The position numbers were made by a program, and so were the translations under genes. The notes beneath the pieces are model-generated. The model searched no databases. It was given only the letters and a program-made list of their open reading frames with translations, and was not told the origin of the DNA. From IMG/VR virus record IMGVR_UViG_3300033183_000554, positions 1-48,547 of that record: a stretch of DNA of 48,547 nt. One strand, written 5' to 3'. This document shows, one piece after another, positions 1-48,547 of this stretch. How positions within the stretch are numbered: position 1 is the stretch's first letter; the number at the start of each line of letters is the position of its first letter. This DNA comes from a virus.

Positions 1-33
1 GCATCGATCTGCTCAAAATCTGATCAACAAACC

Positions 34-588
34 TCACCCCCTCACCAACCGAGCCACCTCACCCTCATCGCAGCTCGCGAGGTAGTGGCCCAAGGCCACC
101 CGAAAGAGCTCCATCCGGCTCTTGAGCCCTTGGCGCTGCCACACCTCGTCTAGAGCCTCCACCGTGGCGACCGGCATCCGTAAAGGGAGCACCTTATGCT
201 CAACCGGGGTAGAGCTGGCTCCGCGATGAGCGGCGGGCCCGGTGGGCACACGCCCCTGCTCAGCTTGACGGAGCTTCCACATCAGGTAACGCCGATCGTG
301 GCTTTGAGTCTCACGACCGATGAGCTCGACATAGCGAGCGCGGAGCTGATCGACGCTGAGGTCACGCAAGCGAGTGGGAGGCTCAGGGCTCACTTCAGGC
401 TCAAGGCTCACCTCAGGCTCAGGGCTCACCTCGAGCACCTCAAGCGCCTCTCTAATCCGGCGCAGGAGGTAGGTCTTGTTTGGGCAGCGAGTCTCCTTGC
501 CGGTGTGTTCGTGAAAGCGAGCTTGAAGCTCGGGCAGGCGAAGACCTTTGAGCTCATCGAGCAGGGCTTGACGTTGAAGTGCATTCAT
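34..588 (-). CDS. Putative DNA-binding protein with two DUF2924-like repeats and a RHH-like C-terminus
   Basis: The 184-residue protein holds two copies of one helical motif, near residues 14-50 and 75-111. Each has the pattern L-x2-LRxxY/F-x-E/H-x4-G-x-ET followed by YLxx(K/R)(L/I). They are joined by a tandem Pro-Glu linker (EVSPEPEVSLEPEVSPEP). The repeats resemble the DUF2924 family found in phages. Residues about 135-172 (LPLRMPVATVEALDEVW, then a second helix) look like a ribbon-helix-helix or ArsR-like DNA-binding tail. I start at ATG 588, because AAGGAG lies 6 nt upstream; a GTG just before it is less likely. It is the last gene seen in the lysis end of the cluster. Its function is not known; a DNA-binding or regulatory role is inference. 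Confidence 0.6.
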   Translation of the reverse strand: MNALQRQALLDELKGLRLPELQARFHEHTGKETRCPNKTYLLRRIREALEVLEVSPEPEVSLEPEVSPEPPTRLRDLSVDQLRARYVELIGRETQSHDRRYLMWKLRQAEQGRVPTGPAAHRGASSTPVEHKVLPLRMPVATVEALDEVWQRQGLKSRMELFRVALGHYLASCDEGEVARLVRG

Positions 589-629
589 CACTGTCTCCTT
601 GTGTGTAGGTGGATGCGTGTAGATCGGGC

Positions 630-920
630 TCAGCGAGCTAGGTGGGCAAAGCAGGCGAGGTCGGTGGCGAGCGGGTCCATTGAGACGAAGCTGAAGCGCT
701 GTTGCGCCTCGCCCCAGACCAGAACCTCCACTCGGTCATCTGCGCTCACGCCCCCAGCGGCGACGATCGCCTCATCGGAGTTGAGGTAGGCGTCATCGGC
801 GTCTGGGTTGTGGTTTTGGGTCGCAGCCCCCTTGAGAACCGCGATGATCCGCACCGTCCTGCCCGTAATTGAGCGGTGCTCTTTGCCTTGGTAAGTTGTT
901 GTTTTACCTATGATTCTCAT
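630..920 (-). CDS. Small hypothetical phage protein
   Basis: This 96-residue protein begins MRIIGKTTTYQGKEHRSITG and shows no signal peptide or membrane segment. The N-terminal half is basic and beta-like; the C-terminal half is acidic. I do not recognise the family. It has a good ribosome-binding site (AGGAG, 9 nt before ATG). That site lies inside a leader that can fold into a stem (see 921-963), so translation may be controlled. It lies between the holin-like gene and the DUF2924-like gene. Confidence 0.55.
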   Translation of the reverse strand: MRIIGKTTTYQGKEHRSITGRTVRIIAVLKGAATQNHNPDADDAYLNSDEAIVAAGGVSADDRVEVLVWGEAQQRFSFVSMDPLATDLACFAHLAR

Positions 921-963
921 GTCGTCTCACTCCTCTTGGGCTTCGCCCGGTGGTTGTGACGAC
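921..963 (-). promoter_or_regulatory. Structured 5' leader that can sequester the RBS of the 630-920 gene
   Basis: On the minus strand GTCGTC (963-958) can pair with GACGAC (926-921), which touches the ATG. An inner hairpin GGGC-GAA-GCCC lies at 948-938. The AGGAG ribosome-binding site falls in the enclosed strand between the two stems. This is seen in the sequence; a regulatory role is inference. Confidence 0.35.
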
Positions 964-1041
964 ATACACGCTCTACGTGAGAGACAGATCAAGTGATTGT
1001 TTAAGTAATAAAGCTATTGTTTTTCATGATCTTGTACTTGT

Positions 1042-1302
1042 TTAAACATCTCGCCGATCTACCTGCTTCGCCTGATGTTCACGGAGCTCCTCGATCGCCC
1101 CTTTGAGCGCGAGCAGGGCTGCCTCGACCTTGACCATGGCCTCGGTCTGGGTGCGCCCCATCTCGGCTACGCGCTCATAAAGCTCACGCAGGACGGCGTC
1201 TTTCTGCTGATTGACCTTCCAAAACGCCCAGCCGAGGATCGCCACGATCCCGTAGGGGCCGGTGGCTTCTAAGAATGTCGCGATGTCGCTCACCTGTTCC
1301 AT
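1042..1302 (-). CDS. Holin-like / XhlA-like small membrane protein
   Basis: The 86-residue protein has one hydrophobic segment at about residues 14-31 (GPYGIVAILGWAFWKV). A charged amphipathic coiled coil follows to the C-terminus. This order, and its place directly downstream of the amidase gene, match small phage lysis-accessory or holin proteins of the haemolysin XhlA type. The role would be membrane permeabilisation that releases or activates the endolysin. It has a clear RBS (GAGAGG, 6 nt before ATG). It could instead be a membrane-anchored spacer protein, since holins with a single membrane segment are hard to assign by sequence. Confidence 0.6.
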   Translation of the reverse strand: MEQVSDIATFLEATGPYGIVAILGWAFWKVNQQKDAVLRELYERVAEMGRTQTEAMVKVEAALLALKGAIEELREHQAKQVDRRDV

Positions 1303-1313
1303 GATGACCTCTC

Positions 1314-2075
1314 TTACACTGTGGGCTCAGACCCGATCAGGTCTGAGATGTCGACGCTTCGACGCGCGCCCGTCGCGCGGGTGACCGCCTCCTCATACGC
1401 GACGCACGGCGGGAGCCCGGACTCTAGGCGGAGCCACGCGTAGAGAGCGAGCCACGCGCCGTCGGCGTGACCAAAGTAGTGATGGGCATAGACACCAGGC
1501 CTCCGCTCATCGGCGCCCTTAACTCGCCCTAAGCTGAGACGCTCCCGCCCTCGCTCGCGACGCCGCCCGATCCAGTCCCGAGGGATGTTGAGCGCTGAGC
1601 TGTTTTGCTTTGTCAGCCACCCGATGAGCAGGGAGGTCGCCTCGGCCTGCTCGGGGGTCGGGAGGACGTAGCGTCGCTTGTGCGCCCAAGGCGCGTCGAT
1701 GACGCGACGCCACGGGGAGTGCTTACGCAGCAGGCTTGGATAATACGGAGTCACGACCTCTAAGCCGACTGAAGGGCCGTTGTGCCCCCCCGCGTGAGCG
1801 AGGCGCGCGGTGGCGAGGTCGGCGTGCTGAGTCACGTGTCCATCGGGGGCGATGATGAGGTGGACCCCGAGGGCGCGGCGCTTAAGAACGGAGATCGTGC
1901 TCTGCGTTGAGCGGGTCACGGACTCATGAATGATGAGCTCATTGACCGCGCTCACGGAGCGAGCTCTGCCCTCGAAGTGGTGTACGTCATCGCTCAAGAA
2001 GTTGGTCAGGCTGAGCCCCGCGGGAGGCGGGAGGCGCTCCCCAGCCACGATGAGGGTGTGGTGCTCGCAGCTCAT
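1314..2075 (-). CDS. Endolysin, N-acetylmuramoyl-L-alanine amidase (Amidase_2 type)
   Basis: This is a 253-residue murein hydrolase. The Amidase_2 core runs from about residue 45 to 215. IIHES carries H50, the likely first zinc ligand. GVHLIIAPDGHVTQHAD (70-85) and LAHAGGHNGPSVGLEVV are the typical core strands. AHHYFGHADG supplies H198/H199, H203 and D205. It cleaves the amide between MurNAc and L-Ala of the stem peptide to lyse the host. No signal peptide is visible, so export through the holin is expected. The start codon follows the stop of the preceding gene directly (TAAATG). The insertion at residues 115-190 is longer and more basic than in minimal T7-type amidases. Confidence 0.85.
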   Translation of the reverse strand: MSCEHHTLIVAGERLPPPAGLSLTNFLSDDVHHFEGRARSVSAVNELIIHESVTRSTQSTISVLKRRALGVHLIIAPDGHVTQHADLATARLAHAGGHNGPSVGLEVVTPYYPSLLRKHSPWRRVIDAPWAHKRRYVLPTPEQAEATSLLIGWLTKQNSSALNIPRDWIGRRRERGRERLSLGRVKGADERRPGVYAHHYFGHADGAWLALYAWLRLESGLPPCVAYEEAVTRATGARRSVDISDLIGSEPTV

Positions 2076-2654
2076 TTAAGACCCTCCTGCTGTCTGCCCA
2101 GCTTGTTGGGTAGCCTGTTGAGCTGTCTTCTGCTCAAGCTCTTCGCTGGGCTGGAAGTTGTCGGGGACGAAGTACTGAAAGGCCATCAAGGTTCCGACCC
2201 GCCCCGCTAAGAGCTCTCGCTCGCGGCGCTTAAGCTCAGGGCTCCCCACCCATACGGTGAGCGCGGAGCGGTCAAGCTGATCGATGACGATCGGGACATA
2301 AGGCTCGGCCTCGGGCATCGCTACGAGGTTGCGCTGTACGCTGACAGGTAACTCCTTAGCTCGCTGACAGAGCTCGACCATCACCCGTGGGCGCTGCCGG
2401 CTCGTCTCCAAGAAGAGGTAGAGCGGGCGCCGGTCGCCCTCAGCGATGAGCTGGTCAAGGATGGCGATCCGCTCCTCGTCCTTGCTGAAGCTCTGCTCAA
2501 AGCGCTGCGCGATCGCCCCCCAGCAGGGGAGCGGGCTGTCTGGGTCGCCTGAGGTGATGAAGGTGGCGTAGGCCTTAGCCTCGCCGACCTCTAGGGCGCT
2601 GATGCGCTGAGAGAGGGACTCGCGCGGAGCCGCGCCGGATGTGGTTGTGCTCAT
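2076..2654 (-). CDS. Hypothetical protein between tail fibre and endolysin genes
   Basis: The protein has 192 residues, is mostly helical and charged, and ends in a Gln/Ala/Thr-rich low-complexity tail. It shows no membrane segment and no motif I recognise. It starts in an ATGA overlap with the tail-fibre stop codon, so the two genes are translationally coupled. By position it could be a fibre-assembly chaperone or a fibre-tip cap, but nothing in the sequence proves that. Confidence 0.6.
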
Positions 2655-4216
2655 AAGCCTACTCGATAGGCGGCGACGCTGATGTAGAGCTCGTTGCCGG
2701 TGAGGTTTTGGACGGTGACCTCATAGTCCTTGTCACCACCCGCTGAGCGCTTGGTCACCCAGGCGCGGATGTCGCCGCTGAGGGTCCCGCGCACATAGGT
2801 CGTGGCCTGAGGGACCCCATCGCTGAGGTAGTTGTAAGAGACGGTGATGAGGTCAGGGCGCTCGGTGAGCGTGGTCACGAGCTTCACTTGGTTGACCGCG
2901 AACACGCTGGAGTTGAGGAAGGTGCGCCGCATGTAGCGCTCATCGTGGTCATGTCCGGCGAGCGCGAAGTCGGAGGCGTGTTGACCGTCGAGGGTGTCGG
3001 CGTCCTCGACCTGCTCACCCACGTTGTAGTAGCGGCCGTCATGGTCGCCCCCGATGAGATGGCTGTTGAGCAGAGCGAGCAGCGCGCTGAGCTGCCCTTG
3101 GACGGTGTTTGCGCCGAGTGAGCGTGGCTCCCCGGCGAGCTCGGCGCTCCCGATTAAGCTCGCCCCTCGCGCGGCGACCGTGGCGCTTAAGCTCGCCACG
3201 AGCTCTTGGAGCTGAGCTTGGACGTTGGTGGCGCTGAGGTGGTTGTGGGGTTGCGCGGCGATGCTGCTCGCCTTATGGGCGCCTGTGAGGGCGCCGAGGT
3301 GTTGGTTCAGCCAGCCGAGGAGCTGTGAGAGCTGGTGGTCGATGGTGCTTGGGCTGAGGGCGTGTGGGGTCCCCACGACCGCGTCCGCCCCGATCCGCTT
3401 CGCGCCAGGGTCATCCACCGCTGTCGAGGTGAGCCGATCGAGCAGCTCATGCAGAGCGGCCTGGACCGTGTTCGATGAGAGGAAGGAGTGAGGCGCTAGG
3501 TCGACGTCGCTCGCTGGGTGGCGGCGACCTGCGCCAGAGAAGTGCGCTGAGAGCTCGGCGTCCACCTCATCTAAGGAGGACTGAACGGTCCCCAAGAGAG
3601 GCTGTAAGGTGCTCCAGGCGCCACGCACGACCGCGATAGAGTCTGCCTCAGCGAAGATAAACGCCTGCCGCCTGCTGAGCTCTAGGTCCTCGTCAAGGAT
3701 CTGAGCTTGGCCATGCACGAGGCGCAGGTCACAGACCAGGAGCTCATCTTGTTGGAGCGCGACCTTGCTCGCTGACCCGATCGGGGCCTCGGGCGCCTGC
3801 CGGACCACGAGCTCAAAGGACTCATCACGCCGAAAATAGACCTGCTGGGCGTTCCCGTCTGTCCGCGGATCTGAGAGCTGGCGCTCAAAGCGGAGGAAGA
3901 CCCCGAGCCAACGCTCGTTGCCAGCGCTGTTGACCGAGGTCGGGATCCCCACGAGGTCAACCGAGCAGTCCACGGTCTGATCTGTCCCGAAGGCGACGCG
4001 TCGCCCGAGCCGATCATAAGCGCGGGTTGGTGAGCTTAGGTCTACGCTGAGGTCAGGGACAGGCTGATGTTTGGCGGGTATCGCCCCCGTGACGATCCCA
4101 AAGAGCCCAACGTCCGAGGCCAGGTCTCGGTCGGCCTGCTCAAGCAGCTCGCACGCGAGGTCTAGCTCCGCCTCTGTCACGCGCTGCCTAAAGTAGAAAT
4201 CGACTCGATCAGCCAT
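2651..4216 (-). CDS. Tail fibre protein with ~40-residue repeats
   Basis: This is a 521-residue structural protein. The N-terminal 200 residues are likely the baseplate-attachment part. A fourfold repeat follows with starts near residues 248, 289, 329 and 369, a spacing of 40-41 residues. Each repeat carries (S/A)-x-(N/S)-T-(V/I)-Q/D-x-Q/A-L-x2-LL, typical of a trimeric fibre shaft. [13 protein letters not shown] (406-417) and AGHDHDERY (420-428) are motifs seen often in phage tail fibres. The C-terminal ~100 residues are beta-rich and probably form the receptor-binding tip. It is the first gene behind promoter copy A. It has no signal peptide, unlike the collagen-like cargo protein. Confidence 0.85.
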
Positions 4217-4261
4217 CGACCTGCGCTCCTCTGAGTGTCGTCACGGGGACATCCCAGAGGG

Positions 4262-4290
4262 GTAGAGCTAGGTTTGAGTGTGGGTGGGAC
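4262..4290 (-). promoter_or_regulatory. Phage promoter motif copy A
   Basis: Read on the minus strand it is GTCCCA-N17-CTCTAC, with -10-like CTCTAC at 4267-4262. It lies 46 bp upstream of the tail-fibre ATG. It is one of seven copies with exactly the same spacing. A promoter function is inferred from position and geometry. Confidence 0.7.
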
Positions 4291-4318
4291 AGGTGAGGTG
4301 AGCGGGTGGCAATTTAGC

Positions 4319-4342
4319 CGTCAATACAGTCGTCAATACAGT
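4319..4342. repeat. 12-bp tandem direct repeat upstream of promoter A
   Basis: CGTCAATACAGT occurs twice in direct tandem, with a decayed third copy (catcaa). It lies between the stop of the gpI-like gene and promoter copy A. It could be an activator site or simple slippage; nothing decides. Confidence 0.6.
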
Positions 4343-4355
4343 CATCAACCTCGTA

Positions 4356-5702
4356 TTAATGAAGGTCCGCGCTCACCCCAAGCTCGCTCACCCCAAGCTC
4401 CCAATGGTCAACAGAAGCGGCCGGCGCCGGCTCAATGAGGTCGACAAAGTGGGTGTGCGCTGGCTTCAGGTACTCCACAAGAGCGCGCAGCTGACGCCGC
4501 TCGGTGTCGGTGAGCGGCACGTTCACCACCACGTCAAAGGCGTAACGCGCGAAGCGATCAGAGGGGCCGAGCGCCCACCCCTCGCCGAGCAGCGACTCAC
4601 CCAAGACGAGCGCCTCGCCACCATATGAGGTCACCGCCTGCAGCTCAACACCAATGAAGAAGCGAACGGCGTTCATGATCCCCCGCGCGGTCCCTTTCTG
4701 GCGGTACATCTCCACTAAGACCGAGGCGAGGCGGCGCTTGCCGAGCGGGTCGAGGAGGAAGGGGAAGGGGTTGCCTAGATCCGAGAGGATCAGATCTAAA
4801 AAGCGCTCAGGTGCCCGCTCGAGATCAAAGAGCTCAGGGAAGCGGTCGAGCTCAACTAAGAGCAGGTCGGTCACCTCTTGCAGGCAGGCGATGAAGCGGC
4901 TCAGGTCTCCTGTCACGTCCTCACGTCGGTTATGCTTCGGGAGCATTGACCAAAGGTCAAAGCGGCGCGACTCGGGTCGAGGGGGCCTGAAGCCTGAGAG
5001 CGCGACGCGATTGAGCGGGGGCGTGATCTGGTTGCCGGATCGGTCTTGAACCCCGCTGACCGTGAGCTCATAGCGCGCGTCGGGGGTCATCTCGGTGTTG
5101 AGGGTGAGCTGGATGAGCGCGCCGTCTACCTGCGCGTCGATGACTGAGACCGGGACAGCGGGTCGGTCGAGCGGCGAGAGCCTTATCTCGCTCAGGTCGC
5201 TCGGGTCACTCAGCTCCACCGGCTCACTGAAGCTGAGCGAGAGGGCGCGCTGCCCTGTCGCTTGTCCGGCGACGAGCTGAGGGGCGGTCTGATCCTCGAT
5301 GGTGAAGCTGTAGCTCGTGTCCATTAACTGCTCTGCGCCGACCACCGCAGACACAACCCGAACCGTGACGCGAGACTCGCTCGCGAAGAAGCTCGTGGGG
5401 TGGAGGGTGACGCGGAGCGTGTCTGAGCTTGAGCTGACAGTCGCTTGAGGGCCATCAAAGCCAGGCTGAAGCTCCACAGCGGAGCGCCCATCAAAGGCGA
5501 GCGCCCCATTGACCCAAGCTCGCGTCGAGGCCCGCGCCACCCCGCTCTCTCCTGTGTCAGTGAGCTCCAAAGAGATGAGCGTGTCGATCGGCACCGCCCG
5601 CTCATCAGGTCCGGGGTCGCGGTTCATGAGGAGCGGCCGCTCAGCGGTGGTGAGGGTCGTGACCGCGTCTACGATCAGCGCTGGGAGCTCAAGCGTCGCC
5701 AT
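4356..5702 (-). CDS. Baseplate protein, P2 gpI-like, with N-terminal Ig-like domains
   Basis: The protein has about 448 residues. The C-terminal ~200 residues (from [15 protein letters not shown]) match the phage tail protein I / TIGR02242 class: [40 protein letters not shown], then [14 protein letters not shown] and a C-terminal LKPAHTHF. The N-terminal 235 residues are beta-rich. They include a SbsA-like Ig repeat ([19 protein letters not shown]) that is usually found on surface proteins. The protein links the J-like wedge to the fibres. The ATG at 5702 lies behind a G-rich RBS; a GTG at 5708 overlaps the upstream stop and is the alternative. Confidence 0.8.
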
Positions 5703-5704
5703 AC

Positions 5705-6109
5705 TCACCCCCCTTCAACGCTTAATCGGAGCGAGACCGTGTGTGTGCCCACGAGCTTGGAGACGTTAGCGGCGAGGTCCGTCAGCGCTCGCTCGCGCCC
5801 CCCCTGACAGCTCGCTTGAGCGAGGGGGACGCCGTCCACGCAGACGCTCACCACCCAACGCCACCCACTCGGCGTGCTCTCGGGTACCCGCAAGCGGAGC
5901 TGGGCGCGCACGAGGTGAGCGCTGGTGAGGTCTACCGCTTGCTGTACCTCGGCGTAGTCACCGTGAGCGAGCTCATGAAGGTGACCGAGCTCTAGGTCGC
6001 CCAGCACAAACACATACTCACCGAGAGGCGCGGCGCTCCCTGTCTGCTCAAGCGCGTTGAGCCGACCTTGTGACGAGCCAAGCCGGGCGTTAAAGGCCGT
6101 GACGCGCAC
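5705..6109 (-). CDS. Hypothetical baseplate-region protein
   Basis: This is a 134-residue soluble protein, mostly beta-rich, with two cysteines (SVCVDG and QASCQGG). It begins with GTG three bases after the TAA of the upstream gene and has no distinct RBS, so it is probably translated by coupling. I do not recognise a family. It lies among baseplate genes, and a structural or accessory role there is likely by context only. Confidence 0.55.
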
Positions 6110-6111
6110 GC

Positions 6112-6807
6112 TTAGACCTGCCGATAGAGCTCAAGGTGGTCAAAGTAGCCTCGGCGGGTCACGTCGCGCACCGAGAACCCAAAGCCCCCACGCCCTGAGG
6201 TGAGCGGCTGGCTGCCGCTATTAATGCCGAGGTGATCGTCGATAAACTCCACCATGCCTGGGATCGGCTGCCAGTCAGGGGCTGCGCCGAGCGGGCGCTG
6301 GCTCAGGTCGTTGCGGAGCGCCTTGAGGATCACGTCACCGTTGTCGTTCACGATCACGTCAAGGCGCAGGTGTAGCCAGGTCGCCTGAGTGAAGCTCTCG
6401 CTCGACTTCAGCAGCACGCCTGACCCGTCTGCGTCGGGGAGCCCCGAGGTCACGGCGCCCTTCCTGAGCACGACCCGATGGGGCTCATCGTCGCTCAGCC
6501 CGAGCAGGTAGGCTTGATCGTTGACCGAATTCCCTTGGCAGCAGAGGTAGAGGAAGGGCGAGAACCCTGTGCTCCCGCCTCCCAAGCCTCGCTGCACACA
6601 GCCTCGGATCGACCCACCTTTGCTCATCGGCGCGAAGTCTTGCAGGTTAGCGAACAGCGCGACGGTGCCCTCTACCGCGACGAGGGAGTTAAAGGCGTAG
6701 AGGAAGCTCCCTCCACCGGGCGGTCGAGCGACGCCCGAGGTCACGCCTCGGTCCATCGTCGCGATGTCGAGGCCGTCATTCAAGAAGGTCCAATCTGCGC
6801 TCGCCAT
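6112..6807 (-). CDS. Putative structural protein with lectin-like beta fold
   Basis: The 231 residues are rich in Gly, Ser and beta-strand patterns (FLYAFNSLVAVEGTVALFANL, TWLHLRLDVIVNDNGDVILKAL, GRGGFGFSVRD, FDHLELYRQV). The strand-rich pattern and the closing YFDHLELYR resemble concanavalin-A-like lectin/glucanase domains seen on phage appendages. That fold call is an impression, not a match I could test. It has a strong RBS (AAGGAG, 6 nt before ATG) and sits between the repeat protein at 6823-7350 and the gene at 5705. Confidence 0.55.
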   Translation of the reverse strand: MASADWTFLNDGLDIATMDRGVTSGVARPPGGGSFLYAFNSLVAVEGTVALFANLQDFAPMSKGGSIRGCVQRGLGGGSTGFSPFLYLCCQGNSVNDQAYLLGLSDDEPHRVVLRKGAVTSGLPDADGSGVLLKSSESFTQATWLHLRLDVIVNDNGDVILKALRNDLSQRPLGAAPDWQPIPGMVEFIDDHLGINSGSQPLTSGRGGFGFSVRDVTRRGYFDHLELYRQV

Positions 6808-6822
6808 GTCGCTCTCCTTATC

Positions 6823-7350
6823 TTAGATTGTGTGGGCGCTCTCCCAAGCGCCCTCAAAGTCTTCAAGCGGAGCCGCGGCGCTCCCAACAGCGCCCCAGCT
6901 CCACAGGTAGCCCTCATTCCCTCCCCACTGGTCCTCAAAATCTTCGCGCTGCTCCCCATCAAAGGCCCCAACCACGCGAGCGACCCCCTCCCAAGCGGTC
7001 GCGTAATGGTCGTTGGCCCACCCTGTCTCAAAGCCGTCGATCTCACCCACACCAAGAGGGGCTACCACGAGCTGAGCGCCGGACCACTCCTCGAAGATGA
7101 GGTCATTGGCCCAGCCCTCCTCGAAGTCCTCTACCCCCTCCGGCGCAGGGTCGAAGGACGCGCGCACCGCGGTCACCTCCTCAAAGGCGCTCCAACGCTC
7201 AAACCAGCGCTCAAAGCCCTCCCATGCGCGCGTAGGATCAACACCAAAGCCGGCGAGCTCCTCGCGGCTCGTCACGGTGACGAGCGTCCAGTGTTCGGCC
7301 TCGCCGGGGAGCTGACCGGCGTCTTCAAAGCTCGGGTTTAGGGTCACCAT
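6823..7350 (-). CDS. Acidic tryptophan-repeat protein of the baseplate cluster
   Basis: The 175-residue protein is very acidic. It holds about five copies of the pattern (V/I/L)-x-D-F-E-x2-W-(A/G)-(N/G)-(D/N/E)-x5-W, near residues 45, 75, 105, 137 and 163, so the period is about 30 residues. It starts at an ATG that overlaps the stop of the J-like gene (TGATG). It has no membrane segment. I do not recognise the function. Repeats of aromatic and acidic residues suggest a protein-binding or sugar-binding strip on the baseplate, which is inference. Confidence 0.6.
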   Translation of the reverse strand: MVTLNPSFEDAGQLPGEAEHWTLVTVTSREELAGFGVDPTRAWEGFERWFERWSAFEEVTAVRASFDPAPEGVEDFEEGWANDLIFEEWSGAQLVVAPLGVGEIDGFETGWANDHYATAWEGVARVVGAFDGEQREDFEDQWGGNEGYLWSWGAVGSAAAPLEDFEGAWESAHTI

Positions 7351-8861
7351 CAGAGCGAGGCTCCGGTGTCGCCGTTGATGAGCGAGATCGCGCCCAAGGT
7401 CGGGAACTCTTGTGGCCTCAGCTTGACGTCGGCGGGTAGGCCGTTGATGGTCAGGTCGCCTGGCGCGTCACCCACTTTACGCACCCCCTCAGTGTCACGG
7501 ATGACGTTAAACACATCAGACCACGCCACCTCTCCGCTGTATTGCCCTGTCGCGTCTTGAAGGTTAAAGCCAAAGTCTACGCGCGGGTTTGGCGTCCCAT
7601 CCGGCAGGCTCACCCGAAAGTAGTCGCTCAGGTTCTGCTCAACCCTGCTCCTGATCAGGGTCGCAGAGGTGCCCGCGCGAAGAAACACACGCGCCGCGAC
7701 ATCGAGCCGCTTATACACAGGGTCGAGCACGCTCACTTGGAAGGTCAGGGTGCAGGGATAGACCTCCGTGACCTGCTTAAGCGCGAGGCGCTTGAGCGCG
7801 GGGGTGGGTGAGCCTCCGCCTTGGGGGATGATGTGGAGCACGCCCGCGTTCTCGTCGATCGTCGGGTCTTCATTAGAGGTGAGCATCAGGGCTCGGGCGA
7901 CGCCCTGCAGTCGTCTCGCGTTGATCTCAAAGTCCTCACGGGCCACCGAGCGGGTCATCGCGCGCAGGCTCTCGGGGGCTAAGAGCCGCGCAGAGGCGAC
8001 GCTCTGGCGGTCTGTGCCCCCTGAGGCGGGCGTGGGGTTGGTCACGGAGAGCTGCACAGGTTGACCGCGCGCGTCTACGAAGCTCCCCTCAATGACCACG
8101 AGCCGCCCCGCGTCGATGTTCCCGTTGCTCCCACCCCCGGTCTTATACAGGACCGTGACGGTCCCCGTTGGGGGCGCGCCGTTGCGCCCATCACCAAAGC
8201 GAATCGTAACGCGATCAACCTGATCAACCCTCGTGATAAAGTGGCGGTCGTTAGGCCCTGAGTTGAGGAAGCTCTCCACCTCTAAGTAGCTGCCAGTCGC
8301 GGTGCTCACGACCGCGGACCCATCGAGGTAAGGGGCTTGGCTGAGGGTCAGCTCAAAGTTTTGAAGCCCTCGAGCCTCGGCGCGCTGGGTGTGAGCCTGT
8401 GAGTGTTCAGCGATCGCGATCACGCTCGGAGGTTCTCGCTTAGCAGAGATCACCGCGTCGCTAAGTAGCTGAAAGCGCACAGGCTCAGTCACCTCTTGGG
8501 TGCGTAGCCTCGCCCCGGCAGGGATGAGCACGTCCGCGCTGGGTGAGCGTGAGAGCTTGAGCTCCACCTCGGCGGTGGCCGCCGTCGCTCCTTGAAGTCG
8601 ATAGCCGAGCAGCTGAGCGAGGGCCATGACGTTCTTGCGCTGAGTCGCGGTCACGAGCCGCGACTCACGGGCGAGGTTGTCTTGGTAGAAGGTGAGCGTG
8701 TCACCTACAAAGGCGTAGAGCTCGATGAGCAGGTTGCCGAAGCTCGCCACCTCGAAGTCTGTCCAGTCGGGGAACACGCTCTGCACGAGCGAGATGAGCC
8801 TCGCTCGGAGGGCGTCGAAGTCCTTATCGGTGTAGTCCACCGAGCTCGGGAGCACGCTCAT
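7350..8861 (-). CDS. Baseplate wedge protein, gpJ / gp47-like
   Basis: This 503-residue protein starts [19 protein letters not shown]. The N-terminus ([38 protein letters not shown]) is the typical start of the Baseplate_J family in T4-like and eCIS-like tails. The middle contains [15 protein letters not shown], another family hallmark, and the last third ([14 protein letters not shown]-type region) forms the J C-terminal domain. I chose ATG 8861 because it forms an ATGA overlap with the gp25-like gene; an upstream reading extension is Arg-rich and improbable. The protein forms the wedge that clamps the sheath base. Confidence 0.9.
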
Positions 8862-9259
8862 GCGCTCACCTCCCCGCCGATTGAGCTTGAGGCGCGCACG
8901 TTCACCTCTTCTCCGCTGCTGCGCTCGCGGACCCTCAGCTTCAAGATCAGCGCTGTGTCCTCCCGGTCGACCACCAAGCTGACGAGCTGTGCGGTCGGGA
9001 CCCACCGAGTGAGGGCGTCGCGCACATACACCCTCGCCAGCTCACTCAAGATCGAGTCGCTCCGCTGATGTCTCAACAAGTGGAGCCCCGCTCCAAAGCT
9101 GGTCCGCCAAGGGAGCTCACCAGAGGAGCGCGAGGTCACGCCCTCAGTCATCAGCGCCTGGAGGACCTTAGCGCGCAGCAGCTCCGCCCCGCTCCCTGAG
9201 GCGAAGTCACGTTTGCGGTCACGTCGAAAGGGGGTCAACAGTCCATGTAGCTCACTCAT
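8858..9259 (-). CDS. Baseplate wedge protein, gpW / gp25-like
   Basis: The 133-residue protein carries the gp25 pattern: an N-terminal basic region, then [18 protein letters not shown], then a helix [15 protein letters not shown] and a final beta hairpin. This lysozyme-like wedge core joins the J-like protein and nucleates the sheath. It has an AGAGG RBS before ATG 9259. Its stop overlaps the J-like start (ATGA), so the two are coupled. Confidence 0.9.
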
Positions 9260-9268
9260 CACGACCTC

Positions 9269-9943
9269 TCAAGGCACCGGGATCGCCTCGCGGGCGCTCT
9301 GGAGCGTCTCAATGAGGGCGTCGAGCGGCTCGAGCGCCTCATCGAGCGGTCGACCCGCGAGGTCAGAGAGCTCAGGGAGCTCAGGCCCACCGATCATGCC
9401 AAGGAAGAGGTTCAGTAACCCGATGAGCTTCCCGAGGGAGGCGAGGCCCTTCCCCACGTTCGCCGCCTCTCGCTCAATGTTGTGTTGTGCGCACTGGGTG
9501 ATCGCCATGAGCCCCGCGTCCTCTAGCTCTGTAGCGCGGTCGATCGCTCCAGTGATCTGCGCTGTTTGCTGTTGGAGGTGTAGGAGCTGGCTGCGCACTT
9601 GGCGAAGGGTGTCAATCACGAGGTCAATCGCCCCGAGGATGGTGTAAGGGAGCGAGAGCTGAGGGATGAGCTTGAGGAGCGCGTTGACCTTCTCCGCGAG
9701 CTCAGGAATACAAGCGGCGAGGATGGTCGGGTCGGGTGGAGGTCCAATGACCTCAGGGATCGCCTTGATGCAGTTAAAGAGCGCCACCACTGTGTCTACG
9801 ATGTTAAAGAGCGGCACGAGCGGCGCGAGCGCAGGCTGGAGCTGCTCAAGCAGGTTGATTGACTCCATGCTGACGCCCCCCGGCAGCGTGATGCTGATCG
9901 GGTCCGGTAGCTCTGGTATCTCGATGCAGATCGGTAAGCTCAT
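9269..9943 (-). CDS. Hypothetical baseplate protein, helical
   Basis: The 224-residue protein has a Pro-rich N-terminus and a long, mostly helical hydrophobic body with Leu heptads (LLKLIPQLSLPYTIL, LLNLFLGMIGG). It has no signal peptide. It is the first gene after promoter copy B, with GAGGAG before ATG 9943. I do not recognise the family. Position between spike and gp25-like genes suggests a baseplate or hub component. Confidence 0.6.
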   Translation of the reverse strand: MSLPICIEIPELPDPISITLPGGVSMESINLLEQLQPALAPLVPLFNIVDTVVALFNCIKAIPEVIGPPPDPTILAACIPELAEKVNALLKLIPQLSLPYTILGAIDLVIDTLRQVRSQLLHLQQQTAQITGAIDRATELEDAGLMAITQCAQHNIEREAANVGKGLASLGKLIGLLNLFLGMIGGPELPELSDLAGRPLDEALEPLDALIETLQSAREAIPVP

Positions 9944-9979
9944 CACACAGGCTCCTCGAGTGGGTAGGGGGCTGTGTGG

Positions 9980-10008
9980 GTAGAGCTAGGAGGAGATGGG
10001 AGTGGGAC
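9980..10008 (-). promoter_or_regulatory. Phage promoter motif copy B
   Basis: GTCCCA-N17-CTCTAC on the minus strand, 37 bp upstream of ATG 9943. It lies in the short gap between the spike gene and the baseplate gene unit. Same geometry as the other six copies. Confidence 0.7.
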
Positions 10009-10024
10009 GGGATATATTCCTCAT

Positions 10025-10606
10025 TCAAATCCCCTCACCCACCGGCCGAACCACTCGTCCACCAATCGTCACCTGAAGCCCCTCAATGCTCACAGCGCCC
10101 GCAGAGCGGAGGGTGAGGGCGGTGGTGGCCTCAAGGGTCACGGTGTTCTCTTCGGCGTCGAACAACAGATGATCACCCGTCTTCTTGTTCGTCAGCCTTA
10201 AACGGCGCGCGCCGAGAGACTCGTTGAGCTCGATACGGAAGGTGGGCGTCGCCCAGACGCGGTTATCGGGGGGATCGAGTTGGGCCTCCTCGGGGACCTC
10301 GCTCTCGCCGGCGGGCCTCCCCCACTGCGCAGAGAGGTAATACGGCGCATCCACGTCCCCCTGATTGAAGAACAGCGCCACCTCAGCGCCCACCTCAGGG
10401 ACCGCGAACAGCCCAACGTCCTTGGCGCCGCCCCCCGCGGTCCCGAGGGGCCACGCCCACGCGCTGTGGGGCTCCAGCACGCCGGGGACACACACCCGCA
10501 CCCGACCGAGCTGATCAGGGTCGCGGCGGTGGGTCACATACCCCACATACATGCCAAACAGGCGTGCGTCTTGGGCGCGGTTGTCATCGTCAAAAGTTGG
10601 GTACAT
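10025..10606 (-). CDS. Baseplate assembly / spike protein, gpV (gp5 OB-fold)
   Basis: The 193-residue protein starts with an OB-fold: [25 protein letters not shown], then [28 protein letters not shown]. This is the gpV/gp5/VgrG core. A short beta-repeat region follows ([24 protein letters not shown]) that would form the trimeric needle. It ends in a short strand, without a toxin or lysozyme domain. It is the membrane-piercing spike beneath the hub. Confidence 0.9.
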
Positions 10607-10622
10607 AATGCTCCTTAAGCGC

Positions 10623-11843
10623 TCAGCGGCGTCGATATTCGATCTGTGTGCTCCCCGTCTCGGGGTCTACCACCTCGACCTCAGTCAAGACCTCAGGGCT
10701 AGCGACCTCGCTCTGGTTTGGATCACCGGCTTGCGCTTGAGCGAGCTGGCGGGCGCGTCGGCCGCTGCCGTCGCGGGTGAGCTTGAGATCGCAGGTGTAG
10801 CCGGAGGATGAGAGGACGTGCTTAACGTCGGTCACGTAATATTTGCCTGAGAGCAGGCCTGAGATCCCGCGCACCTCGACGACGCTCTTGGCGCGGAGCG
10901 TTGGGTCGCCGACAACGCGCATAGAGAGCTTGATCGTGGCGCGCTCGGCGCGACGGAAGCGCGACTGCGCCTCTCGGCTCGCCCGCTCGCTTGTGGTGGC
11001 GGTGGTGGGCGCGACGGAGGCGGTCGCGTTGCGGGACTCTAAGGTCGTGACGCCCGTCTCAGGGTCGACGACCTCAATCACCTCGGCGAGCGTCTCGCGG
11101 GTGGCCGTGCTGTTGTTGGCGCTCTGCTCAATGGTGCTTCGAGTCAGCGGATCACGACCTCGGACCGTCACCCGACCCACGCGGCGGCTCAGCTCACTCT
11201 CGACGTTGATCGAGAGGACGTCTCCACGGTGAGGGTCAGCGTACCACGTGAAGACGTGGGTTGGAGCGGCGCTCTGGCGTCGCTCATGGAAGTGAAAGCC
11301 GCCGTCATCGACATAAAACTCAAACCCTTCACGATTCGCGAGCCGACGCATCAAACGGGCGTCGGTCTCCGCGGCTTGGTTGATCACATCAAAGAGCACG
11401 AAGGTGTCATCGACGTCTAAGAAGCTCCCCTCAAAGCCATGCTCCTGAGCGACGGCGCGGGCTACGTCGGCGCGAGTCACCCCCTCAAAGACGCGGGTCT
11501 TGACCTCGCGATCCATGAGGACGCTCGTGGCGCGGCCCTCGACGGTGAGCGTCGAGAAGCCCTTGAGCTTGCGCACCACCACGCGCCGAGGCGGCGCCAT
11601 GTGACCCGGATAACCCCAGCTCACCTCTAGCGTCGAGCCTCCAGCGAGCTCGGCTCGCTCGAAGAGGGAGAGGTCGAAGTTATCGAGGAGGAGCGAGGCT
11701 TGATCGACCCTCCGCTCGGAGTCCTCAAAGGTGAACGAGATGAGCCGATCGCTTAGGTTGAGCGGCTCGCCGCCTTGAGCGCGCTCATCAGAGAGGAGGG
11801 TGAGGCGCACCCCTGGGGCGCTCCGGTCGATCAGCGAGCTCAT
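10623..11843 (-). CDS. Tail hub protein, phage late control gene D-like
   Basis: The 406-residue protein resembles gpD / gp27 hub proteins. It has an N-terminal beta domain ([37 protein letters not shown]), then [21 protein letters not shown], then [22 protein letters not shown]. The C-terminal third has a family-like close ([32 protein letters not shown]). The sequence (V)VDPETG appears twice, at about 255 and at the C-terminus, in disordered spacers. The protein forms the trimeric adaptor between tube and spike. Confidence 0.9.
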
Positions 11844-12172
11844 GAGCGCCTCCGCCGCTCGGAGAGGATGACGTCGGTGAGCGCTCGAGTGGAGGGGATA
11901 TAGAGCAGACGCCCCGGCTCAAGCGTGAGCGTAGGGTCGATGATCGGGTCGGGCTGGAAGTCAGCGATCACCCACCACAAGCCACAAGCGCGGGGGAGCG
12001 GAGCGAAGTAGTGACCGGCGAGGGACCAGAGCGTGTCGCCTTGCATCACCAGGTGGCGACGAGCGTCGGTGAGCGCCCTAAAGCTGTACGGTTCACGCTC
12101 ACTCAGGAACCGCGCGCCTCCCTCGCTCAGACCGAGCGTGAAGGTGTGACGGGAGCTTGGCTTAGGGGGCAT
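11840..12172 (-). CDS. LysM-domain tail protein (gpX-like)
   Basis: The 110-residue protein has a LysM-type segment: HLVMQGDTLWSLAGHYF, then WWVIADFQPDPIIDPTLTLEPGRLLYIP. Such proteins sit between hub and tube in contractile tails and eCIS. The GDTLWSLA core and PGRLLYIP end are typical. It overlaps the hub gene by ATGA, so they are coupled. Confidence 0.85.
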   Translation of the reverse strand: MPPKPSSRHTFTLGLSEGGARFLSEREPYSFRALTDARRHLVMQGDTLWSLAGHYFAPLPRACGLWWVIADFQPDPIIDPTLTLEPGRLLYIPSTRALTDVILSERRRRS

Positions 12173-12175
12173 TGC

Positions 12176-12676
12176 TTAGACCTCCCCTCGCAGCGCCTCG
12201 GAGGTGACGCGCACGTCTAAGATCTCCTCAAAGCTGACCGTCGCCGAGTAGATCAGGGCGCTCCCATCCAAGCCAAACTGTCGATAATGGAACTCCACGC
12301 TCGTCAAGACTGCCTCTACCGTGAGCGTTCTTGGCCAGATGAGCAAGGCCCTCGGGGGAGCGGTCGCGGCCACCCCCTCGGTGAGCGCTCTTGGGACTGT
12401 GAGGGCGCGCAAAAAGGCGCGGAAGTCCATAATGTCAACGTCCCCCGGCTGCTCAGCCGCGAAGGTGCGGTCGAGATAGAACTCAACTCCGCTGAGCGCG
12501 CGGTTACCTGTGCCTTGATATTGGAGCACTTGGTGAGAGAGCCCTGGCACCGCGAGCCGCGACCAGTTGACCTGCACCCTCTCAGCGAGCTGAGTGGGGT
12601 TAAACAGGCACTCGATCGACTCTCCGGTGGCGACGTTGACGAGGGCGCAGCGAGGGGGGCGGCTGTCGAAATTCAA
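12176..12676 (-). CDS. CIS tube-initiator-like protein
   Basis: The 166-residue protein shows the pattern of the contractile-injection tube-protein family: [38 protein letters not shown], then VEFYLDRTF and a C-terminal [28 protein letters not shown]. The start is TTG at 12676, supported by a well-placed GGAG 6 nt upstream. It would cap the tube at the baseplate end. It lies just before the LysM and hub genes, the same order as in eCIS clusters. Confidence 0.8.
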
Positions 12677-12704
12677 GGTGTGCTCCTACGGTAAGATGAA
12701 GCTG

Positions 12705-15431
12705 TCAGTACGAGGGGAGGGGAGCGAAGGAGCGCCCCGCGTTGTCTCGGTGCGCGTTGTGGGTCGCCCGCGCGATCGTCTCTCCATCGACCTGGACGTT
12801 GACCTGAAAGGGAGGCGCTTGCTCTTGCTCGCGGGCGCGCTCTTGGGCGAGCCTGGTGAGCCCAGACCTGAGCTGGGTGAGCTCAGCGGCGCGGGCGAGG
12901 GAGTCTGAGCGCGCGGGCATGGCGGCGCCTGCGTCATCGGCACGACTTGAGCGCTCGGGGGTGACGCTCAGCGCGGCAAAGGAGCCTGTTGCGCTGAGCT
13001 CAGTGGAGAGGGGCTGTCGGCTGAGCCGCGCTAGGCGCTCGGGGAGCAAAGAGCTTGGGACCTTACGCAGCAGCTTGATCACCGTGTCAGTAATGCTGTC
13101 AAAGACCGCCTTCACCGCTCGCCCTACCTTATGAAAGACCTCAACCACCGGCTGCAAGAAGCCTCTCACCGCGCTGAGCGCCCCGCTGATGGCGCTCGGG
13201 ATCGTCTCCGTGAACCAGAGGTAGATCGCGCCCGCGACCTCACCGATCCAAGCCCCAGCGCTCACGAAGCCGACTCTCACGAAGCGCACCCCATCTACCA
13301 CGAGGCTGAGCACCTTAATCAACCCCGCGAAGGCGAGCGTGATCACCGTGAGGGCTCCGCCGAGCACCTGCCCGAGAAAATCACCGAGCGAGCGCCACAC
13401 GCTCACGGACTGACTCACCGCGGTGGCGCTCTCGTCACTGGTCCCGATAAGCCCACGCCAAGCGACGCGCAGCTGCTCGATCGTGTCGCCGACCGCAGAG
13501 AAGGCGGGACGCAGGTAATCGAGCGTAGCGCGAAAGCCCCGCGAGAGCCCCGCGCTCACCCGCGCCCCGATCATGAGGAGCCGAGTGAGCCACCTCACGA
13601 CCGTGGAGAGCGCCGCGCCCACGATCGCGCCAAAGCTCTTGAATTCAGCAGAGGGGGTCACCCCCACCCCACCCATCAGCTCACCAAACAGCCCGGCGAG
13701 CTCCTCTTGAAGCGAGCCGAAGGCGCTCGTGAGCTCATCAAACACAGGTCGCGCCTCTTCGATCGAGCGCGTGAAGCCATCTTTAAAGCCCTCCCAGAGC
13801 TGCCCGAGGCGGTAGATGACCTGCCACGTCGAGATCAAGAAGCGCCTCAGCCCCATGTGCTCCGCTCGGCTCAGCTCCTCACGCACCGCCCCGCTCAAGC
13901 CCCCCTGCTTAAAGAGCTGAGTGAGCCCTCCAAAGAACAGGCTCACGCCCTCCCCCACCCGCCGCGCGAGGTCTCCAAGCCCGCCAAGGTTGCTCTTTAA
14001 GGCCACGACAAAGCCCGCGACCGCGAGGCCGAGCGCCGACATCATGAGGACAGCTGGTAAGAGCGTGGCGATCAACCCACCTAAAGTCAGCCCGAGCGCC
14101 TGGAGGCCAACAGCGAGGAGCGCGAGGGTAGCCTTCGCCGCGATCACCCCCCCCACTAAGGCTAAGAAGGCGCCTACGCTCACCATCAGCCCCGCGAACA
14201 GGCGTTTAAGGGGCGCAGGGATCACTTGGAAGGCTCTGAGCAGGGCGTTGAGCGCCTCGACCACAAACCTCACGAGAGGCTTAAACACCGCGGCGAAGGG
14301 CTCACCTAAGACGACCGCGAAGGTCTGGAGCGTGCCTTGTAAGAGCGTCTTCTGGCCGGCGAAGGTGTCGAGGAGCGTGTCACGGAAGCCCTGCGCGGTC
14401 CCTTCAGCGCTCGACATCTCGTGTCGGAGGGCCTCGATCGCCTCTGCGCCCTGGAGCGTGACCTGTCGGCCGTCGCGCATGGTGGTGAACGAGGCGTTGA
14501 GGACCGCGTTAAAGGCTAGCAGCCCGCGCGCTCCAAAGGCGGCCGCCACGCGTCGGTTGCGCTCCTCGTCTGTCATGCTCCGCGTCGCGTCAGCGAAGTC
14601 CACCATCACGTCCACTACTGAGCGCATCTTCCCGCTCTGTTGATCAAAGAGCTGCACACCAGCGCCCAAGATCGCTTGCTGAGCGCGGCTGTCAGACCCT
14701 AAGCGGCGCACGGACTCACGGAAGGCGGTCGAGGAGGATGAGGCGTCGATGTTTCGATTGCGGAGCAGGCCCATCGTGATGAGCACATCATCGAGGCTCT
14801 GTCCAAACACTGAGCCCGCCGCGGCGGCCTTGGCGAGCCCCGTCTGAAAGTCTCTGGTCTGGAAGTTCGTGAGCTGAGTGACGCGCAGGAGCTTGTCGGT
14901 GACGCCCGCCGCCTCGTCGGCAGCGAGCCCATAAGCGTTCAGCGTCCCCACCACCGCCTCCGCAGACTGCGCGACCCCAAGCTGACCGAGTGAGCCCGCC
15001 GCGAGGTCCAAGACAGGGATCAGGGTGCGGGTCGCCTGCGCTGCGGTCTGCCCAGCGGTCGCCAATGACTGTAAGCCCGCCACCGCCTCCTCGGGTGAGA
15101 ACTGCGTCTCAATCCCCGCCGAGATCGCCGCCTCACGCAGCTGATTGAGCTGTTCGGTTGTGGCGCGGGTCACAGCGCCTACCGACGCGACCCCTTGCTC
15201 AAAGCGCCCCGCGGCGTGAGCGAGCGACAAGCCCCCCGCCACCACCGCCGCGCCCGCAGTGAAGGTCGCGAGCCCCACGCCGAGCTCTTTAAAGGCCGAC
15301 GACATGCGCGCTGTCCCCGCCGACACCCGCTCATCGAGGCTCGAGAAGCGCCGCTCTAGCTGGGTGAGCTTGGCCGAGGCGAGGTCACGCGCGGTGAAGA
15401 CGAACCCGAGGCCGAGGTTGTTAAGCGCCAT
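12705..15431 (-). CDS. Tail tape measure protein
   Basis: This 908-residue protein has the TP901-type tape-measure core near residues 100-260 ([59 protein letters not shown]). Several hydrophobic helices follow (about 400-480, [20 protein letters not shown] and [20 protein letters not shown]). The C-terminus is charged and helical. It sets tail length and is ejected ahead of DNA. Its length implies a tail of roughly 130 nm by the usual 0.15 nm per residue rule, an estimate only. It follows the frameshifted chaperone gene, as expected. Confidence 0.92.
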
Positions 15432-15437
15432 GTTGTC

Positions 15438-15734
15438 TCACCGCCCTTTGCTCGCTTTCTCGATCTCGCGCGCCTCACGCGCTCGCTGCTGTCCGATTCG
15501 CTCCAAGAGCCAGTCGCGGTCGCGGGTGCTGAGCTCTAGAGCCTCGGAGAGGCTCACGTTGAGCCCTGAGCCGCCGTGCTGTCGCCAGCAGAGCTGAAAC
15601 AGCCCCTCCCGCCACTGCTCAAGCGCTAGCTGAGGGAGGAGCTGGCGCGCGCCCGACGTCGGCTCGCCCTGCTCTTCCCCGGCAAGAAGAAACCCTGATC
15701 GAAAGGGAGCTCCACCTCCTGAACTGTGAAGCAC
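15438..15734 (-). CDS. Frameshift extension of the tail assembly chaperone
   Basis: This reading frame overlaps the end of the chaperone gene in the -1 frame. It has no convincing RBS of its own. The useful part begins at 15689, where the GGGTTTC slippery site lets ribosomes enter it. The fused protein would then read [14 protein letters not shown] and continue for 83 residues to EIEKASKGR. It is helical and charged, as in G-GT extensions. By family knowledge the extended form binds tape measure and tube protein during tail assembly. It ends 6 bp before the tape-measure gene begins. Confidence 0.75.
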
Positions 15735-16399
15735 TCAGGGCACTCCACCTCAAGGGCGGTGTCGACACCGCAGTCCACGCGGTCAAACTCATCGACGAGG
15801 TGATCCGCGTCCCGCAAGCTCAGCTCCTCCAAGTAGCGCCGCTTCTCTTTGGGCGAGACCCCCTCGATCTCTACAACGCGCTGCCCAAGCATCGCGGAGA
15901 GCAGCCGGTCCCCCGCGCTCCGCCTCAGCTGAGGGAGCTTGCGCTCGTCAGCGCCGGTAAAGAGCTTGAACCATACCTTGGCGCCCGCGTCGGGGAGGGT
16001 GGTCTCAAATCGGTTACCGCCGCTAAAGCGATCGAGGCTCTCAGGGCTTAGGGTCCTCACCGGTAGCTCATTGAGGTCCAGCTCCCACTCAAAGCGCGCT
16101 CGGCAGCTCACGTTCTGGCAGCCAACGCTAAAGGCATACTCTGGTCCATAGGTGAGCGCTCGGAGCTGGAGCAGCGCATAGAAGCGGTCACCTTGTAAGA
16201 CGCGCCCCCAGTCGATTTCCTGTCCCCCGAAGTCATAGGGCCCTGTCTCCAAGGTCTGCTCCCAACAAGCGCTCAAGAGCGCGTCGAGCTGCCCTCCGCT
16301 CTTCGCGAGCCTTCGGTCAGCCAACACGCGCTCCTCTCGGACCTTCATGCCTCGGAGGACGCCAGTGAGCCCCGAGGGGCAGGTGATGGTGTGGGTCAT
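15626..16399 (-). CDS. Tail assembly chaperone with zinc-ribbon-like cysteines
   Basis: The 257-residue protein begins [21 protein letters not shown]. It holds two Cys pairs, in [15 protein letters not shown] and [13 protein letters not shown], that could form a zinc ribbon. This resembles T4 gp26-like or zinc-binding chaperones of myophage tails. It is directly upstream of the tape measure. The last ~20 residues ([15 protein letters not shown]) are of low complexity, as expected for a product whose biologically relevant alternative is a frameshift near codon 236. It is the first gene after promoter copy C and has GGGAG before its ATG. Confidence 0.75.
15689..15695 (-). other. Programmed -1 ribosomal frameshift site GGGTTTC
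   Basis: In the chaperone frame the codons are CAG GGT TTC, giving the canonical X-XXY-YYZ heptamer G-GGT-TTC at codons 235-237. A -1 slip enters the open downstream frame. About 25 nt further on, CCGACGTCGG is a self-complementary stretch that could form a stimulatory stem. The predicted fused protein has 320 residues. Confidence 0.75.
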
Positions 16400-16458
16400 G
16401 GTCTACTCCCGGGGTCAAGGTACGCTTTGGGCGCTCTGTAGGAGAGGGCTCTGTGGGA

Positions 16459-16487
16459 GTAGAGCTTAATCAGGGGTTGAGCGGGAC
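16459..16487 (-). promoter_or_regulatory. Phage promoter motif copy C
   Basis: GTCCCG-N17-CTCTAC on the minus strand (one change in the -35-like hexamer), 60 bp upstream of the tail chaperone ATG. It sits immediately at the left border of the cargo island and restarts tail transcription after it. Confidence 0.65.
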
Positions 16488-16653
16488 ACCATCAGGCTAA
16501 GTGCAGTCATTTGCATACCTTAACCTCCTCATCCCACTTGCGAGCCAAGTGATCCCTCTGTTAAACATCGCAAAGCGTCTCAACACGACACAGCTCGCGA
16601 GTCATACGCGTGCGCGTCGCGTGAGGCACCTCCTAAGATAGGATCGGTCACTT

Positions 16654-18015
16654 ATGAGCGTACACACCCCACGACACCCTCGCCTCGCGCTGCTCACCGC
16701 CTCAGCGCTCCTTAGCCTCGCCGCTTGTGAAGCCCCCAAGCCAGGCGCGGGCCCAGTCTTGAGCATAGAGCCCGCGAGCCTCGTGATCGCGCTCCCGACT
16801 GAGGGCGACTACCAAGAGGGGAGCGTGGTGCTCCGCAACGTAGGGAGCGCCGATGTGCTGATCACCGAGCTTGAGCTCACCGAGGAGGACGACACGATGG
16901 AGTTGACGCTGCTCGACGCTGATGATTGGCAGAGCCGCGTGACCCTTCGCCCAGATGAGAGCCGTGAGCTGAGGGTGGGCTGGCGCCTGCTCGACGCCCA
17001 AGCCGACCGTGGCCAGATCACGCTCACCAGCAACGACGGGGAGCGGGTGATTGAGATCACCACCGAGGACCCAGACGCCGACGTGCTGGTCCAGACGACG
17101 CCTGAGCTCGAGTCGGGCGCCACCGGGGACATGGTGGTCTTAGACCAAGCGGTCGGGGGCGCGTGGCAGCGCGCTGAGGTCACCTTCGTGAGCATCGGCC
17201 ACGCCCCGCTCCGCTTCGACTCGCTCTGCCTTGTCGACGGGGACGGCGCCTGTGTCGAGGACGCCTCCCCCTTCCAGCTCTGTGACGGCGCCGGGGCGAG
17301 CCCAAGCGACTGCGCCCCCATCGCCGACCTCCGCTCACTCCCCAACGCCGGGAGCCTCACGGTGAGCGTCCTCTTTAGCCCTGAGCGCTCGATGAGCCGG
17401 GTGGCCGTGACCCGCCTGCGCGCCCTCACCAACGCCACCCAGACGCCCGACGTCACCGTCACCTTCAACGGCATGCGCTGCGTCCGCGACGAGCTCAACA
17501 CCCTCTGCGGGGCCTGTGGCAACGGTGAGGTCGACGCCGAGCTTGGTGAGACCTGCGACCCTGGCGAGGCGCTCAGCACCGAGGAGTGCGCCTCAAACTG
17601 CCGTGTCCCCGACCCCGAGCCGTCTGACCGCGATGAGGACGGGGTGATCGACGATGAGGACAACTGCCCCGACACGCCTAACGTCGACCAGGCCGACTGT
17701 AACGGCAACATGATCGGCGACGCCTGTGATGAGGCCGAGTGCGGCCCCGACCGCGACATGGACACGGTGATCGACGCCCAAGACAACTGCCCCGACACCC
17801 CCAACGCCGACCAGCTCGACACCGACGGCGACGGCGCGGGTGACGTCTGTGACCCCAACCCCAACGCGCCCCAGCACGTGCTCACCCGCCAGCGCTTCAC
17901 CCACACCGGCGGGGTCTCCACCGGCATGCGCTACCGCCTCCGTGGCACGCTCAACACTGGCACCCACCTCTCGAGCAGCTCACGCAACGTCCTGCGTGGC
18001 AACTTGATGCCTTAA
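16654..18015 (+). CDS. Secreted lipoprotein with thrombospondin type-3 repeats
   Basis: The 453-residue protein has a lipoprotein signal (LALLTASALLSLAAC, lipid Cys at residue 25). An Ig-like domain follows, of the choice-of-anchor/ASH kind (SVVLRNVGSADVLITELEL). Then comes a DUF4215-like Cys motif (CGNGEVDAELGETCDPG). Next are two thrombospondin type-3 calcium-binding repeats (DRDEDGVIDDEDNCPDTPN and DAQDNCPDTPNADQLDTDGD). The C-terminus is short and Ser/Arg-rich. This architecture is common in outer-membrane lipoproteins of Myxococcota/Bradymonadota and not in virions. It lies 68 bp before the collagen-like gene on the same strand, so the two probably form an operon. I see only a weak RBS. 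Confidence 0.85.
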   Translation: MSVHTPRHPRLALLTASALLSLAACEAPKPGAGPVLSIEPASLVIALPTEGDYQEGSVVLRNVGSADVLITELELTEEDDTMELTLLDADDWQSRVTLRPDESRELRVGWRLLDAQADRGQITLTSNDGERVIEITTEDPDADVLVQTTPELESGATGDMVVLDQAVGGAWQRAEVTFVSIGHAPLRFDSLCLVDGDGACVEDASPFQLCDGAGASPSDCAPIADLRSLPNAGSLTVSVLFSPERSMSRVAVTRLRALTNATQTPDVTVTFNGMRCVRDELNTLCGACGNGEVDAELGETCDPGEALSTEECASNCRVPDPEPSDRDEDGVIDDEDNCPDTPNVDQADCNGNMIGDACDEAECGPDRDMDTVIDAQDNCPDTPNADQLDTDGDGAGDVCDPNPNAPQHVLTRQRFTHTGGVSTGMRYRLRGTLNTGTHLSSSSRNVLRGNLMP

Positions 18016-18083
18016 CCTATCTTAACTTCTAGTTTATTTAGCGTTCACCTCACCTTGACCCTCACCTCACAGGAGCCGCTCAC

Positions 18084-21000
18084 ATGAGACGTCCCTCCCA
18101 CGCCTTAATCGCCTTGATGACGGCCTGCGCCCTGCTCTTGAGCGCCTCGCCGAGCGTCGCCCAAGAGCCCGACCTTGAGCCCCTCTCGATGGGCTACCAA
18201 GGTCACCTCTCCGATCTCGCAGGTAACCCCTACAACGGGGAGCGCCAGATCACCTTCCGACTTTATGACGCGCTCGTCGAGGGCAACGTCATCTGGGAGG
18301 AGATGTTGGTTGATGTGTTGGTGAGCGACGGGTACTTCCATGTGAACCTCGGCCTCAACCCCGAGGCTCCGCTCCCGCTCGACCGCGCCCCCGACGCCCC
18401 GCTGTTCTTAGCGGTTCAGGTCTCTGGCGATGATGAGCTGATCCCTCGCCTCCGCGTCGGCGCCGCCATCCGCTCCCAGTGGGCCGAGCGCGCCACGCAG
18501 GCCAGCCTCGCCGATCACGCCACTGATGTCAGCGGTGAGGACATCCACCCCTCCACCGTCAGCATCGGCGAGCGCGAGGTGATCAACGCCGAGGGCCAGT
18601 GGGTCGGTGAGCCCATCGAGGGCACCGGCTCCGGCGAGGCCGGCCCTCAAGGGGAGCCCGGTCCTACGGGTGAGCCCGGCCCCCAAGGTGAGGCTGGCCC
18701 TCAAGGGGAGCCCGGCCCCCAAGGTGAGCCCGGGCCTCAAGGTCCCCAAGGTGAGCCCGGCCCCCAAGGGCTCAGCCCCTCCCCCGCCGAGGTCTCCGCC
18801 GAGCTCGCCTCCGATGAGGTCTTCCGCTCCAACCTCGCCGATGACTTAGCGCTCAATCACCCTGACGCGGTCCGTGGCCCCCAAGGTGAGGCTGGCCCCC
18901 AAGGTGAGGCCGGCCCTCAAGGTCCCATCGGTGTGCAGGGCGCCCCCGGCGCGATCGGCCCACAAGGGGTCGGGGTCGCCGGCGCCGTGGTCAACACCTC
19001 CGGTCAGCTCGAGGTTACGCTCACTAACAGCGCCGTCCTCAACGCCGGCTCTGTTATGGGCCCTCAAGGGCCTCAGGGGCCCCAGGGTGTCCAGGGCGCC
19101 GCCGGGCTCAACGGTCAAGATGGCGCTCAAGGGCCTGCGGGTCCTCAAGGTGAGCGTGGCCCCATCGGGCCCGCCGGTGACGGGCTCTCTCTCGATCAAG
19201 ACTCCGATGGGGACGGCTTCCAAGACTGGGTCGAGTCCATGGTCGGCTATGACCCTTATAATGAGCTCGATTTCCCCATCGATGATGACCAAGACGGCGT
19301 CCCCGATCTCCTCCGTGGCCCCCAAGGGCCTCAAGGTCAACAAGGGCTCCGCGGTGAGCGCGGTTTGCAGGGTCTCCAAGGGGCGCCTGGTACGACCGGC
19401 GCCCAAGGGGTTGGGGTAGCAGGCGCCCTCGTGAACGCCTCCGGTCAGCTCGAGGTCACTCTAACCAATAGCAATGTGCTGAACGCTGGGAACGTAGTCG
19501 GCCCTCAAGGTCCCCAAGGCGCTCAAGGGCTCCAAGGGGCCACCGGCGCCACCGGCGCCCAAGGTGAGCCCGGCGCCACCGGCCCTCAAGGCCCTCAGGG
19601 TCCTATCGGCCCCGCCGGTGATGGCCTCTCCCTCGATCAAGACACCGACGGGGATGGCTTCCAAGACTGGGTTGAGGCGATGGTCGGCACCGATCCTCAA
19701 AGTCCTTCATCTCTCCCTGTTGACGCGAATCAAGATGGGATCCCTGATGTGATGCGTGGCGCTCAAGGCCCTGTTGGTCCTCAAGGTGAGCAAGGGGCCC
19801 AAGGTGATGTAGGGCCCGCCGGTCCTCAAGGTGAGCAAGGGCTCCAAGGGCTCCAAGGTCCTCAAGGTGAGCAGGGGCTTACAGGTCCTCAAGGTGACCA
19901 AGGTGGTATAGGGCCCGCTGGTCCTCAAGGTGAGCAGGGGCCTCAAGGGGAGCAAGGTCCTGAAGGAGCCCAAGGGCCTCAAGGCCCCGCTGGCCTTAAA
20001 GGTGATCAAGGCGAGCAAGGTGTTGCAGGGCCACAAGGCCCCGCAGGCGAGTCGATTGATCTCAACCTCGATACAGATGGTGACGGCTTCGCTGATTGGG
20101 TCGAGGCGATGCTCGGCTACGCACCTGACACCGCGCTCGACACGCCTCCTGACGCGAACGGCGACTTCGTAGCCGATACGCTCGTAGGCCCTCAAGGTGC
20201 GACCGGACCTCGCGGTCTTCGTGGGTTGCAGGGTGAAGCGGGCGTCGGTGTCAACGCCGCAGCAGTGACTGCGGGCGGGGAGCTTCTCCTCACGATGACG
20301 GACAGCACCGAGATCAACGCGGGCTCTGTGATCGGGCCTCAAGGCCCACAAGGCGCTCAGGGGCCTGCAGGTCAGCAAGGCGTCCAAGGTCTACAAGGTG
20401 AAGCGGGTCCAGCGGGTCCTCAAGGCGCTCAAGGTCCTGCGGGCGCTCAAGGCGAGGCAGGTCCTCAAGGCGACGTGGGCCCTGCAGGTCCACAAGGCAC
20501 ACCCGGCGCTGATGGGGTGAGCGTGTCAGGCGCTAGCGTCAACGCCTCAGGTGAGCTCGTCCTCGCGCTCTCTGACAGCACCACGCTCAACGCCGGTCAT
20601 GTTGTAGGGCCTCCAGGGCCTCAAGGTGAGCAAGGGGTTCAAGGTGAGCAGGGTTTACAGGGTGAGCAAGGGGTTCAAGGTGAGCAGGGTCCTCAAGGTG
20701 AGGCTGTGAACCTCCAGACTGACTCAGACAGTGATGGCTTCGCCGATTGGGTCGAGGCGATGGTCGGGACTGATCCCGCCGATGGCGCTGATAAGCCTGT
20801 TGACCTCGATGCTGATGGGGTCCCTGATCAGCTTAAGGGCGCTCAAGGTGAGCAGGGGCCTGCAGGACCTAAGGGTGATCAAGGTGATCAGGGCGCTCAA
20901 GGTGTAGCGGGCCCCGCTGGTGCTGTAGGTCCTGCTGGTGCGGTTGGCCCCGCCGGTCCTCAAGGGGAGCAGGGTGTTCAAGGCGAGCAGGGGCCTGAGG

Positions 21001-22442
21001 GTCCACAAGGTCCTCAAGGTGAGCAAGGGCCCGCGGGTGATGGCGGGCTCAATGTCACGACACACGATGGGCGCGCAGAGCTTAACCTCGGCTCCGTGGT
21101 CGCCGGTACTCGCGCTCAGAGTAATGAGTCTCCCATTGATGTGCCTGACAATAACCCCACAGGGATCACCGGTGTGATTTTCTTTAACGCCCCCGGCCTC
21201 GTGATCGAGCGCCTCTCGCTTGATGTGGTGGTGAGTCACCCTGATGTGAGTCAGCTGACCGTGACGTTGACCGCTCCGTCTGGGACTTCAGTCGTTGTGC
21301 ATGACGGCACCGTTGGTGGTGCGGACTTGAGCTTGAACTATCCTCGTCAGCGCTTGGTGGCCTCAGGGTCCATGGAGGACTTTCATGGTGAGGAGGCGAA
21401 CGGGATTTGGAGTTTGCAGGTGGTCGATGGGGCTGATGGGGATACGGGGAAGCTGATGAGCTGGGCGCTTAATGTGAATGAAGGGTATCAGGATGGGTCA
21501 TTGTTTGTGGGGAATGACTTGGAGGTGGATGGGGATTTAATTGTAAAAGGGCGAGTTGACAGTGCCAATATCTCACCTTACGTAGTTGCTTTTAATGAAT
21601 ATCGGGCTTTTTATTCAGATGAGCTAATATCTTCCAACTATGATTACTGGCTCACCAATAATGATTTGATAATTAGTCCCTATGGTGAGAAGATGTGTAT
21701 TTTGACGAGTCGTGGATTAATGATCTACAGGACTCAGACTGGCGTCGCGACATACGATGAAGAACGTGTAATTGATATAACAACGAGAAGTTCTGATTGT
21801 TGCGGTCTAACCGATGAGGGAAAAATAGTTTGTTATAAGAATGATTTATCAATGTTTCAGTTTGGAGTTGGCTATAAGCAGATTTCAGGAAACAATAATT
21901 TAGTATGCGGACTCAAAGAAGATAACTCTATTGAGTGTAAAAATAGCTCCAATTCAATAATCTCAGTCGCTTCAGGCTTGTTTAAAAATATATTTAATAA
22001 CTATGCTAGATCTGCATTAATATGTGCCCAAAGAGAAAATAAACAGATTCAATGCTGGAAATATAACACTATACTAATCACTTCGTCTGTTCAATCTTAC
22101 TACAAAAGTATAGCTATTGAGGAGATTAATGCGACACCAAATGTTGCTTGTGGAGTCGTTGACGAGGCCTCGGTATCTTGTACTGATGGAAGTAATTATG
22201 CTTGGGGTAACATTTTGAAATTAGTCAAGGTTAACAGTGATTTATATGGACTTACTCGCGATGGACTTATTCAGTCCACTGATACAACGAGACAACCTCC
22301 ATCGGGAGCCCGTTTTTCTGATATAATTCCACAAGTATTGGGAAGCAACGGTGTATGTGCTTTATCACTTTCAAAAAATGGTACGACCTGTTGGTCGCGA
22401 TCTAGCACTTACACTGCTGACAACTATACCCTTGTTTACTAG
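18084..22442 (+). CDS. Giant secreted collagen-like protein with P-domain and RCC1-like tip
   Basis: The 1452-residue protein has a signal peptide (1-26, ending SPSVAQ) and an N-terminal beta domain (30-140). A long Gly-X-Y collagen-like region (about 187-987) is rich in [12 protein letters not shown] units. It is interrupted by four calcium-binding inserts (DxDxDGDGFxDWVExM..., near 369, 515, 659, 876) and four beta modules ([21 protein letters not shown]..., near 296, 441, 720, 811). A proprotein-convertase P-domain follows (about 1010-1133). The C-terminal 290 residues resemble RCC1-type repeats with paired cysteines ([33 protein letters not shown]). The gene becomes sharply AT-rich near nt 21,530. 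It is likely a trimeric surface stalk with an exchangeable tip. A role in host adhesion or lysogenic conversion is inference. Confidence 0.85.
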
Positions 22443-22732
22443 TTGATAACGTAAAAGAGGATTATTGGAATTATTCCGCGGTGTCTGCTCTCAATCATCC
22501 CCAACAATGAATCAATAAACTAACCAACAAGGGACTGATCAACACACTCCATCTTTATGCAAGAACTCCAGGGAGACACTAAGTTTTTGCATATTGAAAC
22601 TAGCTTTTGAACTCACTTCCTAACATGTTTTGAAATAATAAGTTTAACACCCTCCCTTCATCGAATGCCAACCTGTTCGATTTGAACTAACAGCTCTACG
22701 GAACTGAATCTTACTCACAAAAGATCTTTGCA
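22443..22732. other. AT-rich intergenic region
   Basis: The 290 bp between the collagen-like gene and the next + strand gene are AT-rich. GGAATTATTCC soon after the collagen-like stop codon is a short palindrome that could contribute to termination. I see no clear sigma-70 promoter, RNA gene or repeat. Confidence 0.5.
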
Positions 22733-23374
22733 ATGAAATTATTCTTTAAACTTAACAATCATAAGGGCGGCTTTAATCAAGTCGCCTACTATCATCATGC
22801 CGCACCTCATGATCATGTGACTTGGAATGCATCCGCAAACCGTACAAATATTGGGCAAGAACTTTACCTATCTAGCAATCAATTCGGAGTTAATGGAACA
22901 GTTTTGCCAACTGGTCATCAAAATCAATGTGGGCATTTCGGATATCCTGCAAAAGGTGACTTGGTTGTTATATTTCAACAAGTATTCAAATCAATTCGAA
23001 TCGTGACTCATGTTTTAGAGTTCGCAGACAATCAGGTCAGCACCTTCCAACAAGTATTCGGGCAAAGTCACCCGAATACAGTGACCGCGTTTGCTGGGTG
23101 GCCTTATCTGCGTAAAACAAAGATTGTTGCGGTATTAAAGCCATCTGAGTTTGGTGGGGTTGGATCAACTCCTCTACCTGACCTTGTGGCTCACAAGAAT
23201 CCAATAAATGCTGTGAGTTTGGATCATCTAACAGGTGGTTCAATATCAGTAGGCAATGGTCGTATTTATGAAACTTACGGACAAGGGCCTACGGGTCATA
23301 GACAATTAACCCTTCAGAGCCTTAAGGTTAGCTTATCAGCAAATACTGCCTATGATACATGCGCTCCATTATGA
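22733..23374 (+). CDS. Unrecognised protein of the cargo island
   Basis: The 213-residue protein is rich in His, Asn and Gln, with no signal peptide or membrane helix visible. It contains clusters such as YYHHAAPHDHVTW and GSISVGNGRIYETYG. It is AT-rich like the 3' end of the collagen-like gene, unlike the phage genes around it. No recognised family. Possible GGCCTACGGGTCATAG-type beta strands near the end suggest a folded, not random, frame. An ATG without a strong RBS precedes it, so whether it is truly translated is uncertain. Confidence 0.4.
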   Translation: MKLFFKLNNHKGGFNQVAYYHHAAPHDHVTWNASANRTNIGQELYLSSNQFGVNGTVLPTGHQNQCGHFGYPAKGDLVVIFQQVFKSIRIVTHVLEFADNQVSTFQQVFGQSHPNTVTAFAGWPYLRKTKIVAVLKPSEFGGVGSTPLPDLVAHKNPINAVSLDHLTGGSISVGNGRIYETYGQGPTGHRQLTLQSLKVSLSANTAYDTCAPL

Positions 23375-23403
23375 AATTGTGAGCTTACTTAATCAGCATA
23401 ACC

Positions 23404-23451
23404 TCACCCCACCATCTCAAAGAAGTCATATGTCAAAGTCACCGACTCAAT
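23404..23451 (-). repeat. 48-bp duplicate of the tail-tube gene 3' end (left copy)
   Basis: This is identical to 24951-24998. It reproduces the last 16 codons of the tail-tube gene including its stop codon, in the same orientation. The match stops exactly at the stop codon on one side (c versus a at the next base). The two copies bracket the hairpin array and the transposase gene. Confidence 0.9.
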
Positions 23452-23453
23452 CA

Positions 23454-23638
23454 AACAAAGAGGCAGCCTTTTATAAACAAAGAGGCAGCCTTTTATCTGG
23501 GCCTTTATCGGTCCACTTTGATCATCATCCTAACAAAGAGGCTTAACAAAGAGGCAGCCTTTTATCAGGTCACACTTTGATCATCCAGACAAACAAAGAG
23601 GCAGCCTTTTATCAGGTCACACTTTGATCATCCAGACT
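23454..23638. repeat. Tandem array of hairpin-forming repeats
   Basis: AACAAAGAGGC starts at 23454, 23476, 23532, 23545 and 23592. Four of the five copies continue into AGCCTTTTAT. The last two are perfect tandem units of about 47 bp (23545-23591 and 23592-23638). Each AAAGAGGCAGCCTTTT core can fold on both strands into a short stem followed by T-rich sequence, so it may act as a bidirectional terminator between the convergent genes, or as the REP-like substrate of the adjacent transposase. The remaining sequence to 23798 shows no gene. Confidence 0.7.
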
Positions 23639-23798
23639 ACGGCCTCAGTCTAGACGCATCTCCCCCACTCCACTCACCAAATCGACGAGGGATTAAATCG
23701 AAATCCGAGCTAACATTATCAGTGGGAGCCAAACGGCCTGGGAACAACGGTGCAGAGCAAGCTCTGAAGGATCAACAACGAGACAGATACTGGGTGCG

Positions 23799-24740
23799 TC
23801 ACCCACCCCCAAACAGAGGCACACCACCCTCAGGGAAGCTCACCGCTGGCGCCACGTTCCCACATGCTAAGGCTACGCGGAGCTCATGAGAGGCCTCCTT
23901 AAACTGGGCGACGAAAGCCCAATAAGCCGTCTTGAACTCCCTCATTAACTCAAGCACGCGCGTATGACACAGCGGGCAAGGCGTCCGCTTCGTAAAGCGC
24001 CGCTCAAAGATCGGCTGAGTCAAGACACGCTTCACCCCTAAAACCCCCTTCCTCTCGACCTCCCTACGGGCTCGATGCTCCTCTACCACCTCACGCGTAA
24101 GCCACTCACAGCGCTCCCGATAGTCCTCATCTGATAGCTCAGCCCACATAAAAGGAGGCCCAGCGAGCTCAAGTCGTAATCGAATCGTAAACTCAGCCTC
24201 TTGAGGCTTCGACTCACCGGGCTTAACTCGCTGACGAGCGTGATAGAGCGACGTTCGATCGACCCAGATGCCCTCCACAGCTTCACCCATACACAGCTGC
24301 TTATAGGCATGAAGCCCTGGCCACTCACTCGGGTGCTTCACTAGGTCCTCCTTCACCGAGTGAGCGAGCAGATACCGGTAGCGGTCTTCCAGAGCGCCCT
24401 CATCAAGGATAGGGCTGCTCCGATACCGCTTATGCCAGAGCTTCCCATGAAGGTCATGAATCACCCCAAGCTCCTTGCCTAAACAACCGTTAAAGTGAGC
24501 CATGAACGCCGATAGGTCACGTTGGCTCTTCGCGCTCAAGATGAGATGGTAATGGTTGCTCAAAAACACATACGCGTGAAGCTTAATCAGCCCTCCGAAG
24601 CGCTCTAATGAGTACGCTAAACACCCCGCGATGATCAGGTTAGTTCGACGCGTAGGCCTCATGAGCAGGTAGCCCATTAGGTTCCTTTGGGTCACAAAAT
24701 GAGTCGTCCACTCAGCAGGTTGAAAACGTAGCCTCGACAT
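23799..24740 (-). CDS. REP-associated / IS200-like HUH transposase
   Basis: The 313-residue protein is a Y1_Tnp/RAYT-type protein. It has AYVFLSNHYHLILS with the metal-binding H-Y-H pair at about residues 64-66, and LWHKRYRSSPIL followed by LEDRYRYLLAHSVKEDLVKHP. A C-terminal extension contains two CxxC-like pairs (CPLCHTRV) and ends FPEGGVPLFGGG, as in long myxobacterial relatives. The usual catalytic Tyr in the helix after HxH is not obvious: the segment reads FMAHFNGCLGKEL. I start at ATG 24740, which has GGAG 6 nt upstream; a longer start at 24803 lacks one. By family it would nick and join single-stranded DNA at hairpins. Confidence 0.8.
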   Translation of the reverse strand: MSRLRFQPAEWTTHFVTQRNLMGYLLMRPTRRTNLIIAGCLAYSLERFGGLIKLHAYVFLSNHYHLILSAKSQRDLSAFMAHFNGCLGKELGVIHDLHGKLWHKRYRSSPILDEGALEDRYRYLLAHSVKEDLVKHPSEWPGLHAYKQLCMGEAVEGIWVDRTSLYHARQRVKPGESKPQEAEFTIRLRLELAGPPFMWAELSDEDYRERCEWLTREVVEEHRARREVERKGVLGVKRVLTQPIFERRFTKRTPCPLCHTRVLELMREFKTAYWAFVAQFKEASHELRVALACGNVAPAVSFPEGGVPLFGGG

Positions 24741-24869
24741 CTCTCGCTCCTTGAGGGTAAGGGTCGAGAGGGTTAGAGCGAGAACTATGCCAATGATATG
24801 CATAGCCTTTAAGCGATTGATTTGGCTGAACTAATTTGTTTTTACAGATTTCCTAAGATGGTCAGATTA

Positions 24870-24896
24870 TGAACAGCGACTGTTCAGGGTGTTCAT
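24870..24896. promoter_or_regulatory. Palindromic operator-like site upstream of the transposase
   Basis: TGAACA-gcgac-TGTTCA (24870-24886) is a perfect 6-bp inverted repeat, and another TGTTCA follows at 24890. The GAAC-N7-GTTC layout recalls some bacterial LexA boxes. A regulator is not identified. Confidence 0.35.
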
Positions 24897-24916
24897 TTAG
24901 TAAACAGCCGCCTTAT

Positions 24917-24940
24917 AAAAAGAGCCCAACAAGAGCTCTA
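24917..24940 (-). terminator. Rho-independent terminator of the head/sheath/tube operon
   Basis: On the minus strand, 10 bp after the tail-tube stop, AGAGC and GCTCT form a stem around a 9-nt loop. The stem is followed at once by TTTTTAT. This is a clear intrinsic terminator ending the operon that begins at promoter copy D. Confidence 0.75.
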
Positions 24941-24950
24941 CAGCAAGGCA

Positions 24951-24998
24951 TCACCCCACCATCTCAAAGAAGTCATATGTCAAAGTCACCGACTCAAT
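24951..24998 (-). repeat. 48-bp tail-tube gene 3' end (right copy)
   Basis: These are the final 16 codons and stop of the intact tail-tube gene, identical to 23404-23451. Confidence 0.9.
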
Positions 24999-25412
24999 GA
25001 CGTTCTCATCGCTCTCGTTATCCCAGTCACCCGCCACGAACTTCACCGGCCAAGCGCGAGACAGTGACCAGCGCCGTAACGTCGTCCCGTCGCGCTCCTG
25101 CTGAACGATGTCGAGGTTGCGCTTATAGCTCACGTCGGGGAGCCCGAGACCGCTGGAGGTCACGGCGACGTCGAGGAACCAATCGTATAAATCGCGATCT
25201 TGGGTCGCGCCGCGCTCGAGCGTCACGTCGGCGAAGGTCATACGGCCGGGGCTCTTGTTGGGGATCAGGGAGCCGCCCTCGAAGTATTGGACGTTGGCGA
25301 CCTCGACAGAGAGCTCGCTACACTTTTGAAAACCGGCGTGACCGACGTCGTCGATCTCAACGATGAACTTGAACTTCTTGTGAAAGCTACGTGGATTACC
25401 AATGATGGCCAT
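24951..25412 (-). CDS. Tail tube protein
   Basis: The 153-residue protein matches the T4 gp19-like tube family shared by phages and e[29 protein letters not shown], then [34 protein letters not shown], and a C-terminal beta strand [12 protein letters not shown]. It polymerises into the inner tube inside the sheath. It has a strong RBS (AAGGAG) and lies 21 bp after the sheath gene. Its 3' end is duplicated at 23404-23451; the gene itself is intact. Confidence 0.93.
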
Positions 25413-25433
25413 GGTGTGACTCCTTAAAGACCG

Positions 25434-27014
25434 TTAAGCGCCGCTGCCGGCGAGCTCAGCCTCGAGGGCGCGGGTGTCTTGACTGATGCGGAGGATGATG
25501 AACTCAGCGGGCTTGTTGGTGGCGAGCCCGACGCGGGCGATGAGCTTACCGGCGAAGATCACGGTGGAGGTGTTGAGCGCGTCGGACACGTCTACGAAGA
25601 ACGCCTTGTCTGGGTCGCGGCTGCGGAAAGCCCCATTGTTCATCTGAGTGAGCAAGAACGAGGTGATCGTTCGACGCACCTGCGCGCGGAGCCCCTCGGT
25701 GTTGTTCTTGTGGCGAGCGAACTGGAGCGCCTGTTTGAGCGAGCGCTCGATGAAGCTCACGCCGCGTCGCTCGGCGATGTACGGGAAGCTACCCCCACCC
25801 TTTAGGGTGCGAGAGCCATCGATATAACGCGGGAGGCCTGGGCCGGTGGTGAGCGGGTTGATCCGCTTGGGGTACACGAGGTCACGCTTGCGCTCCTCGA
25901 GGACCTCGTCGCTCTCGAAGCCTAAGACACCAAAGAGGCGCCCCTGATCTACACCGGCGGGCGGGTCATAGACCCCGCCGGGTCGGGCGCTGTCGGCGCG
26001 CGCGTAGACCCCCGCGATGATCCCAGAGGGGGCGACGTGGAGCTGGCGCTGCGCGCCAAACACGCTCTTGGAGGGGTTGAGCACCTTGACGCGAGGCCAA
26101 TAGATCGCGGCGTGCTCGCTCAGCTCACCAAGCGCGGCGACGTTGCTCACGTAGTCGATGATGTCGGTAGCGCGCTGCTGAGCGGGCGGGTCGAGGATGG
26201 CGAAGCAGAGCCCCTCTCGGACCTGCTCACAGTAGCTCACCATGGCGTTGTGGGTGGCGGCGGTGGCGCGCCCAGGGATAATGAGCAGGCTCAGGTCTTG
26301 AACGACATCAAGGGCGCGCAGGCCGGTCTTGCTGACCTCAGAGCCGATGAAGTCATTGTCATCGAGGCCGACGAGCCCATCATCTCCGCCCATCAGGGCT
26401 GTGGTCTGAAGATCGAGCTGAGGAGCTCCCATGAGCGAGAGCGCGCTCACTCGGATGAGCGAGGAGCCGCTCCGCTCGTCGTTGATGAGGCTCTCTACAA
26501 AGCGAGGATGGTCTGGGGTGAGGCTCACGTTAGAGAAACGCTCTCGATAGACGCCGTCCTCGATCACCGCGAGGTCAAAGGAGCCCGCCTCCCCGTTTGT
26601 GGGCGAGCGGATCTCGACCTCAAGGCGGTTAGCGTAGGCGCCGTAGCTTTTACCCTCGACAGTGAGCGCGAGGTCGGCGCCCGCGTTGGCGGTGAGCGAG
26701 GCGGTGGCTCGCAGAGCGCTCTGGCTGCTCGGGTCGGTGACGTCGGCGTAGTGGACAGTGCGCACGACCCAGAGCTGGCTGCCGCCGTTCTCAAAGAAGC
26801 CCATGGCGGCGAGCGCGAGATCGGAGTTAGCGGTGAAGCCTCCAAAGCGCGCCTCATACTCCTCAAAGGATGTGCAGAGGGTGGGCTGACCGATTGGGCC
26901 TCGCTCGGTGACGCCCACCGCGCCGGTGGTGGAGGTGGGGAGCGTCGGGACGCCGCGGACGCTCGGCTCCTCCTCGACGACGACGACCTTGGATGACAGA
27001 AGCTGAGCGCTCAT
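25434..27014 (-). CDS. Contractile tail sheath protein
   Basis: The 526-residue sheath protein has the classic N-terminus ([20 protein letters not shown], then [10 protein letters not shown] and [21 protein letters not shown]). The conserved C-terminal domain contains [41 protein letters not shown] and [12 protein letters not shown]. It surrounds the tube and contracts on adsorption. Its ATG overlaps the preceding stop (ATGA). Confidence 0.95.
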
Positions 27015-27511
27015 GAGCTCTCTCCTCGCTCTTGGGTGGTGGGACGGGTGGGCTTAGCCTGGGCCTTACTTGAGGGGCTAGCCTTGGCTTTCTTTGTGCT
27101 TGTGCTGGCGGTTTTTCTTTTAGGTTGAGTGGTCGCCTTGCTTGTCTTTTGAGCTGTCGTTTTCTTTTGAGCTGTCGTTTTTCGCCTTGCTCTCGATTGA
27201 GGCTCAGGCGCACTGACCTCAGCCCCCTTTCGCTCAGGTTCATCGACTTCGCTCTCCTCAGGCTCCACTAAGAGCGCGCCTCGCTTGATGGCGCGCTGCA
27301 CCTCGGGGGCCTTTAAGACCGCGCTTGGCTGAGCGGTGAGCGCTTGGCCGGCGAGGAGCGTGAGGGAGCGCGCTAGGCGTAGGCTTTCATGAGCTTGAGC
27401 GTGTGTGAGATGTGGAGCTGAGCACAGGCACTCGCCCTCAGCGCACACGCTGTTATGGGGCAGGTTGAAGGTGAGGCAGCGGCGCGTTCGGTTGATTAAA
27501 GTGACGCTCAT
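27011..27511 (-). CDS. Small structural protein with Lys/Thr-rich histone-like tail
   Basis: Residues 1-75 form a compact domain ([20 protein letters not shown] and a Leu/Ala-rich helix), then an acidic stretch. The last ~70 residues are Lys/Thr/Ala/Pro-rich and partly tandem ([15 protein letters not shown]). It is coupled to both neighbours by ATGA overlaps and sits just before the sheath gene. Function unknown; the tail is of the type seen in histone H1-like or disordered DNA-binding proteins. Confidence 0.6.
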
Positions 27512-28422
27512 GGCGCGCTCCCATGACTCAAGGTCTGAAGCTCAGGAGCCTCGGTGACCGCCTTACCCCAATCCATAGGGAGCCCCTCATCGAGATCGAA
27601 GCCGCGCACGACCAGCCCGCAGGTGAAGACGCGGAGGTCATCTCGCCCATAGAGGTTGGTCCGCAGCTCCCCCTCCATGTCGAGCTCCCAACGCACGCTC
27701 CCGAGCTCGGGTTGATCAGGGTCGCGCGCTAGGCTGATCCAGTGGTTTCGGTTGAGGAAGGAGGACAGCGAGCCCATCAGGTTAAGGAGCTCAGCGGTGA
27801 AGGTCGAGGCGCCGGTGAGCCTAAAGCTCAGGTCGGCGGTGAGGGCGGGCCGGTAACGCAGCAGCTCAGGGCCACTTGAGCCGAGGATCACTCGCTCGTG
27901 AGGGACGTTGTTCGCGTAAAAACGGTTCAGGCGCACCGTAGGCCCCGAGAGGATCAAGGCGGGCAGCTCGGCGAGGCTCGGGATGGCGCTCGCGTCGTCG
28001 AGGGTGGCGTCGTAGTCAAGCGCGACGGTCATGTTGGTGTTCTCGATGACCTGCACCTTGAGCTCCTGTAACAGCGCGCGGATGAGGCGAGTGACCGAGG
28101 CCTCCTCGATCACTGAGCTGCGCTCAAAGAGGTAAGCGTCCGCTAAGGGCCCAAGCTCGTCGGGCACAGGTGTGGCTGCGTCATCAAGGTTCTCAACGCT
28201 CACCGTGACGAGCCCCGCGGGGTGAGCGGGGGTGCGGACGTCAATCACCCACTGGGTCTGCCCGTCGAGCTCCTCACTCCAGATCGCGAGGACCTCTGCC
28301 TCACGCTCACCAAAGCGGACGGTGACCTGAGGGGCGAAGTGGAGCCCCACCAGCCGGGCGAGGTCACCACCGCTCGTGGGGCCAACGCTAGGGGTGATCG
28401 CGTGGATGATCGGTGTAGGCAT
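27508..28422 (-). CDS. Neck/tail completion protein with IPT/TIG domain
   Basis: The 304-residue protein begins with an IPT/TIG Ig-like fold: ITPSVGPTSGGDLARLVGLHF, then FGEREAEVLA and TPAHPAGLVTVSVEN (residues 8-85). The rest (from about 105) has strand patterns typical of a head-tail or tail-terminator protein in this position (VIEEASVTRLIRALLQEL, then NHWISLARDPDQPELGS). An IPT domain on a neck protein may decorate the virion. It overlaps the upstream stop as TAATG. Confidence 0.7.
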   Translation of the reverse strand: MPTPIIHAITPSVGPTSGGDLARLVGLHFAPQVTVRFGEREAEVLAIWSEELDGQTQWVIDVRTPAHPAGLVTVSVENLDDAATPVPDELGPLADAYLFERSSVIEEASVTRLIRALLQELKVQVIENTNMTVALDYDATLDDASAIPSLAELPALILSGPTVRLNRFYANNVPHERVILGSSGPELLRYRPALTADLSFRLTGASTFTAELLNLMGSLSSFLNRNHWISLARDPDQPELGSVRWELDMEGELRTNLYGRDDLRVFTCGLVVRGFDLDEGLPMDWGKAVTEAPELQTLSHGSAP

Positions 28423-29030
28423 TAGACACCTCCTATGCTCATCGCCGAGGCAACGCGGGCTAAGAGGCGCTTTTGGGCGCCGGCTTTAAAGGCCTCAAAG
28501 GCGGGCCGCAGGAAGGGGCGCGCGGGGACCTGAACCACGACGAGCCCACCTCCACCGTCCCCATCTCCTCCTGACCCGACAGGCTCACCTGCCTCGCGGA
28601 GCACCGCGAAGACGAAGCGGCGCATAGCGTCGGTTAAGGGGATGATGATGGGCGCGGAGCCAAACTCTTGGACCTCCGCGATCTTGATGAGGCTCTGCCC
28701 GTCTTGAGCGCGAGCGGCGCGCGGGATCCCCACAAAAGCCTCGTCTCCTCTGAGCTTCACGATGACGCTGTTGCGCAGGTCACCCCGCACCATCAAAGAC
28801 TTGCTCCCACCGAAGCCCTTGAGCCGACGCGCGGCGAGCGTCGTCTCAGCCGGAGGCTTGAGCGCGCTCCCACCGGGCGCTTGTCGGGTTAGGCCTCGCA
28901 CCACCTCACGGCGCAGCGCCTCCGCCTCTTGTCGGAGCGACAGCGCCACGGCGGACTTGAGCTGGGCAGGGCCCGAGGCGAGGAGGGCGCGGGCGCGCCT
29001 CCAGTCCCCACTCATCATGGCTGAGCTCAC
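28422..29030 (-). CDS. Tail completion / virion morphogenesis protein (HK97 gp10 / Mu gpG-like)
   Basis: The 202-residue basic protein shows the family pattern: an N-terminal helical region, [31 protein letters not shown] with [12 protein letters not shown], and the C-terminal [12 protein letters not shown]. Such proteins join head and tail. A Gly-rich loop ([11 protein letters not shown]) interrupts the middle. Confidence 0.8.
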
Positions 29031-29734
29031 GTCTCACCTCCCTGTGTATGCTTGAATCCCAGCTCAGGGGCGTGCTTACGGAGCCAAGTGAGCGCCACCT
29101 TCGTCGCAGAGGTGATCACCCCACCCGCCCTCACCGTGCGCGCCGCCGCGATCAGCGCTGCCTCGGCCACGTTGAGGTCTGCGTCTCGGAGCCCATGCCC
29201 CTTGAGGCGCTCAGCGAGCGCCCGAGGCTTGAGCAGCGCGCCTGTGCGCCAATAGTGAAGCTCAAGCTCGCAGGTGTACGCGTCTGCCTTGTAGAGCGCG
29301 CGCGCCGCTCGATCGCCGAGGTAGCGCGCCGTAAAGCGCCAGGCGCCCTCTCGGTCACGTTGCTCAACATGTTGATGTTCGCGAACACAGGTGACGATCT
29401 GGCTCCACAGGCTGTGCTGTGGCGTCGCGATCCCGGGGGTGAAGGGTAGATAGATCCTCCGCCCAATCGTCGTCGACTCGAGCTCTAAGAAGGTCTCACG
29501 GTCTGTCACCCCCATCCGAGCGAGCACGTAAGCGAGCAGCCGCATCTCGGGGGCGCTTGGCTTATCGACGGTCTGCGTGCCATAGCGGGCCTGCATCGCC
29601 TCCCAGAAGGCTTTGACCTGCTCAGACGTAACTGGCGCAGGGCGCTGAGGCTGAGAGGTTAGAGAGGAGCGCTTTGAGGAGCGCTGTGAAGAAGGAAGAG
29701 GGGACTCAAAAGTAGAGGGTTTCTGTGAGCTCAT
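29027..29734 (-). CDS. Hypothetical head-tail region protein
   Basis: The 235-residue protein begins [14 protein letters not shown]. It has a disordered Ser/Pro/Gln N-terminus (about 45 residues), then a folded helical domain ([59 protein letters not shown]). I use ATG 29734 because GGAGG lies 6 nt upstream and it forms an ATGA overlap with the lipoprotein stop. No known family is recognised. Confidence 0.6.
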
Positions 29735-30066
29735 CGCACACCTCCGCCGTCGCAAGTCAGCTCAGGGGGGACACAGCTGTGCCCCTCAGGGCCGAGCTCA
29801 TCTGCGGGGACTGAGCAGCACTTCCAAGCCCCCTCCCAAGGCCCTGACCCTTCAGTGATGACCGCGGCGCAGTCCTCAGTAGAGCGCCAGCGGCCGTCTG
29901 CGTCACAGACCTCGACAAAGCTCCCAACGCAGCGGGTCTGTTGAGGTGTACACAAGGCGCGAGGCCCACAGGCGCTGAGCAGTATGCACAGAGAGGTAAA
30001 CAGGGGGGGAAACAAAGAGCTCCGCGCCCTGCTCGGTAGGAGCTCGCGCTTGGTGATGTGTGTCAT
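29731..30066 (-). CDS. Small Cys-rich lipoprotein in the head operon
   Basis: The 111-residue protein has a basic N-terminus, a hydrophobic stretch (LFPPLFTSLCILL) and a lipobox LSAC with the lipid Cys at residue 33. The mature part holds nine further cysteines in the host-type pattern CTPQQTRCVGSFVEVCDADGRW. It is exported, so it is not a virion protein. It is fused into the phage operon by ATGA overlaps on both sides. A superinfection-exclusion or surface-changing role would fit but is not shown. It could also be a late lysis accessory such as an outer spanin, though its Cys richness argues against that. Confidence 0.7.
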   Translation of the reverse strand: MTHITKRELLPSRARSSLFPPLFTSLCILLSACGPRALCTPQQTRCVGSFVEVCDADGRWRSTEDCAAVITEGSGPWEGAWKCCSVPADELGPEGHSCVPPELTCDGGGVR

Positions 30067-30539
30067 GTGACCCTCGTTGGTGCGAGCTGCCGCGCCTCAA
30101 AGGTCACGAGCAGCAGGTTGCGAAGAGGTCGGCTCCGGCTCATCCCAAAGCCTCGCGGCTGCGCCTGGGTCACGTAGAGCCCAGGTGGGGTTCGGATGCG
30201 CTGCACGAGCCGCCCTTCAAGGTCATAGAGCCCCGCGAGTCGGTCGTTGGGACGGATCAAGGCCTCCCCGGTGTTCAAGTCGACGAGCCCAAGCCGCTCA
30301 AGGTCCCGAAAGTGAAGCACGAGGCTCAGCTCCGAGCGCGGCGCGTTTCCGCTCGCTAACATGCGCAGGTCCTCAAAGACCCTCGGCTCCACCTGGCAGG
30401 GGACGCGCACCGCCGCGAGCTCTACTCGAGGCGACGTAGCCCCCAACGCGGGCTCCTTAAAGTCATGATCATAGCTGTCCTCCTCAGCGCTGAGACGGCA
30501 CAGCTCAGCGAGGAAGGGGAAGATGAGGCGACCACGCAT
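30063..30539 (-). CDS. Hypothetical head-completion-region protein
   Basis: The 158-residue protein begins MRGRLIFPFLAELCRL. ATG 30539 shares a base with the upstream TGA (TGATG). It contains mixed beta strands (VRVPCQVEPRVFE, ELSLVLHFRDLERLGL, LLLVTFEARQL). By position it is likely a head-closure (stopper) protein, but no motif confirms this. Confidence 0.65.
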   Translation of the reverse strand: MRGRLIFPFLAELCRLSAEEDSYDHDFKEPALGATSPRVELAAVRVPCQVEPRVFEDLRMLASGNAPRSELSLVLHFRDLERLGLVDLNTGEALIRPNDRLAGLYDLEGRLVQRIRTPPGLYVTQAQPRGFGMSRSRPLRNLLLVTFEARQLAPTRVT

Positions 30540-31165
30540 CAGCAAGCCCCCATGGGCGGTGGTCGGCGGTAGCGGGCGATGATTGAGTCGAGCTCAGGGT
30601 CACCCGTTGGCCCTACGCTCCCCCCGACCCGATCGAGCTTATAGCTCTGGTCGCGGGTGCGCTCCTCAAGGACGCGCCAGCGGTTCCTCACGTCAAAGCC
30701 TCGGTCATCTGCGAGCGGGTATAGGTAGCGGAGCACGAGCAGGGCACAGGCGCGGCGGATCATCAGAGGGGTCTGCCCCTCAGCGCTCCCGTCAGGCTCG
30801 GTGTAGCCAAATCGACCCTCAACAACTACGTTACCTATGCCTCGTGTGAAGCGCCCGCTACGTCGGCTGAGGCGAGCCCCATCAAAGCCAGGCAGGACCG
30901 GGGCGCCTACGATGAACAAGTCTGTGTGATGAAGCTCAGCGTCATCGACGACGACACGCTCAAGCTGGATGAGCGGCGCTGGGAGCTCCAATGAGCGTGT
31001 CCCTCGGCCGCTCAGGGTCAGCGTCAAGGCTCGAGGTTCAAAGAACCACCCCGTGAGCTGATCCAGCTCGGCGCTCGCGGCCTCGATTAAGGCTTCAGCG
31101 CGCTCGTCATCTGCTTGCGCCTCAGTGACCCCCTCGGCGCGGAGCTCAGCGACGGTGAGATACAA
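30539..31165 (-). CDS. Head-tail connector protein (gp6-like)
   Basis: The 208-residue protein begins YLTVAELRAEGVTEAQADDERAEALIEAASAELDQLTGWFFEPR. This is the usual helical opening of phage head-tail connector/adaptor proteins. Strands LPAPLIQLERVVVDD and VVVEGRFGYTEPDG follow, then the C-terminal helix ALLVLRYLYPL. The start appears to be TTG (31165), 9 bp after the upstream stop, with only a weak RBS. Confidence 0.75.
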   Translation of the reverse strand: MYLTVAELRAEGVTEAQADDERAEALIEAASAELDQLTGWFFEPRALTLTLSGRGTRSLELPAPLIQLERVVVDDAELHHTDLFIVGAPVLPGFDGARLSRRSGRFTRGIGNVVVEGRFGYTEPDGSAEGQTPLMIRRACALLVLRYLYPLADDRGFDVRNRWRVLEERTRDQSYKLDRVGGSVGPTGDPELDSIIARYRRPPPMGAC

Positions 31166-31173
31166 GGCGGGGC

Positions 31174-31590
31174 CTACTTGCTGCGAGCGCGGCGCTTGGT
31201 GGTTGAAGGGGAGGTCTTGCTCTGAGCGGCTTGAGCTGAGCCGTCATCCTCTGACGGCGCCTCTGACTCATCGCCCTTAAGGTCAGCGGTGGTCACGCTT
31301 GCGGTCGCGTTCACAGGGTGAGTCGCGCTCTTGCGCGCGGTCGCCTGTGACTCCTCGGCGTCGATCGCCTCAGCCTCAGCTTCGGTGTGCACATCAAAAG
31401 CGAGCGGGGCGTGCTCGTCTCCCAAGACCTGACGCACCGCGCGCAGATAATCACCGACGTGTCGGTCTACCCGATACCAGCCTCGCTCCTCATGGAACTT
31501 GATGCCAGCGTAGGTGTAGCGCCGAAGCACAAAGCCCCGCCTCGGGTCATATGGTTTGAGCCTCACGAGGAGGGTGTCATTCTTAGCCAT
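31174..31590 (-). CDS. Small head-region protein with disordered tail
   Basis: The 138-residue protein begins [30 protein letters not shown] folded domain of about 70 residues is followed by an acidic, then Lys/Arg-rich, tail. It sits between capsid and connector genes, where decoration or minor head proteins are common. Function not recognised. Confidence 0.6.
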
Positions 31591-31602
31591 GTCTCACTCT
31601 CC

Positions 31603-32541
<939 letters not shown>

Positions 32542-32552
32542 CAGCGGGCTCC

Positions 32553-33401
32553 TTACAGGTCATGAAAGGAGATCGCCTTATCGACGCTCTCCCGGTCCAT
32601 CGGGTTATTCAGGTCCATCGGCCAGCCCACGTCTCTGGGGGCGGCCTTGCGTGTCATCTCGGGGCTCGAGGCGCTGTGAGGCAGCCCGAACTGCTTCTCA
32701 ACGCGCGAGAGGCGCTGCTGTTGGCCTCGGACCATCTCAGCCAAGGCGCGCAGCGAGGTGTTGATCGTCTCAAGAGAGCGCGTGAGCTCACCGGGGGGCT
32801 CCGGTGGGCTTGGCTGCGCAGGGAGCGTCTCCGGCTCTGCGTCTCGCTCTGAAGTGTTCTCAGCAGAGGTCTCAGCAGAGGTCTCAGCAGTGTTCTCAGC
32901 AGTCCTCTCAGATGTACCTTCAGCGAGGTCTGCCGAGGGACCTTGAGTGAGCTCTACTCCACCGCTCACGCTCATCATCTGCTCAAGAGCGCTCGCGAGG
33001 CCCTCAAGCGCGTTGATCGCCGTGGACAGGAGCGGCTCGGGCTGTTGAGCTGAGGTGTGCGAGCCCTCAGTAGAGGCGACTTGAGCGCCCTTTGAGTCTT
33101 CTGAAAAATCTACTTGAGGGGCATCATTACCACTATCATCTAGGCCAGAATCGAGGTCAAATACTCCATCAGGTTCAGCCTCAGCGCTCGGCTCTGCTTC
33201 AGGTTCAGCAAAATGATCTTTATTAATCAATCCTGTGATTATACTGTTTGTCTCAGGTGTCGGCTCAGCCATATCGGGCTCGCTCCTCTTCACGATCAAA
33301 AATCGGCGCTGGTTAGCGGCGCGATCCACGAGGGACACCTCCTCGACCTGAATGTCGATGAGGCGGCTCACCGGTCGCGCTCGGGATAAGGGCTCACTCA
33401 T
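32553..33401 (-). CDS. Scaffold-like protein
   Basis: The 282-residue protein starts with [27 protein letters not shown], the signature seen at protease/scaffold borders in many myophages. A long acidic Glu/Ser/Thr region follows, with a tandem ([17 protein letters not shown]). A coiled coil lies near the C-terminus ([21 protein letters not shown]). It would guide capsid assembly and be degraded by the protease. It overlaps the upstream protease gene by ATGA. Confidence 0.75.
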
Positions 33402-34675
33402 GCTCGCTCCTCCTCGGCGGTGGGCTCAGGCACGCGGCGCGCGGAGCCTCCAATCGAAAACCCGGTGAGCTCCCCTCGCTTCACGCGCTCCCAGAGCTCA
33501 TCAGAGTGCACGCGGACCGCGAGCAGCCACGTCCCCTTAGCGACGCTCAGCTCACCGACCTGGAAGGGGGTAGGCGCCACGTAGCTCTCTAGCACCTTCA
33601 CCTGATCATTGACGCGCAGCTCATGCATGAGCCCGAGCCCACCAAACTCCTCCATAAAGCGGTGGGCCGCTTGGCGCACCTCCTCATGTGAATAGATGTC
33701 GCCCTGCGCGTCCACCTGCTCAGGGACTAGGACGACGCCAAGCACATAGCGCTCGTCATTTGGGTCCACCCCCTTAATCAGCTCACAGACCTTCTCAATG
33801 GGCGGATCTTCGAGCAGCTCTGCAGACTCAAGGTCTTTCTCTACAAACTTGTAGTTGGCGACGAGCAGCTGGGTGAGCATCTTCGGGCCGCCGACGCCAC
33901 GCATGGACCCAATTGTGCGCGGGGTGCGGACGCGCTTGATAAAGTAGCCCGCGTCCTTGAGCAGCTTAGGGAGCTTCCCGCGCACCCCATAGGTCATCAG
34001 CCACTTACCCTTAAGCGACTTGAGCACCTCAAAGAAGCGCTCCTCATCAAAGGTCGACTCCCCGACGTTCACGTTATAGCCGGGGTAGGGTGGGTCGAGG
34101 AAGAACACGGTGTCTGCGCTATCATGCTTACGGACCACCGGCTCATAGTCTCCCGAGTAGACCTTGACCTGAGCGAGCCGCGAGCCATGCTGCTCTAGCC
34201 TGCTTATGGTCTTGGCCTCAATCCCCTGCCCGCTCGGACTAAAGCTCTTGCCGCGCAGCTTCCCATACGAGAAGTGGGTGAGATAAAGGAAGCGGTGCAG
34301 TCGCTCTAGCTCCCCGCGCGGTTGAGCGTCGATGAGCCCCTTGAAGGTCGCGAGGTCGCCAGTCCACTTCATCCCTCGGAGCTTATTGAGCTTGGCGGGG
34401 GTGAGCTTCTGGATCACCTGAAAGGCCTGTGCGATCTCAGGGTCAGCGTCATTGATGACCTCAACCTCCGAGGCCTCCTTCTCAAAGAGCACCGCCGCCG
34501 AGCCCGCGAAGGGCTCCACGTACACGCGGTGCGGGGGGAGGAGCTTAGCGAGCCGCGGCGCGAGGCGCTTCTTGCCGGCTGGCGACCCCCAGATCGTCTT
34601 TTCTATTGTCTCAGGGGAGCAGCTCTCTAAAATTTCACGCGCCCTCTGCAGGGCCTCCTGTGCCTGCTCAGACAT
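33398..34675 (-). CDS. DNA adenine methyltransferase (D12 class) fused to XkdF-like prohead protease
   Basis: The 425-residue protein has two domains. Residues about 25-285 are a D12/Dam-type N6-adenine methyltransferase: motif [13 protein letters not shown] (53-64), motif [13 protein letters not shown] (191-201), and QLLVANY near the end. Residues about 308-412 match the phage XkdF serine-protease family: [39 protein letters not shown] and [11 protein letters not shown]351 and S407 are candidate catalytic residues. It precedes the scaffold and capsid genes, exactly where a prohead protease belongs. ATG 34675 is preferred, with AAGGGG 7 nt upstream. The fused methyltransferase is unusual: see findings. 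Confidence 0.85.
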
Positions 34676-34976
34676 GACGCAGCCCCTTCGGGTCACGCCC
34701 CCAGGTCAGCGCTACACCCGAGGTGTCCGCCATATCACGGGGCCACTGCTCATCGCTCACCTCTTCAAGCTCACTCTTTGTGGTAGGCGTAGCGCTCTCA
34801 AGCGCGCTCCGCATGACGTTCAAGAGCCCGGTGAGCTCCTTGTTGAGCCCTGCTGAGATGGGCTGATCACCCGCCCGGTTCAGTTGATCCACCACCGCCC
34901 CGAGCCGGTCGCTCACTCCATGAAGTGCGCGCGCGACCTGTCGCGCTGTCGGTGTCCTGCTCTGCTCATGCGCCAT
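34668..34976 (-). CDS. Small hypothetical protein, first gene of the head operon
   Basis: The 102-residue helical protein begins MAHEQSRTPTARQVARALHG. It contains an amphipathic region (SDRLGAVVDQLNRAG, KELTGLLNVMRSALESA). It overlaps the fusion gene and is first behind promoter copy D. Function unknown. Confidence 0.6.
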   Translation of the reverse strand: MAHEQSRTPTARQVARALHGVSDRLGAVVDQLNRAGDQPISAGLNKELTGLLNVMRSALESATPTTKSELEEVSDEQWPRDMADTSGVALTWGRDPKGLRHV

Positions 34977-35023
34977 ACGCTCGCTCCCGTGTTTAGTGTG
35001 TAGGCTGAGAGGCCTTCACGGGG

Positions 35024-35052
35024 GTAGAGCTAGCTTGGGGGGTGGGTGGGAC
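35024..35052 (-). promoter_or_regulatory. Phage promoter motif copy D
   Basis: GTCCCA-N17-CTCTAC on the minus strand, 48 bp upstream of ATG 34976. It starts the long protease-capsid-sheath-tube operon, which runs to the terminator at 24917. It lies just left of the RloAB cassette. Confidence 0.7.
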
Positions 35053-35150
35053 AGCAGAGGTGAGAGCTTGAGTGATCAGGCAGCCACGATGCGATCTTAA
35101 AAATTTACACCACTTAATGAGATAAAATCTCTTTAAGTTCTAAATTTGTG

Positions 35151-35174
35151 GTCTAATATGATACAAAATTAGAC
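35151..35174 (+). promoter_or_regulatory. Operator-like inverted repeat in the RloAB promoter region
   Basis: GTCTAAT and ATTAGAC form a perfect 7-bp inverted repeat around a 10-bp spacer. The spacer and left arm include TATGAT, a -10-like hexamer. The region 35100-35200 is strikingly AT-rich. AGGAAGGG follows as the RBS of the first gene. Confidence 0.5.
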
Positions 35175-35206
35175 TTATAACAGAAAAAAAGACAGGAAGG
35201 GCTTAA

Positions 35207-36553
35207 ATGATCATCAGCTTCTCAGTTGAGAACTGGCTCTCCTTTCGAGCGCCGGTCACGTTCTCCATGATCGCGAGCAGGGAGCGCCAGCACGGCGACC
35301 GAGTCACAAAGCTCCGTAAATATAAGACCCGCGCGCTCCCAATCGCGGCGATCTATGGGGGGAACGCGTCAGGTAAGACGAACCTCTTTAAGGCGCTGAG
35401 CTTCGCCAAGATGTTCATCGTGAAGGGGACCCAACCTGACAACCTGATCCCTGTTGAGCCCTTTCGTTTAGACGGCCAGTCTGTCGATCAACCCTCACGG
35501 TTCAGCTTTGAGCTCTTGATTGGTGAGGTGATCTATGACTTTAGCTTCGCGGTGAGCCGCGCCAAGGTCCTTGAGGAGCGCCTCGTGGAGATCACGAGCT
35601 CTAGTGAGCGGGTGCTCTATGATCGGCGTAAGGGCGCCCCGAACTTCGACCGCTCGCTCGCGAGAGACCAGCTCCTCAAGTTTGCTTTTCAGGGCACGCG
35701 CGACAACGTGCTGCTCTTAACGAACGCCGTCTCTCAGCGAGTGGATCACTTTAGGCCTGTCTATGACTGGTTCAAGAGCACGCTCACGCTCATCGCCCCA
35801 GACTCGCGTTTTGAGCCCTTCGAGCGCTTTTTTGATGAGCGCCATGAGCTCTACTCAACCATGAACGAGCTCCTCCCGCTGCTCGACACAGGGATCACCA
35901 AGCTTGGGATAGAGGAGCTACCTTTCGAGAACCTGCCGCTGCCCGACACGCTGAGGCAGAGCCTCCAAGAGGAGGTTAGAGAGGGCATGAGCGTCCGCCT
36001 GTTGACCGAGCCGATGCATGAGCGCTTTGTGGTGACCCGACGAGATGGGGCGCTCATCGCTCAAAAACTTGTGACGTATCACACTAAAGCGGACGGCACC
36101 GAGGTTAAATTCGACCTCCGCCAAGAGTCCGATGGCTCTCAGCGGGTCATCGACCTGCTCCCCGCCCTCCTCGACCTGTCTGCTCAACGCTCCAAGCGTG
36201 TTTATGTGATTGATGAGATCGACCGCAGCTTACACACGATGCTCACGCGTCAGCTCCTCGAGGCGTACTTGGGGAGCTGCTCCACCGAGTCGAGGAGCCA
36301 GCTCCTCTTCACGACCCATGACGCCCAGCTCCTCGATCAAGAGCTCCTGCGTCGTGATGAGATGTGGGTCATTGAGCGCGGCGCTGCGGGTGGCTCAAGC
36401 TTAAGCTCCTTCAGTGAGTTTAAGGACGTGCGCTACGACAAAGACATCCGTAAGAGCTACCTTCAAGGGCGCTTAGGCGGCGTCCCTCGGCTCCGCCTTG
36501 GTGGCGCGCTCAGTGAGCTTTACGTCGGTGTCGCTCGTGAGGAGATCAGCTGA
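35207..36553 (+). CDS. AAA-type ATPase, RloA/AbiLi-like defence protein
   Basis: The 448-residue protein is an ABC/SMC-like ATPase of the AAA_15/AAA_21 type. Walker A is GGNASGKTN (51-59). The signature-like segment [18 protein letters not shown] and Walker [15 protein letters not shown] are in the second half, followed by LLFTTHD. It starts [16 protein letters not shown], typical of these anti-phage ATPases. It is on the + strand against the phage genes and has its own AT-rich promoter. It shares a stop/start overlap with the RloB-like gene. It is thought to sense infection and control the partner nuclease. PARIS AriA and OLD-like proteins are related alternatives; the partner decides for RloB. 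Confidence 0.85.
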
Positions 36554-37161
36554 TGCCTTCTAAGAGGCGCAGCTTTCGCCGCCCACTTGGAGAGCGGCGG
36601 TATCGTAAGCTGTTTTTGATCGCGGTAGAGGGCTTTAAGACAGAGCCTCAATATTTCGCGCTCTTCAATGACCAGCGCTCCGTGATTAGGGTCCACTGCC
36701 TTAAGGGGAATCATGACAGCTCCCCACCTCAAGTGCTCAAGCGTATGAAGGAGCAGCTTCGCCGAGAGTCACTGAGGTCCTCAGATGAGGCGTGGCTCGT
36801 CGTTGATAAAGACCAATGGACAGAGGAGCAGCTCACCCTGCTTCACTCCTGGGCTCAGGTGCGTGATCAGTATGGCTTCGCGCTGAGTAACCCCAAGTTT
36901 GAGTATTGGCTTTTGCTTCACTTTGAAGACGGCGCAGGTGTCGCCTCTTCAAAAAATTGCGCTGAGCGCCTAAAGAGGTACCTCCCTGATTATAATAAGG
37001 GGGTCGACGGTCGACATATCACGCGAGAGCGTGTAGAGGCGGCAGTGCAGCGAGCGAAGCGTCGGGATCACCCTCCCTGTGCAGATTGGCCACGCGCGCT
37101 CGGGGGGACTACGGTGTATCGCCTCGTGGAGGGCCTCCTTCGTGGGGTCGATGAGAGCTAA
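36553..37161 (+). CDS. RloB-like (AbiLii-type) TOPRIM nuclease effector
   Basis: The 202-residue protein shows the RloB pattern. [11 protein letters not shown] (25-35) supplies the acidic residue of the TOPRIM-like core. VVDKDQW (83-89) is the second acidic site. [13 protein letters not shown] (112-124) is the third hallmark. A basic C-terminal region follows. In RloA/RloB and AbiL systems this is the effector, probably acting on nucleic acid, with the ATPase as sensor. The start overlaps the ATPase stop. It ends six bases from the stop of the convergent MuF gene, so the cassette fits tightly into the phage operon border. Confidence 0.8.
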
Positions 37162-37167
37162 CTGCAA

Positions 37168-38259
37168 TCAGCTCCTTAAAACCGCCGGCACCGTCGTCGT
37201 TCGGCAGAGCCCATGGTAGGGAGGAAACCCCACACCAAGCTCCATGAGCGCCTTGTTGCTTAGCGCTCGGCGATGCTCGCCTCGGTCATCGGCTACACCG
37301 ACCCCTGAGCGGGTCACCTCAACCAGCGGAGCGCGCCCCCCACCTCGCTCCACATAGAGCACTGTGTTTCCGTTGGTAGGGTCAACGCCCTCCCTCACCC
37401 AAGGCTGAGCTCGCTTGACCGCTTCAGGTCGCTCAAGTTGGTCAAGCGCGTCGAAGCGGCGGAGCGCGTCGCCTACCTCAAAGACCTTCCCGTGCAGAAA
37501 GCGACACGCTTCGGTTGTCTGCTCATCGAGCACCGCCTCAATGAGATAGCGACTGACACCTGCCTCGGCGTAGCTGCTGAGCTGAGCGTAGCTTCGGCCG
37601 TTGCCGATAAATGAGCTGGCGATGATGTCCCAATAGAACGGAGAGCGACCTGAGAGGGTGCCTTGAGCGGCGCTCTGGAGCGCTGCAGAGATGTCATCTC
37701 TACCGAGGCCCACCTCTAAGCCCTCAGTGACCACGCGGCGCGCCTCGACACCAAACGCCTCGACACGTCGCCCCAGCTCATCAGTGACGAAGTTGACCTG
37801 AGCGCGTGTGATGTGAGCGGTGATGCGCCGGTCGAGCGCGTTAAAGTCGGCGCTGATCGCTACCCCTTGAGCCCTGCGCGCGTGGCTTCGGGTCGCAGAG
37901 ACGACCTCGTCTGCCGCCGGGCCAAGGATGCTCTGAACACGTGCGGGAATCAGCGCCGTTGAGCGACCTGCAGCGCTCATCGCAGCGGTGACGAGCTGAC
38001 GACGCTGCTCAGCTGTGGTCTGGCTCCACTCCACATCAAGCGCGCTCACCGCGCCACGGATCGCGTCACGCACAGGAGCCCTCGATTGACGACGAAGCTC
38101 CGCCGCGAGCGCCACCACCGCTTGATCAAAGCCTGAGGTTGTCCCCAGCTGCATCGCTTTAGCGATCGGCTGATGTAGGAGCGGCGCGGTGAGCTCCTCA
38201 ACGAGCACCCTCGCCTCAGAGAGAGCGGTGAGCCGCTCAAGCGCACATGAGCCACACAC
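37168..38259 (-). CDS. Minor head protein, MuF / SPP1 gp7-like
   Basis: The 363-residue protein carries the MuF pattern: EVGLGRDDISAALQSA, YWDIIASSFIGNGRSYAQL, ISRYLIEAVLDEQTTEACRFLHGKVF and a C-terminal LGVGFPPYHGLCRTTTVP with the conserved H/C pair. It follows portal as in many myophages and would bind the portal or be injected. Translation starts at GTG 38259 just after the upstream stop; an N-terminal CGSC is present. Confidence 0.88.
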   Translation of the reverse strand: MCGSCALERLTALSEARVLVEELTAPLLHQPIAKAMQLGTTSGFDQAVVALAAELRRQSRAPVRDAIRGAVSALDVEWSQTTAEQRRQLVTAAMSAAGRSTALIPARVQSILGPAADEVVSATRSHARRAQGVAISADFNALDRRITAHITRAQVNFVTDELGRRVEAFGVEARRVVTEGLEVGLGRDDISAALQSAAQGTLSGRSPFYWDIIASSFIGNGRSYAQLSSYAEAGVSRYLIEAVLDEQTTEACRFLHGKVFEVGDALRRFDALDQLERPEAVKRAQPWVREGVDPTNGNTVLYVERGGGRAPLVEVTRSGVGVADDRGEHRRALSNKALMELGVGFPPYHGLCRTTTVPAVLRS

Positions 38260-38260
38260 C

Positions 38261-38512
38261 TCAGCCTCTCCCTATGAGCGAACCACGCTGCAGAGCGCGG
38301 AGCTCTAGCCCCCGCTCGGTGCTCCTCATCAGCAGGTCGCTCCGCTGTACGCATCGATCACAGAGCGCGAAGACGAGCAGGCCGTTGCGCCAGAGCGTAG
38401 TGGTCTCATCAAGCCCACGCGTCTGCCGACACACCCGACATTCAATCACCCCACGCTCCGCGTCGTGTTGCGCTTGCCTCACCCACGCCTCGTTCAGCTC
38501 ACTCGCCTTCAT
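38261..38512 (-). CDS. Small zinc-finger protein between portal and MuF genes
   Basis: The 83-residue protein begins MKASELNEAWVRQAQHDAERG. It contains two CxxC knuckles, ECRVC (C25, C28) and LCDRC (C51, C54), spaced as in a four-Cys zinc ribbon. It has a strong RBS (GGAGG, 5 nt before ATG) inside the end of the portal gene and overlaps it by 14 bp. It is probably real. Function unknown; a head assembly or DNA-binding accessory is possible. Confidence 0.65.
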   Translation of the reverse strand: MKASELNEAWVRQAQHDAERGVIECRVCRQTRGLDETTTLWRNGLLVFALCDRCVQRSDLLMRSTERGLELRALQRGSLIGRG

Positions 38513-40340
38513 CGTCACCTCCCTCGCGCCTCGGTCGATCAAGCCAGGACTCAAACTCATCGCGCGGCACCAACACTCGCTCTGTCTGCTCATCAAGGTA
38601 GCGACGCGCGAGCTGCGCTCGGCGCTGAGAGAGCCTCGACTCCTCTGAGCTGAGCTCCTCGCGGAGCGTGAGCAGGCGACGCGCGTCACCCAACAGTGAG
38701 CGAGGCTCCTCTGCCCTCTTCTCTGCCTGAGATCGAAGGTCCTGAACACCGGTCTGGATACCAGCCAAGGTGAGGGTGATGGGGCGCTTCGTCCAATCAT
38801 CTCCGATCTTGCGGAGCTCGCGGTTGAAGATGTCACCCGCTAAGACGCGCCCCTCCTCAGGGGTGAGCACGCCCACACGCACCAGCTTCTCGACCATCGC
38901 CGTCATGCGCTCAGGGTCGCGAGTGACTGGGGTCTGTGAGCGGAAGCGCCAAAAGCGGATCCCCATGTCGGCGAGGAGCTTTCGGTTGATGAGGTAGTCA
39001 AACTCATCTCGCTCGGGCTGAAACACTTGATCCTCTGCGAAGCGCAACGCGGACTCAGCGGTCGCGCGGTTAAAGTCTTTGCTCTCTCCACGGAGCAGGC
39101 GAGGGAGGCGAAAGGCCCCGCCTACCTTGTCGATGTTCCGCTCATCATAGAGCTGAAAGAGGGCGTCTTGCTGTTGAGCCTCAGTGAGCGGTCGCAGCTC
39201 GATCTTAGCGCGGCTGTCGCCTTGCCCACCCCCCTCCGCTTCGAGGATAAGGATCTTGTGGAAGTTGCTCTTACCCTTCAGGTTCTCCTCAATAAAGCGC
39301 TCGATGCGAGGCACGGAGGACTCTGAGAGCCGGCCTCCCGAGATGAGCAGAGCGAGCGGTGGCACGCTCTTGTTCTCAAAGTAGAGGTAGTTGACCTCCT
39401 CCATCTGCCGAGAGCCTAAGACCGCGAGGAGCGAGCCGACCCAGCGCGGGACACCATAAGGCGTACGTGGGGAGTGGATCGCGAAGTGCAAGAGCTCTGT
39501 AGCGGGCGCGTCGTTACTGTCTGTGCGTCGCAGCTGCTCAGCGGACTGATGAGCCTCGCCCGTGTGTTTTGAGATCACGCGAGGGTCACCAAAGGCCTTA
39601 AAGTACACTCGATCAGCTCCGTGCACCTGCACAAAGCGCCGCGTCCGCCTACGCGCTGGGATCGACTCGAAGGACACAGGCGAGACCTGGACTCGGTCTA
39701 TGACCTCAACCGGCGTTGGATCAATCGGCATCAACCGCACCGTGTGTGAGGGCACATACACGAGCCGCGCGAGCTCCCCTCGGCCGTCGCGCAAGACCTC
39801 CCAGAAGGCGTTCCCAGTCGTCTCTAGGTCCTGTCGAGTCCGTCGGCGCAGGTCGACAAAGGAGTGATCAAAACAGCAGAAGTCAAAGAAGGACTGGAGC
39901 CGCGCTCGCTCAACACGCGCGAGGTGCATGAGCGCCCGCTTTCGCGCGCTCACCTCCTCATCGGTGGCCTCAAGCGTCAAGCCCTCCTCAAGCTCCCCAC
40001 GCTCCCGCGCCGCGTAGCGCTCAAGGAAGATCGTGTCGGCGACGCGCGCGTCTGCGTCTTCATCTTCAAAGTCGATCGCAGGGTCAAAGCGATGCCCGAA
40101 GCCGTCGATGTTGACCGCATAGGCGTCTAGGTTCTGTCGGAGGGCGTTGGAGTGCTCCACCAAGAGGCACAGAGCGGTCGGGTCATAAGGCGGCTCTAGC
40201 GCGCCCGCCGACTGAAAGACGCTCGCGGCCTCCTCCGCCTCTAGGCGCGCTGAGTCAGCGACGTCTTGGCCTACCACCACCGCCTTCAGGACGCTCTGCA
40301 GCCGCTCATGCGCTCGCGCCGCGCCCTCGACTCCGCTCAT
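38499..40340 (-). CDS. Portal protein (PBSX-type)
   Basis: The 613-residue protein has family segments: LCLLVEHSNALRQNLDAYAVNIDGFGH, DLETTGNAFWEVLRDGRGELARLVYVP, FKAFGDPRVIS, ELLHFAIHSPRTPYGVPRWVGSLLA, and IEENLKGKSNFHKILILEAEGG. The C-terminus is helical and charged. It forms the dodecameric DNA channel at one vertex. It follows a 70-residue gene with a TGATG overlap. Confidence 0.92.
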   Translation of the reverse strand: MSGVEGAARAHERLQSVLKAVVVGQDVADSARLEAEEAASVFQSAGALEPPYDPTALCLLVEHSNALRQNLDAYAVNIDGFGHRFDPAIDFEDEDADARVADTIFLERYAARERGELEEGLTLEATDEEVSARKRALMHLARVERARLQSFFDFCCFDHSFVDLRRRTRQDLETTGNAFWEVLRDGRGELARLVYVPSHTVRLMPIDPTPVEVIDRVQVSPVSFESIPARRRTRRFVQVHGADRVYFKAFGDPRVISKHTGEAHQSAEQLRRTDSNDAPATELLHFAIHSPRTPYGVPRWVGSLLAVLGSRQMEEVNYLYFENKSVPPLALLISGGRLSESSVPRIERFIEENLKGKSNFHKILILEAEGGGQGDSRAKIELRPLTEAQQQDALFQLYDERNIDKVGGAFRLPRLLRGESKDFNRATAESALRFAEDQVFQPERDEFDYLINRKLLADMGIRFWRFRSQTPVTRDPERMTAMVEKLVRVGVLTPEEGRVLAGDIFNRELRKIGDDWTKRPITLTLAGIQTGVQDLRSQAEKRAEEPRSLLGDARRLLTLREELSSEESRLSQRRAQLARRYLDEQTERVLVPRDEFESWLDRPRREGGDDEGE

Positions 40341-40552
40341 CAGCGCGCCCAGACATAGGCGACGAGGCCTGAGGGGGTGAAGGATAAGGCTCGCTCTTGA
40401 ATATATCCGGCAGCCCTAAGCGCCGTTTGAGCCGCAGCGCGAAGACCTTCCAGGCTGCTCGCCTCTACGCTAAGGCTCGGTCCGGCTTGGGGGCTTTGAG
40501 TTGGGTGTTGATCAGAGACAATGAACACCTTGAGCTCTCGACGATGAGGCAT
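40340..40552 (-). CDS. Small hypothetical protein preceding portal
   Basis: The 70-residue protein begins MPHRRELKVFIVSDQHP. It has an alpha/beta course (SLSVEASSLEGLRAAAQTALRAAGY, SFTPSGLVAYVW). It is first behind promoter copy E and overlaps portal by one base. Function not recognised. Confidence 0.55.
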   Translation of the reverse strand: MPHRRELKVFIVSDQHPTQSPQAGPSLSVEASSLEGLRAAAQTALRAAGYIQERALSFTPSGLVAYVWAR

Positions 40553-40594
40553 GTACGGGCTCCATTGGTGACGGGGTGGGGGTCAGTCAACGGA

Positions 40595-40623
40595 GTAGAG
40601 CTAAAAGTGAGGGGGGCTGGGAC
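40595..40623 (-). promoter_or_regulatory. Phage promoter motif copy E
   Basis: GTCCCA-N17-CTCTAC on the minus strand, 43 bp upstream of ATG 40552. It starts the portal/MuF unit directly downstream of the AbiE cassette. Confidence 0.7.
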
Positions 40624-40691
40624 TGCGCCTGACGTCACTTTGCTGAGCATAAAAGCGTTGGAGGACTCCGATCATCAGCTTTAATCACAAT

Positions 40692-40711
40692 CTCCTACTG
40701 CTGAGTAGGAG
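40692..40711 (-). terminator. Terminator-like hairpin after the AbiE cassette
   Basis: CTCCTACT-4-nt loop-AGTAGGAG is a perfect 8-bp stem beginning 5 bp after the toxin stop codon. Only a weak T-rich run follows on the minus strand, so termination may be partial. Confidence 0.6.
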
Positions 40712-40715
40712 CGTC

Positions 40716-41543
40716 TCACTTGTCTGACATCTCGTTCCCTCTCCAAGGCTCGCCAGGCAGCTTAGAGACAAGCTCGGTGAGCACATGCTCAAAGGCTTGA
40801 TCAAACTCCCATGACAGGCCTGGGCGGAGTAAGATATCCATATCTTGACGAAAGTCTTTACGTCCTGACTTCTCATATAGGTTCGCTTCAAATTGAGCGC
40901 GTGTCACTGAGTGGCCCCCCTCCGCCATATATCGGTTAAAGCAGGTGAGTAGGGCCTCGGTGTTCACGTTCTCGGCTTTCAACGCATACCAAAGATCAAA
41001 GAGGTCACGCCCCTTCTTGCGCTGGTATAGCGCGCGCAGCTTTGTTCCCAAAAGCTCATCAATAGAGAAACTTGTCACATCTGATTGTCCCCTAAACCAC
41101 TGGCTATTAACCTCAAAAGGCACCTTAATGAGCCCTAGCTCACTAAAATGCTCACGTGAGTTGATCTCGATCTTTAACCTTAGCCTCATCGGAGGCGAGT
41201 CACTTGACTCAAAGCGATACACAAGATTAACGCGCCCTTCCTTAAACTTACGCTGAGGTTCTCCGAGCCATGGGTCGAGAGTGTTGCGCAGGAGCGTGAG
41301 GGTCTCCCCGATCGCCTCAGGGTTAATTTGAACCAAATCAATGTCCTCAGAGTAACGAGCTGCGGGACGCAGATAGAGCTTATAAAGGGCTGTACCACCT
41401 CGAAATGCGAGCCGCTCAGCGAGCGCTGGTACAGAGTAAATCTCTACGAGCGCTCGACTGATCACGAGGTCTTGCTCTACCATCCAGTCTGCTGTCCATG
41501 GCGCCTCTCGCCTCCACTCAACAATCGCCTGCTCTCGTATCAT
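40716..41543 (-). CDS. AbiEii-type nucleotidyltransferase toxin
   Basis: The 275-residue protein begins MIREQAIVEWRREAPW. The nucleotidyltransferase core is FRGGTALYKLYLRPAARYSEDIDLVQ, with GG at 49-50 and the DxD-like S-E-D-I-D at 65-69. It is followed by LGTKLRALYQRKKGRDLFDLWYAL, the second family motif. AbiEii/MenT-type toxins transfer nucleotides, often to tRNA 3' ends, and stop growth. I use ATG 41543, which overlaps the antitoxin stop (ATGA). A longer start would need to lie inside the antitoxin gene. Confidence 0.85.
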   Translation of the reverse strand: MIREQAIVEWRREAPWTADWMVEQDLVISRALVEIYSVPALAERLAFRGGTALYKLYLRPAARYSEDIDLVQINPEAIGETLTLLRNTLDPWLGEPQRKFKEGRVNLVYRFESSDSPPMRLRLKIEINSREHFSELGLIKVPFEVNSQWFRGQSDVTSFSIDELLGTKLRALYQRKKGRDLFDLWYALKAENVNTEALLTCFNRYMAEGGHSVTRAQFEANLYEKSGRKDFRQDMDILLRPGLSWEFDQAFEHVLTELVSKLPGEPWRGNEMSDK

Positions 41544-42325
41544 ATATCTGGATCCACTTCGGTGTTGATCGCGACCTGCCATCTTGAGTCTCTGGGTGTC
41601 CCCTCGATCTCTAACCATGAGGCGAGCGCGACGGTGAAAAGCTTACGGTTAGCGAGCACCTCATCTAGACGGAGCGCGAGCTCCTCTTGCTCGACGAGCG
41701 TCAATAAGTAGCCGAGCCGTTGAACCCAAGCAGTAGGCGCGCGCGTCGCTTCAGACACGAGCGCGTCGCCATTAATCGACTCAGCGAGCTCAGATAAGAC
41801 GGTCGCGACGTTATCGAGGAAGCCACACTGCTCCGGGTAACCGACGAGCTCAAGAGCTGTCGCGGCGGCTGAGGCGACGCGGAGCAAACCTGTTGGCGTC
41901 TCGCGCTCAGTCACTGAGGTCCTCTCCATATTCTGACGAGCGGAGAAGTTGACCTGGACCCCACCACACTCAAGGTCGCGTCTTGAGCGTCTGTTCATCA
42001 CCTGAAACGCCATCGGGGCTTGGTGTGAGGCGCCGTGATAAGCGGCGGCGCTCAACAAAGTCACATAGTAAGGCTCGTTTAGGTGGTCCATGAGCTGAGG
42101 GATAAATTGCTCGGGTGGCAGGCACTCTAACCGTCGATATTTAGGTGGGAGCACGACATAAAAGCCTCGTTGAGGCATTGCGATGTGCCCCTTTGCTTTG
42201 AGCCTTCGCAACTGCGCGTGGATCGCGGTGATTGACTTACCGAGCGCTTGGACGATCTCATCGATTGTAAAGATGAGCTGCCCATTCATCTGTAAGCCCT
42301 CGATATAGTGAGCTGCGTTAGTCAC
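41540..42325 (-). CDS. AbiEi-type antitoxin/autoregulator
   Basis: The 261-residue protein has an N-terminal winged helix (QLIFTIDEIVQALGKSITAIHAQLRRLKAKGHI, then MPQRGFYVVLPPKY). An AbiEi-type antitoxin domain follows (YYVTLLSAAAYHGASHQAPMAFQVM, and RVASAAATALELVGYPEQCG). In AbiE systems this binds inverted repeats before its own gene and neutralises the toxin without a stable complex. It is coupled to the toxin gene and has its own promoter and operator-like repeat upstream. Confidence 0.85.
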   Translation of the reverse strand: MTNAAHYIEGLQMNGQLIFTIDEIVQALGKSITAIHAQLRRLKAKGHIAMPQRGFYVVLPPKYRRLECLPPEQFIPQLMDHLNEPYYVTLLSAAAYHGASHQAPMAFQVMNRRSRRDLECGGVQVNFSARQNMERTSVTERETPTGLLRVASAAATALELVGYPEQCGFLDNVATVLSELAESINGDALVSEATRAPTAWVQRLGYLLTLVEQEELALRLDEVLANRKLFTVALASWLEIEGTPRDSRWQVAINTEVDPDI

Positions 42326-42347
42326 GTTAAGCTCCTAAGCTCAAAAA

Positions 42348-42399
42348 GTAACGCTATGTGTTACCTATTGCGTTTATCAGCTAATTAGCCATAAGTCAA
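42348..42399 (-). promoter_or_regulatory. AbiE promoter with nested inverted repeats
   Basis: On the minus strand TTGACT (42399-42394) and TAAACG (42376-42371) are spaced by 17 bp. Overlapping and just downstream, AACGC...GCGTT and GTAAC-N7-GTTAC form nested inverted repeats (42348-42374). This suits autoregulation by the antitoxin. Confidence 0.5.
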
Positions 42400-42453
42400 T
42401 AAGCGCGTTATATTACACTTTTCATCACTTAACGCAGCTCATCACTAAAAAGA

Positions 42454-43881
42454 TCACCCAATCACACGCGCCCCAACCTCTCCGGCCCAGCGCCTCAGCG
42501 CCCGCTCCTGCTGACAAGCGAGCGCGATCGCCCAGAACTTGTCGGCGTGCCCCTTCCCGGTGCGCTCAGCGTCGAAGGTCACGTTCCCTGACGAGGTGAA
42601 GCGGCGCTTGATGCTGTGGAGCTGAGCGACCACCTCGCGGTCACGAGGTAGATCAACGTCGCGGCGCTGGAGCAGGATCTTGAAGTCGGTACACCAGCGC
42701 TCCTTACTCGCGTTGGTGAAGGCCTCGCCCACCACCTGGGGGAAGGCGCGGCTGAGGTTCTCGGCGAGGTTCATCCCGATCCCCGTCTTGTCGATGGAGA
42801 GGCGGGCTACTGGGAGCGTGTTGAGCATACGGTTGAGGTCGGCCTCCTGCTCTGCGAAGGGCACACGATCGTAGCTGCGGAGCATCCGGCAGATGAAGCG
42901 ACCCTTCACCTCCTCAAACAACGCTAGCTCGGAGCGGTCTTGGCTCCGACCAACATCAAAGCCTGCGACGAGGCGCCCCTCGGGGAAGGGCAGGTCGCTG
43001 AAGTCATCGTAGAGCCTCAGGTCCTCTCGGGTGCAGGGGAGGATCAGGTCATAGGGATAAAAGCTGTAGGATTCATCCACAAAGCGACACTCGAGCTCCT
43101 GCTGGAAGTCATCGAGCGGGAGGGAGTCAAACTGTTCAATGATCGTCTGGCGCCCAAAGCGCGCCACGCGCTCCTCGCTGCTCATCAGCGGCGCCTCCTG
43201 CGAGGCTCGCTCGATGTCCTTGCAGAAGAAGCGACACAGCCACCACGGCACCTCTTGGCGAGTGTGATGAGGATACTTACGCAGCTCCTCCGTAGCGATC
43301 TCCCAAAAGATCCCGCGTCGCCCGAGTGGAGTGCTACACCCAGTGAGCTGACCGCTCGAGCGCAGGATAAGCGCGGTTGAGCCGGTGTAGACCTGACGGT
43401 CGTTGATGTAGTGCGCGAGCTCATCGAGGACGATGTCGCCCTTCTTACCGCGCGGAGGCTTGGAGGGCACCGAGAGGATACGCGAGACGCGCCCGCTTGT
43501 GCCGATCGGCTCGAAGGCGAGCTCGGTCTTTGAGTCGACGATGAGCCGCTTCTGGTAGCTTAAAGGCAGCTCCTCATAGACCTGACGGGCGAGCAGGATC
43601 TTCTCCTTGGCGTCGTCGAGGTTATAGCTCACGAACACCGCCGTGTACCCATCTCGCAGGTGACAGCGAGCCAAGGCCTCAAGGGCCACGATGAAGGAGT
43701 ACCCCACCTGTCGGCTCTTGCTGACCCACCGAAAACGGGAGCGGTTCTCGAGGAAGGCGACCTGATAGGGCTCAAGGACGATCGGCTCATTGTCATAAGA
43801 GCATAAACCCGAGATAAAGCCCGCCTCGGTCGCGAGCCAATCCCCGAGCTCACGAGGGGACCTCTTCACTACGGTTAACAT
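42454..43881 (-). CDS. Terminase large subunit
   Basis: The 475-residue protein has an ATPase half with the variant Walker [11 protein letters not shown] (near residue 55) and Walker [12 protein letters not shown] (near 150). The nuclease half has [28 protein letters not shown] and [12 protein letters not shown] with the usual acidic triad. It cuts and packages DNA into the prohead with the portal. ATG 43881 is preferred because AAGGAG lies 8 nt upstream; a GTG at 43890 abuts it. No full copy of the phage promoter motif lies upstream. Confidence 0.92.
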
Positions 43882-44019
43882 ACACGTCACTCCTTAAGGC
43901 CAGAATGCAGCTAAGTAAATAGATTTGATCAGAAAAGCACTTGATCAGCGGTCAGAGTAGAGCGTGTATGACAGAGCCGAGCTCACGGAGCTCATGACCC
44001 CAAGAGCCGAGGAGCGCCT
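43882..44019. other. Intergenic region with a half promoter motif
   Basis: The 138 bp between terminase and recombinase contain GCTCTACTC on the minus strand (43963-43955), matching the -10-like half of the phage motif. The matching -35-like half is absent. GAGGAG before ATG 44020 is the recombinase RBS. Confidence 0.4.
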
Positions 44020-44634
44020 ATGCCCCACTACGCCCACCGCACTACACGCGCGCCCCGCACCCTCTCGGAGCGGGAGCAACGCGACCTGCTGAACGTCACC
44101 GCCCACCACAGAGATGGGCTCCGTGACCACGTCCTGTTTAGCCTCGCCCTCGGGACCGGTCTGCGAGCGCATGAGCTCCTCGCACTCAATGTGGGGGACG
44201 TCTTTAAGCAAGGTCGCGCGCGCCGGCGCGTTCAGCTTAAGGTATTTAAGCGCAGCAACGCGGACGCAGAGAGCCAAGAGGTGATCTTGCCAGATAACGT
44301 CCGCGCGAAACTTGAGAAGCTGTATGAGTGGAAGCGGCAGGCGGGGCAAGCCCTCGACCCAGAGGCTCCACTCTTTATTAGCCTTAAAGGGAACCGCCTC
44401 TCGACGCGCCAGGCGCGCACCACGTTCAAGCGTTGGCAGGAGCGCGCCGACTTTGACCGCAGCTTCAGCTTCCACGCCCTGCGCCACACCGCCTGCACCA
44501 ACCTCTACCGGGCCACCCGCGACATTCGGCTCACTCAGCGCTTCGCGAGGCACAAGGCGATGAGCTCGACGGCGATCTACACCCACCCGACCGATGAGGA
44601 CTTGATCCGCGCGCTCCATGACATCACCTGCTGA
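44020..44634 (+). CDS. Short tyrosine recombinase (catalytic domain only)
   Basis: The 204-residue protein contains the full catalytic set: R49 in [16 protein letters not shown], a Lys near 74-77, H152 and R155 in [11 protein letters not shown]178 in RFARHKA and Y187 in AIYTHPT. It lacks most of the usual N-terminal SAM-like core-binding domain (normal integrases exceed 300 residues). It reads against the phage genes and lies between the terminase genes. It could be the phage integrase, a dimer resolvase or an inversion enzyme. The neighbouring 450-bp gap is a candidate attachment region. Confidence 0.85.
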
Positions 44635-45084
44635 GCAGGGGGGGAGCGTAGAGCGGAGGTTTGGGGGACCGCAAAGGGCCTCTCGATCACTCTCACGCAT
44701 AAAATGAACTCCTGGGTAAAGTGGGCCCTCAATCAACGCTCACAGCGCCGTACAAGACGCTCAGACCTCAGCGCTCAAGCGGCTGTTCATTTTTCAATGT
44801 GAGCCCCAGCCGAGATCGAGGTCAGGGACCCTCGGTAAACGCGCCGGCGGCTCGAAGATTGGACCCGCCCCCCCCCTCTCGGGAGCTGCTTGGGCAGCGT
44901 GACTTCGACCCCAGAGCACGTCTAGAAACTTTGATTTTACAGGCCCTTGGGCCAAGATGAGGAAAGCGGACATCCACGCCGGGATTTGTTGGGGGTCGAG
45001 TGGGCATAAGTCCGCGTAATTTGGTCGCCCAAGTGAGTCCGATCGGAGGGTAGATAGCCGCTTTTGAATGAAAGTGGCCATGCG
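44635..45084. other. Noncoding region beside the recombinase, candidate attP
   Basis: The 450 bp hold no convincing gene; overlapping small frames have poor starts and low-complexity Pro/Gly/Arg content. It contains CGCTCTACGC on the minus strand (near 44648-44655) with a GTCCCC at too short a distance (10-bp spacer), a C-run near 44868, and a GGCC-CTTG-GGCC hairpin (44942-44953). An attachment site is possible because the recombinase gene is adjacent, but I see no core repeat in the window. Confidence 0.4.
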
Positions 45085-45828
45085 TCAATCCACCTCATCG
45101 GTGGCTGAGCTGGCCGGTAAATGAAGATTTAAATGAACGTTCAAATCTTGAGCGTCATCCTTAGGGGCGGGGGCTGGGGGCTCACTGCCTTGATCCTGAG
45201 CTCGATCAGGGGTCACGTCGATGACGCGCGGCGCGCTCTCGATCACCCCATGTGTCACGTCACCACGCACAGCCTCACTCGCGCCGCTCGCGACCCGGAT
45301 CATGCTCTGATGACGCGCCTGAATGTCCTCTAGCGACAGCGAAGCGTGAAGCTCTTGTCGTGAGTCAGCGCCACCCAGCACAAACTCTTTGAGCCTGACC
45401 ATGGTGTTAAAGTCGCTGGGGTTGTCCATTCGCACTCGACCCTCGGCGAGCGCCTTCTCAAAGCCCGCGAGGTAGCCATCGATGATCCTCAGCTCGTCGT
45501 CCTTCGATAAGGCGATCGCGGTGGCGCGAAGCTCGATGAGCTTCTTCTCTGACTTCGCCTGTACACGCGCTTGCGCCTGCTTACGGCGACGTAGGCAGTT
45601 GAAGTCTTTGGAGTACTTGGCGATGAGGGTCGTCGAGACCTGAAAGCGCTCAGCGAGGTCACGGTAGGTCGGGTAATGGACCGTCGTGGAGGCTCCGTCG
45701 TCACAGGTCACCACCTCTCCAAACACTAAGAGCCGGTCCACCTCCTCGGAGGGGAGCGCGGGGGGCGCGCCCTTAGGCGGTCGACCCTTGGCGCGGCTCG
45801 TAGGTGCTCTTCGCTTTCGCTCGCTCAT
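45085..45828 (-). CDS. Terminase small-subunit-like DNA-binding protein
   Basis: The 247-residue protein begins with a basic linker ([16 protein letters not shown]). A helix-turn-helix follows ([25 protein letters not shown]), then a helical middle and an acidic, Pro-rich tail. This order and its place at the start of the packaging genes match phage small terminases. The recombinase separates it from the large subunit. It could instead be a transcription regulator. Confidence 0.65.
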
Positions 45829-45839
45829 CGATCAATCGG

Positions 45840-46178
45840 TCAGCGTTGGCGGAGCGCCCACCACTCCTCGACGAGCTCGAGGAAGTCATCGAGGGCGAGG
45901 GTGACGGTGGCCTCTGATCGGTCATCTCTGACGATCGCGAGCGGGACTCGGCCCACTGATGAGGCCTCGTTGGCTTGTCGGAGCGCGGCGCGAATGTTGG
46001 GGCGCTTACCACGCTTAGCCTCTATCCAGAACACCGGACATTCGACGTCAGCCGCCTCTTCGCCAGAGCGCGCTTGAAAGCCTCGCCTCACATCAGCGTC
46101 AGGCATCACCTCTCGAAACCGCCGCACGAGCTCACGCTCCCACTGCGCGCCTTTTCGTCTCGACCTCGCGCCGCTCAT
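45840..46178 (-). CDS. Hjc-like PD-(D/E)XK nuclease
   Basis: The 112-residue protein shows the Holliday-junction-resolvase-like nuclease core: E14 in [13 protein letters not shown]44 in [12 protein letters not shown], and E53-x-K55 in WIEAKRG. Then comes a helix with [13 protein letters not shown] and the strand PLAIVRDD. It would resolve branched DNA before packaging. It overlaps the RecB-like gene by ATGA. Confidence 0.8.
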
Positions 46179-47350
46179 AGCGCCTCCTTCGCTGAAAATC
46201 TCTGTGAGTGACGCCGCTCAACGACCGTCTCAAGCTCAGCCTTGAGCAAGGTCACGCGGTCCTGACCAATGCGGGCCGGGAGCGACTTGAGGAGCTTGGT
46301 GAGTGACCTGTTGTCTATGCTTGAGAGCTCAGCAGCCAGCTGAGCGGGTTGATCGCCTGTCGCTTGAGCGATCAGGGCGAGCGTCGGTGCGAGCGGATAA
46401 GACTTGGAGCAGGCGCTTGACATACGGTAGCGCACCCCGGCGAGCGTGAGCTCATCGTGAGCCTTAAGGTGGGCCTTGAGCACCGCCTCAAGCTCTTGCT
46501 TTCGGGTGTTGAGCACCTTGCTGAGCCGCGCCACCTCCTCACGCTCTCGGGCGACGCTCTCAAGGTCGCTGAGGTCTGTGCAGACGGCGCTGCGCTCACC
46601 TCTCAAGGCCGACGCGAAGGCGGGACAGCGCTGGCGATGATCGCAGTAGACACAGCTGCTGTTGAGGCGCGCGGGGAACTCTCGGGCCTGCTCGGTCATA
46701 CGCCCCATCGTCTCCACATAAGCAAGCGCGCCGCTGAGCTGCGCCTCGCTCCGCGCTGTGCTCACCTTGAGGTCATGTCGCAGCATATCAAAGGAGAGAC
46801 GGACTCTCTTAGCCCAGGGCCAGAGCTGCTGAGCGGCGAGGTGATAGAGCGACAGCTGGAGGCTTGAGTCTACCTCGTCGCGCCGGAAGAGGAGGCGGTT
46901 GGTCTTGTAGTCAATGACCTCCACCGTCTCATCGTCTATTCGATCTACTCGGTCGATGAAGCCCAAGACAGTAAAGGGCCCTACTGAGAGCTCAAAGCGC
47001 TGCTCAACGGCCAAGACGTCTCGGTGATCGACGTGACCCTGACGGCGCACGTATGAGCGCAAGAGCGAGAGGCCCTCCTCAAAGACGTCCACACCCGAGA
47101 GCTCTGCCTCAGCCCAAGCCTCTCGCCACAGCTCTGTCGCCCGCTCCTCAGAGAGCGAGCCCTCCCGCTCCTCATCAATGTGCTCTCTCATGAGCAGCTC
47201 TAAAGCGTGGTGAACCGCCTTCCCAAAGCGGAGCGGGACACCGGGCTCCGCGCGGAGCTTGTCGATGTAGTGGAGCTTAAAGCTCAGCGGGCACTGCTCA
47301 AATCGAGACAGGCGAGAGTAGGACAGGTGCTTGTTCTTGAAGCCTGGCAT
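46175..47350 (-). CDS. RecB/Cas4-like PD-(D/E)XK exonuclease with Fe-S cysteines
   Basis: The 391-residue protein has [19 protein letters not shown] with C20, [19 protein letters not shown] (D133), EVIDYKTN (D147, K149) and a C-terminal [10 protein letters not shown] (C233, C236, C242). The four cysteines match the Fe-S cluster of AddB/Cas4-type nucleases. It probably processes DNA ends in recombination-dependent replication. It is first behind promoter copy F. Confidence 0.9.
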
Positions 47351-47385
47351 AGCGCTCCCATAGTGCAGGTGAGCCCTCGGTCGGG

Positions 47386-47556
47386 TTATGGGCGTAGAGC
47401 CGGCTCACCTGCAGCCTGGGACGGGTTAGGGGGCGCGCTGGGGGAGGCGTTAGGCTTAATCACCCCGCGCAGCGCGAGCGCTGTGATCTGGCGAGCGATG
47501 ATGTGGGCGATGAGCATGCGGCGCTCATCAGTTGTGAAGTCTCGGTGTACGTTCAT
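47386..47556 (-). CDS. Small phage protein (56 aa)
   Basis: This short gene encodes MNVHRDFTTDERRMLIAHII and a further helix, then a Pro/Ala-rich tail. ATG 47556 has GGAG 5 nt upstream and lies 35 bp from promoter copy G. It ends within the region of promoter copy F. Function unknown. Confidence 0.5.
   Translation of the reverse strand: MNVHRDFTTDERRMLIAHIIARQITALALRGVIKPNASPSAPPNPSQAAGEPALRP
47394..47422 (-). promoter_or_regulatory. Phage promoter motif copy F
   Basis: GTCCCA-N17-CTCTAC on the minus strand, 44 bp upstream of the RecB-like ATG, inside the 3' end of the small gene at 47386-47556. Confidence 0.7.
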
Positions 47557-47750
47557 GTCTGCTCCGTAAGGGCGTGGTTGCCATGGGGGGGTAGAGCCTT
47601 AACCACACAGCGGTGGGACTTTGAGCGAGCTTTGAGCGCCCCCATGAGCGGCGATTCGCTCTTGAGGGAAACGTCAACTCTCCTCTGGTCAACGTGAGAG
47701 GCGTTCACATCAAACTCCTTCATGATCATGTGTTTAGAGATGGCCACCAT
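47553..47750 (-). CDS. Possible small coding frame
   Basis: A frame of up to 65 residues ends in an ATGA overlap with the 47556 gene. An internal GTG behind AAGGAG would give about 50 residues. Promoter copy G lies inside it. The composition is unremarkable and no family is seen, so it may not be a gene. Confidence 0.22.
   Translation of the reverse strand: MVAISKHMIMKEFDVNASHVDQRRVDVSLKSESPLMGALKARSKSHRCVVKALPPHGNHALTEQT
47591..47619 (-). promoter_or_regulatory. Phage promoter motif copy G
   Basis: GTCCCA-N17-CTCTAC on the minus strand, 35 bp upstream of ATG 47556. It is the rightmost copy. Confidence 0.68.
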
Positions 47751-48148
47751 GATTGGGTCAACAGGTGAGTGTTGAACGTTTTTCTCATTTTTTTCAACTG
47801 CTTACGAACGCTCTTAATATGGGTCAACATCTTAATTTTTATAGATATATATAAGACAGACTCGAGCTGATAAGGGGCTACCTCGGCCCGCAGATGTCAG
47901 ACCTGAGCCCGTGCCCTACACACACTCATGTTGCCCCACGATCTGATGTGTGTAAGGCTTTGTTTTTAATAAGCATTGTTTACTGACCATGTGTTGCCCT
48001 GAGCGTTTCCCCTAGCGTTAACCGGTGTGGTGGGCAACATAACCATCACTACTGAACAAAAGATCACCCTTACGGTTGACAGGTATAGATGGTTCAAGCT
48101 ACATCATGAGCTCAACCATGAACCCAAGTGCGGCAAAGGGAGTGGAGG
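47751..48148. promoter_or_regulatory. Control region of the lysis-lysogeny switch
   Basis: The 398 bp between divergent genes hold three copies of (A/G)TGTTGCCC: 47928-47936, 47991-47999 and, inverted, 48040-48032. TACACACA and TGTGTGTA (47917 and 47947) form an inverted repeat around the first. TTGACA (48076-48081) with CTACAT after 17 bp is a candidate promoter for the LexA-like gene. A minus-strand TTGACC lies near 47830 with a T/A-rich region upstream. GTTGAA...TTCAAC (47771-47798) is another inverted repeat. The regulators that bind here are inferred. Confidence 0.45.
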
Positions 48149-48547
48149 ATGCACAGAGCGCTCACAGATAAGCAGCGCGCCACGCTCAACCTCATCGAGA
48201 GGGCCTGGCGAGAGACTGGCGTCGCGCCCTCCGTTGAGGAGCTCTCGCGCGCCTTGGGGGTGAAGAAATCTACGACCCATGAGCGGCTCATCGCGCTCAA
48301 GCGTAAGGGCTACCTCGAGCACATCGAGGGGCAGGCGCGGACTTGGCGACCCACAAACACCTTGGTGAGCCAGCAGCGAGATGAGCTGAGGGCGCCCATC
48401 GTAGGGCGTGTCTCAGCGGGCGCCCCGATCTTCGCGCAGGAGAACATCGAGGGCTGGGTTAACCTCACACGCCCCGCTCACGGTCAGCCCGTCTTCGCGC
48501 TCCGAGTCTGTGGAGAGAGCATGCGAGACGCCGGGATCTTAGATGGA
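48149..48547 (+). CDS. LexA-type self-cleaving repressor (partial, runs off the window)
   Basis: The visible 133 residues cover the LexA winged-helix domain (LTDKQRATLNLIERAWRETG, SVEELSRALGVKKSTTHERL, IALKRKGYLEH), the linker, and the start of the S24 peptidase domain. The cleavage site is A90-G91 in GRVSAGAPIFA. The catalytic Ser is S124 in RVCGESMRDAGILDG; the catalytic Lys lies beyond the window. A GGAGG precedes ATG 48149. It is the only gene in the right end on the + strand, opposite the phage operons. It may be the phage repressor tied to DNA damage, or a host LexA if the phage ends near here. Confidence 0.85.
   Translation, partial: MHRALTDKQRATLNLIERAWRETGVAPSVEELSRALGVKKSTTHERLIALKRKGYLEHIEGQARTWRPTNTLVSQQRDELRAPIVGRVSAGAPIFAQENIEGWVNLTRPAHGQPVFALRVCGESMRDAGILDG

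What the first reader, a model, noticed from the sequence alone, without database searches (positions are those of the whole stretch)
4262..47619. Seven GTCCCA-N17-CTCTAC elements at operon borders: a phage promoter class with unusual hexamers
On the minus strand GTCCC(A/G)-N17-CTCTAC occurs at 4262-4290, 9980-10008, 16459-16487, 35024-35052, 40595-40623, 47394-47422 and 47591-47619. The spacing is identical in all seven, and GC precedes CTCTAC in all seven. Each lies 34-60 bp upstream of a minus-strand start codon. The spacers differ in sequence, so only the two boxes are conserved. A 17-bp spacer is the sigma-70-family optimum, yet the hexamers are neither TTGACA/TATAAT nor sigma-54-like. 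It fits a dedicated sigma factor or activator-dependent late promoter; no such factor is in the window.
Basis: partly seen in the sequence, partly recalled or inferred. Interest (0 to 1): 0.88.

Follow-up and report, generated by a model that had tools for sequence, protein, structure and literature searches.

The report
Self-insulating late promoters of myxobacterial prophages
A family of viruses that live in myxobacteria marks the start of its late gene groups with its own promoter sequence, apparently read by a virus-made sigma factor, and most of these promoters also carry an RNA fold that should hide the ribosome start signal in any message that began further upstream.

Summary
The seven GTCCC(A/G)-N17-GCTCTAC elements are real, all on the minus strand, and the strongest fixed-spacing pair in the window. 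Four prophages with 86-89% identical terminases carry the same boxes at corresponding operon starts, with unconserved spacers of 17 or 18 bp. More distant prophages keep GTCCC and the spacing but use another -10-like box (CTTTGC, CTCTGC or GCGTTT). The elements cluster in prophage contigs, which argues against a host regulon. A candidate reader was found outside the window: a divergent family of sigma-like proteins (PHROG 36246, "unknown function"), encoded about 4 kb past the last such site in one of the closest relatives. Its two subfamilies carry different -10 classes at their 3' ends. New: at 21 of 26 sites the bases just after CTCTAC (+1 to +8) pair with that site's own Shine-Dalgarno or start region; the pairing is site-specific and peaks there. 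A start 6-9 bases downstream would delete this arm. I therefore read most sites as phage-sigma late promoters that also silence read-through mRNA, as T4 does for a few genes. The promoter reading is strong; the sigma-promoter link is correlative; transcription starts and silencing are untested.

The parts
47591..47619 (-). late promoter site 1: -35-like GTCCCA, 17-bp spacer, -10-like GCTCTAC; before the 56-aa ORF 47386-47556; no Shine-Dalgarno stem
   Evidence: counterpart L220:10599 before a small ORF that looks similar by eye
47394..47422 (-). late promoter site 2, before the PD-(D/E)XK nuclease gene 46175-47350
   Evidence: orthologous sites L220:9357, L224:12959, L226:5590
47387..47392 (-). 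5' arm CCCATA (+2..+7 after CTCTAC), pairs with 47357-47362 (TATGGG) at the Shine-Dalgarno sequence
47357..47362 (-). 3' arm TATGGG overlapping the Shine-Dalgarno sequence
40595..40623 (-). late promoter site 3, before the 70-aa ORF 40340-40552 and the portal gene; directly downstream of the AbiE pair
   Evidence: orthologous sites L217:1973, L220:1385, L224:4755, L227:2838
40588..40594 (-). 5' arm TCCGTTG (+1..+7), pairs with 40561-40567 (CAATGGA)
40561..40567 (-). 3' arm CAATGGA overlapping the Shine-Dalgarno sequence
35024..35052 (-). late promoter site 4, before gene 34668-34976 and the protease, capsid and tail genes
   Evidence: orthologous sites L217:6962, L222:176, L224:1011; similar leaders in L015, L022, L075
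35017..35022 (-). 5' arm CCCGTG (+2..+7), pairs with 34986-34991 (CACGGG)
34986..34991 (-). 3' arm CACGGG overlapping the Shine-Dalgarno sequence
16459..16487 (-). late promoter site 5 (GTCCCG variant), before the T4-type baseplate protein gene 15626-16399; only a 4-bp TCCC/GGGA match to the Shine-Dalgarno region
   Evidence: orthologous sites L219:2894, L225:828
9980..10008 (-). late promoter site 6, before gene 9269-9943 and the baseplate genes
   Evidence: in relatives the site lies one gene further upstream, L218:16876 and L228:3966
9972..9978 (-). 5' arm CACACAG (+2..+8), pairs with 9944-9950 (CTGTGTG) just before the start codon
9944..9950 (-). 3' arm CTGTGTG, next to the start codon rather than on the Shine-Dalgarno sequence
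4262..4290 (-). late promoter site 7, before gene 2651-4216
   Evidence: orthologous site L218:10135; similar leader in L016
4253..4260 (-). 5' arm (+2..+9) containing CCTCTG, pairs with 4228-4235
4228..4235 (-). 3' arm containing CAGAGG, overlapping the Shine-Dalgarno sequence

Best explanation
Each element is a late promoter of a temperate, contractile-tailed phage of Myxococcota. Transcription should start about 6-9 bases after CTCTAC (inferred). At most sites the bases +1..+8, between the -10 box and that start, are complementary to the Shine-Dalgarno region of the first gene. RNA reading in from upstream, such as from the AbiE genes or a neighbouring operon, would contain this arm, fold and hide the ribosome site. 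RNA started at the promoter would lack the arm and be translated. The promoter would then also be a translational insulator that keeps late genes silent until the phage sigma is made. Shown by computation: the boxes, spacing, conservation, clustering in prophage contigs, site-specific pairing and predicted opening costs. Correlative: the sigma family. Inferred: start site, silencing, timing.
For: Boxes and spacing. Same boxes at corresponding operon starts in four relatives, spacer 17 or 18, spacers unconserved. Distant prophages: GTCCC-N18-CTTTG in 15 upstream regions of 8 loci against 0.09 expected, and TCCCA-N18-CGTTT in 7 regions of 7 loci against 0.05. Prophage clustering of GTCCCC-N17/18-CTTTGC: on the terminase-bearing contig G021 has 7 of 9 genome hits, G018 6 of 7, G016 3 of 4, G019 3 of 6, G020 3 of 7. 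Sigma family: hhalign with 19 aligned host sigma proteins, probability 95.5, E 1.3e-8 over 179 columns (A-type alone 94.0, B-type alone 86.5); terminase control 0.1, E 0.48. The 50 listed PDB rows (of 217 and 224) for each of two AlphaFold models are all sigma factors or polymerase complexes, in which I take the listed chain to be sigma; sigma-S regions 1.2-2 align over 106 residues at 2.8 A, Z 9.3. Paralog and -10 class: GCGTTT at the 3' end of 6 of 7 A-type and 0 of 16 B-type genes that have a site there (Fisher 7e-5). Stem: own-site pairing 403 against 310 +/- 14 permuted, 0 of 20000 (26 sites); window alone 103 against 71.4 +/- 8.2, 20 of 20000; peak z 6.9 at +1, -1.0 at +5. Opening the Shine-Dalgarno site costs 8.5 kcal/mol in read-through RNA, 4.6 for a start at +7, 6.3 with a shuffled arm; 33 control starts differ by 0.34. 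Phage sigmas of 7-11 and phiEco32 start 6-9 bp from their promoter element (PMC8948821, passages).
Against: No transcript data. Five of 26 sites lack a stem of score 14 or more (47591 and 16459 in the window; L218:16876, L220:10599, L228:3966). In one search truncation to +7 does not lower the opening cost at 16459 (8.4 to 12.0), L016 and L228, and hardly at L220:10599; shuffling the arm changes nothing at 47394, L016, L218:16876 and L219. In the distant set the pairing is only z 1.7 at +1 and peaks at +4. No Foldseek match reaches E 0.001; the aligner warns that Z up to about 13 can be fortuitous for helical proteins; the profile search of PDB sequences found no sigma factor; apart from the ordinary ECF protein L148:3740-4291, no sigma model passes its Pfam cut-off. 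G015 has CTCTAC sites but only 28-29% identical copies of the L220 protein. Six of seven newly reached genomes with hits to the family show no clear promoter excess in the regions fetched. Whole-genome counts of the CTCTAC pattern exceed the backward control only modestly. That the protein reads these promoters is correlation.
Confidence: 0.68

Rival explanations
1. Phage-sigma late promoters as above, but the stem is a feature of the promoter's own mRNA (start at or before +1), for example a 5' hairpin for stability or translational control.
For: The 5' arm begins at +1 or +2 in all 21 stems, so a start at +1 would put it at the mRNA's 5' end.
Against: Published phage sigmas start 6-9 bp from their element. 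A stem that hides the Shine-Dalgarno sequence of structural genes in their own mRNA would be self-defeating (inference).
Confidence: 0.15
2. The whole element is transcribed from a promoter further upstream and acts as RNA: a processing, antitermination or protein-binding leader.
For: All copies in the window lie on one strand at operon borders, and the adjacent stem is an RNA feature.
Against: Two boxes at a fixed 17-18 distance with an unconserved spacer suit DNA recognition; the -10-like box varies with the sigma paralog.
Confidence: 0.08
3. Promoters for a host alternative (ECF-type) sigma factor rather than a phage one.
For: Host genomes G014 and G015 have 45 and 43 Sigma70_r2 matches, and the boxes resemble ECF promoters in layout (recall).
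Against: In three of five genomes most CTTTGC-class matches sit on the prophage contig, in two half or fewer; the sigma-like family occurs in only 10 of 377 sampled genomes of the phylum, which fits a mobile element.
Confidence: 0.08
4. A DNA-binding activator with host sigma makes the late promoters, with no phage sigma, as Mu C does (one abstract start).
For: Not excluded by the boxes alone; activator sites near the elements were not searched for.
Against: A sigma-like family accompanies the promoters and its subfamilies go with different -10 boxes.
Confidence: 0.05

Closest known systems
Late promoters of Salmonella phage 7-11 and its sigma factor SaPh711_gp47 (PMC8948821, passages)
   Same: Bipartite promoter (GTAAtg-16-aCTA) before late genes, read by host core with a divergent phage sigma; start 6-9 bp from the promoter element.
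   Different: Other boxes; no sequence link between the sigmas was tested; no read-through stem in the passages seen.
T4 genes e, soc, 49, I-TevI and segB, and mobE of Aeh1 (PMC3014915 and PMC2988022, passages)
   Same: A hairpin hides the ribosome site in longer upstream RNA; for e and I-TevI a late promoter is placed so that late RNA lacks the 5' strand and is translated.
   Different: There it is described for particular genes; here the arrangement recurs at most late operon starts, with different arm sequences, in prophages.
Xpf of the Bacillus subtilis prophage PBSX (one table row, PMC10141391)
   Same: A sigma factor linked to a prophage, listed there with regions 2 and 4.
   Different: That Xpf drives the PBSX late operon is recall; no sequence link to the family here was tested.

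Membership tests
phage-sigma late promoter (7-11 kind) | two conserved boxes with 16-18 bp spacing before late operons | tested here: met
phage-sigma late promoter (7-11 kind) | transcription starts 6-9 bp after the -10 box | not testable with these tools
   needs 5'-end mapping
phage-sigma late promoter (7-11 kind) | the phage encodes a sigma factor | tested here: inconclusive
   28 sigma-like ORF hits in relatives, some the same gene in overlapping loci, close copies in G014, G016, G017; none among the window's ORFs, but the window is probably a fragment
phage-sigma late promoter (7-11 kind) | that sigma reads these promoters | not testable with these tools
   only co-variation with paralog
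sigma-70 family (PHROG 36246 and A-type proteins) | sigma region 2 and 4 folds in order | tested here: inconclusive
   listed matches are all sigma or polymerase complexes, Z 9.3 for regions 1.2-2, but no E below 0.001 and about 25 A rmsd over both domains
sigma-70 family (PHROG 36246 and A-type proteins) | sequence homology to sigma factors | tested here: met
   hhalign E 1.3e-8, probability 95.5, control 0.1; A-type members match sigma PHROGs weakly; Pfam and PDB profile searches below threshold
T4 gene e-type read-through stem | stem between the promoter-proximal leader and the Shine-Dalgarno site | tested here: met
   21 of 26 sites (5 of 7 in the window); permutation tests
T4 gene e-type read-through stem | own transcript lacks the 5' strand; read-through RNA is not translated | not testable with these tools
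   predicted opening costs only
sigma-54 promoter | GG at -24 and GC at -12, 10 bp apart | tested here: not met
   boxes are 17-18 bp apart and lack TGGCAC/TTGC (consensus recalled)

The most novel reading that the evidence does not exclude
A family of temperate phages uses a sigma cascade, with two paralogous divergent sigma factors reading GCGTTT-type and CTTTGC/CTCTAC-type -10 boxes behind a shared GTCCC -35 box. It couples most late promoters to a stem that makes only promoter-born mRNA translatable, so that late genes are insulated from read-through of cargo and neighbouring genes during lysogeny.
Probability: 0.5. Interest if true: 0.85.

Novelty: new variant of a known kind. Interest (0 to 1): 0.74.

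Why it matters
It gives a testable function to a PHROG of unknown function and links two sigma-like subfamilies to two promoter classes. It suggests that a trick known from particular T4 genes is used across most late operons of a prophage family, which would explain how cargo genes such as AbiE can be expressed in a lysogen directly upstream of the portal operon. Variable -10 boxes behind a constant -35 box also offer natural pairs for studying how sigma factors and promoters diverge together.

Tried and rejected
GGCCTC-N17-AGAACT in viral relatives G002 and G003 looked like a shifted version of the motif; by the look of its contexts it lies in coding sequence and was dropped. The exact motif was absent from 13 viral records with related terminases and, with spacers of 15-19, from loci L090-L117. 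The IMG/VR pattern scan gave 82 stretches; by eye I kept four (L015, L016, L022, L075) as members and treated the other 78 as unrelated without further test. PF04542 found no sigma on the prophage contigs of the four close relatives. A first script took wrong reading frames for host sigmas and was corrected. The gene at L148:3740-4291 looks like an ordinary ECF sigma and was not taken as the phage factor. A scan of viral contigs with the L220 protein confirmed no relative, and tblastn of two family members against 50,697 phage records found none. The PHROG search of 377 genomes hit ten, seven of them new (G081, G174, G199, G344, G360, G374, G382). In six of these seven the regions fetched gave one or no GTCCC-type match, no clear excess over scrambled controls; G344 gave three, two GCGTTTG and one GCGTTTC. 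G174 and G382 were marginal hits, and my own profile found no member in the pieces fetched from them. This does not support a fixed pairing in the most distant members. A sigma-54 reading was rejected on spacing.

Rows dropped before counts: four tandem sites (L214 twice, L223 twice) without an assigned start codon, and repeated leaders, among them L227; L075 was left out of the relatives-only test (18 sites) as near-identical to the window. Start codons were set by hand; genes were called by a simple script of mine. In the distant set 46 of 56 hits were non-redundant and 36 had a usable start.

Literature: PMC3014915, PMC2988022, PMC8948821, PMC10141391 and PMC10720576 were seen as passages only; others as listings. 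Searches listed no paper whose title or abstract start described these promoters or this sigma family; this covers only the held open library and the rows listed.
Full report
Observation. Seven exact copies of GTCCC(A/G)-N17-CTCTAC lie on the minus strand at the reported coordinates and nowhere else in the window. Without being told the motif, a count of spaced 5-mer pairs ranks TCCCA-N17-CTCTA first in the window, with 7 seen and 0.03 expected; six of these are motif sites and one is the coding near-copy at 30225, while the seventh site, 16459, has GTCCCG. Order-3 Markov sequence gave 2 matches in 200 simulated windows.

Setting. The window is a 48,547-base virus record of unnamed host. Pfam identifies a contractile-tailed phage: portal, capsid, sheath, tube and baseplate genes on the minus strand. 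Modules with other functions sit between operons: AbiE, AAA/RloB and an integrase. The nearest relatives by terminase in the genome collection are L138, L139, L140 and L180, 86-89% identical (L180 over half the protein). Most of the 49 loci come from MAGs named as myxobacteria or Deltaproteobacteria; of these four, L140 and L180 are labelled Rubrivivax and Trueperaceae, which I take to be binning errors.

Conservation. The relatives' prophages are in fragments, so counts are of genomes where the place was seen: portal-operon start 4 of 4 genomes; PD-(D/E)XK nuclease gene in G014, G016 and G017; ortholog of 34668-34976 in G014, G015 and G016; ortholog of 15626-16399 in G015 and G016; ortholog of 2651-4216 in G015. 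The 9980 site lies one gene further upstream in G015 and G017, and 47591 has a counterpart at L220:10599. Spacers are 17 or 18 bp and not conserved. In more distant prophages an unsupervised count of upstream regions gave GTCCC-N18-CTTTG in 15 regions of 8 loci (0.09 expected) and TCCCA-N18-CGTTT in 7 regions of 7 loci (0.05 expected); sites are listed. Whole-genome scans put 7 of 9 (G021), 6 of 7 (G018), 3 of 4 (G016), 3 of 6 (G019) and 3 of 7 (G020) GTCCCC-N17/18-CTTTGC matches on the terminase-bearing contig. For the CTCTAC pattern the genomes G014 to G017 gave 4, 11, 7 and 5 matches against 3, 6, 4 and 0 for the backward pattern, so the whole-genome excess is modest and the enrichment is in where they lie.

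The covarying stem. Directly after CTCTAC, usually 6-8 bases are complementary to the Shine-Dalgarno or start region of the next gene, with different letters at each site: CCCGTG/CACGGG at 35024, CACACAG/CTGTGTG at 9980, CCCATA/TATGGG at 47394. For 26 sites (7 window, 19 relatives) the own-site score was 403 against 310 +/- 14 when 3' regions were exchanged among sites (0 of 20000). The window alone gave 103 against 71.4 +/- 8.2 (20 of 20000); 18 relatives gave 283 against 237 +/- 12 (3 of 20000). Sliding the 5' segment gives a peak z of 6.9 at +1, falling to -1.0 at +5; weaker signals of z 2-3 occur in the spacer and at -29; in the window alone z is 3.6 at -1 and +1, with 2.9 at -43. Thirty-three gene starts without the motif average 9.9 against 14.7 for the seven sites. 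A stem of score 14 or more exists in 21 of 26 sites; pair +4 is C-G 8, G-C 7, T-A 2, G-T 2 and two mismatches; in 20 of the 21 the 3' arm ends 7-12 bases before the start codon, and at 9980 it abuts the start codon. In 36 distant sites with machine-assigned starts the effect is weaker: z 1.7 at +1, 4.1 at +4.

Predicted effect. Opening the Shine-Dalgarno site costs on average 8.5 kcal/mol in RNA reading through the promoter, 4.6 if RNA starts at +7, and 6.3 with a shuffled arm (26 sites; Wilcoxon 2e-6 and 5e-6). Window alone: 8.3, 4.9, 6.5 (p 0.039 and 0.023). Thirty-three gene starts without the motif differ by 0.34 between long and truncated RNA. Exceptions: 16459 goes the other way (8.4 to 12.0), L016, L228 and L220:10599 show no gain, and 47394, L016, L218:16876 and L219 do not depend on the arm.

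The missing factor. Nineteen host sigma proteins, reached through PF04542, were aligned and used to search prophage ORFs. Weak hits seeded an iterated profile that converged on 28 ORF hits, some of them the same gene in overlapping loci; full-length members have about 255-345 residues. No sigma model in Pfam passes its cut-off for them. PHROGs assigns the five B-type members tested to phrog_36246, function unknown, while the three A-type members tested match sigma-factor PHROGs weakly. Profile-profile comparison with the 19 host sigmas gave probability 95.5 and E 1.3e-8 over 179 columns, against 0.1 and 0.48 for a terminase control; A-type alone 94.0, B-type alone 86.5. AlphaFold models of a B-type (L142; pLDDT 76, pTM 0.53) and an A-type (L159; 79, 0.53) member gave 50 listed PDB rows each (of 217 and 224), all sigma factors or polymerase complexes, although no E-value passed 0.001. 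Sigma-S regions 1.2-2 align over 106 residues at 2.8 A, Z 9.3; the tool warns that helical proteins can reach such Z by chance. A profile search of PDB sequences found no sigma. In G014 the gene is at C12:14655-15521, about 4 kb past the last CTCTAC site at 10599, on the same strand as and downstream of a LexA-like repressor gene. G017 has it at 96% and G016 at 82% identity; G015 only at 28-29%.

Two subfamilies, two promoter classes. Of 38 sigma-like ORFs listed after dropping repeats, 23 have a GTCCC-N17/18-GC site at or just after their own 3' end, against 78 of 1283 called genes. Among the A-type ORFs with a site, 6 of 7 have GCGTTT; among B-type, 0 of 16, which have GCTTTGC (5), GCTCTGC (6), GCTCTCC (2), GCTTCTG (2) or GCTTTGA (1) (Fisher 7e-5; several ORFs are close relatives, so this overstates independence). 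In several phages (L142, L149, L174 and others) a GCGTTT site stands upstream of the B-type gene and CTTTGC or CTCTGC sites lie downstream, which suggests a two-step cascade (inference). The tree roughly groups B-type genes by -10 class; L149 and L164 do not fit neatly, and branches are long. In 377 genomes of the phylum ten carry the family by the PHROG model; of seven newly reached genomes six showed no clear promoter excess in the pieces fetched.

Mechanism. Phage sigma factors gp36 of phiEco32 and gp47 of 7-11 start 6-9 bp from their promoter element (PMC8948821, passages; one sentence there says upstream, another downstream). By analogy the 5' arm lies between -10 box and start and is absent from promoter-born RNA. 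T4 uses this layout for e and I-TevI, and hairpins over ribosome sites are reported for soc, 49 and others (PMC3014915, PMC2988022, passages). The difference is scale and setting: here it is at most late operon starts of a prophage family, including directly behind an AbiE pair.

What remains open. Start sites, translation and sigma-promoter recognition are untested. The window's own phage is probably incomplete, and its sigma gene is not seen. Exceptions to the stem are real.

Noticed in passing
window 47394-47422 and its leader: The spacer GCAGGTGAGCC is complementary over 11 bases to GGCTCACCTGC in the leader, crossing the CCCATA/TATGGG stem, so a pseudoknot is possible (by eye).
   Followed up: no
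L214:16376 and 16456; L223:5239 and 5321: Tandem CTCTAC sites 80-82 bp apart outside the late operons; in L214 at the start of an AbiEi homolog.
   Followed up: partly
L220:15521-15763, L276:4478-4783: A small gene overlaps or follows the sigma-like gene, with a promoter-class site inside the sigma gene's end; perhaps a partner or anti-sigma.
   Followed up: partly
window 33398-34696: One protein carries both a D12 adenine methyltransferase and an XkdF-like protease domain.
   Followed up: no
window 35207-37161 and 40716-42325: An AAA_21/RloB pair and an AbiE pair sit at late operon borders next to promoter sites.
   Followed up: no
window 18084-22442: A 1452-residue collagen-like protein with GPQGE-type repeats.
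   Followed up: no
window 22001-24803: GC falls to 43% at 22001-24000, beside an ORF at 23799-24803 that looks by eye like a REP-associated transposase; no Pfam match.
   Followed up: no
window 44020-44634: A short tyrosine recombinase on the plus strand beside the terminase gene, kept in L220, L224 and L226.
   Followed up: partly

Follow-up and report, generated by a model that had tools for sequence, protein, structure and literature searches.

A phage prohead protease with a predicted N-terminal DNA adenine methyltransferase passenger, the simplest member of a modular family of XkdF fusions

Introduction

Prohead proteases are enclosed together with the scaffold in the immature head, and they usually destroy themselves and leave it. 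The canonical XkdF proteases (Lactococcus phage 28201 gp33, Bacillus phage PBP180 ORF10, PAK_P3 gp3 and VCM_00112) occupy the slot before scaffold and capsid and carry no enzyme cargo. In 28201 gp33 and PBP180 ORF10, a segment like VTHVSYVDKAANKKQFFLTK (VSxVDKAAN) is followed by the protease and then by a scaffold-like region, all in one chain; this is a common XkdF arrangement and no strict defining feature. One independent enzyme-XkdF fusion exists in gp18 of Arthrobacter phage Salgado (L077 in our numbering of loci, positions 1796-2917), which joins a 2'-5' RNA ligase-type (2H) domain to a C-terminal XkdF. The enzyme is a different one from that described here, and another annotated head maturation protease lies upstream.

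A methyltransferase (MTase) is also known to travel in a phage head. Phage P1 packages its MTase-containing DarB protein into the head, and the protein protects the incoming DNA (PMC5512222, PMC9024508). As in the protein studied here, the adenine MTase of DarB and other polyvalent proteins (Iyer et al. 2017, PMC5512222) is one of several domains of a head-associated protein. However, DarB has LPD36 and an SNF2-type helicase, and it is loaded via an N-terminal targeting signal, without a protease fusion (PMC9024508). Dam, DpnM, T4 Dam and Mcbe1 share the fold of the N-terminal domain studied here, but they are free-standing.

In this study, we analysed the window, which is the whole stretch of 48,547 nt of the IMG/VR virus record IMGVR_UViG_3300033183_000554, with the focus on one gene of its head operon. 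An earlier note, made from the letters alone, described this gene as a fusion of an adenine MTase and an XkdF-like prohead protease and considered the fusion not known as described. It proposed that the enzyme would be co-packaged or coupled to capsid assembly, with methylation during packaging or protection of the genome after ejection as possible roles. We found no description of the fusion or of its multi-enzyme forms in the searchable, open-licence literature. The protein is nevertheless already clustered, as a member of phrog_13242 (PHROGs v4, 450 positions), a cluster that comes without a description of function or architecture, and fusion sequences are presumably also present in domain databases.

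Results

The fusion gene

The open frame spans positions 33398-34696 on the minus strand, and its ATG at 34675 gives a protein of 425 aa. The features of the gene are as follows:

33398..34675, minus strand: MTase-XkdF fusion gene, 425 aa plus stop (reading frame, Pfam, PHROGs)
33839..34600, minus strand: D12/Dam-type adenine methyltransferase domain, residues ~26-279 (Pfam PF02086, AlphaFold model and PDB matches)
34493..34516, minus strand: MTase motif I, EPFAGSAA, residues 54-61 (24-relative alignment and motif audit)
34085..34096, minus strand: MTase catalytic motif DPPY, residues 194-197 (invariant in the 24-relative alignment)
33779..33838, minus strand: linker, residues ~280-299 (alignment)
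33434..33778, minus strand: XkdF/Peptidase_S78_2 prohead protease domain, residues 300-414 (Pfam)
33623-33625, minus strand: candidate catalytic His351 (invariant column; role assigned from the S78 fold family)
33587-33589, minus strand: candidate catalytic Glu363 (invariant column; role assigned from the S78 fold family)
33455..33457, minus strand: candidate catalytic Ser407, in GFSIGG (invariant column; role assigned from the S78 fold family)

The single uninterrupted frame with a D12 MTase and a C-terminal XkdF protease, as read in the earlier note, was borne out by Pfam. MethyltransfD12 (PF02086) matched residues 34-230 with 58.3 bits (cut-off 22) and Peptidase_S78_2 (XkdF) matched residues 300-414 with 107 bits (cut-off 24). 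The profile of phrog_13242 covered the fusion end to end (residues 2-420 on positions 2-431 of 450, E 9e-203). An SNF2-type helicase domain was not found in the fusion by domain and PHROG searches. From these matches, the gene is predicted to encode a prohead protease with an N-terminal DNA adenine methyltransferase passenger.

Motifs, fold and selection

The DPPY motif is intact at residues 194-197, but calling motif I intact was slightly overstated: the window protein has FAGSA where the pattern is FxGxG, the last glycine being an alanine. In this position it differs from the free-standing Dam-type enzymes, and its match to the family profile TIGR00571 was below the cut-off. The alanine is the rule in the fusion family (61 of ~75 distinct relatives), while some relatives have FAGSG (EPFAGSGA). 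DPPY was retained in 108 of the 110 distinct MTase domains of the family (motif audit). In the alignment of 24 single-MTase members, DPPY, H351, E363 and S407 are all invariant, and the linker varies in length and sequence, being short in the window and up to ~85 aa longer in others. Pairwise dN/dS was 0.02-0.20 in the MTase and 0-0.15 in the protease. This conservation of the motifs and of the triad, together with the low dN/dS, indicates that both halves are maintained by purifying selection.

Loss of the catalytic aspartate was seen in single MTases of multi-MTase proteins, as APPY in L053 (residues 307-564 of a 1098-aa frame) and as YPPY in the second MTase of L120. Single copies can thus decay while the others stay intact.

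An AlphaFold model computed from the 24-row alignment was confident for the MTase part (pLDDT mostly 70-95) and poor for the protease half, so the protease triad is proposed from sequence conservation. The closest PDB structure to the MTase model in Foldseek was Mcbe1 (7m6b, target TM up to 0.81); E. coli Dam (~0.75), DpnM and T4 Dam were also matched. Against viral models, Foldseek matched free MTases and, separately, XkdF domains, and among the matches listed none aligned well over both halves. One of the models, BFVD A0A6J5PIT0 (uncultured phage, 'Zeta toxin domain protein', 700 aa), matched over 146 columns, probably of the XkdF part, and is possibly another enzyme-XkdF fusion.

GATC was not depleted in the window (305 sites seen vs. 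287 expected), and recognition-site depletion in the window gave no hint of the specificity of the MTase.

The head operon

The fusion gene lies in the protease slot ahead of scaffold and capsid, as the earlier note had placed it. The gene order is terminase, portal, MuF, small ORF, fusion, scaffold and capsid, with two defence-like gene pairs inserted:

42454..43890, minus strand: large terminase
40716-42325, minus strand: AbiEi/AbiEii toxin-antitoxin pair (PF09407, PF08843), between portal and large terminase
38499..40340, minus strand: portal protein (domain and PHROG searches)
37168..38259, minus strand: MuF-like minor head protein (domain and PHROG searches)
35207-37161, plus strand: AAA_21 ATPase and RloB-like protein, classed by PADLOC as an AbiLi/AbiLii-type pair, between MuF and fusion and opposite in strand to the operon
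34668..34976, minus strand: small ORF just upstream of the fusion, present only in the closest relatives
32553..33401, minus strand: scaffold-like protein, with a start that overlaps the stop of the fusion gene (CATGAG)
31603..32541, minus strand: HK97-fold major capsid protein (PF05065, phrog_1623)

The N-terminus of the scaffold (window 33285-33365, minus strand) is near-invariant across the fusion family. In the window and its relatives, this 27-residue VSLVDxAAN segment opens the next gene, the scaffold, and does not belong to the protease chain as it does in 28201 and PBP180; the order in VCM and PAK_P3 is similar to that of the window. The strong conservation of the displaced segment suggests that it may dock the scaffold to the protease or contain a cleavage site.

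Elsewhere in the window, the strand that does not carry the tail genes encodes a protein of 1452 aa (18084-22442, plus strand), which has a P-domain and ten stretches of collagen repeats, and, next to it, a thrombospondin type 3 repeat protein (16654-18015, plus strand).

Recurrence and hosts

Whole-protein searches retrieved 27 viral and 40 genome loci, and in nearly all of those where the fragment holds both domains, MTase and XkdF share one frame. Among these loci are named isolates from three genera (Myxococcus, Corallococcus and Citreicoccus) as well as metagenome-assembled genomes of several phyla. Prophages of Myxococcota are among the closest relatives of the window, e.g. that of Sandaracinus sp. 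(L029, 77-86% identity), and the fusion phage group consists mostly of Myxococcota phages. The XkdF domain was found in 31 of 195 genomes of the phylum of M. xanthus, mostly in frames with an MTase, whereas two other phyla had it in just 2 genomes each, out of 399 and 294 surveyed. In one genome of the M. xanthus phylum (L114, 2163-3458, minus strand), XkdF follows ~270 aa of N-terminal sequence without a Pfam match.

The recurrence that the earlier note had named as support for a genuine fusion is therefore strong, with dozens of independent phage and prophage records. It also bears on the trivial explanation that a sequencing or assembly error joined two genes by a lost stop or a frameshift at residues 285-308. 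The same fusion occurs in isolate genomes and in metagenome contigs, at 57-80% protein identity and with different linkers, which refutes the artefact and leaves such an error scarcely conceivable; we found nothing in its favour.

In GenBank phages, a whole-protein tblastn search returned 437 records, none of which covered 80% of the fusion protein. Some records name the region of the XkdF match 'DNA methyltransferase/prohead protease' or just 'DNA methyltransferase'. These were considered as known fusions and discarded, as they contained XkdF only where checked.

A modular family of passengers

By its domain content, the window protein is the simplest form in a modular family with one to three MTases and LigD-like phosphoesterase/ligase cargo, a family that the earlier note had not recognised. 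MTase-XkdF is the commonest architecture; proteins with two MTases and with three MTases (L053, L056, L057 and L112) were also found, and some versions have an extra 'RDL' segment ahead of XkdF. In another type (L026, L146), a nucleotidyltransferase-like/phosphoesterase-like region and an ATP-dependent DNA ligase (PF01068) precede XkdF. The largest proteins, up to ~2000 aa, combine both kinds of cargo: two MTases, ligase and XkdF in L019 (1712 aa) and three MTases, ligase and XkdF in L111 (a 2175-aa frame). These assignments come from Pfam for L019 and L026, and from BLAST matches to the L026 modules for L111 and L146.

The stretch before the ligase in the L026 type resembles the 3'-phosphoesterase of bacterial LigD (TIGR02777, E 8e-5; PDB 3p43, E 0.0026), and the pairing of a phosphoesterase-like domain with an ATP-dependent ligase recalls LigD itself. 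In contrast to LigD, the modules stand ahead of XkdF in one chain encoded in a phage head operon, and the matches fall far short of the curated cut-offs for LigD. The nucleotidyltransferase-like motif (GG..NKGETKNDIDLL) was called by eye only. With the ligase region of L026 as query, no PDB sequence was matched, and the identity of the ligase rests on Pfam and NCBIfam. For the nucleotidyltransferase/phosphoesterase part of L026, the AlphaFold model had a pLDDT of 35 and was left unused.

All the recognised cargo enzymes are DNA-acting. XkdF is nearly always the last domain, the exceptions being L138, L139 and L140, with ~150 further residues, and L047, with the scaffold; in the latter, MTase, XkdF and scaffold are in one continuous frame (5938-8250). 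Reduced forms were also observed: L113 (4608-5165) has XkdF with a mere remnant of the MTase C-terminus, and the MTases of L048 and L098 have an internal deletion of ~50 aa. On a tree of the XkdF domain, the 12 architecture classes required 29 changes, a count inflated by truncated rows in an alignment of few columns, and cargo has thus been gained, lost or swapped often. Exchange of cargo around a fixed XkdF would produce just such a variety of cargo and so many changes of architecture.

Because the initial search had the fusion itself as its query, a second one used the capsid protein alone and gave 43 loci. An XkdF frame uncut by a contig end was present in 28 of them, and all 28 had N-terminal cargo (an MTase in 26, other recognised cargo modules in 2), with frames taken from stop to stop, so that some N-terminal lengths are overestimated. 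There was no stand-alone XkdF protease among these 28 frames. As the capsid search reaches only relatives of at least 57% identity, the survey describes the fusion phage group and not the XkdF phages at large.

A probable leak of the methyltransferase label

XkdF-only proteins of 138-159 aa are named DNA methyltransferase in PAK_P3, Ps12, VCM and Escherichia phage Mt1B1_P17, and in these 'methyltransferases' only Peptidase_S78_2 was above the Pfam cut-off. The name was present on 18 of 60 records sampled evenly out of 440 XkdF-bearing phage records. Most plausibly, the label on the XkdF-only proteases of many unrelated phages has leaked from the fusion family. The methylome paper of phage PaP1 weighed ORF48 as a putative methyltransferase that might account for the methylome, stating doubts, and the matches of ORF48 were ~117-141 aa long, several of them to Haliangium, Stigmatella and Myxococcus proteins (PMC4177049). 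These genera are myxobacteria, the host group of the fusion family, and from the matches as published, the MTase half outside the alignment is the most likely source of the name of ORF48.

Discussion

With a fixed C-terminal protease and interchangeable DNA-acting passengers, the most economical reading of the family is head loading, release and delivery. A passenger fused to a protease that is enclosed with the scaffold would be enclosed too. XkdF would co-assemble with scaffold and capsid and carry the passenger into the prohead. At maturation, the protease would digest the scaffold and probably cut the linker, and the MTase would be left inside with the DNA. It would then be delivered with the genome, or act on the DNA entering the head, and would shield the phage DNA from host restriction enzymes by methylating it. 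Such a system would work in a Dar-like manner, except that the protease would do the loading. We infer this mode of packaging, cleavage and methylation from the gene anatomy, and the proposal that the prohead protease loads DNA-protecting enzymes for delivery with the genome seems to us evenly poised between right and wrong. In the relatives with LigD-like phosphoesterase and ligase, the same route would deliver end-repair and end-joining enzymes with the linear genome. The wider proposal, that XkdF is a general head-loading and release module whose fused DNA-acting enzymes (MTases, LigD-like phosphoesterase, ligase) enter the prohead together with the scaffold, are freed by the protease and are delivered as a 'first-minutes toolkit', is somewhat less likely than not. 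The bulk of the cargo in the largest members counts against head loading, as does the absence of GATC depletion in the window, and as prohead proteases usually destroy themselves and leave the head, the cargo may be destroyed as well or fail to stay in the virion.

The main rival explanation keeps the MTase in the producing cell. The fusion would tether it to the assembling proheads, the DNA would be methylated at packaging, and the MTase would be removed with the protease, none being delivered. The same anatomy fits this course of events, many phages have unfused Dam-type MTases that presumably modify DNA in the cell (tblastn), and the adenine methylase Mox encoded by phage Mx8 of M. xanthus is a precedent (PMC6070905). 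However, an unfused MTase would do the same without a tie to the head protease, and the ligase modules of the relatives are less obviously useful before packaging; we consider this explanation unlikely, although it deserves serious attention. It is more doubtful that the two genes were simply joined in the past and kept together for co-expression, cleavage of the linker freeing two independent enzymes with no role in assembly. The variable length and sequence of the linker indeed indicate that the domains need no fixed geometry, and the MTase remnant of L113 and the internal deletions of L048 and L098 would fit such a history. The constant N-terminal position of the cargo in the 28 complete capsid-anchored frames, the lack of a stand-alone XkdF in that set and the repeated exchange of cargo speak against it.

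A catalytically dead MTase, serving as a DNA-binding or structural element of the scaffold-protease complex, would agree with the missing last glycine of motif I in most members (EPFAGSAA) and with the altered motifs of one of the three L053 MTases and of one L120 MTase. The retention of DPPY in almost all distinct domains, the predicted Dam fold and the EPFAGSGA of some members make it very improbable.

If the cargo is packaged, the fusion would be a new route by which phages load enzymes into their heads, and it would offer a ready-made model for placing proteins of choice inside capsids. Among the multi-enzyme virion-associated proteins, the chance that it represents a new loading mechanism is a credible one. 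Several cultivable myxobacteria carry the locus, which makes it testable there. The fusion family moreover offers an explanation, and a correction, for the mislabelling of XkdF proteins in many Pseudomonas, Escherichia and Lactococcus phages.
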